Below are positions 1-57,611 of a DNA stretch of 57,611 nt, one piece after another. The notes below the pieces were generated by a model that did no database searches, had not been told where the DNA came from, and saw only the letters and a program-made list of their open reading frames with translations. Numbering within the stretch: position 1 is the first letter of the stretch; each line of letters starts with the position of its first letter. The DNA is taken from assembly GCA_030066655.1 (NCBI GenBank), contig JASJBE010000018.1:1-57611 (forward strand). Reading direction: 5' to 3'. The translations under genes were made by a program, and so were the position numbers. The stretch is from Woeseiaceae bacterium. GTDB taxonomy: Bacteria > Pseudomonadota > Gammaproteobacteria > Steroidobacterales > Woeseiaceae.

Positions 1-1
1 G

Positions 2-250
2 TTAACTGAGGATGGATTTCTTGAATTGCTGCCACACATCCGCCTTGCCTTTACGTCACTCAATCCGCGTGAGACCGATCGAGTAGCCGGGTCACTTGCG
101 CGAATTCATGGCGGGCAGGCCTCGGAATTCATGGAGCGACACACGTCGCTGTCCGAATCGGATCTGGAGCGAGGTCTCGCGCTTGAGCGCGAGCTCAAGA
201 CTTCACTGACGGCAGACGGCCTGGAATCATGGTTGGAGGATTCCAGGTGA
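2..250 (+). CDS. C-terminal end of a DUF5682-like protein (5' truncated)
   Basis: The frame is open from the first bases of the window, so this is the last 82 codons of a gene that starts outside it. The segment contains a stretch reading LLPHIRLAFTSLNPRETDRV, which resembles the C-terminal part of DUF5682 proteins as I remember them. Those proteins usually sit in a cluster with a MoxR-type AAA+ ATPase, a VWA protein and a SWIM zinc-finger protein. The next two genes here are exactly VWA and SWIM, which supports the call more than the short sequence does. The stop codon overlaps the likely GTG start of the VWA gene, so translation is probably coupled. Function of the family is not established. 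Confidence 0.6.
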   Translation, partial: LTEDGFLELLPHIRLAFTSLNPRETDRVAGSLARIHGGQASEFMERHTSLSESDLERGLALERELKTSLTADGLESWLEDSR

Positions 251-1362
251 CCGGCGAGCCACAGCGACGTTGGCGCCTCGCTCTCGGACGGTATGCCAGT
301 GCCAACCTGGGTTCGGTTGGAGGCCGTGACGGGGAGATCGATCGTGCTCTCGACTTCCTGTATTCGCGTGAATACGAGAAACGCGGTGTAAAGAGCGGTC
401 GCGGTCCCGGGAGTCTGGATCCGACACAGATGAACGCTGTCAACTGGCTCGGCAAAGCTCGTAGCCTGTTTCCAGAATCTGTCTTCGAGGTATTGCAGGA
501 TCACGCGTTGGACCGCTACGGAATATCCGACCTGCTCAAGGATCCGAAGGCGCTTGATTCATTGGAGCCCAATCAAAACCTCCTGAAAGTGCTTCTAGCC
601 TTCGACGGGCGCGCTCAGCCCGAAGTCAAGGACAAGCTGCGGCAGATCGCCGATCAGGTAATCAAGGAAATCGTTGAACGATTGCGAACCGAGGTGCAGC
701 GCGCTTTTTCGGGGCGTAGAAATCGCTTTCGCCGCTCGAATGTCGCGTCAGCCGCGAACTTTGATTGGCGGGCAACGATCCGCGCGAATCTCAAGAACTA
801 CGACCCCGAAAGGGACCGGATCATCGCGGACCGCGTCTTCTTCAATGCACGGGAGCGCCGCCGCCTTCCTTGGCGCGTGATTCTGTGCGTAGACCAGTCA
901 GGCTCGATGACCGACAGCATGATCCATGCTGCGGTCATGGCTGCGATTCTGTCGGGGTTGCCCGGTGTCAGCGTGAGCATGGTCCTGTTTGATACGTCGG
1001 TCGTTGATGTCTCGGACAGGCTGACTGATCCTCTTGAGACCTTGCTTTCGGTTCAACTCGGGGGCGGAACCGACATAGGTCGAGCGGTAACTTACTGTGA
1101 AGGCTTGATCGAGAATCCCGACAGGACAGTGCTTGCGTTGATTAGCGATTTTGGTGAGGGCGCACCACCGAGGCCACTCTATGCATCGGTGGCTCGCTTA
1201 GCAGAGCAACGTGTCCACCTTATCGGTCTGGCGGCTCTGGATGATGCTGGTGAGCCTGTATTCGACGAAATGATCGCGGGACGACTCGCGGACCTCGGTA
1301 TGAAGATTGGTGCAATGACACCAGATCGATTCGCACAGTGGCTCGCCGGTGTCATGCAATGA
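247..1362 (+). CDS. VWA domain protein of a MoxR/DUF5682/SWIM cassette
   Basis: A 371-residue protein with a helical N-terminal half and a von Willebrand factor A domain over about residues 208-371. The MIDAS metal motif DQSGSM begins at Asp216, and a later GGGTDIG supplies the second metal loop. I chose GTG at 247 because it overlaps the upstream stop (247-250); an in-frame ATG at 229 would add six residues. VWA proteins of this sort partner MoxR-family AAA+ ATPases, as ViaA does with RavA, to act on protein complexes. The ATPase is not in this window but may lie upstream. No signal peptide is visible, so it should be cytoplasmic. The specific target is unknown. Confidence 0.85.
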   Translation: MTGEPQRRWRLALGRYASANLGSVGGRDGEIDRALDFLYSREYEKRGVKSGRGPGSLDPTQMNAVNWLGKARSLFPESVFEVLQDHALDRYGISDLLKDPKALDSLEPNQNLLKVLLAFDGRAQPEVKDKLRQIADQVIKEIVERLRTEVQRAFSGRRNRFRRSNVASAANFDWRATIRANLKNYDPERDRIIADRVFFNARERRRLPWRVILCVDQSGSMTDSMIHAAVMAAILSGLPGVSVSMVLFDTSVVDVSDRLTDPLETLLSVQLGGGTDIGRAVTYCEGLIENPDRTVLALISDFGEGAPPRPLYASVARLAEQRVHLIGLAALDDAGEPVFDEMIAGRLADLGMKIGAMTPDRFAQWLAGVMQ

Positions 1363-3305
1363 CTATCGAGTCGATGATACTGAGCCACGACGAGTCGGCA
1401 CTTGAGGCCCTTACATCCAAGGGGTTGCTACGGCGCGCAAAACGAGTCCTTGGCGAAAACCAAGGTCAAATAGAAACCGTCGACAAGGACAAAGCAGTTG
1501 TCAATGTCGAAGGTTGCAGGGTCGAGCTAGACGCCAAGGGGCCTGCGTCATCATCGTGTACGTGCAAAGCACACGGTGTATGTCGTCATATGCTCCACGC
1601 GATCTTGCTTTTGCGCAACCAGGGCTCTGCGGTCGCTGAACCAGGCATTGAGGCAGAAGCGTCCAACTCAGTGACAGAGATCTGCTCACTGGCAGACGAA
1701 GAGGTGATCAAGTTCTCCGGCACGGACTGGGCGAAAGCGGCCGAACTTGCGGCAAGCGAGCTGGACGTGTCCTTCGAGGATGAGGGCATCAACATCACAG
1801 TTCGATTGGCTGAACTGAATGCTGCGGTCACCTTCATATCCGGTAATGGGCTCAAGGGTGCTGCGTACAAAGGCCCCAAGACGAGAAAGCGACTTCTGAC
1901 TACGTTAGCTGCACTCGCCGTTCGGCAACGAGAGGGTCGGGGCATTCCGAAAGAATCAGTTCCTTCGAATGCTGTGCGGGTCGTGAGTGCCGAGTTCATT
2001 GATCAAGCACAAAAGACAATTGAACGCGCGGTGTCCGCGGCTCTGCCGAGTCGGTCTGTACTTGCCCGGGATCTTTTCCTCGATCTCGCAATCTCGACGC
2101 GCTGCGAGGCCTTGCCCAGGTTGTCGGCGGAGCTAAGGGAGCTAGCGACGCAGGCCCAGCTTGCCAGTGAGCGAAGTGTTGACTTCGAACCTGAATCCTT
2201 CTTGATGAATGCTGCGCGCGCATACGCGCTGCTTGAAGCGTTGCGATCGAATGCTGCGGACCCACAACTGGTTGGCGCAGTTCGCCGGGACTATCAGCGG
2301 AGCGATGAGATCGAGGTCTGGCCACTCGGCGTTTCCCGTTGGCGCAGCAGAACTGGGGCCAGGGGCCTGACGGCCTATGTTTGGGATTCCGGTATCGGTA
2401 GATGGTTGACTGTCAGTGAGGGCCGGAGCGCGGGTGTCGATACATCGTTCGACGTTCTGCAGGCGTACAGCATGCCAGTCTGGGGTGCTGGAACGCTTAA
2501 TGGGCTCATGGGGCGCCGCGTTCGGCTGCCGGAGCCCAGCCTATCTGCCGATGGCGCAATCTCCGCCAAGGCCCAGAGCCGAAGCGAGTTGCTGACAGAT
2601 CCCCTGAGCATTGACGAGCTCACCTCAATTCCTGCGGCGCACAAAAACTGGACGTCTCTGCGGACCGATTTGGCGACGCGAATGGGTCAGGGTATTCGAC
2701 GGCGACCTGTTCCAGTCCCGGCATTTATAGTGCCAACCGGATTCGGCCAGATCGGATTCGATGACATGACTCAGACTTACCACTGGGAACTGTTCGACAA
2801 TTCCGGCGATGCGCTTGTGTTGAACATTCACGCGGACGACGAGGACACGGCGTTGCGTATCTGGAAGTTGGGCAAGAAGATCTCGGCAATCGTCATCGAG
2901 GCCCGACTAGAGAATCACGTGCGGACTGTCAGGCCTGTTTCGATAGTCACCCGGCATCGAAACAGCACCTCGATACACAACATCGACTTCGACGCGTGGG
3001 CCCTTGAAAGGGGCATCAGTAGGGCGATATCGAAGGTCAAGGAAAGCCTCGCACAGCCCCTTGCAGTTTCTGGCAGCACTGACCCAGTCGATCAGATGAT
3101 CGCCGACGTCTCTGAGGAGCTTGTGAGCATAGTCTCCGGCTCGACTGCGTCGAAAGCCGAGGTCGTCTCCAGACGATTGGAGGCTTGTGGATTAGCGACT
3201 ATGCAAGGCGCGCTCAATGATGCTGTTGCTGTGTCGAGCACGAGCTCCGCGCTGCGTGCTGCGTATCTGGCAAGCGAGCTGAAGGTACTCGTGGCACATC
3301 GATGA
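1359..3305 (+). CDS. SWIM zinc-finger protein
   Basis: A 648-residue protein. The start is the ATG at 1359, which overlaps the VWA stop in an ATGA arrangement. A SWIM motif of the form C-x-C-x5-C-x-H lies at Cys67, Cys69, Cys75 and His77 and should bind zinc and possibly nucleic acid or protein. The remaining sequence is not one I can assign to a named domain; it is rich in helix-forming stretches and has no signal peptide or membrane segment. Its place directly after VWA and DUF5682 genes is a recurrent bacterial arrangement, so it probably works in the same complex. The cellular role is unknown; a stress or conflict role is only a hypothesis. Confidence 0.8.
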   Translation: MTIESMILSHDESALEALTSKGLLRRAKRVLGENQGQIETVDKDKAVVNVEGCRVELDAKGPASSSCTCKAHGVCRHMLHAILLLRNQGSAVAEPGIEAEASNSVTEICSLADEEVIKFSGTDWAKAAELAASELDVSFEDEGINITVRLAELNAAVTFISGNGLKGAAYKGPKTRKRLLTTLAALAVRQREGRGIPKESVPSNAVRVVSAEFIDQAQKTIERAVSAALPSRSVLARDLFLDLAISTRCEALPRLSAELRELATQAQLASERSVDFEPESFLMNAARAYALLEALRSNAADPQLVGAVRRDYQRSDEIEVWPLGVSRWRSRTGARGLTAYVWDSGIGRWLTVSEGRSAGVDTSFDVLQAYSMPVWGAGTLNGLMGRRVRLPEPSLSADGAISAKAQSRSELLTDPLSIDELTSIPAAHKNWTSLRTDLATRMGQGIRRRPVPVPAFIVPTGFGQIGFDDMTQTYHWELFDNSGDALVLNIHADDEDTALRIWKLGKKISAIVIEARLENHVRTVRPVSIVTRHRNSTSIHNIDFDAWALERGISRAISKVKESLAQPLAVSGSTDPVDQMIADVSEELVSIVSGSTASKAEVVSRRLEACGLATMQGALNDAVAVSSTSSALRAAYLASELKVLVAHR

Positions 3306-3606
3306 GCGTGCAAGCTCGCATACCTCGCAGATACGCCATCGCAGCATAGAGCTCGGATCCACGTGCATGATGGGCTAACTTTCGATTTCGGTCGAGCTAA
3401 GCGAAGTTATTGATTTTCTTGGCTTTAGCTTTCTTAGCACGAGGGACCTACCTTCCGCTGTCAGCTTGCGGCAAGCATCGAGCGAAACTGAGACTGGTGC
3501 GCCGACAAGCCCCTCCCGGCCCGCGCTCTCGGCGCGTCTGACGGGCGATCAGTACATGCCGGTTCAACGCCGCGCGCCAAAAAAGCAGGTAGAACAGCGC
3601 TTATTA
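3306..3606. other. Intergenic stretch between convergent genes
   Basis: This 301-base stretch separates the SWIM gene from the convergent SnoaL-like gene. I see no gene, RNA or clear terminator. On the minus strand a short lysine-rich reading (PRAKKAKAKKINNFA then stop, about 3400-3447) looks like a basic protein tail, but a stop codon lies two codons upstream of it, so I do not call it a gene. Confidence 0.5.
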
Positions 3607-4035
3607 TCACCTCATTAAGAACTTGAGAACCGACATCCTCCAATTGCGAATACCCATACGCTCCCCCATAGTGAAGGCAAACTTCGCATAGACCCTGAAT
3701 GGCCTGACCATTACCTTGAGCGTCTCAACCTTGCCTTCGGCGTTGAGGTCAAAAAGGTCGATTCCTTCAAGCGTCTTGCCGTCGATCTCCCCCTCAAAGA
3801 CCATCAGGACGCCGCCATCGCTCAACACCGTGGAGCGCGTGTATCGGAAGCTCTCCAGAGTTCGTACGACGTTCTCCAGTACCTTTAAGATATAAGCCCG
3901 ATCTGTGAACGGCTTGAAGGCCACGGGCGACACCAGCTTCACATCGTCGGCCAACAGGGCGTTGACCTTGTCGAAACTCCGCTCTTCAACAGCAGAATGC
4001 CACTCTTCAATAAATTTACCGGGCAGGTCTGTCAT
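3607..4035 (-). CDS. SnoaL-like / NTF2-fold protein
   Basis: A 142-residue protein with the size and pattern of the NTF2-like SnoaL fold: an N-terminal helix with an EEWHSAVEERSFDKVNALLA-type opening, then a conserved pattern around DDVKLVSPVAFKPF, and alternating strands in the second half. Such proteins are small cone-shaped barrels used as isomerases, hydrolases or simple binding domains. There is no signal peptide. It stands alone between convergent and divergent neighbours, so context gives no substrate. The ATG at 4035 is the only sensible start. The specific function is unknown. Confidence 0.7.
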   Translation of the reverse strand: MTDLPGKFIEEWHSAVEERSFDKVNALLADDVKLVSPVAFKPFTDRAYILKVLENVVRTLESFRYTRSTVLSDGGVLMVFEGEIDGKTLEGIDLFDLNAEGKVETLKVMVRPFRVYAKFAFTMGERMGIRNWRMSVLKFLMR

Positions 4036-4118
4036 CTCATGGGCCTGTCAGAAGCGCTGTGCCTTGCAGCTGGCCGCATGATTGCGACTTTTTCGGAGAA
4101 TAGACAGCAAAAATCGAT

Positions 4119-4133
4119 ATAACAAATTGTTAT
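4119..4133. promoter_or_regulatory. AT-rich near-palindrome
   Basis: ATAACAAATTGTTAT reads the same on both strands except at its central base. It lies in the divergent region about 85 bases from the SnoaL-like gene and about 220 bases from the receptor gene. It could be an operator, but palindromes this AT-rich can arise by chance. Confidence 0.3.
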
Positions 4134-4246
4134 TAAGTTTGTAGCTCAGAACAGTAGACTATCGCTCGTGGCGTGTTTGATCGAAGACGCGGAAAAACAA
4201 CAGCGTTGATCGTACGCTCAAACGCACCGCCATCAGACTGAGTTTT

Positions 4247-4271
4247 CCGTCAGGTTCAACACGCCTGACGG
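4247..4271 (+). repeat. Perfect 8-bp hairpin in TBDR leader
   Basis: CCGTCAGG and CCTGACGG form a perfect 8-bp stem around a 9-base loop, about 80 bases before the receptor start. It is followed by TGTTTGGTTTTC, which is only weakly T-rich, so it is not a convincing terminator. It may be a leader structure or a protein-binding inverted repeat. Confidence 0.45.
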
Positions 4272-4317
4272 TGTTTGGTTTTCACAACAGTAGAAGCAGT
4301 TCTAACTGCAACTAGTT

Positions 4318-4343
4318 TAGTCAAGGGAAAGACTAGTCAAGGG
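4318..4343 (+). repeat. Duplicated TAGTCAAGGG before the TBDR start
   Basis: TAGTCAAGGG occurs at 4318-4327 and again at 4334-4343, a 16-base repeat unit. The second copy runs into the G-rich ribosome binding site that serves the ATG at 4351, so the leader contains two Shine-Dalgarno-like purine tracts, one correctly spaced and one 16 bases too far away. Confidence 0.6.
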
Positions 4344-4350
4344 GAAGCAC

Positions 4351-7300
4351 ATGACAAGCAAGAAACACAGCACATTGCGGCGTCGCCTCGCAGCCGGCAT
4401 AGCTCTGTCGATGAGCCTGGCCGTATCGCCGCAATTGCTCGCGCAGACCGTCGAAGAAGACGCCGATCAGGAGCCGGTCGAGGAAGCCGAGCAAGTCGAG
4501 GAGGTCATCGTGACCGGCTCGCGTGTTGCCAGAGACACGTTCTCATCAATCTCGCCGCTGCAGGTGATCGATGGCGAAGTCGCTCGCGACCTCGGTCTTG
4601 TCGACACCGCCGATCTGCTTCGCCAGACAACAGTGGTGCAGGGTCAGCAGTTCAACACCGGCCTGACAACGTCCGCCGGGCTTCTGACCGACAGCGGACC
4701 CGGCTCTTCCACCGCCTCGCTGCGCGGTCTGGATGCTGGCCGTACCCTGGTACTTATTAACGGACGTCGCCTCGCGCCAGCTGGCGTAGGTGGCGCACCG
4801 AGTGCCCCCGACCTTAACCTTGTCCCCGGAACGCTGATCGAGCGCGTTGACGTGCTGCTTGACGGCGCTTCTTCCGTCTACGGTTCCGACGCTGTTGCCG
4901 GCGTTGTTAACGTCGTACTGCGGACCGACTTCGATGGTCTGCAGCTCGACGCGTTTCGTAGCTTCACCAGCCTCCCGGACAGTGCGGCCGACCAGCAGGT
5001 CTACACCGCAACCTGGGGCGTGAACGACGACCGTGGCTTCATCGGCTTCGCCGCCGAATACGCCTACACCGACGGTTTTGCAGAGCGCGACCTGGCAGGC
5101 TTCTACAGCCCGTACGCTGGCGACTGCCTGAGCCGCATCACGCAGGGCGCTAGCGGTCTGTTGTATGAATCTTGCTCCGGCTCCTTCGGCGCCGGCGCGG
5201 CCTCCACATCTGCCTTCGGCTTCTTAGGCTTCGAGGAAGGCACCCAGGAGGCAGGACTGCCGCCGGGCTTCTTCCGGATTCCCGTTACGGCCGACCTGCT
5301 GACGCCGGGCAGTGCAAACGGCGCTGCTCTGCTGCTGTGGCCTGAAGAGCTGGACGCTGCTTTTGCTCCGAACTTCAAACGTACGAGTGTCTTCTCCGTC
5401 GGTGAATATGCACCGGGTTGGTACGGCGATGCGACGGCGTACTTCGAAGCCTCCTATTCGTCTCGCGAGACGGCGACAAACACCGCGGGTCAGGGTCGTG
5501 TTCGTATCCCTGGCGACTACGCGGTGGGCAACTTCGGCGGCCTGTCAGGCACGCTGTACTACCAGAGCCGTTTCATTCGAGACACCGAAGTGTCGCAGAC
5601 GCGCGTCACGGGCGGTCTGAAGGGTGACCTGCCGTTCATTGACTTCGGATCGGTTACTGACTGGCAGTACGATACGTACATCAGCTACTCACGCTCCGTC
5701 GGTAACGACCGGATCTCCGGCATTCCGTTCTTCCCGCGTCTCGAGCAGACGATCAACAACACCCGCTTCGACACGGACACGGGCGAGTTCGTTTGTGACA
5801 ACCGGACTATCGCCGGTGAAGCTCAGCCCGTCTCTTGCCGACCGCTGAACTTCTTCGATCCGACCTTCATCCAGACCGGTCGTTTCCCGGATGCCGACGA
5901 CAACGCCTACCTGTTCCCGAACCGGTTGACGAACACGATTGTCGAGCAGACGACGTTCCAGGGCTTTATCACGGGTGAGCTGTTCGAGATCCCGACGGGT
6001 GGCCCGGCCAGCCTGGTGTTTGGCCTCGAGTATCGTGATGACAGGATCCGCACCGATACCGACGCTGGCGCTGCCGGCGGCGATTTCTTCGGCTTCTCCA
6101 GTGACCCGGGTTCGAACGGTACGCGCTACCTGCAGGAGATCTTCACCGAGGTCGACCTGCCGCTGGTGCTCGATCGTGACTATGTTCAGGAGCTCTCGCT
6201 CAACATAGCCGCTCGCTACACCGACGAGGAATTCTTCGGCGAAGAGACGACCTACCGCGTTCAGGGTCAGTATGCCCCTGTCGACTGGTTCCGCTTCCGC
6301 GCGACCCAGGGCACGTCGTTCCGTGCGCCGAACCTCGGTGAGCAGTTCGGTGGCCAGGTGACCGGCTTCCAGACCCCGAACGATCCCTGCCGCGTGCCGG
6401 GCGTCGCGGTACCGTTCGTTGACGATGACGATGACCCGGCCACGCCGGACATTCGCCTGTACGACCCGTCTCTCGATCCGCGTGAACAGGTCGTGATCGA
6501 CAACTGTGCAAACGGCGGCGGTCCGTTCAACATTCCGGCGACCGACCCGTTTGAGTTGGGTATTCGTGGTCTTGGCACGCAAAACCCCGTGTTCTTCGGC
6601 GCTCCGACGCTGGTAGCTTCGGGCTCCAACCCGAACCTGAAAGCAGAGACGTCTACCGCTACGACCTTCGGCATCGTATTCGAGCAGCCGTGGAGCGACC
6701 GGTTCGATCTTCGCTTCTCGGCCAACTACTTCGACATCGAGATCGAGGACGAGGTGGATCAGCTGACGGCAATCACGATCGCTGGCCGTTGCTACAACTC
6801 GCCTGGTCTGGTAGACGCGACTTGCGGTTTCATTACACGTGATCCGCGTGTCCCGACCGATGACACATCCGGTGAGATCAGCTTTATCTCGGCGCTGCAG
6901 CAGAACCTGGGCAAACAGGTCGCCGAGGGCATCGACTACAACGTTGACTTCAATATGGATTTCAACGCGTTCAATCTCGAGAGCCCGGTCAACTGGAACG
7001 TCATCTTGTTCGCTACGGAGTCGCTTACCCAGACCGAAGAGGAGTTCCGTGCTGACGAGATCTTCCTCGATGACGACCTCGGTGAATACGGCAACCCGCA
7101 ATGGCGCGCAAACCTGACCAACATCTTCACTTACGGAGACTGGTCATTCCTGTGGCAGACCCGCTTCCTCGGAACGCAGATTGAGGATAACGACGACGAG
7201 CCGGACGAGCAGACCTCGGGCTTCAACCCCTGTGTGCAGGCAGGCGATGGGCCCTGCCTGTCACTGGAGAAGCTGGATGAGTACTTCGTCCACGACGTCT

Positions 7301-7464
7301 CCGCTACGTGGCGCAGTGATTCGTGGGTGGTTCGCTTAGGTGTTACCAACCTGTTCGACGAGCCACCGCCGCTGACAGATAACAACACCCTGGGTCTCCT
7401 CGGTGGTATCGGCTACGACCTTCGCGGTCGGACGGTATTCCTCAACGTCTCCACGGGGTTGTAA
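4351..7464 (+). CDS. TonB-dependent outer-membrane receptor
   Basis: A 1037-residue TBDR. Residues 1-32 are a signal peptide ending in LLAQ, followed by an acidic linker, a TonB box (EEVIVTGSR, about residues 50-58), the plug domain to about residue 190 (with the LRGL and VERVDVLLDGASSVYGSDAVAGVVN-like segments) and a long 22-strand barrel. It takes up a substrate across the outer membrane using the TonB-ExbBD system. The next gene is a secreted S9 peptidase, so peptides or peptide-like compounds are a reasonable guess. The C-terminus ends in Leu rather than the usual aromatic residue. The start is an ATG with a G-rich site 6-7 bases upstream. A terminator at 7524 follows. Confidence 0.93.
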   Translation: MTSKKHSTLRRRLAAGIALSMSLAVSPQLLAQTVEEDADQEPVEEAEQVEEVIVTGSRVARDTFSSISPLQVIDGEVARDLGLVDTADLLRQTTVVQGQQFNTGLTTSAGLLTDSGPGSSTASLRGLDAGRTLVLINGRRLAPAGVGGAPSAPDLNLVPGTLIERVDVLLDGASSVYGSDAVAGVVNVVLRTDFDGLQLDAFRSFTSLPDSAADQQVYTATWGVNDDRGFIGFAAEYAYTDGFAERDLAGFYSPYAGDCLSRITQGASGLLYESCSGSFGAGAASTSAFGFLGFEEGTQEAGLPPGFFRIPVTADLLTPGSANGAALLLWPEELDAAFAPNFKRTSVFSVGEYAPGWYGDATAYFEASYSSRETATNTAGQGRVRIPGDYAVGNFGGLSGTLYYQSRFIRDTEVSQTRVTGGLKGDLPFIDFGSVTDWQYDTYISYSRSVGNDRISGIPFFPRLEQTINNTRFDTDTGEFVCDNRTIAGEAQPVSCRPLNFFDPTFIQTGRFPDADDNAYLFPNRLTNTIVEQTTFQGFITGELFEIPTGGPASLVFGLEYRDDRIRTDTDAGAAGGDFFGFSSDPGSNGTRYLQEIFTEVDLPLVLDRDYVQELSLNIAARYTDEEFFGEETTYRVQGQYAPVDWFRFRATQGTSFRAPNLGEQFGGQVTGFQTPNDPCRVPGVAVPFVDDDDDPATPDIRLYDPSLDPREQVVIDNCANGGGPFNIPATDPFELGIRGLGTQNPVFFGAPTLVASGSNPNLKAETSTATTFGIVFEQPWSDRFDLRFSANYFDIEIEDEVDQLTAITIAGRCYNSPGLVDATCGFITRDPRVPTDDTSGEISFISALQQNLGKQVAEGIDYNVDFNMDFNAFNLESPVNWNVILFATESLTQTEEEFRADEIFLDDDLGEYGNPQWRANLTNIFTYGDWSFLWQTRFLGTQIEDNDDEPDEQTSGFNPCVQAGDGPCLSLEKLDEYFVHDVSATWRSDSWVVRLGVTNLFDEPPPLTDNNTLGLLGGIGYDLRGRTVFLNVSTGL

Positions 7465-7523
7465 TCGACCAAGGTAACCGGGCGTCCGTCGCGGACGTTC
7501 AGGAACCTGAAAGCTAAAAAACT

Positions 7524-7554
7524 GGTCCGGGCATTACGCTCGGACCTTTTTTTT
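7524..7554 (+). terminator. Rho-independent terminator after TBDR
   Basis: GGTCCGGGC pairs with GCTCGGACC across a short ATTAC loop, with one G-T pair, and is followed at once by eight Ts. It is well placed 60 bases after the receptor stop and separates it from the S9 peptidase gene, which therefore needs its own promoter or read-through. Confidence 0.9.
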
Positions 7555-7658
7555 CCTGCTCCTCGCAGAATCGACGCATCATCGTACGGGTGCCGCAAGC
7601 CCGCCCGATGCGAGCCAGGTGGAGCGGGCCGATCTAACGTTCAGAAATGGAGTTTAGA

Positions 7659-9599
7659 ATGCTGAATACTCGTACAGTTCTTGCTGCGCTGGTTCTGTGC
7701 AGCCTTCCTCTCGTGACGCTGGCAAAGCCGGTTCAGGTGCCGGTGGAAGTGTGGTCCGACTCGTTGCAGGTGAGGGATCTCGACATGTCGCCTGACGCAG
7801 AGCGGATAGCCATGCTGATGCGTCGTGAGCGCGGAGCGCGTCCTGATCTGATGGTCTTCGACACGGCCGACATCCAGGGCACGTTACAGGCGATCCAGCC
7901 AGAAGGACTCATCCCGACCGGGCTTCGCTGGGCCAACGACGACCTACTGATTGTCAACTTCGTCTTCGAAACCGAGGATGCAGGCAGGCCGGTCCGTCTT
8001 GGGAGAACCGCTTCCTACAACGTGAAAACCGGCGAGTGGACGTCATTGATTCGCACCTCGAGGAAAGCCGATATCCGCCGCAGCGGTGAAAACCTGATGA
8101 ACCGGCTCGGCATCGGTCGCGTCGTCAACCTGCTGCCTGACGAACCGGACTACGTGCTTGTCGAGCACAACGAGGAAGCGGGCAAGCCGCCGAATTACTA
8201 CAAGGTCAACATCGAGGACGGCAAGCGCAGCCTGGTGCTGAAGGGCAACACCCGCTTCCTGGATTACGTCTGGGACCGGCAAGGCAACGCGCGCGGGGCG
8301 ACCGAGTATGACGAACGCGATGTCGCCATTGTGTCTATGGCACGGGTTTCGCCGGAGGACGACTGGAAGGAAATCGGCCGCCAGCGCGCCGATAGCCGCG
8401 ACCGCTTTGCGCTGCTGGGGTTCTACGACCCTGATCAGCCTCACCTCGCGACGATCATGTCCGACGAAGCGGGTAGTAACAACACCAGTATCTATCTTCT
8501 GGATATTCGCAATGGCGAACGCGAGCTGGTCTTCAAAACCGAAGGATACGACGCGATAGGCACAGTCCTCTCTCCCCGACTAGCCGATGGCACCCGGGTT
8601 GTTGGATACACCTATTCGAATCACAAGGGCTACCAGCGCTACTACAACGACGATCTTTATGGCCCGTTGTACCGCGGCCTGCAGCAGGTATTTCCCGATC
8701 GCAACGTACGCATCGAGCGCGTCGCAGAGGACGGCAATACGACCCTCGTCTACACTTCCGGACCGCAGGTGGCAGGTCAGTGGTACCTGATCAAGGACGG
8801 CAAGGTCGCACCGGTGATCGGGGCTTCCACCGAAATTTCGAGTGAGGCGCTGTCCCCTGTCGAGGTATTTACTTACGAGGCGCGAGACGGAATGGAGATC
8901 TCTGGCTACGTGACCGTTCCTGCCAACGCAGAAGGCCCGCACCCGACCATAGCCATGCCGCACGGCGGCCCCTGGGTTAGAGACACCTATGGTTACGACC
9001 GCTGGGCGCAAATGCTGGCCAATCGCGGCTACGCCGTTTTCCAGCCGAACTATCGTGGCTCTACCGACTTTGGCAAGTCCTTCTGGCTGGCCGGCGACCG
9101 CAAGTGGGGTCACGAAAAGCAAGACGACATCGAAGACGGCATGAAGGCCTTGATTGAAAAAGGTATCGCCGACCCGGACAGGCTTGCAACATTTGGTTGG
9201 AGCTATGGCGGGTATGCGGCGTTCGTCGCCGCGACCCGGGATAACGACCTGTACAACTGCGTTGTGTCCGGCGCCGGCGTATCCGACCTGACGCGGATTC
9301 GCGGTGGGCTCTCAGGCAGCCGATTCCTTCGTCGCTTTCAGAAGCCAACAATTGCCGGCGTTTCGCCCGTGGATCTGACCGATCAGGTCAGCGTGCCAAT
9401 GCTGATCGTGCATGGCGACTACGATCAGATCGTGCCGGTCGAGCACAGCCGTCGCTTCGTCGAAGGTCTGGAAGAGGCGGGCGCCGACTATCAGTACATC
9501 GAAATCGCAGACATGGGGCACAGCCCGTTGTTCTATCAGCAGAACATGCAATGGCTCCCGGAACTGTTCGAGTTTTTCGACACCAAGTGCGGGTTCTGA
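7659..9599 (+). CDS. Secreted S9 (prolyl oligopeptidase family) peptidase
   Basis: A 646-residue protein with a signal peptide (residues 1-22, ending TLA), an N-terminal beta-propeller region (to about residue 390) and a C-terminal alpha/beta-hydrolase domain. The catalytic triad is visible: Ser515 in GWSYGG, Asp589 in HGDYDQIV and His621 in DMGHSP. Such enzymes cleave short peptides, often as dipeptidyl or acylaminoacyl peptidases, here probably in the periplasm. I prefer ATG 7659 because GGAG sits six bases upstream; an in-frame ATG at 7647 overlaps that site. The preceding TBDR suggests both serve peptide uptake. Subtype within S9 cannot be fixed by eye. Confidence 0.9.
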   Translation: MLNTRTVLAALVLCSLPLVTLAKPVQVPVEVWSDSLQVRDLDMSPDAERIAMLMRRERGARPDLMVFDTADIQGTLQAIQPEGLIPTGLRWANDDLLIVNFVFETEDAGRPVRLGRTASYNVKTGEWTSLIRTSRKADIRRSGENLMNRLGIGRVVNLLPDEPDYVLVEHNEEAGKPPNYYKVNIEDGKRSLVLKGNTRFLDYVWDRQGNARGATEYDERDVAIVSMARVSPEDDWKEIGRQRADSRDRFALLGFYDPDQPHLATIMSDEAGSNNTSIYLLDIRNGERELVFKTEGYDAIGTVLSPRLADGTRVVGYTYSNHKGYQRYYNDDLYGPLYRGLQQVFPDRNVRIERVAEDGNTTLVYTSGPQVAGQWYLIKDGKVAPVIGASTEISSEALSPVEVFTYEARDGMEISGYVTVPANAEGPHPTIAMPHGGPWVRDTYGYDRWAQMLANRGYAVFQPNYRGSTDFGKSFWLAGDRKWGHEKQDDIEDGMKALIEKGIADPDRLATFGWSYGGYAAFVAATRDNDLYNCVVSGAGVSDLTRIRGGLSGSRFLRRFQKPTIAGVSPVDLTDQVSVPMLIVHGDYDQIVPVEHSRRFVEGLEEAGADYQYIEIADMGHSPLFYQQNMQWLPELFEFFDTKCGF

Positions 9600-9633
9600 G
9601 CGACCGGAATTCTCGAAGCAGAGAAGCAAGCAA

Positions 9634-9663
9634 GGGGCGCCGTTTAGCGGCGCCCCTTTTTTC
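9634..9663 (+). terminator. Rho-independent terminator after S9 peptidase
   Basis: GGGGCGCCG and CGGCGCCCC form a strong GC stem with a short TTTAG loop, followed by six Ts. It ends the peptidase transcript 35 bases after the stop codon. Confidence 0.93.
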
Positions 9664-9767
9664 GTATCAACTGAGTCCCGCGAGTGACGCTCGCGCTGAT
9701 CGCTGATGCGGCCTGCGGGCTCGTTTTGAAACTGCACCGTCTCTAGCGCGCGTAGCGTCGACGCGTT

Positions 9768-10499
9768 CTACTCGACCCGTCTAACGCGGTAGGACCGATT
9801 GGAGCCTTCCAACTTAATCGTCGGGTTTCCGGTCAACTTTCGATTGAACTCCGCCTTCGCGGGCAGACTTTTGGGCGCACGCACTTCGACGAGCTGGGTC
9901 TGTTCCCACACCGCACCGTCTGCGGTGAAGAAACGATGCCGTCCTACGTTATTGCGCGTGATTCGAACAATCGTTGCTTCGAAGCGTCGCGGATCCTCAG
10001 CTTTCTCGTCCTCGCGTTCCTGAGGCTCGGGTGCTGCGGCCCATTCCGGCAGGTCCTCTGCCGCCCCGGCCGAGGTTTCCACAGCAGCCGGAGCGTTCGG
10101 CGCATCATCAATAGCAACCGGAGCAGCCGGAGCCGCCGCAGCAGCCGCAGCAGCCGCAACGACTGGAGCGGCTGGAGTATCCGGCGCGGTCGGCGCTTCC
10201 CCGGCGTCGCGCTCGGCCTGATCCATCGAAAGCTGCTCCGCTGAGCTGTCGCCCACCGAATCAAGCGCCTCTGCCAGGCGGTCCGCTGCGGCATCGAGAC
10301 AGGCCAGGCGCACGTTCGGATCGCGCAACTCCCGGCAGCTTGCTGCATCCTCCGCCGCTAGTTTCAGCTTATCGGCAGGAACCGCGGCTGCAGAATCGAC
10401 ATCCTGCGCCAGCAATGGTGCCGCTAGCACGAACTGCGTAGACAGAAGTGTGATGCCGATGCGCTTGCACCACGGCGACACAACTAAACATTTCGTCAT
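9768..10499 (-). CDS. Secreted Ala-rich protein with Cys-pair RLxCLD motif
   Basis: A 243-residue exported protein of unknown function. Residues 1-32 form a signal peptide ending LLAQ. The mature N-terminus has CRELRDPNVRLACLDAAADR, a motif of the type C-x6-9-RLxCxD found in many exported gammaproteobacterial proteins of unknown role. A low-complexity Ala/Pro linker with a run of nine Ala follows (about residues 110-165). The last 80 residues (RFEATIVRITRN to SYRVRRVE, with DGAVWEQ in between) look like a small beta domain that recurs with this motif. I chose ATG 10499, with GGGA upstream, over a longer reading. Neighbouring purU is on the same strand but 300 bases away, so it is probably a separate transcript. 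Confidence 0.75.
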   Translation of the reverse strand: MTKCLVVSPWCKRIGITLLSTQFVLAAPLLAQDVDSAAAVPADKLKLAAEDAASCRELRDPNVRLACLDAAADRLAEALDSVGDSSAEQLSMDQAERDAGEAPTAPDTPAAPVVAAAAAAAAAPAAPVAIDDAPNAPAAVETSAGAAEDLPEWAAAPEPQEREDEKAEDPRRFEATIVRITRNNVGRHRFFTADGAVWEQTQLVEVRAPKSLPAKAEFNRKLTGNPTIKLEGSNRSYRVRRVE

Positions 10500-10799
10500 G
10501 GTTGATTCCCGTTTTCTATTCAAATTATCGGGTCGCGCTGGAATTGTTGATTTAGTTCGCGGCGCGCCCGCTCTGCAAAACACGAAGGGGTCGGACAGCA
10601 GCTGTACTGTATCGACTGCTGTCCGCCGTTATGCAGCTGCTTTTGTCTTGCAGCAGCCTAGCAAGCCGTCTGGGAGGTGTCTATTGGCCCGGTGGTTGCA
10701 TCTCGCGAGGCAATAACGCTGCCGTTCGATCATTGCTCTCCGGCGTGCCGAATCCGCGAGTGTTTCTCTCAAGTTGCTGTTGTCCGAAACTGAGCGGTG
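10500..10799. other. Upstream region of Ala-rich gene and downstream of purU
   Basis: This 300-base stretch holds the leader of the Ala-rich protein gene and an inverted repeat at 10592-10625, listed separately. I see no gene or RNA, and no strong terminator for purU. Confidence 0.5.
10592..10625. repeat. Perfect 10-bp inverted repeat
   Basis: CGGACAGCAG and CTGCTGTCCG are perfect reverse complements separated by 14 bases. No T-tract follows on either strand. It sits about 95 bases upstream of the Ala-rich protein gene and 175 bases past the purU stop, so it may be a regulator site, an RNA hairpin or a weak terminator for purU. Confidence 0.5.
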
Positions 10800-11648
10800 T
10801 CAGGTGAAGACGACGGTCTTGTTGCCATTCATTAGCACCCTGTGTTCGAGGTGCCATCGTACCGCGCGTGCAAGCACGTGGGCTTCGGTGTCCTGTCCGA
10901 GACGTACGAGGTCTTCGACCGTATCCGAGTGCTTTACGCGAGCAACTTCCTGCTCGATGATGGGCCCTTCGTCGAGATCGGGTGTCACGTAGTGTGCCGT
11001 CGCACCCATCAGCTTCACGCCCCGGCAGTGTGCCTGATGGTACGGCTTCGCTCCTTTAAAACTCGGCAGGAAAGAGTGGTGAATGTTGATGATCTTGCCG
11101 TACAGCCTGTTCGCCAGATCATCGGAGAGTATCTGCATGTAGCGAGCAAGGATGACGAGGTCGACCCGTTGCTCCAAAACGATCTTGAGCAGCTTCCGCT
11201 CTTGCTCGGACTTGCTGTCTTTTGTTACCGGCAGGTAGTGGAAGGGTACACCGTAACTCTCGGCGAGTTCTTCCGTATCGCGGTGGTTTGACACAATCCC
11301 TACGACTTCCATTTTCAGGCTCTGCTTGCGCCAACGATAGAGCAAGTCGTGTAGGCAGTGATCCTCCTTAGATACCATGATCAGCGCACGGCCAACGCGA
11401 CTTTCAGGGATCATTTCGACGCGCATGGAAAAGCGCTCGACGATGGGCTTGAGCTCGAATTCGACACGCTCTACAGACGAAGTCGCAAAGTACACTCGCA
11501 TCAGGAACTGACCAGTCTCAGTGTCGTCGAACTGAGCCGCCTCGAGTATGTCGCCGTTGTTAGCGGCGATACAGCTAGATACCGCGGCCACGATACCGGG
11601 CTGGTTCTTGCAACTTATCTTGATGAAATAACGCGGGTCTTCAGCCAC
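10800..11648 (-). CDS. purU: Formyltetrahydrofolate deformylase
   Basis: A 282-residue protein of the usual PurU length. It hydrolyses 10-formyl-THF to THF and formate, supplying formate to PurT and balancing one-carbon pools. An N-terminal ACT-like domain occupies about residues 5-85 (YFIKISCKNQPGIVAAVSSC) and the formyl transferase domain follows. Catalytic-region motifs INIHHSFLPSFKGAKPYHQA and DLDEGPIIEQ carry the conserved His and Asp. It is cytoplasmic. The next gene (on the plus strand, 338 bases away) is divergent, so it has its own promoter. Confidence 0.95.
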   Translation of the reverse strand: MAEDPRYFIKISCKNQPGIVAAVSSCIAANNGDILEAAQFDDTETGQFLMRVYFATSSVERVEFELKPIVERFSMRVEMIPESRVGRALIMVSKEDHCLHDLLYRWRKQSLKMEVVGIVSNHRDTEELAESYGVPFHYLPVTKDSKSEQERKLLKIVLEQRVDLVILARYMQILSDDLANRLYGKIINIHHSFLPSFKGAKPYHQAHCRGVKLMGATAHYVTPDLDEGPIIEQEVARVKHSDTVEDLVRLGQDTEAHVLARAVRWHLEHRVLMNGNKTVVFT

Positions 11649-11986
11649 TCGTAACTCTCCAGCCGGGGCGCATGATTCAGTCCTTGATACCTGACTAGTG
11701 AGTGTAGCCGCTAACCGTTGACCTTCGTAGTCTGGATTTTACGTCCGCTCCGCAATGTCGACGTCAAAAGTTGAACGGTTCGTGTCGCTGTGGCCAGACA
11801 GGCCCTTCAAACTAGCAGGACCGAAGAAAATTCAAAAAAATCAGAAGGGTAGCGGGACTGGTTGGCTTCAACGTGACCTCTCAAGCCGGCATGACAAATG
11901 TCACTCGAATTACCTGATCTTTGCCCCTGAAAATCACAGCCCTCGGATCGGACAATAGAAGGCAGTCTCCACAGGAGGGTTTTCAT
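11649..11986. other. Divergent region between purU and ABC operon
   Basis: A 338-base region without a gene. Its only clear element is the inverted repeat at 11891-11904, plus the strong AGGAGG ribosome binding site at 11973-11978 eight bases before the GTG start of the ABC ATPase gene. Confidence 0.6.
11891..11904. promoter_or_regulatory. Candidate response-regulator operator ATGACA-AA-TGTCAC
   Basis: ATGACAAATGTCAC is an inverted repeat (TGACA/TGTCA) with a two-base spacer, 83 bases before the ABC ATPase start. NarL/LuxR-type response regulators bind short inverted repeats with small spacers, and the operon encodes exactly such a regulator at its far end. Autoregulation is therefore plausible but is inference. 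Confidence 0.55.
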
Positions 11987-12889
11987 GTGAACACATCGGC
12001 TGTCCTGCACGCCCAGGGCGTTGAGAAGACATTCGGGACCACTCGAGCGGTTGCGGGTGTCGATCTGTCAATACAAAAGGGCGAGGTTTGCGCGTTGCTC
12101 GGTGAGAACGGGGCCGGCAAGACGACGTTCATTCAGTGTGCGCTGGGCCTCACGCGTCCCACCGCAGGTCGAGTTCAGGTGCTCGGTCAGCCGGCCGGGT
12201 CGCGTTCGGCACGCGGCGCAATCGGCGCGATGCTGCAGGACAGTGATTTGCCGGAACTGATGACGGCGCGTGAACACCTGTCGTTGTTTGCGACTTACTA
12301 CTCGCGGCCCGCCGATATCGCAACCCTGATCGGGGATACCGGCATCGAGGCCTTCGCCGATACGCGCTACAAGAAGCTCTCCGGTGGACAGAAGCGGCGC
12401 GTGCAGTTCGCGCTCGCGTTGGTGGGCAACCCTGACCTCCTGTTTCTCGATGAGCCGACGACCGGGCTCGACCAGGCGGCTTCACGAGCGGTCTGGAACA
12501 ACGTTCGGGCGATGGTCGACCGCGGCAAGACGATTCTACTGACAACGCACTACCTCGAGGAGGCTGACGCGCTTGCCGATCGGATCGTGGTCATGCAAAA
12601 AGGCGGCATCGTTGCCGACGGACCCACGGACGACATCCGCGGTCGCGTTGGCGGTGCCCTGATCAGTTGCCAGACCTCACTGCTGCAATCCCAGGTGATT
12701 TCGATCCCCGGCGTGCGCTCGGTGCAGGAGAAGGGCAGGGGCCTCGCGATCGTGTCGGAGGACGCGGCGCTTACGCTTCGCCACCTGCTCGATCGTGACC
12801 GGCAACTGTCCGACCTGACCGTCCAGAAACCGGGTTTGAGTGAGGCGATCGACAGCCTGACCGATACTACGACGCAGGAGGCTGCATAA
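11987..12889 (+). CDS. ABC exporter ATP-binding protein
   Basis: A 300-residue ABC-2 type ATPase (multidrug/antibiotic exporter class). Walker A is GENGAGKT, the signature is LSGGQKRRV, Walker B is LLFLDEPTTG and the switch His is in LTTHYLEEAD. A C-terminal extension of about 80 residues follows, as is usual in CcmA/DrrA-like ATPases. I chose the GTG at 11987 because a perfect AGGAGG lies eight bases upstream; longer readings from 11921 have no such site. It overlaps the permease gene by one base and forms one operon with the permease, amidohydrolase, kinase and regulator. The exported substrate is unknown. Confidence 0.93.
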   Translation: MNTSAVLHAQGVEKTFGTTRAVAGVDLSIQKGEVCALLGENGAGKTTFIQCALGLTRPTAGRVQVLGQPAGSRSARGAIGAMLQDSDLPELMTAREHLSLFATYYSRPADIATLIGDTGIEAFADTRYKKLSGGQKRRVQFALALVGNPDLLFLDEPTTGLDQAASRAVWNNVRAMVDRGKTILLTTHYLEEADALADRIVVMQKGGIVADGPTDDIRGRVGGALISCQTSLLQSQVISIPGVRSVQEKGRGLAIVSEDAALTLRHLLDRDRQLSDLTVQKPGLSEAIDSLTDTTTQEAA

Positions 12890-13626
12890 TGAGCACAGGA
12901 ACCGACATTCTCCTCGCCGAGACCGGCGCTGAATTGAGGAAGACGATCCGGGCGCCGGAATTCGTCATCCCGACGCTGGCGCTGCCGGTTTGCTTCTACC
13001 TGCTGTTCGGCATCATGCTGTCGCGCGGCGGCGCCGCCGAGACGTTGCTTGCCACCTACGGCGTATTCGCCGTCATGGGGCCGGCAATATTCGGCTTCGG
13101 TGCCGGCGTCGCCACCGAGCGAGAGCGAGGATGGCTGGATATCAAGCGTGTCTCCCCTGCACCTGCATGGTCCTACATCGGCGCCAAGTTGCTTGCGACG
13201 CTGGTGTTCGCCGTGTTCGCGCTCCTGCCAATCTACGTCGCCGCCGCCACGCTAGGCGGCGTCGCGTTGGAACAGAGCGCGTGGCTCGGACTGCTGATGA
13301 CGCACTTGCTGGCGGTATTCCCATTCTCGCTGTTGGGACTCGCACTGGGTTTCCGCTTCGGTGCGAACGCAGCCATTGCGATGTCGAACTTGTGCTTCCT
13401 GTCGCTCGCGGTGCTCGGTGGTCTGTGGTTCCCGATCGCGCTCTTCCCGAGCGTCATGCAAGGCGTCGCGTATGGCCTGCCATCGTTCCACCTGGCCGAG
13501 GTTGCGCTGTCCTTCACACGCTACGCGACTGACAAGGGCACCGGGGACCATCTCGCGATGATCACTATCATGACCGTTGTCCTGGGTGGTCTCGCTTACC
13601 TTGCATGGCAACGCCAACGCACCTGA
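12889..13626 (+). CDS. ABC-2 type exporter permease
   Basis: A 245-residue integral membrane protein with six hydrophobic segments, of the ABC-2 family. It should pair with the ATPase encoded just upstream, whose stop overlaps its ATG (TAATG). Pairs of this kind followed by a DesK/DesR-like two-component system are widespread and often export lipids, antibiotics or pigments, or respond to membrane stress. Nothing in the sequence names the cargo. Confidence 0.9.
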   Translation: MSTGTDILLAETGAELRKTIRAPEFVIPTLALPVCFYLLFGIMLSRGGAAETLLATYGVFAVMGPAIFGFGAGVATERERGWLDIKRVSPAPAWSYIGAKLLATLVFAVFALLPIYVAAATLGGVALEQSAWLGLLMTHLLAVFPFSLLGLALGFRFGANAAIAMSNLCFLSLAVLGGLWFPIALFPSVMQGVAYGLPSFHLAEVALSFTRYATDKGTGDHLAMITIMTVVLGGLAYLAWQRQRT

Positions 13627-13640
13627 TCGGGAGTCATAAG

Positions 13641-15446
13641 ATGCATGCAAAGACCGCCCTCGGTGCCCTGGCAGTGTCCGTCGCCTTGATCGTAGCTCTC
13701 GTGATCCTTCTGCCGGAACCGGAGGTCGTCGAGACAGTGAGCGGCAGGACGACCGTGGTCAACAATGTGCGAATCTTTGACGGGTCTTCGCTCCTGACGG
13801 CAGGACGCCTCGTTATGCGTGACGGCAAGGTGCTTGCCAGTGACGCAGCAATACCGTCGACTGCCGTCGTTGTTGACGGCACGGGTCTCATCGCATTGCC
13901 GGGACTGATCGACGCACACACACACACCTATGGCCGGGCGCGACGCGATGCATTGCGGTTTGGCGTCACGACCATGGTGGATATGTTTACGTCACCGCTT
14001 CAGTTCCAGGACCGCGATGACCGTGCCGGCTTTGCGGAGACTAACGAAGCAGCGCTTTTTAGTGCCGGCATTCTGGCCACCGCCGAAGGCGGCCACGGTA
14101 CCCAGTTTGGCGTGCCGGTAGAAACGCTCGCAAAGCCGTCCGATGCCGCACAGTGGGTTGCCGACCGCAAGGCCGAAGGATCGGATTTCATCAAGCTCGT
14201 CTACATGTCGGGCAACCCGATGTTTCCGAGCCTGGATCTTGCAACGACGACGGCCGTTATCGACGAAGCCAAGGCGCAGGGACTGCTGGTCGTTGCACAC
14301 ATCGCTCGACACAGCGACGCTTTTGACCTCGTGGAAGCCGGCATCGACGGCTTCGTGCATGTTTTTGCCGATCGGGAGATCAGCGACGATCTTCTGCAGA
14401 AGATGATCGACCGGGATGTCTTCGTTATTCCGACGCTCGCGGTGATCGCGATGATCGACGGCAAGGGACCTGGGCTGTCAGTGCTCGACGATCCGCGCCT
14501 TTCTGAGTATCTGACGCCGTCACAGAGGTCGGGGCTTGCGGGCAGCTTTGGCCGACCGATACCCGGTTTTGTCCTGAAGAACGCAATGCACAACGTGGGT
14601 GTGTTGCATGCCGCGGGAGTGCGCATCCTGGCGGGCTCGGATGCACCCAACCCCGGTACCGCACACGGCGCCACGCTGCACCAGGAACTGGAGCTGCTGG
14701 TCGAATCTGGATTGACGCCTCTAGAGGCTTTGCAAAGCGCAACGGCCTCGGTCGCCGACAGCTTCAACCTGGACGGGCGAGGTAATCTGCTCCCGGGTTC
14801 GCGGGCAGATGTAGTGCTCGTCGGCAGCGATTCGCTGGGTGACATCCACGAGACTCGCCGGATTCACTCGATCTATCGAAACGGCTACCGGGTGGATCGT
14901 GATACTGCGACGCCTGTCGCGTCGGAAGGTGTCGGTTTACCCGCCGTGCTGGGGCGTTTCGAGGAGGGGATATCGGCACCTGAGGGGTTCACATGGCAAC
15001 CGACCAGCGATGAGATGATGGGCGGCGCTTCCGCTGCCAGCGTCGATCACATTCGCGGCGGCGCGGACGGTACGATCGGCGCGCTTGTAGTGGATGCGAC
15101 CATCAAACCCGGCTTTCCGTTTCCCTGGGCTGGCGCGTTCTTCGGTGGCAATGACCCGGCGAACGCCGCCAGTCTCGGCGACTACCAGGGCATCAGCTTC
15201 GACATTCGCGGTACACCGTCCACTTACCGCATGATGTTATTCTCAACCGAGACGGTTGGCGCACCGCCGACCGAGGAGTTTAGCGTGACAAGCGACTGGC
15301 AACGCGTGACCCTGCCGCTGGATGGGCTGACTGGCAGCCAGCGAGACCAGTTTGTTGGTCTCGCGTTCGTCACGCCGATGACTCCGGGCCAGTATCAGTT
15401 TTTGATCGATAACGTCACGCTGCTGGAGACCGTGACCGGTGACTGA
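13641..15446 (+). CDS. Exported amidohydrolase fused to a CIA30-like domain
   Basis: A 601-residue protein with a hydrophobic N-terminus (residues 5-27, a signal peptide or anchor). The metal-dependent amidohydrolase domain follows, with the HxH motif at His93/His95 (DAHTHT), a later HIARHSD segment and the metal Asp in LAGSDAPNPGT. From about residue 450 to the end lies a jelly-roll-like domain (MMGGASAASV, GISFDIRG, FLIDNVTLLE) typical of CIA30 domains, which bind carbohydrate-like ligands in other proteins. ATG 13641 has a GGGAG site upstream; a longer reading overlaps the permease gene. Its position in the ABC/two-component operon suggests it acts on the exported or sensed compound. Substrate unknown. 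Confidence 0.85.
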   Translation: MHAKTALGALAVSVALIVALVILLPEPEVVETVSGRTTVVNNVRIFDGSSLLTAGRLVMRDGKVLASDAAIPSTAVVVDGTGLIALPGLIDAHTHTYGRARRDALRFGVTTMVDMFTSPLQFQDRDDRAGFAETNEAALFSAGILATAEGGHGTQFGVPVETLAKPSDAAQWVADRKAEGSDFIKLVYMSGNPMFPSLDLATTTAVIDEAKAQGLLVVAHIARHSDAFDLVEAGIDGFVHVFADREISDDLLQKMIDRDVFVIPTLAVIAMIDGKGPGLSVLDDPRLSEYLTPSQRSGLAGSFGRPIPGFVLKNAMHNVGVLHAAGVRILAGSDAPNPGTAHGATLHQELELLVESGLTPLEALQSATASVADSFNLDGRGNLLPGSRADVVLVGSDSLGDIHETRRIHSIYRNGYRVDRDTATPVASEGVGLPAVLGRFEEGISAPEGFTWQPTSDEMMGGASAASVDHIRGGADGTIGALVVDATIKPGFPFPWAGAFFGGNDPANAASLGDYQGISFDIRGTPSTYRMMLFSTETVGAPPTEEFSVTSDWQRVTLPLDGLTGSQRDQFVGLAFVTPMTPGQYQFLIDNVTLLETVTGD

Positions 15447-16551
15447 GGCTGTCGCAGACGAGAAAACCGTCAAAGATCGCTGGCGCTACTTCTTCCTGAT
15501 TTATATCGCATTCTACTTCCCCGAGTGGTTGTGGCGTCCACCGGGTACCGTCGACTATGTTGCCATCGCTATCGCGCTGGCCGTGTTCGTGCCGATCTTC
15601 CTAAGCGCGCATGAAAAGCACCTGCCAAAGTACACACTGCACATTGCCGCGTATGAGTTCATTGCGATCGCGCTGTCGCCGTTTTCCGGCCTGCACGGGG
15701 TGTTCCATATCTACGCCTGCGCGCAGGCGGGTTACCAGCGCCCCAAGTCATCGGCGACCAAGATCATTATCGGGCTGACGCTGTTCTATATCGCATTCAA
15801 TATTGTGACGGGCGCTTCGACGCAGGATCTGTTCAATGCGATGTTCGCGCTGGTGTTTGGCCTGATTACCGGATTCGGCTGCATGTCGCACGCGGACACG
15901 CTGGAACGCGAACGAAACCTGAACCGCGCTCGCGTACTCGAGCGCCAGCGGGCCACGCTGGCTGAACGCGAACGCATTGCCCATGATCTGCATGACCTGC
16001 TGGGCCACACGCTGACGATGATTGCGGTCAAGTCGGAGCTCGCATCGAAGCTGATGGATAAGGACCTCGACAGAGCGAAGCGAGAAGTCGACGAAGTGGC
16101 TGGCTCCGCCCGAGACGGACTAAAGGAAATCCGGGCTGCCGTTTACGACATGACGGTCACTACAGTCGAAGCCGAGATCGAACTTGCTCGACAGGCGCTG
16201 GACGCGGCCGGAATCTCACTGACGGTGGACGACGACCTGCCACCACTGAGTCCGCCACTCGGCAAGGCGCTCGGTCTTACGATTCGTGAGGCGGTGACCA
16301 ACATCGTTCGTCATTCGAAGGCCGATAGCGCCCGAATTCAACTCCGTCCCGGCGGCGACGAGTTGACGCTGACCATCAGCGATAACGGTGTCGGTAACGC
16401 CGGTGGCAGCGGTAGTGGAGCCGGGCTCGATGGGGTGCGAAAACGAATCACCGCACTCGGCGGTGACATGCAGCTGACAAGCCGTGACGGCACCGAGCTC
16501 AGCGTTTCGCTGCCCTTCGCCGATGAGCTTCCTGCCGGGAGTGAAGCATGA
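15439..16551 (+). CDS. DesK-like sensor histidine kinase
   Basis: A 370-residue membrane kinase. About five hydrophobic segments fill residues 15-150, a short coiled linker follows, and the HisKA_3 dimerisation domain carries the phospho-acceptor His185 in AHDLHDLLGHT. The ATPase domain has an N-box (REAVTNIVRHSKA) and a glycine-rich GSGSGAGLDGVRKR lid. The GTG start at 15439 overlaps the amidohydrolase gene by eight bases. With no periplasmic domain of any size, it probably senses membrane state or a membrane-embedded signal, as DesK does. It should phosphorylate the response regulator encoded next. Confidence 0.92.
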   Translation: MTEAVADEKTVKDRWRYFFLIYIAFYFPEWLWRPPGTVDYVAIAIALAVFVPIFLSAHEKHLPKYTLHIAAYEFIAIALSPFSGLHGVFHIYACAQAGYQRPKSSATKIIIGLTLFYIAFNIVTGASTQDLFNAMFALVFGLITGFGCMSHADTLERERNLNRARVLERQRATLAERERIAHDLHDLLGHTLTMIAVKSELASKLMDKDLDRAKREVDEVAGSARDGLKEIRAAVYDMTVTTVEAEIELARQALDAAGISLTVDDDLPPLSPPLGKALGLTIREAVTNIVRHSKADSARIQLRPGGDELTLTISDNGVGNAGGSGSGAGLDGVRKRITALGGDMQLTSRDGTELSVSLPFADELPAGSEA

Positions 16552-17150
16552 TACGCGTACTGATTGCCGAGGATCAGGCGATGCTGCGCGGCGCGCTGGC
16601 CACGTTGCTCGACCTCGAGGAAGACATAGAGATTATTGGCGTTGCTGAGGATGGCACTGCCGGCATGCGGATGACCGAGGCACTCAAACCCGATGTGTTG
16701 ATGACCGATATCGAGATGCCCGGCCTGTCCGGGATCGAAATCGCGTCCGCTATTCGCGACAAGCGTCTTGATACTCGCGTGCTGATCGTCACAACGTTCG
16801 CGAGGCCGGGTTACCTGCAGCGAGCACTTCAGGCTGGTGTCTCCGGTTACGTGCTCAAGGATGCGGCCAGCGATGAACTGGCGGGCGCCATACGTGCGGT
16901 ACACGGAGGCGAGCGTTATGTCCCCGCTGAGCTCGCCGAGCTGGCCTGGACCACGCCCGACCCGCTGAATACTCGCGAGCGCCAGGTGCTCCGTCTTGCG
17001 GAAGAGGGCATGTCCAACAAGCAAATAGCCGCTGAGCTCTGCCTGTCAGTCGGCACCGTCAGGAACTACCTCGCCGAGGCGATGAGCAAACTGGGCGCAG
17101 GCAACCGCATCGAGGCCTTTCAGACCGCGAGGGATCTTGGCTGGTTGTAG
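16548..17150 (+). CDS. NarL/LuxR-family response regulator
   Basis: A 200-residue regulator with a receiver domain (acidic pair Glu8/Asp9, phospho-acceptor Asp54 in LMTDIEMPG, conserved Lys in GYVLKDA) and a C-terminal LuxR-type helix-turn-helix (LNTRERQVLRLAEEGMSNKQ). The start overlaps the kinase stop as ATGA. It is the likely partner of the kinase and probably controls its own operon through the inverted repeat at 11891. A bidirectional terminator follows at 17228. Confidence 0.95.
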   Translation: MIRVLIAEDQAMLRGALATLLDLEEDIEIIGVAEDGTAGMRMTEALKPDVLMTDIEMPGLSGIEIASAIRDKRLDTRVLIVTTFARPGYLQRALQAGVSGYVLKDAASDELAGAIRAVHGGERYVPAELAELAWTTPDPLNTRERQVLRLAEEGMSNKQIAAELCLSVGTVRNYLAEAMSKLGAGNRIEAFQTARDLGWL

Positions 17151-17227
17151 GCGAAATCAGCTTCCTAGTCGAGGCTGTCGCCGAGGCCGAACGACTCACA
17201 CAAGCCCGCCAACAAGGCTCTTTGGGC

Positions 17228-17265
17228 GAACAAAAAAAAGGCCCCGTTATGGGGCCTTTTTGTTC
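17228..17265. terminator. Bidirectional terminator
   Basis: GGCCCC pairs with GGGGCC across a GTTAT loop, flanked by eight As on one side and five Ts on the other, and the outer GAAC/GTTC bases also pair. It can stop both the two-component operon (plus) and the convergent zinc-receptor gene (minus). Confidence 0.93.
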
Positions 17266-17300
17266 TAGCTATTTGCCGATGCGATCGGCGAAGTGATCGA

Positions 17301-19517
17301 TCAGAACCGCACGTTTACGCCGAACCGCAGGTCCCGACCCGGCAGCGGCGCCGCTTCAGTCAGGAAGGATGTGGAGGACCGCGCGAACTCGTCGGTCAGG
17401 TTACGTCCTCGCAGCGACAGCGTAACGTTCTCCGCGCCCGGAACCTGCACGCTCAGGTACACGTTGACGAATGTATAGCTGTCCGTCGGGATGGTCCCTG
17501 GGAGTTCGACCTCACTGCCCTCGGGAGCGACGCCTACGCGATCCTGGTCACCGGCGTGCTGTACCTCCAGGCGCAGGCTCGAATTCCACGGCTTGTAGTC
17601 GATATTCACACCGCCCAGGAAGCGAGTCGGCGGGAAGAACGGCAAATTGCCGGCCGCCACGGTGGCGGCGTTGCTTCCCAGCGGCGTGAAGTCGTCGCGC
17701 ACGTTGTCGATGCCTCCGAATGTCGTGCTCTCCGTGGTTTCTCCTCGAGCCAGGTCGAACTGGCCGTCGAAGGACAGCCGGAAGTCTGCCGAATCTACCG
17801 CGAGATAGTCCGCCTCCAGTTCGAAACCATAGAGCTCTGCATCTGCCTGTTGGAAGGCAAAAACCGGGAGCCCCTCGTCGGCGGGGAACGGTTCGCCTTC
17901 TTCGAAGAGGTCGCCCGTTGGGCTTTGAAATATAAAATCGTTGTAGTCGATGAAGTAGACGTTCGCGCCAAAGCCGAACGCGCCAGTGGTCGTCTTGAAC
18001 GACAGCTCAACTGAATTCGCTACCTCGGTATCGAGATTCACGTCACCGATCTCAACCGCACTGGTGGCCGCGTGGAACCCGTTTGAGAATAACTCCTCCG
18101 GTGTAGGCGCCCGTTCAGACCGCGCGAGGTTAATGCCAACACTGGTTCCTTCGCTCATCTCATAGATGCCGGTGAACGCGGCGGAAAACGTGGTCTGGGT
18201 GTCACTGAAACTTGTGCCTTCGAAGGCGAGATTGTCAGTTTCGTTTTCCTGCCTGTCGATACGGGCACTGGCCTCGAAAATATAAGAGTCGAACGAATAC
18301 TGTCCCAGTCCAAATACGCCCAAGCGGAACTGATCGTTGCGCGGGATAAAGGACTCTTCGCCTTCAGCTGCGAATTCCCGGTCTCCGATGGTCAGGCCAA
18401 CGATGCCGGTGATCGCGCCCCTGCCGTAGTCAGAGCTGTTCAGGAAGGCTTCGGCGCGGAGTTCCCACTCTTCGTTGTCATAGCTCGTCTCCGGCTCGTC
18501 ACCTGCGAACTCGGTGTGTTCGTAGTCAGCCAGGCCAAAGCGGAACTTAGCGAGTTTCACAAGGCCGTCGTCGAAGTTGTACTCACCGTCGAGATCGAAG
18601 CGGACCTGTTCGAAGTCGATATTGATCGGACCTTCTTCTTCCTCTTCCTCTTCAGCGAGCGGATCTTCTTCGCCTTCTTCTTCCTCTTTCTTTTTGCCGC
18701 CGGGCAGGCCGTAGCGGCCTTCCTGCAAGCCTACTGAAAATCCGAGGTAGCCCTGCTCGCCGAGCCACGAGAGGCCTGCCGTACCCGACGTTGCTTCAGA
18801 CTGGCTGTTTTCAACGATACCCTCGACCCCTTCCTCCTCAGCCTCCTCGCTGGCGAATCCGGGAATCTCATATTCGTTCGCATCACGGTCGTTGCCGCTA
18901 ATGTGGAACACCACGTTGTCCGTAACGCTGACATTGGCCGAACCGCCGATCGAGTCGCCGTCGTCCACGGTCGAGTGAGACGCGTTTACGTCGAGCTCGA
19001 AGCCGTTTTCGGGGCGGCTCCGCGGAATGCGGTTGTCGAATACGTTCACGACACCACCGACAGCATTCTGGCCGTAGCGCAGGGTTGCGGCGCCTCGAAG
19101 AATCTCGACTTGCTCCGCCGTCGCCATCTCGGTTGCCACCAGGTGATCACCACTCGCGGTCGAAACATCGAAGGTAGAAATGTCGTTGCTCAGCATCCGG
19201 ATGCGGTCTGCTCCCAGGCCACGAATAATGGGTCGGGACGCGCCGGGTCCGAAAAAGGTCGAACTCACCCCCGGTTGGCTCGCCAGGGTCTGACCGATGG
19301 TGCTGTCGAGCTCGCGGATGATTTCGTCGCGACCCAGGACGGTCGTGCCGAGCACAATTTCACGGATGCTTGACTGCAGCGGCGATGAGCGGACGATCAC
19401 TTCATCGATGACGGCTGCGTCGTCAGTGTTGGTATCCGTTTCGTTTGCCTGCGCGGCGGCCATTGTCGTCCCCAGCAATAGCAGGCTGGCGGGCGACAGT
19501 TTACGGGTTGTGTCCAT
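17301..19517 (-). CDS. ZnuD-like zinc TonB-dependent receptor with Glu-rich loop
   Basis: A 738-residue TBDR. The signal peptide covers residues 1-24 (ending AAAQA), the TonB box is IDEVIVRSS, and the plug has the pattern SSTFFGPGASRPIIRGLGAD and EILRGAATLRYGQNAVGGVV seen in the ZnuD-type zinc receptors. A barrel follows, ending RFGVNVRF. After YGLPGG, where homologues carry a His-rich external loop, this protein has a Lys/Glu stretch (about residues 270-293) with 15 or more Glu and no His. A Zur-box-like site lies on the promoter, supporting zinc uptake. I chose ATG 19517 (GAGGA upstream); a longer reading would start inside a direct repeat. Confidence 0.87.
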   Translation of the reverse strand: MDTTRKLSPASLLLLGTTMAAAQANETDTNTDDAAVIDEVIVRSSPLQSSIREIVLGTTVLGRDEIIRELDSTIGQTLASQPGVSSTFFGPGASRPIIRGLGADRIRMLSNDISTFDVSTASGDHLVATEMATAEQVEILRGAATLRYGQNAVGGVVNVFDNRIPRSRPENGFELDVNASHSTVDDGDSIGGSANVSVTDNVVFHISGNDRDANEYEIPGFASEEAEEEGVEGIVENSQSEATSGTAGLSWLGEQGYLGFSVGLQEGRYGLPGGKKKEEEEGEEDPLAEEEEEEEGPINIDFEQVRFDLDGEYNFDDGLVKLAKFRFGLADYEHTEFAGDEPETSYDNEEWELRAEAFLNSSDYGRGAITGIVGLTIGDREFAAEGEESFIPRNDQFRLGVFGLGQYSFDSYIFEASARIDRQENETDNLAFEGTSFSDTQTTFSAAFTGIYEMSEGTSVGINLARSERAPTPEELFSNGFHAATSAVEIGDVNLDTEVANSVELSFKTTTGAFGFGANVYFIDYNDFIFQSPTGDLFEEGEPFPADEGLPVFAFQQADAELYGFELEADYLAVDSADFRLSFDGQFDLARGETTESTTFGGIDNVRDDFTPLGSNAATVAAGNLPFFPPTRFLGGVNIDYKPWNSSLRLEVQHAGDQDRVGVAPEGSEVELPGTIPTDSYTFVNVYLSVQVPGAENVTLSLRGRNLTDEFARSSTSFLTEAAPLPGRDLRFGVNVRF

Positions 19518-19547
19518 TTTTGATTCCTCAAGACTCTCGATTTCTTC

Positions 19548-19597
19548 GGCGCAAAAGGCGCTCAAGGTGCTTTTTTTTGGCGCAAAAGGCGCTCAAG
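19548..19597 (-). repeat. Two perfect 19-bp direct repeats in the receptor leader
   Basis: GGCGCAAAAGGCGCTCAAG occurs at 19548-19566 and again, without a mismatch, at 19579-19597, a 31-base period (about three helical turns). Each unit can fold as a small GCGC hairpin. They lie between the Zur-like site and the receptor start, so they would be in the 5' leader of its mRNA. A recent local duplication or a tandem protein-binding site are both possible. Confidence 0.8.
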
Positions 19598-19621
19598 CTT
19601 TGTCTGCCAGGTCGGCAAACC

Positions 19622-19644
19622 GTAATGTTATATTATAACTTTGA
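19622..19644 (-). promoter_or_regulatory. Zur-box-like operator over the receptor -10
   Basis: The core AATGTTATATTATAAC matches the gammaproteobacterial Zur consensus as I recall it (AATGTTATA-N-TATAACATT) at all but a few outer bases. On the minus strand it contains a perfect -10 element TATAAT (19632-19637). The receptor start is 105 bases downstream. Binding of zinc-loaded Zur here would block transcription of the receptor gene. Confidence 0.72.
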
Positions 19645-19878
19645 GAACGTGAACCGCTTTGTGATGTCTTAAGGCTAGTTTTTTCAGGAGGCTCCATTTC
19701 CAGATACACTGCGATCTGGTATCGATGGTTTCGCCGCCACCCTCAGGGTCCGGGGCGAGAAGCCCCCGGTTCCAACGAGACTATGTCAAACAGCACGATC
19801 GGCGGTGGATGGCGATCCAGTCGATCAATCAGATGCGCAGGCCGCCTGAATCGACGCTTCGATATTCAAGACAAGAGT

Positions 19879-21102
19879 ATGCGCATTGAGACCATTGAGA
19901 CAATCGAGCGGCTCTTCGAGATAGAGCTGGACTGGGACGAGTTGTACAGGTCCGATCCGCACGCGCACCTCTACCTGTCCTCCGATTTCCTGTGTTCTGT
20001 CGCCATCAGGGTGGCTGGAAAATTTCGCATCCTGGCTGCGTGGTCCGATGACAATCGCTGCATCGGTCTGCTGCCGCTGATTGTGACGACCCGGTGGAGC
20101 AAGTCCGGACGCTGTCTGACCAATGTGCTGGACATGCTGGGTCACGTATTCGACGCGGATTACACGGGGATATTGTGCGATCCGGAGTTTGAAGAGCCGG
20201 TCTGCCGTGCGTTCGCTGGCGAGGTATCGCAGATGGCGCATTCGCGCATCATCCTCAACTACTTCAGCGGGCCCGCCACTCGACTGGACGCCTTCACCGG
20301 CGCGTTCGATCCAGAGATCTTCGACAGCACGGCCAACGAACACCTGATCAACGACGGGCAAACGAACAACCTGGTCTGCCCCTACATCGACCTCCCGGAC
20401 AGTTTCTCCGACTACCTCGCAAGCTTAAGCGCCAACTCGCGACAGAAGCTACGGCGTCTGCTGCGCCAGCTCGACGGTGACCCGAGCCTGAAAATCAGGA
20501 AGTCCCGGCCTGAGACCTACACGGAAGACGTGACCATTTTGTCCAAGCTCTGGTACCTGAAACACGCCGAGCAGAAAGGCCAGAAGCGGGCGGCCCGCCT
20601 CGCCGAGCTGTTCAAGGAGGTGGTGATGCTCGGCCTTGCCAATGGCACGGTCTACCTCGCGATTCTCTGGCGCGATGGAACACCGATAGCCGCGCAGGCG
20701 AACTACATCGATAAGGCCAAACGGCAGGCGCTGTTCCACGTGGCTGGGCGGGATGATGCCGTCCGCGATCTGTCGGTGGGACTCATGCTGCAGGCGCACT
20801 GCATTCGATGGGCCATCGCCAACGGGCTCGAGCGCTATGATTTCACGATTGGAGACGAACCCTACAAGTACAGCCTCGGCGGTGTTGACCGCGAGATCGT
20901 CTCCGCCGAAGTGTTCACCAGGACCGGAACCAACATCAACGACAGACTGGACGAGTGCAGCCGCGAAGATGCCCTGCAGTTCATTCGCCAGTATGCCGCC
21001 AAGGGCCACAACGAGGATGCACGGACCGCGGCCAGGCAGGCGGCTCTGACATGGCCTGATCTGACGTTCGACGGTGACCTGAGCGCACTGATCTCGATTT
21101 GA
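19879..21102 (+). CDS. CelD/FemAB-like GNAT acetyltransferase (BioF2-like)
   Basis: A 407-residue cytoplasmic protein. The opening IERLFEIELDWDELYRSDPHAHLYLSSDFL and the central LSANSRQKLRRLLRQL and the LFHVAGRDDAVRDLSVGLML stretch match the CelD/BcsL (Acetyltransf_6) type of double GNAT protein, which transfers acyl or aminoacyl groups. ATG 19879 fits the family start; an upstream reading from 19783 adds 32 residues of unlike sequence. It lies 86 bases before the cyanophycinase-family gene on the same strand, so they may be co-transcribed. Substrate unknown. Confidence 0.8.
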   Translation: MRIETIETIERLFEIELDWDELYRSDPHAHLYLSSDFLCSVAIRVAGKFRILAAWSDDNRCIGLLPLIVTTRWSKSGRCLTNVLDMLGHVFDADYTGILCDPEFEEPVCRAFAGEVSQMAHSRIILNYFSGPATRLDAFTGAFDPEIFDSTANEHLINDGQTNNLVCPYIDLPDSFSDYLASLSANSRQKLRRLLRQLDGDPSLKIRKSRPETYTEDVTILSKLWYLKHAEQKGQKRAARLAELFKEVVMLGLANGTVYLAILWRDGTPIAAQANYIDKAKRQALFHVAGRDDAVRDLSVGLMLQAHCIRWAIANGLERYDFTIGDEPYKYSLGGVDREIVSAEVFTRTGTNINDRLDECSREDALQFIRQYAAKGHNEDARTAARQAALTWPDLTFDGDLSALISI

Positions 21103-21188
21103 ATGGACGTCGTCGAGTAGGGCCACGGTGATCATGCGCAGGCAAAGTCGGTGACGCTGTGAGACCAAACCGAAGGTAAGACGAAACT

Positions 21189-22463
21189 ATGCGGAAAGAC
21201 ATCAAATCGCGCCTCTTCTCTGTTGTATGGCTTCCTGTGATCTTCGGTTGTGGGGCAGCGGCTGCGGACGACGCGGGGTCGGCACCCGGAAACCTGGTCA
21301 TTGTTGGCGGGGCGCTAAGCAGTGAAACGGGATCTATCTACCGCGCGTTTATCGAAAGCCGCCCGGACGGTAGGCCAGCCATCGCGATCATTCCTGCTGC
21401 ATCGGGGCGACCGTCGAGCAGCGCAGCAGCGTTCAAGCGCGACCTGGTCCGCTACGGCGTCGCTGAGGGCGATATTCACGTGCTGCCGATCGCAATCCGG
21501 GACGACTCGTCGACAGAGGATATCGACGAGAGTCAATGGCAGCACAACGGACACAACGAGGAACTGGCCGACGCGATGAGTGAATTCGGCGCTTTCTGGT
21601 TCGTCGGCGGCGACCAGATCCGGATCACGGATACCCTGCTGCCCGAGGCGGATCGTCCGACCGCCGTCTTGGACGCGATACGGGAGCAGCATCGCCGTGG
21701 AGCTGTCATCGGAGGAACCAGTGCTGGTGCGGCAATCATGAGCACGCCAATGATCGGCGCCGGCGACAGTTTTGCTTCGGTGGTCGAGGAGCCTGCCGAA
21801 CACTATGAAGGGATAGAGACACAGGAGCGCGGCCAGCTCTATTTGCACCATGGTCTCGGCTTCTTTCCTTACGGGATTACGGATCAGCATTTCGACCGTC
21901 GCGCGCGCTTGGGTCGCCTCGTGCGTGCGCTGGCCGAGACCGACGTCCGCGCAGGCTACGCTGTCGATGAGGACACAGCCATGCTGGTCAGTTTCGAGTC
22001 CCGGGAAATCACCGCACTTGGTTCCGGAACGGTCACGATCGTCGACGCGTCGCGAGCGATGTTTAACGAGGCGCCGTTCGCGGCCAGCAATGTCGAGATA
22101 TCGATACTGTCAGACGGTGATCGATTCTCGCTTGACGACGATGTCGTGACGCATACGGCTGGCGATCCTACCGCAGACAACGAGTACTACAGCTCCACGG
22201 CCTATCACGGAGCGGGGATGGCGTTAGGCAGCGCGCGCCTCGACAAACTGCTGGGGAGCGAGCTGGCTGATAACAGCCGCAACGACGTCATTCGTCGCTA
22301 CAGCTTTCTCGAATCCGGCGAGGGCTTCATGTATCGCTTCAGCAAGACTGAAGACACGCGCGGTTTCTGGAACGATGGCGGGGGCTCCGAGGACCGTTAC
22401 ACGGTAGAGAATATCCGCCTGGACATCGTGCCGGTCGAGATAGTCGTCGATCCCAAGGAGTAA
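21189..22463 (+). CDS. Exported cyanophycinase-family (S51) serine peptidase
   Basis: A 424-residue protein. Residues 1-26 are an export signal; Cys21 in VIFGC could be a lipobox, though Phe at -2 is atypical. The S51 domain follows with NLVIVGGALS at its start, FWFVGGDQ and the nucleophile Ser178 in GGTSAGAAIM. Family members cut cyanophycin to beta-Asp-Arg dipeptides or act on related aspartyl peptides. The last 150 residues extend beyond minimal peptidase E. Convergent to a TBDR/RpiR unit, so a scavenging role for beta-aspartyl peptides is likely but inferred. No cyanophycin synthetase is seen in the window. Confidence 0.87.
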   Translation: MRKDIKSRLFSVVWLPVIFGCGAAAADDAGSAPGNLVIVGGALSSETGSIYRAFIESRPDGRPAIAIIPAASGRPSSSAAAFKRDLVRYGVAEGDIHVLPIAIRDDSSTEDIDESQWQHNGHNEELADAMSEFGAFWFVGGDQIRITDTLLPEADRPTAVLDAIREQHRRGAVIGGTSAGAAIMSTPMIGAGDSFASVVEEPAEHYEGIETQERGQLYLHHGLGFFPYGITDQHFDRRARLGRLVRALAETDVRAGYAVDEDTAMLVSFESREITALGSGTVTIVDASRAMFNEAPFAASNVEISILSDGDRFSLDDDVVTHTAGDPTADNEYYSSTAYHGAGMALGSARLDKLLGSELADNSRNDVIRRYSFLESGEGFMYRFSKTEDTRGFWNDGGGSEDRYTVENIRLDIVPVEIVVDPKE

Positions 22464-22465
22464 TG

Positions 22466-22491
22466 CCGGGCGCCCGTCGTCGGGCACCCGG
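22466..22491. terminator. GC hairpin between convergent genes
   Basis: CCGGG-C-GCCCG and CGGGC-A-CCCGG pair across a TCGT loop with one internal mismatch. It lies right after the peptidase stop and just before the convergent TBDR stop. There is no T-tract, so termination efficiency is uncertain. Confidence 0.55.
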
Positions 22492-22503
22492 CTGCTGCAT
22501 GCC

Positions 22504-25446
22504 TTAGAAACCGTGTGTATACCGCAGGGTCACGAAACGCCCCATGATGTTGGTATTGGTGTAGTCGACATTGGCTCCACTGCCGAACACCCGGTTGGGC
22601 TCCTCGTCCAATGCGTTCAAGACGTTCAACTGCAGGTACGAGGTATCGGTGAAGTCGTAGCTCGCGCTTAAGTCCACCGTCGTCCAGGAACTGACATCCA
22701 CCGAATCGACAAGTGGGTCCAGCCCGGCATTTTCAGCCGCATCGGTGAAGAGATCGTCTTCGTAGCTGCCGGTGTAGTTGAGGCTCAGGGATGTGCGCCA
22801 GTCACCGGTGCGCCAGCGGAGCTTCGCACGTGCGAACAGCTCCGGATAGGTGAACTTGCCGGCGAAATTCTCGACCGCTGACGTTTCCAGCAGCTGCTCT
22901 TCGAACTCCACGAGGTAGGACAGGTCGAGAAGCAACGTGAACGTGCCGTATGCGTCGGTCTCGAAGTACTGCGTGTAGGCAACATCGATGCCCTCGACGT
23001 CCTGTCGGCCTGCGTTGAACTGCTGGAAGTGCACGTCGAGCAGCTCACCGTTGTCGAGATACAAGCCCGGCTGTCCGGTGACGAGATCGTTCGGGTCGGT
23101 GAAAATGCCGCCCGCCGTATTGCCCTGCAGCGTGTTGAAGACGTAAGCGTCCTGTTCGTCGACGATGATGTTCCGATACTCGATCCGCCACCAGTCGATG
23201 TTCACGTCGATGTCATCAGTCGGGCGGAACAGAACACCGAACCCATAAGTATCGGCCGTTTCTGGCTCGAGATCGGGATTGCCAACCAGTTCCGTGTTCA
23301 GGCCGAGCGTAGAGTCAAAGCCGCCACAGATACCCTGGTCGAGGAAGAACTGCGAGAACTGGTCGGAGCTGTCGCAGAATGCCCGATAGCTGTTGAGCTT
23401 CGTTGTCAGGCCCGCCTGTGCGAGCGAGGGTGCGCGGTAGGACTGTGACCAGTTGGCGCGCAGAATAGCTTTCTCGGTCACTTCATAACGCAGGCCGATC
23501 TTGCCGTTGGTGTCTCCACCAAAGTCCTCGTAATCGTCATAGCGCAGCGCCAGTTGCGCTTCGAAGCCGTCGAAAATGGGGACATACATCTCGCCGAAGA
23601 CCGAAAACTGATCGCGTTCGTATAATGCGCCCGTCGAGCTAAATGCGAGGACGGGGTCGGAGTTTTCAGGGGTGGCCAGCAGCGAGCGATCCGGAACATC
23701 CGAAATCTCTTCGCGACGCCAGTCGAGTCCGAACGCGGCTGCCACGGGCCCGGCCGGAACGTCGAACAATTCGAGCGTCGACGCCTTGAAATCGAACGCG
23801 AGCAGATCCGACTCGCCTTTTCGAGCGCCCTCGACCCGCAGTAACTCGAGGATGTCGGCAGACTGATCGGAGACATTGTTGAACGGGTCCACCCACAGCG
23901 TCGTCAGGCCATTGTCCTCGCAGGTCGCACCGCCCGGGAAGTAGCTGACATTCCGTTTGTTGGCAATGTCATTGCCTGACGGAAAGTACTCATAGTCAGC
24001 CGTCACCGTCGAACCGTCGCTGCACAGGTTACCGAGCAAACCGGCCTGCAGCCGTTCACGGTTGATGAGTCCCTGGGTGCCACGCTGCACCGATTCGGAG
24101 CGACCAATGCTCGCAGCCGCTTCCCAGGACCAGTCGCCGGCTTCGCCCGACAAACCGGTAACGAATCGGAAGCTGTCTGTCTCGACCTCGGTCTCGCGAG
24201 GATCGTCGAAGCGGCCAAACACCGTATAAAAGTAGTCGTCAGCATCCCGGCCAAAGGTCGAACTGTCGTTCTCAATCAAGTTCAGAACATCGACGGCGCT
24301 GAGACCACCGACCGGCGTATAGTCGTCTGACGTTGCATTTGAATACGAGACTTCCAGTGCGTCGATCAGTTCCTGCTCATTCGCCCATCCCGGGTGAAAG
24401 GGACTCAAAGCGAGGCCGCTGCCGCCAAAGCTTGCACCCGACCTGTTACCGAATGATTCGGTGGTCTGGTACATCAACTCGTTAAACCAGGTGACGCGAT
24501 CGAAGTCGACATTAAAGCTGGCCGTGACGCCGACCGATTCGAACTCGCCGATGGCCGCGACCACGTCGTTGACGTTGTACAGACAGGCGCGCCCAAACGA
24601 ACTGTCGCCGGGCGTAAACCGATCACCGGCAACCGCCGCGCAGTTATCTTCGTCAATGACGTCAGACAGGGAGACCGCAGAGCTATTGAAAGCAAGATAT
24701 GCACTGTCCGCACTAGGGTCCGCGGAGATCGCCGTTATCGAACGATCTCGCTCAAAGAGCGCGCCACGTTTGAAGTAGTCGGCCACAATCATTGTTCGAG
24801 TACGATCCGTTGCGGCGCCCCAGATCATATTGACGTTGTACTTGCCATCGTCTGAAGACGCAGTCGAGTTACCGCCGGACACGCTGACTTCAAAGCCTTC
24901 GTAGTCGTCGCGCAGAATCACGTTGACGACGCCAGCGACGGCATCGGCTCCATACGTGGCGGACGCACCGCTTGTCAGAACCTCAACCCGCTCGATCGCG
25001 GCCAGCGGAATCGAGTTGATGTCCACGAACGACTCCGTGCCGCCCTTCGCGAACGACGCGACAGACACGCGGCGTCCATTGACCAACGTCAGCGTCGACG
25101 ATGTGCCCAGACCACGCAATGACACGGCGGATGAGCCCACCGGATTCTGTTGGGAGCCCGGCCCCGAGCCTTCGGTCGTAAACGTGCCGTTGCCGCCGCC
25201 CGTCTGCGTCAGCTGGTCGAGCAGGTTGACCAGCGTGTCGGCACCGGATTCGTCGATGTCCTCACGGGATATCTCAACAGCGGGTAGTGCACCGTCAAGC
25301 TCGAGTCCCTCAATGTGGGAGCCCGTTACCGTAATTTCTTCGATTTCCTCATCCTGAGCCAATGCGGTTGCCGCTGAGAACGCAAAAGCCAGCGCACAAG
25401 CCGCTGAGATCTGTTTCACCCTGTTGGATCTATGGAGACTAGCCAT
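22504..25446 (-). CDS. TonB-dependent outer-membrane receptor
   Basis: A 980-residue TBDR with a signal peptide (residues 1-31, ending ATALAQ), TonB box EEITVTGSH, plug domain (VSLRGLGTSSTLTLVNGRRV, ERVEVLTSGASATYGADAVA) and a long barrel ending in TLRYTHGF. I chose ATG 25446 with a GAGGGA site upstream. The gene lies 53 bases after the rpiR-family gene on the same strand, so they are probably one transcript under that regulator. Convergent to an exported cyanophycinase-family peptidase, which suggests import of its products (aspartyl peptides). The substrate call is inference. Confidence 0.92.
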   Translation of the reverse strand: MASLHRSNRVKQISAACALAFAFSAATALAQDEEIEEITVTGSHIEGLELDGALPAVEISREDIDESGADTLVNLLDQLTQTGGGNGTFTTEGSGPGSQQNPVGSSAVSLRGLGTSSTLTLVNGRRVSVASFAKGGTESFVDINSIPLAAIERVEVLTSGASATYGADAVAGVVNVILRDDYEGFEVSVSGGNSTASSDDGKYNVNMIWGAATDRTRTMIVADYFKRGALFERDRSITAISADPSADSAYLAFNSSAVSLSDVIDEDNCAAVAGDRFTPGDSSFGRACLYNVNDVVAAIGEFESVGVTASFNVDFDRVTWFNELMYQTTESFGNRSGASFGGSGLALSPFHPGWANEQELIDALEVSYSNATSDDYTPVGGLSAVDVLNLIENDSSTFGRDADDYFYTVFGRFDDPRETEVETDSFRFVTGLSGEAGDWSWEAAASIGRSESVQRGTQGLINRERLQAGLLGNLCSDGSTVTADYEYFPSGNDIANKRNVSYFPGGATCEDNGLTTLWVDPFNNVSDQSADILELLRVEGARKGESDLLAFDFKASTLELFDVPAGPVAAAFGLDWRREEISDVPDRSLLATPENSDPVLAFSSTGALYERDQFSVFGEMYVPIFDGFEAQLALRYDDYEDFGGDTNGKIGLRYEVTEKAILRANWSQSYRAPSLAQAGLTTKLNSYRAFCDSSDQFSQFFLDQGICGGFDSTLGLNTELVGNPDLEPETADTYGFGVLFRPTDDIDVNIDWWRIEYRNIIVDEQDAYVFNTLQGNTAGGIFTDPNDLVTGQPGLYLDNGELLDVHFQQFNAGRQDVEGIDVAYTQYFETDAYGTFTLLLDLSYLVEFEEQLLETSAVENFAGKFTYPELFARAKLRWRTGDWRTSLSLNYTGSYEDDLFTDAAENAGLDPLVDSVDVSSWTTVDLSASYDFTDTSYLQLNVLNALDEEPNRVFGSGANVDYTNTNIMGRFVTLRYTHGF

Positions 25447-25499
25447 CTCTTTGTCCCTCTTCTGTATTTCCAATTAACGTTGATGTGTCCACGTGAACG

Positions 25500-26387
25500 T
25501 CAGGTTTCGACGACGTACGTCTGTTCACGCAAGATTTGATTGATACGCGAGATCGCGTCGGTTGTTTCACCCTGATGCCGCGACGCGATTTCGAGTACCA
25601 GTGCATTCAGCAGTACGTTCGCTGCCGATGTCGCGTTGTTAAAGCTCATACCGTGGCTCGAGACCACGAGGGTTTCTTTGGCCAGTGCGGCCGCGGGCGC
25701 CGTCGGCTTATCGGTAATTACGGCAGTCGGTACGCCTTTCCGGCCAACTTCTTCCAGGACTTCGAGCGTCTGGCGTGAATACGGCGGAAATGAAAACGCG
25801 AAGACCAGGTCACTTGGCCGCAGAGCAACAAGCTGTTCTCGCGGTGAGGTATAGCGTGTGGCCAGGCACGTTGAGCGCATGCCGTATTCGGTAAAGAGGT
25901 AAGCGGCGTAGTCGGCGAGGAATGCGGAAATGCCGAGCCCGAACGTGAAGATGTGGTCCGCCTTGAACAGCGAGGCCGCGACGTGCGAGAACGTCTGTCG
26001 GTCTATGCTATCCAGCGTTCTCTCGATGTTCTGCTGCTCGAGCCTGGCCATGGCGGCCAGGAAATCCTTGTCCTGCGCGGCGGATTCGAAACCCGCAGAA
26101 GCCGGGCTGGACGCATTCATCTCCTCGCGTATCAGGTCCACCAGTGCCATCTTCAGGTCGCTATAACCCGTGTATCCAATGCGCTGGCAAAACCGTACGA
26201 CCGTGGCCTCAGAGGCCCCCGTGCGCTCTGCAAGCTCAGGTACGGACAGGAACGGGATCTCCTGCATATGCGCGACGCAGTAGTCCGCGATCTTGCGCTG
26301 CTGCGGCGACAGCGATGCCGCGTGTTCGACGATCCGGCTGCGCACGCCCGGGTCAGTCTCCGGACTAATTGCTACCTTATTTTTCAT
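25500..26387 (-). CDS. MurR/RpiR-family transcriptional regulator
   Basis: A 295-residue regulator. The N-terminal HTH_6 domain (about residues 15-90) includes LSVPELAERTGASEATVVRF, and the SIS domain (about 125-260) includes FGLGISAFLADYAAYLF and AVITDKPTAPAAALA. SIS domains bind phosphosugars or related ligands. It is upstream of the TBDR gene on the same strand. A 15-bp palindrome 18 bases before its start fits the TGAAA/TTTCA type of RpiR-family operators, so it probably regulates itself and the receptor. Confidence 0.92.
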   Translation of the reverse strand: MKNKVAISPETDPGVRSRIVEHAASLSPQQRKIADYCVAHMQEIPFLSVPELAERTGASEATVVRFCQRIGYTGYSDLKMALVDLIREEMNASSPASAGFESAAQDKDFLAAMARLEQQNIERTLDSIDRQTFSHVAASLFKADHIFTFGLGISAFLADYAAYLFTEYGMRSTCLATRYTSPREQLVALRPSDLVFAFSFPPYSRQTLEVLEEVGRKGVPTAVITDKPTAPAAALAKETLVVSSHGMSFNNATSAANVLLNALVLEIASRHQGETTDAISRINQILREQTYVVET

Positions 26388-26404
26388 ATGCGAATGCTAA
26401 ATGA

Positions 26405-26419
26405 AATGAAAATTTCATT
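26405..26419 (-). promoter_or_regulatory. Candidate RpiR operator
   Basis: AATGAAAATTTCATT is a perfect palindrome of 7-base arms around one central base, ending 18 bases before the rpiR start. TGAAA-type half-sites are seen for other MurR/RpiR regulators. Autoregulation is inferred. Confidence 0.6.
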
Positions 26420-26620
26420 CAAGGGGGAATCAATACACCAAATTTTTCAATAATTTATTGGTGTATTCGTAAGACAATGAAACTAAAGATTCAAGTAAGG
26501 AATGACATGAAGGCCGGAATTTCACGATCGAGCGATGCGCCTTACGCGCTTTCCGGACGACGCTGACTCGCAGGTACGGGTCCACGCCTGGACTCCATTC
26601 AGGGCTCGACTTGTCCGCGA

Positions 26621-28996
26621 CTACTGAGGTATCGGCGCCAGCTCCCCGGCGGCTTCCATACGGGCCAGGTTGGCGCGTTGCTCGGCAAGTTCTTCGAGAA
26701 CCTCGTTGTTGATGACCTGAAACTCCGGGTGGTCGAACAGGGAACTCGGCACCATACGGTGTTTTGTCAGGTCTACGCGCGCGCCGATAGCGCGCCACTC
26801 GCGCAAACTTTGTATCGCTTGTTCTTCGTTACCCATGGCCATATGCAGCCAGGTATCCGAAGTTTGGATTCCATCCCAGCGGTGACGGCTCTTCGACGGC
26901 AGAATGTCGAGGATTACGTCTGTTAGCGGCGCTGCTTGTTCTTCTTTGCCCATCAGGTGCAAAGCGGTTGCGTAGATCATCGCCAGGTTGAACATTTCTG
27001 GATCAGAGACAACGTCGGGGTCGGCCACAGCGAGTCTTGGATAACGTTCTTTGACACGATCGATAACCCGCGACGGATCGCCCTGCTGCAGATGGAATCC
27101 GCTGAGTAAGGTATCGATCCAGAGGAACTTGCCGCCGTAGTCTTCTTCAAATTCTGCAAAAGCACGCTCGACCTGATCCTGTTCACCACGAACGTAGTGA
27201 AGCCTGATACGTGCAATATTGACGAGGGGCCCAACCTGGTCAGCCTCGAGGAAAAGCTCGTAAGACCGAGCGGCTTCGTCAACAAGGCCCAGTTCTTCAT
27301 AAGCGGTCCCCAGGTTCAAAAAAATCTGCGTGGCGTTGGGATCCAGGAAGCGAAATTGACGAAGCGCCTTAACAGCCTGGTCTTGCTGGTAGAGCTTTTC
27401 GTGAAGCAGCAGGCCAAGGCCCGAATAGGCAGTAGCGCGTTGTCGCGGGCTGGTTATCGCTACCCGATAGGCCGCCAGCGATTCTTGATAGCGGCCCAAG
27501 AGCCCCAGAATATGGCCCCGTAGTGCCTGCTCCTCCACATTCTGGGGGCTCTTAGGGTCGAGGAGTTCGGCCCTGTCTACCAGTTCGAGGGCTTGCTGGT
27601 GCTGGCCGAGTCGTGCGCTCTTGAAATAGGCGAAACCTCTGAGAAGGCCGACATCATTGGGGCTGAGCTCTACCGCTTTTTCGTAGGCTGCATTCGTTGC
27701 GCCATAATCGCCTCTGGCCTCTTCGAGTACAGCCAGCGCTGAATGCGACATTCCGAGTTCAGGAGCCAACTCCAGTGCCCGTGCAATGATCGGTTCTGCC
27801 ATCGCTATCTGTCTATCTGGGGGCAATCCGCCAAAGTAGATCTTTTGCAGCAACGCGCCCCCCAGTGCTGCGTGGGCTTCGGCAAAGTCTGGATCCAGTT
27901 CAACGGCTCGCCGAAAATACTCAATCGCAAAGTCCATATCTTCGGCGGAAAAACGATGGAAAAAATGTCCGCCCTGCAAATAGGCCTCCAGCGCAGCCAG
28001 GTTCTGCGTAGGCATCCGAGAGATTTCTCGCTGCTCCCGGGGCGACATGACAGCTTTCAATTGGCTGGCGACTTCCAGCGCGATCTCCGTTTGAATAGCA
28101 AACACGCTCTCTGCGCTTAACGCTCGGGTATAGGTTTCAGCCCATAGGTGCTCATCTTTTGCCACATCGATCATTTGCACGTTGATGCGAATCTGGTCAC
28201 CGGCACGCTGCACACCGCCTTCAATGATGATCGCGGAGCCCAACTCTCCGCCGATGGTACGGATGCTCTTGTCGCTTTCGCGGTAAGTCATTACCGAGGT
28301 GCGAGATATCGTGGTCAGGTCCCTGATACGGGACACCTGGCTGATTAGATCGTCGTGAAAGCCGTCGACGAAAAAGGCATCCTCCTCGAGGTTGCTGCGA
28401 TTTTCGAAGGGCAGTATGGCGATGGTCTTCGGTCTCAGATTGACCGGCGACTCGACCGACGTGCCGGAAGACGAATCGCCTGTGGATTCGATGGCGGGCT
28501 CGGTGGAGCTATTCAGCCAAACGACGGCGAACACTGCAGCGATCAGAACTACAGCGCCAACCAACTTCCGCGGTGGATTGGATATGGCGTTCCCTTTGCC
28601 GCGCGACCCTTCGCCCGGCAGTGCATGCGCAGCCCCCGTCGAGGGCGTTCCGTTCGAAGCGTCTGCTGTTGGACCGGTCGTGGAGACAACCTCCTCAACG
28701 TCACCCACGAACTGGTAACCGCGGCCCCGAAGCGTCCGTATAAATCTCTGCTGTTGCCCGTCGTCGCCGATGGCTGCACGAGCGAGCTTTATGTCATTAC
28801 TCAGGACGTTCTCGGACACCACGCGATCGGGCCACAGCTCGTCAAACAGCTGATCACGGCTTATCAGACGGTCACGGTTACGTATCAGGAAGACCAGCAG
28901 ATCGAAGACTTTCGGCTCAACGGAAACGGGCTGCCCTTCTCTCGTTACAGAGAAAAGCTCGGTATCGAGCTGCACATCGCCGAACTTGTAGATCAT
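26621..28996 (-). CDS. CadC-like membrane regulator with TPR repeats
   Basis: A 791-residue protein. An OmpR/CadC-type winged-helix DNA-binding domain covers about residues 5-100 (LFSVTREGQPVSVEPKVFDL, FIRTLRGRGYQFVGD). A single membrane segment (VGAVVLIAAVFAVVWL) lies near residue 150. The periplasmic part starts with a TolB-N/FlgO-like domain (IAILPFENRSNLEEDAFFVD) and continues with TPR repeats to about residue 760. This layout is a one-component membrane regulator that binds peptides or proteins outside and acts on DNA inside. ATG 28996 fits the domain start; an upstream reading adds 19 unlike residues. Targets are unknown. It is divergent from acnB. Confidence 0.88.
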   Translation of the reverse strand: MIYKFGDVQLDTELFSVTREGQPVSVEPKVFDLLVFLIRNRDRLISRDQLFDELWPDRVVSENVLSNDIKLARAAIGDDGQQQRFIRTLRGRGYQFVGDVEEVVSTTGPTADASNGTPSTGAAHALPGEGSRGKGNAISNPPRKLVGAVVLIAAVFAVVWLNSSTEPAIESTGDSSSGTSVESPVNLRPKTIAILPFENRSNLEEDAFFVDGFHDDLISQVSRIRDLTTISRTSVMTYRESDKSIRTIGGELGSAIIIEGGVQRAGDQIRINVQMIDVAKDEHLWAETYTRALSAESVFAIQTEIALEVASQLKAVMSPREQREISRMPTQNLAALEAYLQGGHFFHRFSAEDMDFAIEYFRRAVELDPDFAEAHAALGGALLQKIYFGGLPPDRQIAMAEPIIARALELAPELGMSHSALAVLEEARGDYGATNAAYEKAVELSPNDVGLLRGFAYFKSARLGQHQQALELVDRAELLDPKSPQNVEEQALRGHILGLLGRYQESLAAYRVAITSPRQRATAYSGLGLLLHEKLYQQDQAVKALRQFRFLDPNATQIFLNLGTAYEELGLVDEAARSYELFLEADQVGPLVNIARIRLHYVRGEQDQVERAFAEFEEDYGGKFLWIDTLLSGFHLQQGDPSRVIDRVKERYPRLAVADPDVVSDPEMFNLAMIYATALHLMGKEEQAAPLTDVILDILPSKSRHRWDGIQTSDTWLHMAMGNEEQAIQSLREWRAIGARVDLTKHRMVPSSLFDHPEFQVINNEVLEELAEQRANLARMEAAGELAPIPQ

Positions 28997-29397
28997 CGAA
29001 ACGCGCTGCCTCGGTCTATCGATTCGCAGTGATAACTGCTGGAAGAATAACAAAATATTGGCAATTAACTGGTTCCCGACGAGCTACGAGATTGAGCGGA
29101 CTCATAGACGGCCGACGCCGGGTCCACAAGGGTCGGTTGCCTGCGGTAGCGGGTCTGCGAAGGTCGCCAGATTTCCCTGAGAGTAGACCCGCCTGTACAA
29201 GGACGCTGATTCCTGCGCGTGCGCCCGCTTAGACATAAGTAGAAGCCGCCGGGATAACGGAACGCTTTTGAATTATCATCTGGCCGGGCAGCCTGACCGG
29301 TTCAGTGCTGCCCGACCTACCACCGAATCCGGTAGTTGAATTCGTCTAATTCCCGACCCAGTTTCAGCTGAGGTCTTAAAGCTATGAAAGAGCCGAC
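28997..29397. other. Divergent region between CadC-like gene and acnB
   Basis: A 401-base region with no gene. It contains the leader hairpin at 29285-29314. I see no RNA gene and no riboswitch I can name. Confidence 0.5.
29285..29314 (+). repeat. Strong hairpin in the acnB leader
   Basis: CGGGCAGC-CTGA pairs with TCAG-T-GCTGCCCG, a 12-bp stem with a single bulged T and a five-base loop. It ends 83 bases before the acnB start. No T-tract follows, so it is more likely an mRNA structure than a terminator. Confidence 0.6.
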
Positions 29398-32163
29398 ATG
29401 AGCGCATACGCAGACTATCTACAAGACATCGAGAAACGAAAGGGTGAAGGACTGCATCCCAAGCCCGTCGAAGATGCGGCGTTGGCCGCGGAACTGATCG
29501 AGCAGATCATTAATCCGGGTCACGAGCATCGCAAGGAATCGCTCGAATTCCTCATCTACAATACCTTGCCCGGGACAACGAGCGCCGCTGGCGAGAAGGC
29601 CAGGTTCCTGAAAGACATCATCCAGGGCAAGCACAACGTCGACGAGATTCCTGCGGACTTTGCGTTTGAGTTGCTGTCGCATATGAAAGGCGGCCCGTCA
29701 GTCGAAGTACTGCTCGATCTGGCGCTGGGAGACGATGAGGACACGGCGAAGAAGGCTGCCGAAGTGCTCAAGACCCAGGTCTTCCTCTACGAGGCGGATA
29801 CGCAGCGGCTTGAGGCTGCCTTCAAGGACGGGCACGAGATAGCGACGGACATCCTCAAGAGCTATGCCAATGCAGAGTTCTTCACCGAGCTTCCGGAGGT
29901 CGACGAAGAGATCAAGGTCGTCACTTGTGTGGCTGCCGTAGGCGACGTATCGACGGACCTGCTGTCGCCGGGCAACCAGGCGCACTCGCGTTCGGATCGG
30001 GAGTTGCACGGCAAGTGCCTGATGGATGAGGCGAAGCAGTCGGAAATTCGTGCGCTGCAAGAGCAACACCCCGATAAGCGCGTCATGCTGGTCGCGGAGA
30101 AGGGCACCATGGGTGTTGGTTCGTCCCGTATGTCGGGCGTTAACAACGTGGCCCTGTGGACCGGTATCAAGGCAAGTCCTTACATCCCATTTATCAACAT
30201 CGCTCCCATCGTCGGTGGCACAAACGGCATCTCGCCGATTTTCCTGACGACGGTCGGCGTCACCGGCGGTATCGGCATCGACCTCAAGAACTGGGTCAAG
30301 AAGCTCGATGCCGATGGCAACCCGGTCATGGACGAGGACAACGAGCCGGTGCTCGAGCAGCTGTTTTCGGTCGATTCCGGCACGGTGCTCACGATTAACC
30401 TCAAGGAAAAGAAGCTCTACAACGAAGATGGCAGCAAGGAGCTGTGCGATATCTCGTCCGCGCTGACGCCGCAGAAACTGGAATTCATCAAGGCCGGCGG
30501 TTCGTACGCCGTCGTGTTCGGCAAGAAGCTGCAGTCCTTTGCCGTCGCGACGCTAGGTGTCGACGCGCCGCAGGTCTACGCGTCATCCAAAGAAGTGTCT
30601 CACGAAGGGCAGGGCCTCACGGCAGTCGAAAAGATCTTCAACAAGAACGCGGTCGGCGTGGCGCCGGGTACGGTACTGCACGCCGGGTCGGACGTTCGTG
30701 TGAAGGTCAATATCGTCGGTTCGCAGGATACGACCGGTCTCATGACGTGCCAGGAACTCGAGATGATGGCGGCGACGCTTATTTCGCCAACTGTTGACGG
30801 CGCGTACCAGTCCGGATGCCACACCGCGTCGGTGTGGGACGTCAGGGCACAGCGGAATATACCCAAGCTGATGAAGTTCATGAACGACTTCGGCCTGATC
30901 ACCGCACGCGACCCGGATGGCGAATACCACGCGATGACCGACGTCATCCACAAGGTGCTGAACGACATCACCGTGGATGACTGGGACGTGATCATCGGCG
31001 GCGATTCACATACCCGCATGTCGAAGGGTGTCGCGTTTGGCGCCGACTCCGGCACGGTCGCGCTGGCGCTCGCTACCGGCGAGGCGACGATGCCGATACC
31101 GGAATCCGTGAAGGTCACGTTCAAGGGATCGCTGAAGGAGCACATGGATTTCCGCGACGTGGTCCATGCGACCCAGGCGCAGATGCTGAAGGAATTCGGC
31201 GACAACGTGTTCCAGGGGCGCATCATCGAGGTGCACATCGGTACGCTGCTGGCCGACCAGGCGTTTACCTTCACGGACTGGACCGCCGAGATGAAGGCGA
31301 AGGCGTCCATCTGTATTTCCGACGACGAGACGCTAATCCAGTCACTGGAAATCGCGAAGAGTCGCATCCGCACCATGATCGACAAAGGCATGGACAACGA
31401 GCAGGGCGTCCTGCAGGGGCTCGTCGACAAGGCGGACAGTCGCATCGAGGAAATCCGCTCCGGCTCGCGGCCACCGTTGAAGCCTGATGACAACGCGAAA
31501 TACGCCGAGGAATTCGTCGTCGACCTGGACCAGATTGATGAGCCGATGATCGCCGATCCGGACGTCAACAACGACGATGTGTCCAAGCGCTACACCCACG
31601 ACACGATCCGACCGATCTCGTATTACGGTGGAACGAAAAAGGTCGACCTAGGCTTCGTCGGCTCCTGCATGGTCCACAAGGGCGACATGAAGATCCTGTC
31701 GCAGATGCTACAGAACCTCGAGAAGGAGGATGGCTCGGTCGAGTTCAAGGCACCGTTGGTGGTCGCGCCGCCAACCTACAACATCGTCGACGAGCTGAAG
31801 GAAGAGGGCGACTGGGAAGTCTTAAGCAAGTACGCCGGCTTTGAGTTCGACGACGATGCGCCCAAGAACGAGGCCCGGCTCAAGTACGACAACATGCTGT
31901 ACCTCGAGCGACCGGGCTGCAATCTCTGCATGGGTAACCAGGAGAAGGCTGAGAAAGGCGACACCGTGATGGCCACGTCGACGCGCCTGTTCCAGGGTCG
32001 CGTCGTCGAAGACTCGGACGACAAGAAAGGTGAATCGCTGTTGGCCTCAACGCCGGTCGTGGTCCTGTCGAGCATCCTGGGCAGGACGCCGAACGTGCAG
32101 GAGTACATTGCCGCGGTGGACGGTATCGATCTGACTGAGTACGCGCCGCCCCAGCAGCATTGA
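29398..32163 (+). CDS. acnB: Aconitate hydratase B
   Basis: A 921-residue AcnB, slightly longer than the roughly 865 residues of E. coli. It interconverts citrate and isocitrate in the TCA cycle using a 4Fe-4S cluster. The N-terminal HEAT-like domain (residues 1-165) and the swivelling domain typical of B-type aconitases are present, and cluster cysteines are seen in GSCMVHKG and CNLCMGNQ. The DSHTR and TNGIS motifs line the active site. Expressed alone, divergent from the CadC-like regulator. The extra length lies mainly in the middle and near the N-terminus. Confidence 0.97.
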   Translation: MSAYADYLQDIEKRKGEGLHPKPVEDAALAAELIEQIINPGHEHRKESLEFLIYNTLPGTTSAAGEKARFLKDIIQGKHNVDEIPADFAFELLSHMKGGPSVEVLLDLALGDDEDTAKKAAEVLKTQVFLYEADTQRLEAAFKDGHEIATDILKSYANAEFFTELPEVDEEIKVVTCVAAVGDVSTDLLSPGNQAHSRSDRELHGKCLMDEAKQSEIRALQEQHPDKRVMLVAEKGTMGVGSSRMSGVNNVALWTGIKASPYIPFINIAPIVGGTNGISPIFLTTVGVTGGIGIDLKNWVKKLDADGNPVMDEDNEPVLEQLFSVDSGTVLTINLKEKKLYNEDGSKELCDISSALTPQKLEFIKAGGSYAVVFGKKLQSFAVATLGVDAPQVYASSKEVSHEGQGLTAVEKIFNKNAVGVAPGTVLHAGSDVRVKVNIVGSQDTTGLMTCQELEMMAATLISPTVDGAYQSGCHTASVWDVRAQRNIPKLMKFMNDFGLITARDPDGEYHAMTDVIHKVLNDITVDDWDVIIGGDSHTRMSKGVAFGADSGTVALALATGEATMPIPESVKVTFKGSLKEHMDFRDVVHATQAQMLKEFGDNVFQGRIIEVHIGTLLADQAFTFTDWTAEMKAKASICISDDETLIQSLEIAKSRIRTMIDKGMDNEQGVLQGLVDKADSRIEEIRSGSRPPLKPDDNAKYAEEFVVDLDQIDEPMIADPDVNNDDVSKRYTHDTIRPISYYGGTKKVDLGFVGSCMVHKGDMKILSQMLQNLEKEDGSVEFKAPLVVAPPTYNIVDELKEEGDWEVLSKYAGFEFDDDAPKNEARLKYDNMLYLERPGCNLCMGNQEKAEKGDTVMATSTRLFQGRVVEDSDDKKGESLLASTPVVVLSSILGRTPNVQEYIAAVDGIDLTEYAPPQQH

Positions 32164-32246
32164 TGTCGCAGGTCCGAGCCGCAGTGTAGCGGGGAGAGGC
32201 CAGGTGCAATGCTTCCTGCGCCTCTCACGCTGCTATCGCGGCGGGT

Positions 32247-32269
32247 CGGACTTCGCCGCAGCAAGTCCG
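32247..32269. repeat. 7-bp inverted repeat after acnB
   Basis: CGGACTT and AAGTCCG are perfect complements with a nine-base loop, 83 bases after the acnB stop. No T-tract follows; it is a weak terminator candidate at best. Confidence 0.35.
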
Positions 32270-32353
32270 CACCGGCAGGCACGGCATGTGCGTCTTTCCG
32301 ATTCCGCTGTAGACGATATCTGGCCCCAAGATGCGGAGCAGGGCGCTCGCGGC

Positions 32354-33175
32354 TTAGGACCCAGCCTCAATGCGCTGCATCTGATGGTTCCAGCCTCGTA
32401 AGACCAGCCTTTCATTAACGTGATTGTCGCCGCCTTCCTCGAGAACATAGTCATGCCCACCGTACATCTGGACGAGCACCGTCTTGCGATTAGCGTCCGA
32501 TCGATTCGGTGTTGATCCATGTAGGGTCAGGTAGCTAAAGAACACGACGTCTCCGGGTTTCGCGTCAATAGCCAGCGCGTCCTCCAGTGGGTATCTCGCT
32601 GCCAAGTCGGCGGAGGAGTTCAGCGCCGATGCGTCCGAATCGCCAATCGTCCGTCCGGCAGAATTGTCTAAGCGACCGAGCTTGTGCGAGCCGGGAAACA
32701 CGCACAGGCCGCCGGACTCTTCATTTGCGTCTGACAGGAATATGATCGCGGCGATCATCGAGTCGTGACGCGTCGGAAAGTAGGACCAGTCCTGATGAAC
32801 CGGGAACGGTGCGCCTTCACGCGGGGGCTTTTGAAACAACTTCGTGTGATGCAGGATGATATCCGGTCCGAGCAGATCTTCTGCGATGTCCAGGAACTGT
32901 TGATCCTGCAGCGCCGCAAGCCACGTCGCCGAGTAGCGTTGCACATTGTGGGTGTGGATGATGCTGGAAGCGCCGCCATCGAGCTCATCGGTGAATTCAC
33001 CCTCCCATCGCGCATTGATGTCCTCGCCGCTCGCTTCAAGTTGTCGAACGATTCGATCGAAGTCGCTTTCCAGCGTGCGAAGAGAATCGGGGGAAAAGAC
33101 GCCTTTCGCCAGGTAGTAGCCCTGCTCGTTGAAGAATTCGCCGATGTTTTGTGGCTTTTTGTTTACTGCAGGCAC
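32354..33175 (-). CDS. Phytanoyl-CoA dioxygenase (PhyH) family protein
   Basis: A 273-residue Fe(II)/2-oxoglutarate-dependent oxygenase of the PhyH family. The opening EFFNEQGYYLAKGVF is typical. The metal HxD is in VHQDWSYFPTRHDS, the distal His in LTLHGSTPNRSD, and an Arg that would hold 2-oxoglutarate follows at NRK. Members hydroxylate fatty acyl chains, compatible solutes or natural products. It is transcribed away from an AraC regulator (119 bases), which is the typical arrangement for control of a single target. Substrate unknown. Confidence 0.88.
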   Translation of the reverse strand: MPAVNKKPQNIGEFFNEQGYYLAKGVFSPDSLRTLESDFDRIVRQLEASGEDINARWEGEFTDELDGGASSIIHTHNVQRYSATWLAALQDQQFLDIAEDLLGPDIILHHTKLFQKPPREGAPFPVHQDWSYFPTRHDSMIAAIIFLSDANEESGGLCVFPGSHKLGRLDNSAGRTIGDSDASALNSSADLAARYPLEDALAIDAKPGDVVFFSYLTLHGSTPNRSDANRKTVLVQMYGGHDYVLEEGGDNHVNERLVLRGWNHQMQRIEAGS

Positions 33176-33293
33176 GGTGCTGCTCTCACTTCTGCCGATA
33201 GATGAACAACAGTGTTGCGCAGGCGACCGTCTTTCGCCACGCCGGCACCGGTCAAAAAGTTGACGAATTCGGCCACTCTGCTAGTTTTGCTAT

Positions 33294-34196
33294 ATGCACG
33301 ATCAACCGATTCATCACGTCAGTCATGGCCCAGTGCGACGAGTTTCCTTCGATACCGTCGCTCGCAACCGGATTCATCGTCATTCCTACTTCGAGCCATG
33401 TATTGTCATTTCCGGCGCAGGGGACTTCGAGCACGGCGCGGAACGCTATGCTCTTGGGCCCGGCGATCTGTTTCTTGCAGACCCGGGCGTGTACCACGAA
33501 ATACGCTCGCTCAAGTCGAGAGACTTGAAGCTGTATTTCGTGTCGTTCCAGATCGCAATTCGTCGGTCCAAAGATAGAGATCGTTCTGCTGCGCTCACCC
33601 CACAGTCATTGATTACCAGCTTCCTCGCGCGCCACCGCACGCACCTCACTAACCAGTCGGATGTGATTCCGTTATTCGAGTACCTGTACGAGATTGCGAC
33701 GGGCGACGATGCGTTCGAGCAAAGCGCGAACTATCGGGATGCCTCGCTTCTGCTCATACGCCACGTAATGTCAGCGCTGACCTCGTCGGCGTCACTGTCG
33801 GCAGGGGATTACAGTGACCGACAGCAGAAGTCCCGTGTGCAGCGTGCGATCGAAGCGCGTTTGCACGAGTCGTTTCGAATCGAGGAGCTGGCGCGTGCGT
33901 GCGGCATGTCTGAGCGTACGCTACGACGACGCTGGCGCTCCTGGTCCAGCCGTTCTCTCTCGGATGAGATCAATCACCGGCGGATCGAGCGAGCGTGCCA
34001 ACTTCTAATGCTGCCCGATCTGGCCATCGGAGAAATCGGCTATCAGGTTGGGGTCTCGAGTCCGGCACGCTTTTCACGCCTGTTCCGGGATCTGAAAGGA
34101 CTGTCGGCGAGGGAGTATCGGCAGCAGGTCATGCGGGAAACGGCACACGCCATGTCGGGCAGCAATCAGCGAATGACCGAGTACCTCGATGACTGA
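33294..34196 (+). CDS. AraC-family transcriptional regulator
   Basis: A 300-residue regulator with an N-terminal cupin-like ligand-binding domain (RHSYFEPCIVISGAGDFEHG, ALGPGDLFLADPGVYHE) and a C-terminal double HTH (IEELARACGMSERTLRRRW, IGEIGYQVGVSSPARFSRLF). It is divergent from the PhyH gene at 32354 and convergent with a second PhyH gene. The start is an ATG with weak upstream purines. The ligand is unknown; the histidine-containing motif RHSYFE resembles cupin metal sites, which is an observation only. Confidence 0.9.
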   Translation: MHDQPIHHVSHGPVRRVSFDTVARNRIHRHSYFEPCIVISGAGDFEHGAERYALGPGDLFLADPGVYHEIRSLKSRDLKLYFVSFQIAIRRSKDRDRSAALTPQSLITSFLARHRTHLTNQSDVIPLFEYLYEIATGDDAFEQSANYRDASLLLIRHVMSALTSSASLSAGDYSDRQQKSRVQRAIEARLHESFRIEELARACGMSERTLRRRWRSWSSRSLSDEINHRRIERACQLLMLPDLAIGEIGYQVGVSSPARFSRLFRDLKGLSAREYRQQVMRETAHAMSGSNQRMTEYLDD

Positions 34197-34235
34197 GGAA
34201 TGAACGCGTCGGCGCGGTGAGGGAATTCAGTTGGC

Positions 34236-35066
34236 CTAGTTGTTGCCGTATGCGTGCGGGCTGGTCGTCAGCTTGATGTCGTCGTTGTCCGGGCGCGGGT
34301 GATGTTGCCAATGCCCGTACGGGTCTTCGCCCCGGCAGATGATCGCCTCGACGCCCGCTGACCATTCGTCGTCCACGATTCGAACCTCCGGAGGACAATA
34401 GCGGAGCGTCAGTCCGCAACGCCGTCGGCCACTGTGATTCGGTCCGGAGCCGTGGACCAGCATATCCGCATGCAACGAAAACTGGCCGGCCTTCAGCTCA
34501 TCGTAGACTGGCGTACCCATCGCGTCAGCACCGGCTGTCTGCATGTGAAACACAGAATCTGATTCCGTGCCTTCGATCGGCAGGTGTCCCTTGTTATGTG
34601 TGCCGGGTATCCACTGCATGGCCGAGTTCTCGGTATCGGCGTCGTCAATTGCCAGCCACACAGTGACGGTGCGGGCCGGCTGTAGGCCCCAGAATGAAGC
34701 GTCCTGGTGCCAGGGCACGTATTTCTCGCTGCCCGCGGGCTTCGACAGCACAGCCGTTGCCCAACAAACGATGTTGGGTCCAACGATATCCTCGACGTAG
34801 TCGAGAATTCGATCGTCCGTCGCGATATCCCAGATACCGGCCAATCGCGCCTGGTAACAATTGATGCCGAAGGCGCCGTCAGACCCCATGTCCGTCATCA
34901 ACTTGTCGAAATAGGCTCGCAGCCGTGCTACTTCGGCGCTGGAGTAGGCGTCAATCGGTCGCACATAGCCGAGCTCATTGTATTGCTCGATTTCCTGCCG
35001 TGTCAGTTTCGCCGGCGCCGGATTTCTGACCGGCGTAAAGGAAAGGTCCAGTTCTGATGTCTGCAT
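34236..35066 (-). CDS. Second PhyH-family dioxygenase
   Basis: A 276-residue Fe(II)/2-oxoglutarate oxygenase. The metal HxD is in WHQDASFWGLQP, the distal His in DMLVHGSGPNHSGRRR, with the oxoglutarate-binding Arg nearby. It is not a copy of the gene at 32354: openings and loops differ. It is divergent from the AraC gene at 35197, repeating the PhyH/AraC arrangement just upstream. The long loop MQWIPGTHNKGHLPIEG is typical of family members acting on small molecules rather than acyl-CoA. Substrate unknown. Confidence 0.88.
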   Translation of the reverse strand: MQTSELDLSFTPVRNPAPAKLTRQEIEQYNELGYVRPIDAYSSAEVARLRAYFDKLMTDMGSDGAFGINCYQARLAGIWDIATDDRILDYVEDIVGPNIVCWATAVLSKPAGSEKYVPWHQDASFWGLQPARTVTVWLAIDDADTENSAMQWIPGTHNKGHLPIEGTESDSVFHMQTAGADAMGTPVYDELKAGQFSLHADMLVHGSGPNHSGRRRCGLTLRYCPPEVRIVDDEWSAGVEAIICRGEDPYGHWQHHPRPDNDDIKLTTSPHAYGNN

Positions 35067-35196
35067 AGCTCGTCCCCGTATGGGGTATAAGCATAAATTG
35101 CTTTATTTTGGCACATATAGCTCGAAAGTTGACTTTTTATTAGCTTTTTTTGATTATATCTCCTCCGGTCAATTGCTGACCAAAAGGCGCGCCTGG

Positions 35197-36048
35197 ATGC
35201 AGCTGCACACCTTTCGTATCGAAGACTTCATCGGATCTGACGAACACTTTCACTTCGCCAGAAAGACGCTCGGCGCCTCGAAACCGAAGTTCCAGCACTG
35301 CCATGATTTCTACGAAGTGTTCATCGTGACTTACGGTGCAACTCATCATTGGGTCGGTGACGACGTAACGCGGCTCGAAAGAGGCAGCCTGGTTTTCGTG
35401 AGGCCCGGTGACCGACATGCGTTGCAGGCAGTCAGGGGGGAACGAAACGAGATCGTTAACGTCGCGCTGCGACCGGAGATCGTTGAGCACATTGGCCAGA
35501 GATATGGCAGGGATCTCGGGCAGCGATTCTTCTGGCATGAAGGTAGGGAGCCGGACACCTATCACCTTGCCGGCCCCAGGTTGGAACGCGCCATAAACGT
35601 GTCCAGCGAATTGCAGGCGTCGGTGAATACCCTCGCCGCGATAGAGGGCTACTTGCTGACCTTGTTCACCCGGGTTGTCGAGCTGCCGGTCAGTGTCGAC
35701 GACTCCGTACCGCGATGGTTGGTCGCCGCCAGCGATGCAGCGAAGCGACCCGAAGTCTTTCGCCAGGGCGCGGCCGGGTTTGTCAAAGCTGCCGGGCGCG
35801 GCCACGAGCACGTCTGCCGCATGGCCCGGAAACACCTCGGCATGTCGCCGTCCACTTACGTCAATCGAATTCGTATGCAACACGCCGCGCTCATGCTTGC
35901 CGGGAGTGACCAGGCTATTCAGGATATTTCCGCAGACTGCGGCATCGAGAACCTGAGCCACTTCTACAGAGTCTTCCAGCGGCAGTACGGCACAACACCT
36001 CGCCAGTACCGCGTGAATCACCAGAAGAACCCTATGCGGGCAAGCTAG
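35197..36048 (+). CDS. AraC-family transcriptional regulator heading the mannosidase operon
   Basis: A 283-residue regulator with an N-terminal cupin fold (QHCHDFYEVFIVTYGATHHW, LVFVRPGDRHALQAV) and a C-terminal AraC HTH (FYRVFQRQYGTTPRQYR). The start is uncertain: the frame stays open upstream, but MQLHTFRIEDF fits the family opening, and no good Shine-Dalgarno precedes it. It sits one base before the TIM-barrel gene, which starts a tight three-gene operon. Regulator and enzymes are thus co-transcribed, an odd arrangement for AraC proteins. Ligand unknown. Confidence 0.85.
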   Translation: MQLHTFRIEDFIGSDEHFHFARKTLGASKPKFQHCHDFYEVFIVTYGATHHWVGDDVTRLERGSLVFVRPGDRHALQAVRGERNEIVNVALRPEIVEHIGQRYGRDLGQRFFWHEGREPDTYHLAGPRLERAINVSSELQASVNTLAAIEGYLLTLFTRVVELPVSVDDSVPRWLVAASDAAKRPEVFRQGAAGFVKAAGRGHEHVCRMARKHLGMSPSTYVNRIRMQHAALMLAGSDQAIQDISADCGIENLSHFYRVFQRQYGTTPRQYRVNHQKNPMRAS

Positions 36049-36049
36049 C

Positions 36050-36916
36050 GTGAGTGTCCATCTGATAAAAACGGCGTGGGGACTTGTCGGAACCGGCAAC
36101 CGTTACGCGACCCTGTTCGATTTCGTCGAGTCGGCGCGCGACGAGCAATACGTCGGCGTCGAGTTCCCGGTCTTTTACATGGACCTTGAAGATGGCGGCG
36201 CCGCTGGCGTTGCTGGACCGCTCAGAGAACACATCGAGTCGTTGGGCCTCGATTACATCGCGCTGATTGCGACCCGCACGGAACATTGGGGTGACCACGA
36301 TGCGCATCTCGCGAGTTTTCGAGAGCAATGCGAGCTGGCTGCGAGCATGGGCGCGCAACGAGCCGCAGTGCATGCCGGTGCCGACAGCTTCGACGAGAAC
36401 CGGGCACGGCTTTTCCTTGAGGACTGCAGGCGCATAGCACTCGATCTCGGCGTTCAGCCTTGCTTCGAGACGCATCGCGGGCGCATCCTCTTCAATCCGT
36501 TCATATGCGCCAGGATGCTCGAACAGATTCCCGATCTCGAGCTGACGTCGGACCTCAGCCATTGGCTGCTGGTGGTCGATCGTATTCCGAACGACATCAT
36601 GGGTCTGTTCGATCATGCCAGCGAGCGATCGCGGCATTTACATGCCAGGATCGGTCACGAGAAAAGCCCGCAGGTGACAGAGCCCGCCGACCCGTTCTGG
36701 GAACAGCACGTCTCACTGTATCGCCGGTGGTGGCAGATCAGTGTTGATGCGGCGCAGGCTGCAGGATCGGTACTGAGTATCTCACCGGAGTTCGGACCGC
36801 CACCCTATATGCACGCGGAACCTTTTACCCAGAAACCCAGCGGCGACATTGTGGCCGCCAACAACTGGATGCGAGACCAGCTGCGGGACTGGTTCAAAGA
36901 GGAAACAACAACATGA
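36050..36916 (+). CDS. Xylose-isomerase-like TIM-barrel protein
   Basis: A 288-residue protein of the sugar isomerase/epimerase (AP_endonuc_2) superfamily. Metal-ligand positions are visible in CFETHRG (Glu), TSDLSHW (Asp/His), HLHARIGHE (His) and ISPEFGPPPYM (Glu). Members isomerise or epimerise keto-sugars or act on inositol-like compounds. The GTG start follows the AraC stop by one base, and the end overlaps the PanB-like ATG by four bases, so translation is coupled. The reaction is unknown. Confidence 0.85.
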   Translation: MSVHLIKTAWGLVGTGNRYATLFDFVESARDEQYVGVEFPVFYMDLEDGGAAGVAGPLREHIESLGLDYIALIATRTEHWGDHDAHLASFREQCELAASMGAQRAAVHAGADSFDENRARLFLEDCRRIALDLGVQPCFETHRGRILFNPFICARMLEQIPDLELTSDLSHWLLVVDRIPNDIMGLFDHASERSRHLHARIGHEKSPQVTEPADPFWEQHVSLYRRWWQISVDAAQAAGSVLSISPEFGPPPYMHAEPFTQKPSGDIVAANNWMRDQLRDWFKEETTT

Positions 36917-37701
36917 AGAAACTCACCGTCAAGGATCTGCTGGACCTGAAGGGCCAAAGGCCGATGACGCAGGTCAATGTACACACCGATAATGAGGCAC
37001 GGGCCTGTGAGGAAGCGGGTGTCGACATGATCATCACCTGGGAGCGCAGCGACATACGCGCCTTCCGCGCGGCCGCACCGGAGACTTTTTTCTCGGTCGG
37101 GCTCGTCTATGGCCAGTACGTCAATGCAGACGAGGCCAAACGCGCTGCGTTTACGGCGATGGAGAAGGGCGCCGATGCGATCTACTGCCCGATGAGCCTG
37201 GACGTCGTTGAGGCCCTGGCGAAGGAAGCGATTCCCGTGCACGGGCATGTCGGTTTTGTACCGTACAAGAACACATGGACTGGTGGTTTCAAGGCAGTCG
37301 GCAAGAACGCCGAGGATGCGTACGCCGTATTCGAACGGGCAAAGGCCTATGAGAATGCGGGTGCGATGGCTATCGAGGTCGAGCTGATACCCCAGGAAGT
37401 GGCCGCCGAGATATCAAAACGCGTCAGCATCCTGACGGTCGGTATGGGTGCCGGTACCGGTTGCGATGCGCAGTACCTCTTTGCAAAGGACATCCTCGGG
37501 TACAACGACGGGCACATCCCGAGGCATGCGAAAATCTACCGCGACCATCGCTCGGAGTTCGAGCGCCTGTACAACGACAGCGTCAGCGCCTTTCGAGAAT
37601 TCTCTGAGGAAGTGCAAGGCGGGCAGTTCCCCGCGCGCGAAAATTCGCTGACAATAGAAGCAGAGGAACTGAAGGCTTTCCAGGAAAAGCTGGGCGCCTG
37701 A
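36913..37701 (+). CDS. PanB-like protein with altered active site
   Basis: A 262-residue protein of the ketopantoate hydroxymethyltransferase (PanB) fold. The C-terminal half matches well: VHGHVGFVPY, GAMAIEVELIP with the conserved Glu157, VGMGAGTGCDAQ and GHIPRHAKIY. By manual alignment the N-terminal active-site motifs of PanB are missing: the VGDS metal Asp region reads ITWERSD, the ADLPF metal Asp region reads SVGLVYG, and the substrate Lys region reads AIYCPMS. So it is unlikely to make ketopantoate and more likely performs another aldol or retro-aldol reaction on an oxo-acid. Its neighbours are sugar-degrading genes, with the GH38 gene five bases downstream. Confidence 0.83.
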   Translation: MKKLTVKDLLDLKGQRPMTQVNVHTDNEARACEEAGVDMIITWERSDIRAFRAAAPETFFSVGLVYGQYVNADEAKRAAFTAMEKGADAIYCPMSLDVVEALAKEAIPVHGHVGFVPYKNTWTGGFKAVGKNAEDAYAVFERAKAYENAGAMAIEVELIPQEVAAEISKRVSILTVGMGAGTGCDAQYLFAKDILGYNDGHIPRHAKIYRDHRSEFERLYNDSVSAFREFSEEVQGGQFPARENSLTIEAEELKAFQEKLGA

Positions 37702-37706
37702 CAAAC

Positions 37707-40700
37707 ATGCCCAAGCGCAAGCCAAAGGACGAAGATCGTAGCCCGGACCTGCCCAAGGACTGGGTTCAGCGACACATCGATAGACTGTTTGAGCAGAGTT
37801 GGTATAACCCTGTCGAACTCGGTGATTGGCAGTACCAGCGCTCACACCTGACGGGTCGGGGCACCTACAAGCCGATCGACTCGGATTGGCGGTCGATAAA
37901 GGTCGGGGAAACCTGGGGCGGGCCCGATACGACGGTGTTCCTTCGCCATGCGCTGACTATCCCGGCCAGCCACGCCGGACCCGATACCTACCTCGACATC
38001 GACATGGATGGAGGCGAGACCCAGCTCCGTATCAACGGCAGGCCCTGGCAGGGGTTGGACCATTTTCGCAGTCTCGTACCGCTCGGCGAGTTCGCCGTTG
38101 AGGGTGAGCGGCTCGAGCTCGAGCTGGAAGCCTTTACGATCAACTATCCCTACGACGAGCGTCGCAACGACAAACGCGATTACCACTGCTTCGAGCGCGC
38201 CAACCTGGTGCTTCGCGATCCAGCAATCGAGAGTTGTGCCTACGACCTTGCGTTCGCGCTGGACGCCTACCTGTTCTACTGGCAGCAGGAAGATGCCGCC
38301 GAAGTGGAAGGCTTCATCCTGTCGCACCTAGAAGCAGCCTGCCGACTCATTGGGACAACCACTGAAGACCGGGAGGCGCTGCGCGAGGCGGCGACAGCAG
38401 CCAGCCAGCATCTGCACAAGCATGTTTTCGGGTCGCCGTATTATCGGCACGCCGGGACTATCAGCACGATTGCGCACTCGCATCTGGATGTCGTCTATCT
38501 CTGGCCGATCAAAGAGACGCTTCGCAAGAACGGCAGGACCACGAGCAACGCGCTCAGCCTGCTAAGGGAGTATCCGGAGTACGTGTTCAGTCAGAGCCAA
38601 CCGTATCTGTACGACAGGCTCAATGAGCACTATCCGGAATTGATGGCGGACGTTCGATCGATGGTCGCCGAGGGTCGCTGGGAGGCAGTTGGCGCGATGT
38701 ACATCGAGCCGGATGCCAACCTGCCAGGCGCCGAAAGCTGGGTTCGCCACATCCTGTTCGGCAAGCGCATCCTCCGCGATCTGTTAGGCACGGACTCGAG
38801 GGTGTGCTGGTTGCCGGATGTGTTCGGTGCCATGTACACGCTTCCCCAGATACTGAAGAAGGCCGGCATCGACTATTTCCTCACGGCGAAACTGAATATC
38901 TGGAACGACACGAACAATTTCCCGTACGACTCGTTTCGCTGGCGGGGTCCAGACGGTAGTGAGGTAGTTGCCCATTTTCCACCAACGCACTTCGCGCAGG
39001 ACTACACCTACGCCAATCTGAAGCGTCACTGGGGCGACTATGCCGAGAAATTCACGGCCGGCGAGAACCTTTTCATATACGGCTGGGGCGATGGCGGCGG
39101 AGGGCCGACTCGGCAGATGCTGGAGTACAGTCGTCGCGCGCAACAGATGCCGGGCCTGCCCCGCGTGCAGTCATCGCGGGCCGACGCATTCTTCGATCGC
39201 CTCGCCAGCCGGGCCGAGTCGTTGCCGGTATGGGACGACGAGCTGTATATGGAGGGGCACCGCGGGACCTATACCTCGCGCGGCGAACTGAAGCGCAAGA
39301 ATCGCCGGGCCGAGCTGTTGTACCGCGACATCGAGATCCTGAGCAGCCTCGCGCAGCCCTTCGGCGGTCCGCGCATCCAGGAGCGGCTGAACGAGGGCTG
39401 GAAGCGCCTGCTGCTGAACCAGTTCCACGATACGCTGCCGGGTACTCATGTTGCCGAGGCCGACCCCGATATCCAGCGCGACTACGACGAAGTGTTTGCC
39501 GTCGGCGAGTCCATTCGCGACGAACTGACAGCATTTTTCGCTGACCGCGTTGCCGGCACGTCCGATTTCCTGTTGTTCAACACGCTGGGTAATCGCGAGT
39601 CTCTGGTACGCGTTGAGTTGGGCGATTCCAGCGCGTCGGCGGTGTCACTGTCCGGCGGGGAGGTCGTTCCGCTACAACGCGATGGGGAGCACGGCTACTT
39701 CGAGGCGCGACTGCCGTCTGTCGGCTGGACGAGCGCAAAGTTGTCTTCGGAGGATGCGGGTGCGGCACAGGACACGGCCGAGTTCAGCGACAACCAGATA
39801 GAGACGCGGCACTACCGGATCCGGATCGATGATGAGCATGGCAGCCTGGCCGAAATCTACGACAAGCAACACGACCGGCAGGTCCTGGATGCAGCCGGCA
39901 ACGCTTTCCAGGTATTCGAAGACGATCCCGGAAAAAAGTTTGGCGGCTGGGACGTTGCCTACCACCTCGAGGAATACGCTTACCCGGTTAGTCAGGTCAC
40001 GCCGTGGACGCTGATCTGCAACGGTCCGGTCTTCGCCAGGTTCCGCAGCGAGTGGCGTGTCCTGAACAGCACGATTCGCCAGGATCTCGTGGTTTACGCG
40101 AAGAGCAGGCGCATCGATTTCGAGACACAAGTCGATTGGCAGGATTCGAAGAAGCTACTCAAGGTCGGATTTCCGCTGGCTGTTCGGTCGCGCAGCGCCA
40201 CCTACGATCTTCCGTTCGGGCATATTGAACGAGCCACGCACCGAAACACCGGCTGGGAGCAGGCGAAGTTCGAAGTGTCGGGGCACAAGTGGGCGGACAT
40301 GTCGGAAGGTGACTATGGCGTCGCGCTGCTCAGCGATTGCAAGTATGGCTATGACGCACACGAGAATCGTCTGCGACTGACGCTTGTGCGTAGTCCGGTG
40401 CATCCTTATCGCGACAGCGACATTGGTCGCCACGACTTCAACTACAGCCTACTTCCGCACAGTGGCGGTTGGCGGGATGCGTGTGTCGACGCGCAGGCCT
40501 ATGATTTCAACTGCCCGGTGTTATCGGTAGCTCTTAAGTCTGCGACGGAACGGGCCGAAAAACTGCCCGAGCACTATTCATTGCTGTCGCTGGACGCTGA
40601 CAGTGCGATTATCGAGGTGATCAAACAGGCCGAGGACGGTGATGGACTGATCCTGCGGATCTTCGACAGCCATGGAACCCATCGACGCGTTCGTGCAAGC

Positions 40701-40844
40701 GTAAGCCCGGCGCTCGCGTCGGCTGCAATGACCGACCTGTTGGAGGAGGAACTTGACGTTGTTCCCGTCGACAGCGACATCGAGCTTCGGTTCGCGCCCT
40801 ACGAGATCAAGACCCTTCGACTGGTGCTGAAGAAGTCGGCGTAA
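37707..40844 (+). CDS. GH38 alpha-mannosidase
   Basis: A 1045-residue family GH38 retaining alpha-mannosidase. The catalytic zinc motif HSHLD is at residues 257-261, the nucleophile Asp371 in WLPDVFGAMYTLPQ, and the later zinc/His segment is LLNQFHDTLPGTHV. A C-terminal beta domain completes the protein. There is no signal peptide, so it acts in the cytoplasm on an imported glycoside. Bacterial homologues act on mannosylglycerate (in phosphorylated form for MngB) or on mannan fragments. Position after the PanB-like gene suggests the aglycone is processed by the same operon. It converges on the cupin gene two bases away. Confidence 0.93.
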   Translation: MPKRKPKDEDRSPDLPKDWVQRHIDRLFEQSWYNPVELGDWQYQRSHLTGRGTYKPIDSDWRSIKVGETWGGPDTTVFLRHALTIPASHAGPDTYLDIDMDGGETQLRINGRPWQGLDHFRSLVPLGEFAVEGERLELELEAFTINYPYDERRNDKRDYHCFERANLVLRDPAIESCAYDLAFALDAYLFYWQQEDAAEVEGFILSHLEAACRLIGTTTEDREALREAATAASQHLHKHVFGSPYYRHAGTISTIAHSHLDVVYLWPIKETLRKNGRTTSNALSLLREYPEYVFSQSQPYLYDRLNEHYPELMADVRSMVAEGRWEAVGAMYIEPDANLPGAESWVRHILFGKRILRDLLGTDSRVCWLPDVFGAMYTLPQILKKAGIDYFLTAKLNIWNDTNNFPYDSFRWRGPDGSEVVAHFPPTHFAQDYTYANLKRHWGDYAEKFTAGENLFIYGWGDGGGGPTRQMLEYSRRAQQMPGLPRVQSSRADAFFDRLASRAESLPVWDDELYMEGHRGTYTSRGELKRKNRRAELLYRDIEILSSLAQPFGGPRIQERLNEGWKRLLLNQFHDTLPGTHVAEADPDIQRDYDEVFAVGESIRDELTAFFADRVAGTSDFLLFNTLGNRESLVRVELGDSSASAVSLSGGEVVPLQRDGEHGYFEARLPSVGWTSAKLSSEDAGAAQDTAEFSDNQIETRHYRIRIDDEHGSLAEIYDKQHDRQVLDAAGNAFQVFEDDPGKKFGGWDVAYHLEEYAYPVSQVTPWTLICNGPVFARFRSEWRVLNSTIRQDLVVYAKSRRIDFETQVDWQDSKKLLKVGFPLAVRSRSATYDLPFGHIERATHRNTGWEQAKFEVSGHKWADMSEGDYGVALLSDCKYGYDAHENRLRLTLVRSPVHPYRDSDIGRHDFNYSLLPHSGGWRDACVDAQAYDFNCPVLSVALKSATERAEKLPEHYSLLSLDADSAIIEVIKQAEDGDGLILRIFDSHGTHRRVRASVSPALASAAMTDLLEEELDVVPVDSDIELRFAPYEIKTLRLVLKKSA

Positions 40845-40846
40845 GA

Positions 40847-41224
40847 CTAGGCAGTGCGCCCGTAACGGTCGTCGTAGCGCTGGATATCGTCTTCAACGAG
40901 AATCGAACCCGTCTGAACCTCGATGAAGCGCATCGGTTCTTCGCCGACATTGGCAATGCGGTGTTTCGCCTTGAGCGGGATAAACACGCTCTCGTTGACG
41001 CCGCGGTGCGAGACAGTATCGCCAACGGTAACTTCGGCGACACCCTGAACGACGATCCAGTGTTCGGCGCGATGCTCATGTGACTGCAACGAAAGGACTT
41101 CGCCCGGATTGACGATGATTTCCTTAATGGCATAGCCGTCGCCGGTGCCCAGCACCGTCCATTTGCCCCACGGCCGGTCGTCTGACTCTCCGGGCTTATA
41201 CGTGTTCGTTGCTTTCGTCGACAC
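40847..41224 (-). CDS. Mannose-6-phosphate isomerase-type cupin
   Basis: A 125-residue single cupin domain matching the isomerase domain found at the C-terminus of ManC/AlgA-type enzymes: DDRPWGKWTVL, a metal motif SLQSHEHRAEHWIVVQG and VFIPLKAKHRIANVG, then FIEVQTGSILVEDDI. It would convert mannose-6-phosphate to fructose-6-phosphate, which fits mannose released by the GH38 enzyme. No mannokinase is seen in the window. The start overlaps the end of the importer ATPase gene by 29 bases, so it belongs to the importer operon. Confidence 0.85.
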   Translation of the reverse strand: MSTKATNTYKPGESDDRPWGKWTVLGTGDGYAIKEIIVNPGEVLSLQSHEHRAEHWIVVQGVAEVTVGDTVSHRGVNESVFIPLKAKHRIANVGEEPMRFIEVQTGSILVEDDIQRYDDRYGRTA

Positions 41225-42224
41225 TCATCGACTCCTTCGTCTTGCTTGGCATGGGTCCATTCTCGTAAAGGAAACAGGCAGCCTGGTGGCCGTCCGGCCC
41301 AACGTCGTAGCGCTCCGGTGACTCGGTCTCGCAGCGTGGCATTCTCTGTGGACAGCGCGGACAGAATCGGCAGCCCTTCGCCGATGGCGTACGTAAGGCT
41401 TCCTCGGCTGGCAGCTCGATCTCACCGGGCCAGGGGTTGTCCGGATCCGGCTTGGGTACCGAGTCGATCAGGAGTTGAACATAGGGATGCTTCGGCTGTG
41501 TGATGACGTCGACGGCGTTGCCGTGTTCGGCAACGGTACCTTGGTAGAGCAGCAGGATCTGGTCGCCGATCTGGTAAGCCGTTGACAGGTCGTGCGTGAC
41601 GTAGAGGAAGCTGATGCCAAAGTCATCGCGCAGCTTCATCATCACGTCGAGAATCGAAGCGCGCAGCGACGCGTCAACCATCGAAACAGGCTCGTCGGCA
41701 ACGATGAACTTTGGCTTCAGCATCGTTGCGCGGGCAATCATGATGCGTTGACGCTGGCCTCCCGACAGCTGGTGCGGGTACTTTTCGAGCACATCGTCTC
41801 CGCGCAGACCGACCGCGTTGAGCGCCTCTTCGGTCAGCTCCCGGCCTTGCGTCGCATTCGACGCGAGACGGTAGTTCTTGAGCACCATGTCGAATACGTG
41901 ACGAATTCGATAGAACGGGTTGTAGACGCCGAATGGATCCTGGAAGACCGCCTGCACATGTCGGTGGTAGTCGCGCTTCTGCTGGTCGTTAAACTTCCAG
42001 ATGTCGACGCCTTCGAAGAGGATCTCGCCGCGTGTTGGCGGGCTCGAGCGCAACAGTAGTTCGCCCAGCGTCGATTTACCCGACCCTGACTCACCGGCGA
42101 TCGTAATGATTTTTGCGGGCTCTTTCGGTATTGAGAAACTATACTCGCTCAACGCGACGAGCCCCGTGTCTTCGGGTCCGTAGATCTTCGAAACGTTTCG
42201 AATCTCAAACAGATTGTCGGACAT
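41196..42224 (-). CDS. Oligopeptide-type ABC importer ATPase (DppF/OppF-like)
   Basis: A 342-residue ATPase with Walker [10 protein letters not shown], signature [12 protein letters not shown] and Walker [11 protein letters not shown]. The C-terminal oligo_HPY region ([23 protein letters not shown]) carries a four-cysteine motif as in OppF/DppF. Overlaps the DppD-like gene by 20 bases. With the other four genes it makes a full family-5 importer. Some such importers move oligosaccharides rather than peptides. Confidence 0.93.
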
Positions 42225-43206
42225 AGCTGCCGTTCTCGTCTTTTTTCCAAAGGTGACATGCGACCAGTTGTTCGGGATGCACTTCGACCATGTCTGGCCG
42301 GGATTCGGAACATACCGGCATCGCGTGCGGGCACCGGAGCCGGAAGATACAACCGGACGGCGGATTTCTCGGATCGTGCGTGATGCCCTCGTTGATCTTC
42401 ATCGGTTTGCGTTCCGTCAGGGTCGGCACGGATTCGATGAGTATTTCGCTGTAGGGATGTGCGGGGCGCGCGAACATGTCGCGAACAGCGGCAATCTCGA
42501 GGAGCTGCCCGCTGTACATGACGGCGAGGCGATCGACGACCTGTGCCATCAAGCCCATGTCGTGACCAATCATGATGAACGACACGTTCAACTCGCGCTT
42601 GATCTTCAGCATGGTCTGGGCGACAACGCGTTGCACGACGACATCGAGCGCACTCGTTGCCTCGTCAGCAACGATCACGAGCGGATCGAGCGCGATACTC
42701 ATCGCAATACAGGCGCGCTGTTTCATACCACCAGACAGCTCATGCGGGTACATTGAATAGATTCGCTCGGGCAGACCAACCCGTCGGAACAGCGTCATGA
42801 TGCGCTCGCGCAAGGCATCAGCTGGCTGCCGGCCTTCATGGGTTTCAATGACGTCTGCAATCTGGTCGCTGATTGTCATCGTTGGATTCAGCGAGTTCAT
42901 CGCGCCCTGCGGAATCAGAGACAGCTTCTGCCAGCGCGTTTGACGCATTTTCTCGTCGTCGTACTTGAGGATGTCCTCGCCATCCAGCGTCACCGTGCCG
43001 GACACGATTCGCCCCGGAGAACCGATCGTCCGCAACACGCCACCGGTAGCCGTTGACTTGCCCGAACCCGACTCGCCAACCAACCCAAGGATCTCGCCGG
43101 AGCGAAGATCAAAGCTCACGCCATCGCAAGCCTTCACGTCACCCTGCGGCGTCGCGTAGTAGACGCGCAGGTCATCAACCTCGAGGATGGTTTCCGGATT
43201 TCGCAT
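42205..43206 (-). CDS. Oligopeptide-type ABC importer ATPase (DppD/OppD-like)
   Basis: A 333-residue ATPase with Walker [13 protein letters not shown], signature LSGGMKQRACIA and Walker B VIVADEATSALD. The Cys-containing C-terminal tail (GCIFRLRCPHAMPVC) is the usual oligo_HPY region. It forms a heterodimer with the 41196 protein and starts six bases after the permease gene at 43213. Confidence 0.93.
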   Translation of the reverse strand: MRNPETILEVDDLRVYYATPQGDVKACDGVSFDLRSGEILGLVGESGSGKSTATGGVLRTIGSPGRIVSGTVTLDGEDILKYDDEKMRQTRWQKLSLIPQGAMNSLNPTMTISDQIADVIETHEGRQPADALRERIMTLFRRVGLPERIYSMYPHELSGGMKQRACIAMSIALDPLVIVADEATSALDVVVQRVVAQTMLKIKRELNVSFIMIGHDMGLMAQVVDRLAVMYSGQLLEIAAVRDMFARPAHPYSEILIESVPTLTERKPMKINEGITHDPRNPPSGCIFRLRCPHAMPVCSESRPDMVEVHPEQLVACHLWKKDENGSYVRQSV

Positions 43207-43212
43207 GCTCGT

Positions 43213-44154
43213 CTATACCTTGCGCAGCTTCGGATTCGCGACCTCATCGAGGCCGAGGTTCACGAGCAGCAGGCCAATAAACATCGTCGCCAGCAGCGCT
43301 GTGGGGATTCCCCACCACCACCACATGTTGCGCAGCAAGGCGGCCGAGTCGATGGCTTCGTAGATCACCCTGCCGAGTGTCGGCACTCTCTGAGGTCCGA
43401 GACCCAGCGTCTCGAGGCCGACAGCCGTCACGATCGCCGTCGTTGCAATCGCGATGAAGCTGCCGAACAGGTAGGGCACGAGGTTTGGCAGCATTTCCTT
43501 GAACATGATGTCGAAGGTAGACGCGCCGGACAGCCTTGCCATGCGAACGTAGCCTGATTCACGCATCGACAGCACCTGGGCCCGTATCAGTCGCGTTGGC
43601 GACTGCCACATGAAGCCGGACAGCAGCACACCCATCATGACAATGCCGATCTCGCCGATGGAGGTCTGGAAGACGATGAGCACCATCAACGGCGGGATCG
43701 TGATCATTACGTCGGCGATAACGCGGATGACATCGTCAGTCCTTCCACCGATAAAGCCCGCTGAAAAGCCAAGCACGATACCTATCGCCATTCCGATCAA
43801 CGAGGCGATCACGCCGATGAACAAGGTATTGGGTGCGCCGACGATGAGCAGGGCAAGGATGTCCCGTCCACTACTCTGCGTTCCCAGCGGATGTGCCGTG
43901 CTGCCCCCGTCTCCGCGCAGGTTCTCGAAGCCCAGCGGCGGGAGGTTCAACGGAGCCGATCCGATGAAGACAAGCTCGGGATCCCACAGCAGTCGGCCGA
44001 AAAAACCGAACAGAAGAATGCCGATGAGGATGCCGGCGCCCCAGAGAAGTTTGGGGTTCATCCACGGCGAGTCAAAGCGCTTAAGCCGCTTCGCTCGCCT
44101 TCGTGCCTCGCGTTCTTCGGCTTTTGACATAGCTGTGTTTGCCGTTGCCGTCAT
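43213..44154 (-). CDS. ABC importer permease (DppC-like)
   Basis: A 313-residue permease with a Lys/Arg-rich N-terminal tail, five to six membrane segments and the ATPase-contact loop region (GASTFDIMFKEMLPNLVPYLF). Belongs to the OppC/DppC class. Its start overlaps the stop of the DppB-like gene by one base. Confidence 0.92.
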   Translation of the reverse strand: MTATANTAMSKAEEREARRRAKRLKRFDSPWMNPKLLWGAGILIGILLFGFFGRLLWDPELVFIGSAPLNLPPLGFENLRGDGGSTAHPLGTQSSGRDILALLIVGAPNTLFIGVIASLIGMAIGIVLGFSAGFIGGRTDDVIRVIADVMITIPPLMVLIVFQTSIGEIGIVMMGVLLSGFMWQSPTRLIRAQVLSMRESGYVRMARLSGASTFDIMFKEMLPNLVPYLFGSFIAIATTAIVTAVGLETLGLGPQRVPTLGRVIYEAIDSAALLRNMWWWWGIPTALLATMFIGLLLVNLGLDEVANPKLRKV

Positions 44155-45182
44155 TAGCGGCCACCCCCGTGTCGTATCCGTGGGTCAATGAACGGATACA
44201 GCAGGTCGACCAGCAGTACCGACGCGGCCGTCATCAGGATCACGACGTAGCTGGCGCCCTGAATGACAGCGAAGTCCTGGTTCAGGATGGCGTCGTAGAT
44301 CAACTTGCCCATGCCGTTGTAGGAGAAGATGCGCTCAACCAGGATCTGGCCGGTTACCAGTAGCCCGATCTTGAGCGCGAACGCGGTGACTTGCGGCAGA
44401 ATCGCATTGCGAATCATGTAGCGGTACAGGATATAGCGGGGGCGCAGGCCCTTGGCCTTGGCGAGCTGCACATAGTCTTCGCTCTGCACCGTCGTCATCA
44501 GGCCGCGCATGCCGAGCGCCCAGAAGCCAAACGTAACGACGACAATGGACAGCGCCGGCAATGCACCGTGTTCGATGACGCTATAGATGAACTCCCAGTT
44601 CCATCCGGGTGTAACGAAAAGGCCATAGGAGCCGGTTAACGGAAACCAGCCGAGCTGCGCCGAGAACAGCCACATCAACAGCAGTCCGGACAAGATCGGC
44701 GGGATCGATGTGAAAATCATGGCGGCAGGAATGACGACCTTCCAGGTCTTCGGTGTTTCCTGCCAGGCCATGAATGCGCCGGCGGCGTTGCCGATGATAA
44801 ACGCGATGACCACCGATACGATCATCAGCCCAATCGTCCACGGTAGCGCCGCTGCCAACATCTGGGCAACCGGCGTCGGAAAGTTTGCCACCGAGACGCC
44901 GAAGTCAAAAACGGCAAGGCTCTTCAGGTAGGCCAAGTACTGCTTCCACAATGGTTCATCGAGCCCGAACTGCGTTCTCAGGTCGGCGAGAATCTGGTCG
45001 GCGTTCTCCACGAAGCCAGCGCCGGCCGCCATCCGGCCGAGCATCGCTTCGGCGGGATCGATCGGGGACAGACGCGGTATCAGCCAGATGATGGACGCCG
45101 CGATAAAGACTGTCAGGAAGAAGGTCAGCAGTCGATTAAACAGGTACTCGACAGGAATCGCTTTTGTGGTTCCGCCAGACAT
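44154..45182 (-). CDS. ABC importer permease (DppB-like)
   Basis: A 342-residue permease with six membrane segments and a typical N-terminal segment (LLTFFLTVFIAASIIWLIPRL), of the OppB/DppB class. The EAA loop region is in KAKGLRPRYILYRYMIRNAI. It lies five bases after the binding-protein gene. Confidence 0.92.
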   Translation of the reverse strand: MSGGTTKAIPVEYLFNRLLTFFLTVFIAASIIWLIPRLSPIDPAEAMLGRMAAGAGFVENADQILADLRTQFGLDEPLWKQYLAYLKSLAVFDFGVSVANFPTPVAQMLAAALPWTIGLMIVSVVIAFIIGNAAGAFMAWQETPKTWKVVIPAAMIFTSIPPILSGLLLMWLFSAQLGWFPLTGSYGLFVTPGWNWEFIYSVIEHGALPALSIVVVTFGFWALGMRGLMTTVQSEDYVQLAKAKGLRPRYILYRYMIRNAILPQVTAFALKIGLLVTGQILVERIFSYNGMGKLIYDAILNQDFAVIQGASYVVILMTAASVLLVDLLYPFIDPRIRHGGGR

Positions 45183-45187
45183 CGTAG

Positions 45188-46957
45188 TCAGGGTCCCCCG
45201 TCGGCTTTCTCAAGTTGGTGAATGATCAGGTGTGTACTGTTCCACCAGTGCATCGGATGGACGTAGAAATCATTGGCGCGAGGCCATCCGGTCCAGTGCG
45301 TCTCATTAAAAGACAGCACCTTCGCGGCCTGCACCAACGGGATGAATGGCGTCTCGGCGTCCAGTTCACGATAGGCCTCGGCGACAAGCCCGGGGATCTG
45401 TGGGTCGCCCAGGGACAGCTGCCCGATGCGATTTACGACGGCCGTGTATCGATCGGTCGCGTCGGTATCCCATCGCCCGGTGTTGTTGTAGCCGGGCGCG
45501 CGCTCACCAATTGGAGCCATGCTGTTGTTCGTGTAACGGACCATGGAAGCCCAGGGTTCGTTGACCGAGCCGCAGGATAACCAGCTGTAACTCATCTCGT
45601 AGTCACCGAGAGGAATTACCTCGCCCCAGAACACGCCGTCTTCGACCGGAACCGACCGGGCGTCGATACCGGCGCGCTGCAGCTGTTCGACGAGCAGGTC
45701 GACCGTGCCGGTCGTTTCTGCCGACGCCGTGTTTGCCAGTATGCGTGTGGTTAAAGGTACACCATCCTTCACGTAGGTCCCGTCGTCGCCCATCGAGTAT
45801 CCGTTGTCTTCAATGATCGCGTGTGCTGCCTCCAGATTCGCCCGGGTCGGCAGCTCATAGCCTGCGTCCACCACCGCGTCTATAAATGGTTGCATGGCAC
45901 CGTACTGCACGAACATGGTCTTCGACGGCACCGTCGAGCCCTCGTAGACGATATCGATGATCTGTTGCCTGTCGACGATATGGGCAATCGCCTTGCGCAT
46001 CGCCGGATTGTCCCAGGGCTCGACCGTCGCGTTGATTTCGAGCTGGCGAGGGCAGGGGTCGGTCCAGCTGTACGGGAAGCCGTCATGCCAGGAGACAACG
46101 TTGGGATTCCTTGCCTGAATGGCTTCAAAGATTCCAAGTGCGAGATGCTGGCCGGCATCGAGTTGATTGCTTCGAAGCAGCTGAGCCCGGTTCTCCTGGC
46201 CGCCTGTCTCGATCCACACCAGGCGTTTCGGCGCCGGTAGCTCAAGAAAGCCGGCCCTCGCACCCCACCAGTTGTCGTCGCGGTCCCAGATGGCGCGCTG
46301 CGACGTCGCCGAGCTGAATGTGTAAGGCCCCGTGCCGATTGGCGGAAAGAAGTCGAAACTTCCGACGGTCTGGCCGCGCCAGATGTGCTCGGGCATGACG
46401 AGGAATGAACTGAAGTTCAGGACGCCGAAGTTCTCAATATGAAAGCCGGGGTTCGGCTGCTTAAGCCGGAATTGAATGGTATGGCTGTCGATCTTCTCAA
46501 CGTCGTCGACCTGCGCCTTGAAGCGGATGGCCTCCCGGGCGCTGATCGCGTCAGAGTCCATCAGCATGCGGGCCGTGAACTCGACATCGTCGGCATCGAA
46601 GGCTTCACCATCCGACCATTCGACGCCCTGTCGCAGTACGAGGGTCCATACGTCATGCGACGCGTTACTCTCGATGCTGAGGCCCAGCCAGGGCTCAAGC
46701 TCGCCGTTGGCATAGTTCAGGACGAACAGGGGTTCCCACATGGCCTGGTGAGCACCATGCAGTCGTTTCACTCCTGGCGTCAGCCAGTTGAAGTTGCGTG
46801 GGTTCTTGATGCTGCGATCAAGGTCGAAGATGACCGTATCTTCGCGAGCGATGGGCGCGTCGCCGGACATAGGGTCACGGTAAGGAATGGCGATCAGCGC
46901 CAGCAGGACTGCGACGCCCAGGGCGCCGAGTACCAGCTGTTTGCCCCGCCGTCCCAT
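45188..46957 (-). CDS. Family 5 extracellular solute-binding protein
   Basis: A 589-residue binding protein with an N-terminal hydrophobic segment (residues 7-26) that may be an uncleaved anchor, since no clear signal-peptidase or lipobox site follows. The SBP_bac_5 domain begins VIFDLDRSIKNPRNFN and contains VWTLVLRQGVEWSDGEAFDA. Family members bind peptides, nickel, or oligosaccharides. It sits between the HisD-like gene and the permeases. Its large size (E. coli DppA is about 535) is within range. Confidence 0.88.
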   Translation of the reverse strand: MGRRGKQLVLGALGVAVLLALIAIPYRDPMSGDAPIAREDTVIFDLDRSIKNPRNFNWLTPGVKRLHGAHQAMWEPLFVLNYANGELEPWLGLSIESNASHDVWTLVLRQGVEWSDGEAFDADDVEFTARMLMDSDAISAREAIRFKAQVDDVEKIDSHTIQFRLKQPNPGFHIENFGVLNFSSFLVMPEHIWRGQTVGSFDFFPPIGTGPYTFSSATSQRAIWDRDDNWWGARAGFLELPAPKRLVWIETGGQENRAQLLRSNQLDAGQHLALGIFEAIQARNPNVVSWHDGFPYSWTDPCPRQLEINATVEPWDNPAMRKAIAHIVDRQQIIDIVYEGSTVPSKTMFVQYGAMQPFIDAVVDAGYELPTRANLEAAHAIIEDNGYSMGDDGTYVKDGVPLTTRILANTASAETTGTVDLLVEQLQRAGIDARSVPVEDGVFWGEVIPLGDYEMSYSWLSCGSVNEPWASMVRYTNNSMAPIGERAPGYNNTGRWDTDATDRYTAVVNRIGQLSLGDPQIPGLVAEAYRELDAETPFIPLVQAAKVLSFNETHWTGWPRANDFYVHPMHWWNSTHLIIHQLEKADGGP

Positions 46958-46995
46958 TCAGACCCTTCCTGGGGTGTCGTTTCGGTCGTCGGCCG

Positions 46996-48267
46996 TCATG
47001 AATACCGCTCGACACGAAGATCGGCCTGCGCCTTGTGACCTGCAAACCCTTCGATCGCACACAGGCGGGAACAGTATTCGCCGATGCCCCGTGTCGCCGA
47101 CGGGTCGACACGCTGATATGTGCAAGTCTTGATGAACTTGCCGACCCAAAGGCCACCCGTGTACCGCGCAGCGCGACCGGTTGGGAGTGTGTGATTAGTG
47201 CCGATGACCTTGTCGCCGTAAGCCACGTTGGTTTCCGGACCAAGGAACAGAGCGCCGAAGTTCCGCAGCCTGCTAAGGAAGAAGTCGGGGTCTTTCGTGA
47301 TGATCTCGACGTGTTCAAACGCAAGGTCGTCTGTTACACGAAGCATCTCTTCGTCATCTTCGCACAGAATAATCTGCCCATAGTCTTCCCAGGCTCTACC
47401 CGCGATGTCGGCGGTCTCCAGTGTCTCGAGCTGCCGCTCTATTTCGTCGGGCAGCGCGTCGGCAAGCGCCCTGGACGTTGTAACGAGCACCGACGGCGAG
47501 TTGAATCCGTGTTCGGCCTGGCCGAGCAGGTCGGTCGCAGCCATCTCAACATCGCAGCTTTCGTCTGCGACGACCACGGTCTCGGTCGGCCCGGCCAGCA
47601 GATCGATACCCACCCGGCCGAAGACTTGTCGCTTCGCTTCAGCGACATACTCGTTGCCGGGACCGACAATCATGTCGACCGGCGCAATCGTCTCCGTGCC
47701 GATCGCCATGGCAGCAATGGCCTGAACGCCGCCGAGACAATAGATTTCGTCGGCCCCACCCAGGTGCATGGCGGCCACGACCGCGGCGTTCGGTTTGCCT
47801 TCGAACGGTGGCGAACAGGCAATGACGCGAGAGACGCCGGCGACCTTTGCGGTAACGACCCCCATGTGTGCTGACGCGACCAAGGGATACTTGCCGCCCG
47901 GCACGTAGCAACCCACGGAGCTGACCGGAATGTTCTTATGCCCGAGAAAGACGCCGGGCAAAGTCTCGACCTCGATGTCTGCAAGCGCGTCTTTTTGTGC
48001 TTGCGCGAAGTTTCGAACCTGTTCCTGCGCGAATTTGATGTCTTCGATGACGGAATCGTCCAGCGACTTTACACAGGCCTCGATTTGGGCTTCCGTCAGC
48101 CGAAACGCGTCCGGCGCCCAACGGTCGAATTTCTCTGAGTACTCGAGCACTGCGCTGTCGCCTCGGGTCTCAACGGAATGCAGGATATCTTCTACAGCTC
48201 TGCGAACTCGTTGGCTGTCGTCGGACTTTTGCTGTCGGGATACACCCGACTTGAGCGTAATGGCCAT
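46996..48267 (-). CDS. Histidinol-dehydrogenase-like alcohol dehydrogenase
   Basis: A 423-residue HisD-family protein. Residues matching HisD zinc ligands are kept: Gln/His in LLGQAEHG, Asp in [15 protein letters not shown] and the C-terminal His in [12 protein letters not shown]; the catalytic Glu-His pair is in AFEHVEI. No other his gene is nearby, so it is not for histidine synthesis. HisD paralogues such as HpsN oxidise small diols to carboxylic acids with NAD, and the [16 protein letters not shown] pattern recalls that group. I chose ATG 48267 over 48288 because GGGGGA lies upstream. It leads the importer operon, so it probably oxidises the imported compound or its aglycone. Confidence 0.87.
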
Positions 48268-48438
48268 GCGGTTGGATTCCCCCACCATGTCAGTGTCACT
48301 AAGGATCTGCGACGGTCGGCTGTGCGCCTGTTGTTCCCCGGATATTCACGAGTCGGGGCCGGTTGTGTTCCCGCCGCCGCAATTTGCCTCAGTATAGCCG
48401 TCGATGCGACGGAATGTACACTGGAAACATCACTTTTC

Positions 48439-48454
48439 TGAGGTAATTACCTCA
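48439..48454. promoter_or_regulatory. Perfect 16-bp palindrome TGAGGTAATTACCTCA
   Basis: TGAGGTAATTACCTCA is perfectly self-complementary. It lies 172 bases upstream of the HisD-like start and 224 bases upstream of the VOC start, between the divergent units of the mannoside cluster. It looks like a dimeric regulator operator. The regulator could be the LacI or an AraC protein in the cluster or one outside it; LacI sites usually have a central CG, which this lacks. Confidence 0.65.
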
Positions 48455-48549
48455 AAAATTGTAATTGCTTATCGATTTTTTCCCTATGGTCTTCCTCTGA
48501 AGAAGGTATATAACTAACTGAAAATAAGTCTTTTATTCGATTTGTCTAT

Positions 48550-48591
48550 GTCAATTGATTTAATAACATCAGGAACTATGATCAAATTGAC
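48550..48591. repeat. Interrupted inverted repeat
   Basis: GTCAATTGAT (48550-48559) and ATCAAATTGAC (48581-48591) are complementary apart from one extra base. It lies just upstream of and overlapping the -35 region of the VOC promoter, so it may be a second operator or an activator site. Confidence 0.4.
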
Positions 48592-48599
48592 TCAATAAG

Positions 48600-48629
48600 T
48601 TGACGGCTGAGATCATCAGAGTGTATTGT
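48600..48629 (+). promoter_or_regulatory. Sigma-70-type promoter for the VOC-TBDR unit
   Basis: A -35 element TTGACG (48600-48605) and a -10 element TATTGT (48624-48629) are separated by 18 bases. Transcription would start near 48636, giving a leader of about 42 bases before the VOC ATG. Confidence 0.5.
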
Positions 48630-48677
48630 CTGTCGAACAACGCCAAAAGGGATAAAGGGGGCGCTGGCGCGTTAACA

Positions 48678-49052
48678 ATGATCAGCGGTTTGGATCACGT
48701 GAACATCGAGACGCTCGATCTCGAATCCAGTGTGCAGTTCTACACGCGGGTTCTGGGGCTTGAAGATGGGTGGCGTCCGTCATTCGATGTGCCCGGCGCA
48801 TGGCTGTACGTCGGTGATCAACCCATCGTTCATCTTGTGGTCAGGGATTCCATCAACGACGGTCCGACAGGCGCGATTCACCACGTCGCGCTCAAGGCGT
48901 CAGATCTCGAGGCAACACTACAGCGCCTCGCGGACGCCGGCGTTGACTACAAGAAGACCGTCGTACCCGACCTCTCGGTGACGCAACTCTTCGTCACAGA
49001 CCCGAATGGCGTGATGCTGGAACTGAATTTCTACGCTGACACCGTGGAGTAA
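48678..49052 (+). CDS. VOC (glyoxalase-fold) family protein
   Basis: A 124-residue vicinal-oxygen-chelate protein. Metal-ligand positions are His in LDHVNIE, His in AIHHVALKA and Glu in VMLELNFYAD. The fold is used by lyases, epimerases, isomerases and dioxygenases. I prefer ATG 48678, which fits the family start; a longer reading from 48600 covers the promoter. It leads the TBDR gene by 61 bases, so they are probably one transcript. Its reaction is unknown. Confidence 0.82.
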   Translation: MISGLDHVNIETLDLESSVQFYTRVLGLEDGWRPSFDVPGAWLYVGDQPIVHLVVRDSINDGPTGAIHHVALKASDLEATLQRLADAGVDYKKTVVPDLSVTQLFVTDPNGVMLELNFYADTVE

Positions 49053-49113
49053 CGACAAACACAACATTTCGAACATTGTCATCTGAATACCCGAAATGGG
49101 GGGGTTAAAAGCA

Positions 49114-51687
49114 ATGAAGTACAAACAGAAACTCGCTGCAGTACTGGCAGGCCTGGTGCCTGCGATGGCGCTGCTGCTAAGTGGTCCTGCAGGCGCTCAA
49201 GGTGCCGACGATGAGGAAGAACCACGTAACGTGCTCGAGGAAGTCATCGTTACCGGTACGACGCGGCAGGGTGTGAGGGTTCTCGAGTCATCTGTCGCCA
49301 TTACGGCAATCAACGAAGAAGCCCTGGACCGTGACGTACCGTTCGGCCTCGTCGATACGCTGAAGGCGGTGCCGGGGCTGTTCGTGCAAGAATCTGGTGG
49401 ACAAACCTCCAACAGCATCGGTGTTCGTGGCCTGCCGTCAACGGCTCAGCTCGCGTTCATCAGCGTTCAGGAGGACGGTCTGCCTGTCAACTATGAGCGC
49501 TACACGGTCGACGCCGTACAGCGTTACAGCATCGGTATAGAACGTGTCGAGGCAACCCGCGGCGGTACGTCCGGCGTACTGGCGCCCAACGGCGCTGGCG
49601 CCATCGTCAATTACATCTACAAGAAGGGTGGTGACGACCACGAGGGAACCCTGAAGCTGTCGTTGTCAGATTTCGGTAACACGCGCACTGACTTCTTCTA
49701 CGGCGGTCCGCTGTCGGACGAATGGAAAGTCGCTCTCAGTGGTTACTACATGTACGGTGATACGCCGCGCGAGAATGACTTCAACGGTGAGCGCGGTGGC
49801 GAGTTTCGCATCAACCTGACCCGTGAACTGTCGAACGGTGAACTGAACATCACCTACAAGAAGGTCGACGAGAGCAACTCATTCATCCTCCCGCTTCCGG
49901 TAGCCAGGGACCCCGACTCGGGGACGCTGTCCGAGATTCCCGGCTTCGACCTCAATCACGGCAACGTAACGGGCTTTGACAACTCCCGGACTCGCATCCT
50001 GTTTGCGAGTGGCGAGGTGTTGGAGCAGAACACGGTCGATGGCGCGGATGCCGAGGCTGACGTAGTAACCATCGGACTCGAGTGGGATTTCGAGAACGAC
50101 TGGTTCCTGCGCCACCAGAGCCGCGTCAGCGATCTCGATCGTCTGTTCAACGCGCACTTCACTGGTTCTGCGGGTGGCATCAGTATTCTCCCCGCAGAGT
50201 TATACCTGACTGATGATTCGATCAATTTTGTCGGCGCGGGCTACGGCACCGTCGGCGACTTCTACGCGGCGAATCCGGGTACGGACCGGTGCTTCCAGTA
50301 CGTTACGTCGAAAGAACTGCTGTGCGCCGGCGACCCTGCACTCGATAGCCTGAACGGCAACGGTCTTGCCCAGATCCTGAACTCGTTGCGTGAGCCCATT
50401 TCGCGACGCCAGTTCATCAGCGATACGCGCCTGACCTGGGAAACGGACAATAACAGCCTGTCATTCGGCGCCATGCTGATCGATCTCGATCACAACCGCG
50501 CCCTGGCCTCCAGCCTGTTCATGAGCGAAGTGACCTCGGATAATCCGCAGGTGCTGGACATCGTCGCCTACGACCCGGTGAGCGATAGTGTCCAGGCATT
50601 CTTGAGCGACGGCGGTGTTGTGAAGCACGGTCAGTGGCGTGGCGATGATGATGTTCAGGTCAAGTCGCTGTCCCTGTATGTCAACGACGAATACCAGGTC
50701 AACGACGATCTGCGTCTCGATTTCGGCCTGCGTTGGGAGGATATCGAGTACCAGGCTGTTTCTCTGAATGGTCTCGGCGACCGGGTAATCGTGGCCGGCG
50801 CCTTCGATTCTGATGGCAACGATGTCGACAACATCACGGCAAACAACTACGCCAATCGACTGAAGGGCAATGGCGGCACGTCACGTCGCACGGTCGAGTA
50901 CGATGAAATCTCATGGACGATCGGTTTTAACTACCTGCTGACGGATACCCTGGCACTGTACGGTCGCTACGCTGAGGGCTACCAGACGCCCAGGGCGGAC
51001 CGACTCGGCGACATCGTTCTGAACACGCCGCCGCCGCAGGGCCAGGTCGATGCACCGCTGCAGGAAGTGGAGTTGGCTGAGCTGGGTATTCGTTACTCCG
51101 GCGATACGATCGCTGCGTCTGTAACGCTGTACAACACGCAATTCCCGAGCCTCCTGACCGGCGGCTTCGGGTTTGACTCTGGCGGAACGCAGGTGCTGAA
51201 CCAGGCAGAGCTTGATGTCACCGGCGCTGAGTTCGACCTGACCTGGACGCCGACTGACTGGGCAACGCTGCAACTGGCGGGTGTTATCCAGAGCGGTGAG
51301 CTCGATAGCTTCAACACGCCGGCCGGTGCTGCCTTCAACGGCAACCAGGTGGCGAGGACGCCTGACGAGCAATTCCGTCTGAACGCGAGCTTCTTCCCGA
51401 CTGACCAGATTACGGTTTTCGCCGATTATCACTGGTTGGGCGATCGCTTCGGCGCAAACGACAATGTCGTGAAGTTCGATTCCTGCGGCAATCTGGGTCT
51501 CGGAGCATCGTACGCGGCCACGGATAACCTGACGTTCCAGATCAAGGGAAAGAACATCACCAACGAGATCTGCTATACGGAAGGCAATCCACGCGCAACG
51601 GTAGCGCAAAACCTGTTGCAGCTCGGTTACGCGCGACCGATCGTAGGTGCGACCTACATCGTCTCTGCGCAGTTCGACTTCTTCTGA
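49114..51687 (+). CDS. TonB-dependent outer-membrane receptor of the mannoside cluster
   Basis: An 857-residue TBDR with a signal peptide (residues 1-29, ending GAQG region), TonB box EEVIVTGTT, plug (SIGVRGLPSTAQLAFISVQ, ERVEATRGGTSGVLAPNGAG) and a barrel ending SAQFDFF. I chose ATG 49114, preceded by a run of Gs. The next gene is an HpcH/HpaI aldolase and a divergent unit encodes an ABC importer, so the receptor is probably the outer-membrane entry for the same substrate. Confidence 0.92.
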   Translation: MKYKQKLAAVLAGLVPAMALLLSGPAGAQGADDEEEPRNVLEEVIVTGTTRQGVRVLESSVAITAINEEALDRDVPFGLVDTLKAVPGLFVQESGGQTSNSIGVRGLPSTAQLAFISVQEDGLPVNYERYTVDAVQRYSIGIERVEATRGGTSGVLAPNGAGAIVNYIYKKGGDDHEGTLKLSLSDFGNTRTDFFYGGPLSDEWKVALSGYYMYGDTPRENDFNGERGGEFRINLTRELSNGELNITYKKVDESNSFILPLPVARDPDSGTLSEIPGFDLNHGNVTGFDNSRTRILFASGEVLEQNTVDGADAEADVVTIGLEWDFENDWFLRHQSRVSDLDRLFNAHFTGSAGGISILPAELYLTDDSINFVGAGYGTVGDFYAANPGTDRCFQYVTSKELLCAGDPALDSLNGNGLAQILNSLREPISRRQFISDTRLTWETDNNSLSFGAMLIDLDHNRALASSLFMSEVTSDNPQVLDIVAYDPVSDSVQAFLSDGGVVKHGQWRGDDDVQVKSLSLYVNDEYQVNDDLRLDFGLRWEDIEYQAVSLNGLGDRVIVAGAFDSDGNDVDNITANNYANRLKGNGGTSRRTVEYDEISWTIGFNYLLTDTLALYGRYAEGYQTPRADRLGDIVLNTPPPQGQVDAPLQEVELAELGIRYSGDTIAASVTLYNTQFPSLLTGGFGFDSGGTQVLNQAELDVTGAEFDLTWTPTDWATLQLAGVIQSGELDSFNTPAGAAFNGNQVARTPDEQFRLNASFFPTDQITVFADYHWLGDRFGANDNVVKFDSCGNLGLGASYAATDNLTFQIKGKNITNEICYTEGNPRATVAQNLLQLGYARPIVGATYIVSAQFDFF

Positions 51688-51723
51688 TTGTCCCCCTGAC
51701 GTAAGCGGAAGCGACGTCACTTT

Positions 51724-51760
51724 GCTGTCCCGACCGACCAGGTCGGTCGGGACAGCGTTT
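51724..51760 (+). terminator. Long perfect hairpin after TBDR
   Basis: GCTGTCCCGACCGACC and its exact complement form a 16-bp stem with a very short loop, followed by GTTTTC. It lies 37 bases past the receptor stop. The T-tract is short, so it may only partly terminate and thereby lower expression of the aldolase downstream. Confidence 0.75.
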
Positions 51761-51849
51761 TCAGACGCACGCTCCCGCAGCGACAGTTCACAGTGCAGAG
51801 AGAAACACGGCACTACGGCCGCAAAACAGAATAAGAACGGGATCCGAAG

Positions 51850-52620
51850 ATCAACGCGACAAAGCAAAAGCTGATGAGCGGCGAAGCAACCTGTGGCGCT
51901 TTCCTGCAGATCAACAGTCACATCTCGGCAGAGATCCTATCTCAGGCTGGTTTCGACTGGTTGATTGTCGACATGGAGCACGCGCCTGTCGATCTGGATT
52001 CGCTGTTGCATCAACTTCAGGCGATGGGTAATTCGGGGAACTGTGTGCCATTTGTCCGCTCGCCCTGGAACGATGCTGTTGCCATCAAACGCATCCTTGA
52101 TGCGGGGGCGCTTGGCATCGTTATCCCTTACGTCAATACCAAAGCTCAGGCCGAAGCGGCTGTCTCGGCGTGCAAGTTTCCCCCGGATGGTACGCGCGGC
52201 GCCGCGATGAGTCCGCGCGCCGCTCGCTATGGTTCAATGAGCTCCGAGTATTTCGCGAAAGCCAATGAGGAGACCGTCGTCATCGTGAGCGTCGAGACCA
52301 AGGACGCGATCCAAAACCTCGATGAGATACTCTCTGTTCCTGGGATTGACGGGATTTTTATCGGTCCAATGGACCTTGCGGTCAGCCTCGGGCACAACGA
52401 CGTTCAGTGCGAACCGGTCCGTGCGGCAATCGCAGAAATCGAAAACAAAGTGCTTAAGTCGGACAAGTTCCTGGGGACAATCGCTACCGACTGGAACAAG
52501 GCGAAAGCCTGCTACGAGCGCGGATACCAGTGGTTAATTCTGATGCAGGACGGGCTGGCGCTCGCATCGATGGCGGATACGGTTGTGCGGCGCTTTCGCG
52601 GCGAGGTCCCGGGCAACTAG
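51850..52620 (+). CDS. HpcH/HpaI family aldolase with a probable ATC start
   Basis: A pyruvate-type aldolase of about 256 residues, or 248 if read from the first ATG at 51874. The family pattern is clear: VDMEHAP (active His), VRSPWND (Arg), VSVETKDA (Glu ligand) and GPMDLA (Asp ligand). Homology with HpaI extends eight codons upstream of that ATG (INATKQKL), and an in-frame stop lies at 51832-51834. The only start that restores the family N-terminus is ATC at 51850, with GGGA seven bases upstream. Members cleave 2-keto-3-deoxy-type acids to pyruvate and an aldehyde. It likely performs the final cleavage in the cluster. Confidence 0.87.
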   Translation: MNATKQKLMSGEATCGAFLQINSHISAEILSQAGFDWLIVDMEHAPVDLDSLLHQLQAMGNSGNCVPFVRSPWNDAVAIKRILDAGALGIVIPYVNTKAQAEAAVSACKFPPDGTRGAAMSPRAARYGSMSSEYFAKANEETVVIVSVETKDAIQNLDEILSVPGIDGIFIGPMDLAVSLGHNDVQCEPVRAAIAEIENKVLKSDKFLGTIATDWNKAKACYERGYQWLILMQDGLALASMADTVVRRFRGEVPGN

Positions 52621-52638
52621 CCTGACGTCCACCGACCG

Positions 52639-53661
52639 TCAGTAAACATTCTCCGACAGGTAAATCTCGACCCGAGGTTGTCGAACGCTCAATTCGACGC
52701 TCTCCCGCTTCTTGTGCCTGACCAACAGCTCGATCGCACTGAAGACTTCGTGTCGTATGTCCTGGTTGATGATGACATCTATTGTGTTGTTAATGAGGTA
52801 GCGGCGCGTCAGCTCGCTAAGCTCATGCGCGATGAACACAACGTCACCATCCTTGCCTCTCTCGATTAACGCTTTCGCAATACCGTCTGTTGCGCCAGCC
52901 GTGTTGTAGATGCTGACCAGATCGGTCTTTGTATCGAGCATTCGGCACGCTTCCTCGAATGAGACGTCGTTATCGAAATGCGGACTCAGCGCATCGATGA
53001 CTTTAAAGCGAGGAAATCGCTCCCGAATCATGCTCTTGAAACCTGCTTCCCGCTCCTCGTGACCGCGATAGCTGGGCCTGCCGGGAAACAACGCAATGGA
53101 ACCGGCTTCCTTATCGCTCAGAAACCGGCCCATCAGAAGCGCAGCCGTCCTGCCGGCAGCCCGGTTGTCGAGGCCGACATACGCGAGTCGACTGGAACGA
53201 GAAAGATCCGACACCAGGCTGACTAAACCGACACCTTCTTTCGATAGCGTGTCTACGGCTTCACGGACAATTGGATGGTCCAGCGCTACGAAGGCAATTC
53301 CATCCGTGTCGGTGCCAACTTCGATGAGTTTCTCCGCGAGAATTTCAGGCTCGAGTCCATCAACCATGTGCGACTGAACGCGGGAGTTGAGTCGTGAAAA
53401 TGCCAGTTGAGACTTCTCAATTTCTTTCGTGAAGCTGTCGAAATAGCCGGTCTTTAGAATCGGAAAGACAAAATCAAACTTGTAGATGATGTTGCCGTCA
53501 CGCTCGGCGAGGGGGCCAATGAAATAGTTGGTGTTGAACACCGCGCGGTAGACGCGCTCGGCGGTGCTTTGCTTGACGTTGCCGCGTTCATTGAGAACGC
53601 GGTCAACCGTCGCTCGGCTGACCCCCGCTTTCTGCGCTACATCATCAAGGGTGACTTTCAT
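52639..53661 (-). CDS. LacI-family transcriptional regulator
   Basis: A 340-residue regulator. The N-terminal HTH is VTLDDVAQKAGVSRATVDRV, followed by a hinge helix and a periplasmic-binding-protein-like effector domain (DGIAFVALDHPIVREAV, LAYVGLDNRAAGRTAALLMG). It converges on the aldolase gene 19 bases away and probably controls the cluster. The effector is likely a sugar or a sugar-acid product of the pathway; the sequence does not say which. Confidence 0.92.
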   Translation of the reverse strand: MKVTLDDVAQKAGVSRATVDRVLNERGNVKQSTAERVYRAVFNTNYFIGPLAERDGNIIYKFDFVFPILKTGYFDSFTKEIEKSQLAFSRLNSRVQSHMVDGLEPEILAEKLIEVGTDTDGIAFVALDHPIVREAVDTLSKEGVGLVSLVSDLSRSSRLAYVGLDNRAAGRTAALLMGRFLSDKEAGSIALFPGRPSYRGHEEREAGFKSMIRERFPRFKVIDALSPHFDNDVSFEEACRMLDTKTDLVSIYNTAGATDGIAKALIERGKDGDVVFIAHELSELTRRYLINNTIDVIINQDIRHEVFSAIELLVRHKKRESVELSVRQPRVEIYLSENVY

Positions 53662-53897
53662 CTTGTTCGTTTATGTAACCGTATGATAAACCGCGATTTT
53701 ATCACAATAGAGCGCTCATTGAGTGCTGCAGAAGTACCGCATATTCCCACTCCGACAGTATGGTATCTGCCTGTTCCAACTGACGCAGATATGGAGGCTC
53801 GCGACTGCACAAGCGGCGCAGGGTCCCTGAGAGCCTGCACTCAATGCGCACGGATAACCCGATATTACGGATTCGTGCAAAAGACGATCGTGATCGG

Positions 53898-54521
53898 TCA
53901 GTTGGTGTACAGAGTAAGGAACTGCTGAACGGCTTTTCCGACCTGTGATTTGCGCTCGGATGGTGTTACCCCTTCCGCCAGTCCAAGCATGATTTTCATC
54001 TGATGCTGACTCATAACGAGCGCGATAAAGGTATTGGCCGCTGCGTCGTAGTCGTCGGTTGAGATCTTATCGGCGTTCACGCGCAGAAATCGGGCGAGCG
54101 ATGCCCTTGTTGCACCGGGTCCCGTTTCGTAGAACGCATTGGCCATGTACCGGTGAGTCATTGCACCGCCGATCAGCAAGCGCCACATGCAAATCGCGCG
54201 CTCATCGCTGATCAACTCCAGGTAGCCGTTCCCCAGCCGCGCCAGTCCTTCCTCAAAGCCGAGCGACTCGGCGTTGTCGAGCAACAGCTGGTACTCCTCA
54301 ACCTTCCCGAAAATTACGTATCGAAACAGCTCGTCCTTATTGGAAAAGTGGGAGTAAACGGTTTGCTTGGAGACGCCTGCGTGCGCCGCGATGGCGTCCA
54401 TCGACGTTCGTTCGAATCCCTCTGTCATGAACAGATGCGCGGCAGCCATTTTGATCTGCTGTCGCTTTTCCTCGCTTTTCGGCCGGCCACGGCGCGTTGT
54501 TACATCTTGATCTAAATTCAT
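53898..54521 (-). CDS. TetR-family repressor
   Basis: A 207-residue repressor. The HTH is in FERTSMDAIAAHAGVSKQTV with the following YSHFSNKDELF, and a helical C-terminal ligand domain makes up the rest. It is divergent from an RND efflux operon, as AcrR-type regulators are. Two copies of a 19-bp operator cover its promoter and the space before the efflux genes, so it probably represses both directions. The inducer is unknown. Confidence 0.93.
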   Translation of the reverse strand: MNLDQDVTTRRGRPKSEEKRQQIKMAAAHLFMTEGFERTSMDAIAAHAGVSKQTVYSHFSNKDELFRYVIFGKVEEYQLLLDNAESLGFEEGLARLGNGYLELISDERAICMWRLLIGGAMTHRYMANAFYETGPGATRASLARFLRVNADKISTDDYDAAANTFIALVMSQHQMKIMLGLAEGVTPSERKSQVGKAVQQFLTLYTN

Positions 54522-54538
54522 ACTGGACAGTCTAGTTT
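54520..54538. promoter_or_regulatory. TetR operator copy 1
   Basis: ATACTGGACAGTCTAGTTT matches the reverse complement of copy 2 at 15 of 19 positions. It overlaps the tetR start codon and its -10 element. Confidence 0.65.
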
Positions 54539-54557
54539 AAGTGTGGTGATATATCAA
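54529..54557 (-). promoter_or_regulatory. tetR promoter
   Basis: On the minus strand a -35 element TTGATA (54552-54557) and a -10 element TAGACT (54529-54534) are separated by 17 bases. Both ends meet the two operator copies, so binding would block RNA polymerase. Confidence 0.65.
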
Positions 54558-54574
54558 ACTGTACGGTCCAGTTT
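54556..54574. promoter_or_regulatory. TetR operator copy 2
   Basis: AAACTGTACGGTCCAGTTT is an inverted repeat with arms AAACTG and CAGTTT. It lies 46 bases before the efflux adaptor start and 36 bases from copy 1 (start to start). Confidence 0.65.
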
Positions 54575-54620
54575 AACCCCTTTATCTGAAAAAACAAATG
54601 TTTTTCAATGAGATATAGCC

Positions 54621-55754
54621 ATGCCTAACAATTTTCTCGCGATTTCGGTGCTCATTCTGGCCAGTGCGCTCAGTGCCTGTGGCCAGGCCGAACCCGCCGC
54701 TGACGCCGATTCACCGCCGACCTACGTTGACGCGTTTGCCGTGTCGCCTTCGGACGGCTACGAGTCCATCAGCAGTTACTCAGGACGGGTCGAAGCATCG
54801 CTGAACAGCTCGCTGGCCTTTGAAATTGGCGGAACGATCGCCGATGTACTCGCCGATGAAGGCGACAGGGTCAGCAAGGGACAGGTCCTCGCGCGCCTGG
54901 ACACGGCTCGACTGGAAGCCAGTCGCGCTGAGGCCCGCGCCGGACTGGACCGTGTCGACGCCGAGCTGGCCCTGGCCAGTTCAACGCTTGCGCGCGTTGC
55001 CGACGCCTACAGTTACCAGGGCGTCTCAAAGCAGGAACTCGATGAGGCCGAGCAACGGGTACTCGCGTTGCGCGCCAGTCGGTCTGTCGCACAGGCCAAT
55101 CTGGATCGCATTGAAGTCGATATCGATAAGGCGACTCTGAGGTCCGCTTTCGACGGAACGATCACTCAACGATTCATCGATCCGGGTGCGGTGGTGGCTT
55201 CGGGCACACCCATGCTGCAGCTGCAGAGCAGCGATAGTCTCGAGGTGCGGATTGGTGTATCACCTGCCGCGGCCAATTCACTCGTCATTGGTAACGAGCA
55301 CGAACTGTCGATCAACGGAGAGACTGTCATCGCCACCCTCCGCGCGGTCATCGACCAGCGCGATGACAGCACGCGCACGGTCGACACGCTGTTCAGGATC
55401 GCGGATGCCGACAGCACCGTCCGACCCGGCGATACCGCCAACCTGGAAACCACGACCTGGATCGAAGCACCGGGCTTCTGGTTGCCCCTGACGTCGCTGG
55501 TCGAGGGGTCCCGTGGCCTCTGGCAGGCGTTGGTTGCCGACAGTGACGGCGATCAGGGCTATGTATTGGAAGGCCATGTCCTCGAGGTCCTGTATGCAGA
55601 CTCTGACAGGGCGTACGTCCGAGGCACACTTCAGGCGGGCGACCTGATTGTTAGATCAGGCACGCAGCGTGTCGTTGCGGGTCAGGCCGTTCGTCTCGAC
55701 GAGGCTTCCGAGAATGAGCGCGTCGCGCTGGCAGGGGACGACGATGTCAACTGA
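54621..55754 (+). CDS. RND efflux periplasmic adaptor lipoprotein
   Basis: A 377-residue membrane fusion protein. The signal peptide ends in a lipobox LSAC with Cys20. The biotinyl-lipoyl-like first half (EIGGTIADVLADEGDRVSKG), alpha-helical hairpin (LDEAEQRVLALRASRSVAQANLD) and second half (AFDGTITQRFIDPGAVV) follow in order. It links the inner-membrane pump to an outer-membrane channel. Its end overlaps the pump gene by 11 bases. No outer-membrane factor gene is seen in the window. Probable substrate class: hydrophobic drugs. Confidence 0.93.
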   Translation: MPNNFLAISVLILASALSACGQAEPAADADSPPTYVDAFAVSPSDGYESISSYSGRVEASLNSSLAFEIGGTIADVLADEGDRVSKGQVLARLDTARLEASRAEARAGLDRVDAELALASSTLARVADAYSYQGVSKQELDEAEQRVLALRASRSVAQANLDRIEVDIDKATLRSAFDGTITQRFIDPGAVVASGTPMLQLQSSDSLEVRIGVSPAAANSLVIGNEHELSINGETVIATLRAVIDQRDDSTRTVDTLFRIADADSTVRPGDTANLETTTWIEAPGFWLPLTSLVEGSRGLWQALVADSDGDQGYVLEGHVLEVLYADSDRAYVRGTLQAGDLIVRSGTQRVVAGQAVRLDEASENERVALAGDDDVN

Positions 55755-57611
55755 GTCCACGGGTCTGAAGAGTCTCCTGTTTAGAAACACGCACCTGCTG
55801 GTTCTGTCGATTCTCGTGCTCATGATGGCCGGTGCATCGGCGCTCAGCAATTTGCCGCGTATCGAGGACCCTCGAATCACAACGCGAAACGCGCTGGTCA
55901 TCACCGAGTTTCCCGGTGCATCGGCGGAGCGGGTCGAAGCGCTGGTCACCAAGCCACTGGAGGACGAGCTACGCGAAGTCGAGGCCATCAAGGATATCGT
56001 CTCGACGTCACGAGCCAATATCTCGGTGCTGTCTATCGAGCTCATTGATCAGGTCGACAAGACAACCAACCAGCAGGCGTTCTCGCGCATCCGGGACAGG
56101 TTGTCCGATGCGGAAGTCCTGCTTCCGCCGGGCGCCGGCAAACCCGACTTCGACGATGAACGTGGTGCGTCTGCCTTCGCGATGCTGATCGGCTTATCCG
56201 CCGACTCGTCGAACACGGCGGCTATGGGTATGTTGAGTCGCCTGGCCGACGAGCTGGCCGACCGATTCCGAAACCTCAGTGGCGCGGAACGCGTTAGCGT
56301 ATACGGCGAAGCAGAGGAAGAAATCTCGATTACTCTGTCGCGCGGCGAGTTGGCGGCACAGGGACTTTCTTCCGCTCAGTTGGCCGAGCTCATCGCGTCG
56401 GCTGACCCGAAGAGCTCGGCGGGCGCGCTTCGCTCCGGCAACAGGGATGTGTTCCTTGAAGTCGGCGGTGAGCTGGATTCAACGAATCGTATCCGCAACC
56501 TTGTGCTCCGCCAGGGCGATGAGGGCCGTCAACTGCGGCTCGGCGACATCGCGTCGGTCGAACGACAATACCGCGAGCCGCCGAACAGCTACGGGTTTGT
56601 CGATGGGCGCCGTACTGTCTTCGTTGCTGTCGCCGCCGCCGAGTCTGTTCGAATCGATACATGGCAAGCGGCCGCCGATGAAGTACTGGCGTCTTTCGAG
56701 GCGACGCTGGACGAAGGCATTCGCATCGACGAGGTCTTCCGGCAGAGCGAATACACGCAGGAACGCCTGTCATCCTTGTCCGCCAGCCTGCTGCTTGGCG
56801 CCGCAGTCGTCATGATGGTGGTGCTGTTAGGGCTCGGTTGGCGTGCCGCATTAATCGTTGGCCTGGCACTTCCCCTGAGTGCCTCCGCCACGCTGTTCGG
56901 ATTCACCTTCCTCGGGCAGCAGATCCACCAGATGACGATCTTCGGGATGATCATTGCGATCGGTCTGCTGATCGACAACGCGATCGTCGTCACCGATGAG
57001 ATAAAGAAGCGTTTACTGCGCGGCGAAGACCGCCAGGCGGCCGTCTCCGCGACCGTCAGTCACCTGTTTGCACCGCTCTTCGCATCGACGCTGACAACCA
57101 TCTTGGGCTTCATGCCGATATTCCTGCTGCCCGGGAACACCGGTGACTTCGTCGGTCCGATCGCCGTCGCCGTCGTGCTCGCATTGGCTGCGTCATTCGT
57201 AATCTCGCTGACCATCATCGCGGCGCTGGCCGGCCGACTGCTTCCCGTTGCGCGTCAGACATCGGAATCCGTGTGGTGGCGGGATGGCATACAGGTCGAA
57301 TCAGTAAATCGATTCAGCGAGCGCCTGTTGCGTCGCGCGTTTGACCGACCGTTGATGACGATCGGCGCGACGCTTATGCTGCCGGTCGCGGGCTTCATAT
57401 TGTCGGGAACGCTCAAACTGCAGTTCTTCCCGCCGGCCGACCGCGACCAGTTCGAGGTCCAGGTGTGGATGCCGGACCAATCGTCGCTCGCGAATACCCG
57501 GGACGTGGCGCTCGGCGTCGAGCGCGTCATCAGGGAGCAGGACGGTGTGCAGCAGATCAGCTGGCTGGTTGGCGGCAGTCATCCGCAGATCTACTACAAC
57601 CGCATCATGAA
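55744..57611 (+). CDS. RND efflux pump inner-membrane protein (3' truncated)
   Basis: The first 622 codons of an RND transporter that continues past the window. It has the first membrane helix (HLLVLSILVLMMAGASALSN), a periplasmic porter region and the helix block with the proton-relay segment IGLLIDNAIVVTDE, in which the second Asp of the AcrB Asp-Asp pair is Asn. That substitution is common in one subgroup of RND pumps, so I read it as a subfamily feature. ATG 55744 overlaps the adaptor stop, so the pair is co-translated. TetR controls it. Confidence 0.92.
   Translation, partial: MSTESTGLKSLLFRNTHLLVLSILVLMMAGASALSNLPRIEDPRITTRNALVITEFPGASAERVEALVTKPLEDELREVEAIKDIVSTSRANISVLSIELIDQVDKTTNQQAFSRIRDRLSDAEVLLPPGAGKPDFDDERGASAFAMLIGLSADSSNTAAMGMLSRLADELADRFRNLSGAERVSVYGEAEEEISITLSRGELAAQGLSSAQLAELIASADPKSSAGALRSGNRDVFLEVGGELDSTNRIRNLVLRQGDEGRQLRLGDIASVERQYREPPNSYGFVDGRRTVFVAVAAAESVRIDTWQAAADEVLASFEATLDEGIRIDEVFRQSEYTQERLSSLSASLLLGAAVVMMVVLLGLGWRAALIVGLALPLSASATLFGFTFLGQQIHQMTIFGMIIAIGLLIDNAIVVTDEIKKRLLRGEDRQAAVSATVSHLFAPLFASTLTTILGFMPIFLLPGNTGDFVGPIAVAVVLALAASFVISLTIIAALAGRLLPVARQTSESVWWRDGIQVESVNRFSERLLRRAFDRPLMTIGATLMLPVAGFILSGTLKLQFFPPADRDQFEVQVWMPDQSSLANTRDVALGVERVIREQDGVQQISWLVGGSHPQIYYNRIM

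Follow-up and report, generated by a model that had tools for sequence, protein, structure and literature searches.

The window analyzed here, a stretch of 57,611 nucleotides from a Woeseiaceae bacterium, contains an island of 18 genes that combines uptake across both membranes with a GH38 alpha-mannosidase and several oxidative enzymes. The reading that we favor, at a probability of roughly 0.4, is that the island was laterally acquired and would import a methylated alpha-mannoside and demethylate it oxidatively, with a PanB-like protein taking the one-carbon unit. It draws on the gene content and operon-like spacing of the island, its conservation, and the neighborhoods of both the PanB-like family and a PhyH2-ABC-GH38 core.

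In the proposed pathway, a mannose-containing oligosaccharide would be imported by a TonB-dependent receptor (TBDR) and an Opp-type ABC system, and mannosyl units would be freed in the cytoplasm by the GH38 enzyme. One or both PhyH oxygenases would remove O-methyl groups as formaldehyde, whose one-carbon unit would be taken by the PanB-like protein, most likely onto tetrahydrofolate. The sugar would then be isomerized by the TIM barrel and the cupin, the oxidized carbon skeleton split by the HpaI aldolase, and the aldehyde or alcohol fragment oxidized by the HisD-like dehydrogenase. We infer the substrate, the role of PhyH as a demethylase, what the PanB-like protein catalyzes, and where in the cell and in which order the steps take place.

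Gene content and layout of the island

ORF listing and Pfam/NCBIfam scans recovered, within 32354-53661, every gene named in a preliminary description of this DNA, including its three regulators (two AraC and one LacI). The features are as follows.

32354..33175, minus strand: PhyH1, Fe(II)/2-oxoglutarate oxygenase, proposed O-demethylase (PF05721, 128.6 bits; HQD at 127)
33294..34196, plus strand: AraC1 regulator (HTH_18 and AraC_binding)
34236..35066, minus strand: PhyH2, Fe(II)/2-oxoglutarate oxygenase belonging to the conserved core (PF05721, 93.5 bits; HQD at 120)
35080..36048, plus strand: AraC2 regulator, start uncertain (HTH_18; ORF opens at 34978)
36050..36916, plus strand: xylose-isomerase-like TIM barrel (PF01261, 30.1 bits, just below the cut-off of 31.1)
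36913..37701, plus strand: PanB-like protein, proposed to accept the one-carbon unit of formaldehyde and pass it to folate (PF02548, 157.1 bits, residue 49 onward)
37707..40844, plus strand: GH38 alpha-mannosidase, Ams1-like (four GH38 domains; an Ams1 fusion is the top PDB match, at 438 bits)
40847..41224, minus strand: mannose-6-phosphate-isomerase-type cupin (PF01050, 125.7 bits)
41196..42224, minus strand: ABC ATPase 2, OppF/DppF type (profile scans)
42205..43206, minus strand: ABC ATPase 1, OppD type (profile scans)
43213..44154, minus strand: ABC permease C (profile scans; 66-75% identity in 16/20 GH38 loci)
44154..45182, minus strand: ABC permease B (profile scans; 69-75% identity in 16/20 GH38 loci)
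45188..46957, minus strand: SBP_bac_5 solute-binding protein (PF00496, 184.8 bits; 56-63% identity in 16/20 GH38 loci)
46996..48288, minus strand: HisD-like four-electron alcohol dehydrogenase, putative third subfamily (motif GKYPL; TIGR00069, 469 bits)
48675..49052, plus strand: VOC-superfamily protein (PF00903, 50.4 bits)
49096..51687, plus strand: TBDR (PF00593 and PF07715)
51874..52620, plus strand: HpaI/GarL-type pyruvate aldolase (PF03328, 138.2 bits)
52639..53661, minus strand: LacI regulator (PF00356 and PF13407)

The spacing is operon-like in two groups: the TIM, PanB-like, and GH38 genes overlap or lie 5 bp apart, and the HisD-like, solute-binding protein, permease, ATPase, and cupin genes overlap or are separated by at most 38 bp. 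Since the AraC2 ORF would overlap PhyH2 by 89 bp if started at 34978, a start at 35080 or later is likelier; the VOC start was read from the sequence as the ATG at 48675. The importer has the composition of an Opp-type system, with SBP_bac_5, two permeases, and two oligo_HPY ATPases. Short motifs expected of active enzymes were found in PhyH1, PhyH2, GH38, HpaI, TIM, and the HisD-like protein; both PhyH proteins carry the HxD...H triad of Fe(II)/2OG oxygenases. The aldolase passes the Pfam HpcH_HpaI cut-off and falls under the equivalog cut-offs for HpaI (209.4 vs 368.8) and GarL (197.9 vs 406.75).

The PanB-like protein and its neighborhoods

The structural model of the PanB-like protein (pLDDT 87.1) has the PanB fold, and PanB was its best match in both Foldseek and VIA-align. 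An identity as the pantothenate enzyme was rejected because a separate, full-length PanB with metal-ligand motifs is encoded elsewhere in the genome and because a metal-ligand aspartate is replaced in the PanB-like protein. In comparison with E. coli PanB (ketopantoate hydroxymethyltransferase), D84 aligns to the invariant Gly63 of the PanB-like family, the K112 position is Tyr, and the E114 position is Pro93 or another residue; D84 and E114 belong to the metal site of the E. coli enzyme. Both NCBIfam PanB cut-offs were missed (140.2 vs 272 and 122 vs 207.55 bits).

Eighty PanB-like loci were fetched, many of them from related rhizobia, and 79 were analyzed after L060, in which the match is split over two frames, was left out. 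An oxygenase adjoins the PanB-like gene in most loci, across several phyla. A MocD-like oxygenase occurs in 53 of the 79, the Rieske ferredoxin MocE in 47, and MocF in 32. In five loci (L009, L011, L028, L041, and L070), the gene immediately upstream, in the same orientation, encodes PhyH. Seventeen of the 79 loci gave no MocD, MocE, or PhyH profile match; ten neighbor proteins from ten of these comprised two FA_hydroxylase proteins, one TauD, one PurU, and six that were none of these. In the genomes G108 and G109, nine PF02548 genes remain once the top-scoring PanB is set aside, the two island copies among them. Six of the nine have a MocD relative within about 2.5 kb; the other three, and three MocD relatives, are unpaired. 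With the MocD of L003 as query (E <= 1e-10), MocD was absent from the Woeseiaceae genomes G000 and G107, which have PhyH1 instead. The folate link of the family is thin, with PurU in 11/79 loci and FolD in 0/79. As a whole, the family is not tied to mannosides.

We tentatively suggest that this family, annotated as 3-methyl-2-oxobutanoate hydroxymethyltransferase, may be the folate-linked, formaldehyde-capturing partner of oxidative O-demethylases (MocDEF, FA-hydroxylase, PhyH, and TauD types) in the catabolism of methylated sugars and inositols. In the window, the PanB-like protein would then act in a new PhyH/GH38 pathway whose substrates are O-methylated alpha-mannosides like those found in algal N-glycans. 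We know of no citable PhyH enzyme that O-demethylates a sugar.

Recurrence in other genomes and the conserved core

All 18 genes are present again in G107, a Woeseiaceae MAG, at 64-92% identity (PhyH1 85% and AraC1 82% at L002; VOC 70%, TBDR 86%, HpaI 80%, and LacI 87%), so their grouping is more than chance. For 18 window proteins to the left of the island, no match was found past PhyH1 in G107, over about 5 kb of L002 and 18 kb of L111. On a broader scale, 20 GH38 loci were sampled from the Mameliella family, and in 15 of them PhyH2, the Opp-type importer, and GH38 are grouped. The preliminary description had proposed a mannoside catabolic island and had named a lack of recurrence as grounds against it; with dual-membrane uptake, GH38, and oxidative enzymes recurring elsewhere, that proposal stands. 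A single conserved pathway made up of every gene is not supported: the conserved core consists of PhyH2, ABC, and GH38, mostly with AraC (AraC2 relatives in 11/20 loci).

The PanB-like, TIM, HisD-like, cupin, VOC, HpaI, and TBDR genes are accessory to this core. The core usually lacks a PanB-like gene: one was found in 0/20 GH38 loci, and 8/32 GH38-bearing genomes contain one vs 42/362 others. The MocD and MocE profiles matched none of the 20 (loci of 14-20 kb). PhyH1 relatives (53-55%) stand beside the core in five. Among the 79 PanB-like loci, the gene accompanies the importer and GH38 only in L002, L003, and L004; the related island at L003 belongs to the isolate Mameliella sediminis DP3N28-2. 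A TIM-barrel relative (49%) lies near it in L003-L005; in L005 it is near housekeeping genes, and the GH38 of that genome is on a different contig.

These distributions bear on two alternatives. Somewhat less likely than the favored reading is a system that handles an alpha-mannoside with no demethylation. PhyH1 and PhyH2 would then hydroxylate another part of the imported compound or open an ether other than a methyl one, and an unrelated aldol reaction would fall to the PanB-like protein. The core mostly occurs without PanB-like, MocD, or MocE, the nearest relatives of both PhyH proteins are ectoine and methylphosphonate hydroxylases and chlorinating enzymes (all far under cut-offs), and an MBL-fold hydrolase found in 15/20 GH38 loci is missing from the window. 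However, this leaves unexplained the oxygenases beside PanB-like relatives, and also L003 and L004, in which the core comes with a PanB-like gene and, upstream of that gene, MocD and MocE. More doubtful still is a division into two unrelated units, one of PhyH, TIM, PanB-like, GH38, ABC, and HisD-like genes and the other an HpaI-TBDR-VOC unit under LacI control that would serve a different sugar acid. Only in the Woeseiaceae pair did the chosen cut-offs reveal close relatives of HpaI, VOC, TBDR, and LacI beside the island, and HisD-like paralogues occur with a LacI-type gene in clusters of their own, which in G000 and G107 include an HpaI-like gene (31-33%). Against this, both units stay side by side in G107, and the TBDR would probably serve the same uptake route.

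Substrate and known demethylation systems

The GH38 N, middle, and C domains score over cut-off, and the zinc and nucleophile motifs are present. By domain content and best PDB match the enzyme is Ams1-like; it differs from the Ams1 type in being bacterial and in sharing an operon with the PanB-like and TIM genes. Its identity to the GH38 proteins encoded in the 20 core loci is only 32-36%. An identity as mannosylglycerate hydrolase was rejected (131.8 bits vs the NF007331 cut-off of 1138).

For the HisD-like protein, the best PDB match is the sulfopropanediol 3-dehydrogenase HpsN (391.5 bits; histidinol dehydrogenases reach at most 306.7). The catalytic Glu-His, Asp, and zinc residues of HpsN are kept, but HpsN has GRY(A/S)H with His126, and GKYPL replaces this sulfonate-recognizing His with Leu. 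HisD itself has GSAPL, but the window protein does pass the TIGR00069 domain cut-off. The motif thus points to a third subfamily, neither HpsN nor HisD. Another HisD-family gene (39% identity) is located at G000:C59.

The substrates suggested in the preliminary description, mannosylglycerate (digeneaside) and a branched polyol carrying mannose, are very improbable: GH38 action and HisD-like oxidation of a glycerol-type alcohol are chemically conceivable, but the GH38 falls about 1000 bits short and matches Ams1, the lost PanB metal ligand and usual oxygenase neighbors leave PanB-type polyol cleavage unsupported, and such a substrate would probably need no oxygenase.

For the favored demethylation pathway, algal O-methyl-mannose is a candidate substrate. 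N-glycans of Chlorella vulgaris are described as carrying 3-O-methyl and 3,6-di-O-methyl mannose at non-reducing ends (PMC6344472).

Two known systems offer comparisons. In two annotated plasmid loci (2 of 30 listed matches), PanB-like relatives follow mocDEF-type genes (a desaturase-family oxygenase, MocE, and an FAD oxidoreductase) and precede purU, with folD next in one of them. The mocDEF route O-demethylates the rhizopine 3-O-methyl-scyllo-inosamine. MocE is described as a Rieske oxygenase of this catabolism (PMC3927591). The genome of the window lacks MocD and has PhyH oxygenases instead, along with GH38 and an Opp-type importer. In marine Flavobacteriia, 6-O-methyl-D-galactose of porphyran is reported to be demethylated by a P450, a ferredoxin, and a ferredoxin reductase (PMC10033563). 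The proposed likeness is that a methoxy sugar from algae is demethylated oxidatively, with release of formaldehyde and with glycosidases alongside; that system is P450- and galactose-based, and tetrahydrofolate does not occur in that text (PMC10033563).

A non-exhaustive literature search found no described route for O-methylated mannosides. If the proposal is correct, a misnamed enzyme family that extends from rhizobia to marine MAGs would gain a testable function and provide a C1 sink for the demethylation of methoxy sugars, and the island would represent a horizontally spread module for methyl-bearing mannosides such as those of algal glycoproteins.

Gene content and layout of the island

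The window corresponds to contig C45, one of the 167 contigs in a genome of 3.61 Mb that is 91% complete. Open reading frame and family scans recovered every enzyme, transporter, and regulator that the preliminary description had placed in the island, which is real and of interest.

229-29053: left part of the window, encoding a CoxE-like VWA protein, prolyl oligopeptidase, amidohydrolase, TonB receptor, S51 peptidase, TPR transcription regulator, and PurU
10800-11648 (-): PurU (formyltetrahydrofolate deformylase), 50% identical to rhizobial PurU adjoining PanB-like genes
32354-53661: the island

The annotations given for the left part cover seven of the 18 left-hand ORFs used as BLAST queries. 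The PurU gene is perhaps an ordinary one, because it lies approximately 21 kb from the island. Within the island, the TIM barrel, PanB-like, and GH38 genes overlap or are 5 bp apart, and the HisD-like, binding protein, permease, ATPase, and cupin genes follow one another on the reverse strand, no more than 38 bp apart; both arrangements are operon-like. Short motifs to which activity is generally ascribed were detected in PhyH1, PhyH2, GH38, the HisD-like protein, HpaI, and the TIM barrel.

Conserved core and spread

Scanning the PanB-like family alignment against genome contigs yielded 185 stretches with a relative, of which the best 80 were fetched. In a second Woeseiaceae genome (G107), the genes from PhyH1 through HisD are kept at 64-92% identity (L002), with HisD at 83% over its whole length, and VOC (70%), TBDR (86%), HpaI (80%), and LacI (87%) follow further along the same contig. 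Eighteen proteins encoded in the window to the left of the island, used as BLAST queries, gave no match past PhyH1 in the two stretches of this genome (L002 and L111). Among 107 genomes of the window's family, a PanB-like relative of any kind (E <= 1e-20) is found in 16 and one of at least 80% identity in two, the same two that hold the binding protein at E <= 1e-80. At the class level, the binding protein at E <= 1e-100 occurs in one of 369 sampled genomes, namely the one that contains the window. This patchy spread suggests lateral acquisition of the island.

Loci from Mameliella sediminis (L003) and an alphaproteobacterial MAG (L004) share with the window the PanB-like protein (70-76%), TIM barrel (49%), PhyH2 (58-62%), binding protein (57-59%), permeases (68-73%), fused ATPase (50-51%), and GH38 (34%), plus AraC2-type regulators. 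The Mameliella HisD-like gene (64%) is on the same contig as the PanB-like gene, 18 kb away, beside LacI, Gfo/Idh/MocA, and enolase-superfamily genes.

Sampling the family to which Mameliella belongs (inferred to be Rhodobacteraceae) gave 394 genomes, of which 32, including those of L003 and L004, encode this type of GH38 (E <= 1e-40). Stretches of 14-20 kb were sampled from 20 of the remaining 30 GH38 genomes, mostly the best-scoring. PhyH2, the binding protein, both permeases, the ATPase, and GH38 occur together in 15 of these 20 loci, and the importer with GH38 in 16; AraC2 is present in 11, PhyH1 in five, the TIM barrel in one, and the PanB-like gene in none. By these counts, PhyH2, the Opp-type importer, and GH38 make up the conserved core, usually joined by AraC. 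The grouping first drawn is partly right: the PhyH2-importer-GH38 linkage stands, but the PanB-like and TIM barrel genes fall outside this core.

In L003 (12740-13420) and L004 (12648-13337), PhyH2 and the binding protein flank an MBL-fold (Lactamase_B_3) protein. This protein is also present in 15 of the 20 sampled loci; the window has none.

Median identity within the core loci is 52% for GH38 and 76% for the binding protein. Against the 20 loci, the window GH38 reaches 32-36%, whereas its binding protein and permeases reach 56-75%; given this far greater divergence, the window GH38 may have been swapped for another or may be fast-changing.

Proposed demethylation and the HisD-like dehydrogenase

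Neither the window's genome nor G107 contains MocD, the rhizopine-type O-demethylation gene, and both hold PhyH1; a PhyH gene also lies directly upstream of the PanB-like gene in five other loci among the best 80 of 185. For these reasons, PhyH1 is a candidate demethylase, and PhyH2, in the core, would act on the imported compound. A precedent is porphyran breakdown, in which a methoxy sugar is described as losing its methyl group as formaldehyde (PMC10033563). The earlier substrate proposal, mannosylglycerate or a mannosylated branched polyol, found no support. N-glycans of Chlorella vulgaris are described as bearing 3-O-methyl and 3,6-di-O-methyl mannose at their non-reducing ends (PMC6344472), and ends of this type would suit an exo-acting Ams1-like GH38 with two oxygenases as a candidate substrate. 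The methylated state of the substrate is putative, as is the reaction of the PanB-like protein.

Among proteins of solved structure, the HisD-like enzyme is closest to DHPS dehydrogenases (391.5 and 379 bits), with no histidinol dehydrogenase scoring above 306.7. HpsN is described as marked by His126 in GRY(A/S)H, and HisD by G-S-A-P-L (PMC11382572). The window motif is GKYPL, and paralogues of 63-69% identity have GKYPM or GKFPM; judged by motif, the window protein and these paralogues form a third group beside HpsN and HisD. By the same criterion, a sulfonate substrate would be ruled out.

These paralogues lie in separate clusters (L122 on G000:C146, in the window's genome, and L123, L124, and L125) that share LacI-type, cupin, SnoaL, alpha/beta-hydrolase, and MetE-C-domain genes. 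In the window's genome and G107, the cluster also holds an HpaI-like aldolase gene (31-33%), which hints that the HisD-like enzyme could oxidize an aldehyde freed by the HpaI aldolase.

Neighbours of the PanB-like family

Among 79 PanB-like loci from the best 80 of 185, an importer and GH38 adjoin the gene only in L002-L004, and folate-type neighbours are few (PurU in 11, FolD in none). The family at large is without a tie to mannosides. Genome-level co-occurrence is weak, with PanB-like genes in 8 of 32 GH38 genomes versus 42 of 362 GH38-free genomes. In another PanB-like locus, L005, PanB-like and TIM barrel genes lie near housekeeping genes, and the same genome has GH38 and the importer on a different contig.

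A GH4 glycosidase cluster accompanies 11 PanB-like loci among the best 80 of 185. Alphaproteobacterial loci combining PanB-like, MocD, and GH4 genes (L016, L018, L019, L022, L023, L034, L035, L037, and L038) have sugar-type ABC importer parts nearby. Two genomes, G108 and G109, each contain additional MocD/PF02548 gene pairs, which suggests that several methylated compounds are handled in parallel. The most valuable lead of this analysis is the proposed reassignment of the PanB-like family.
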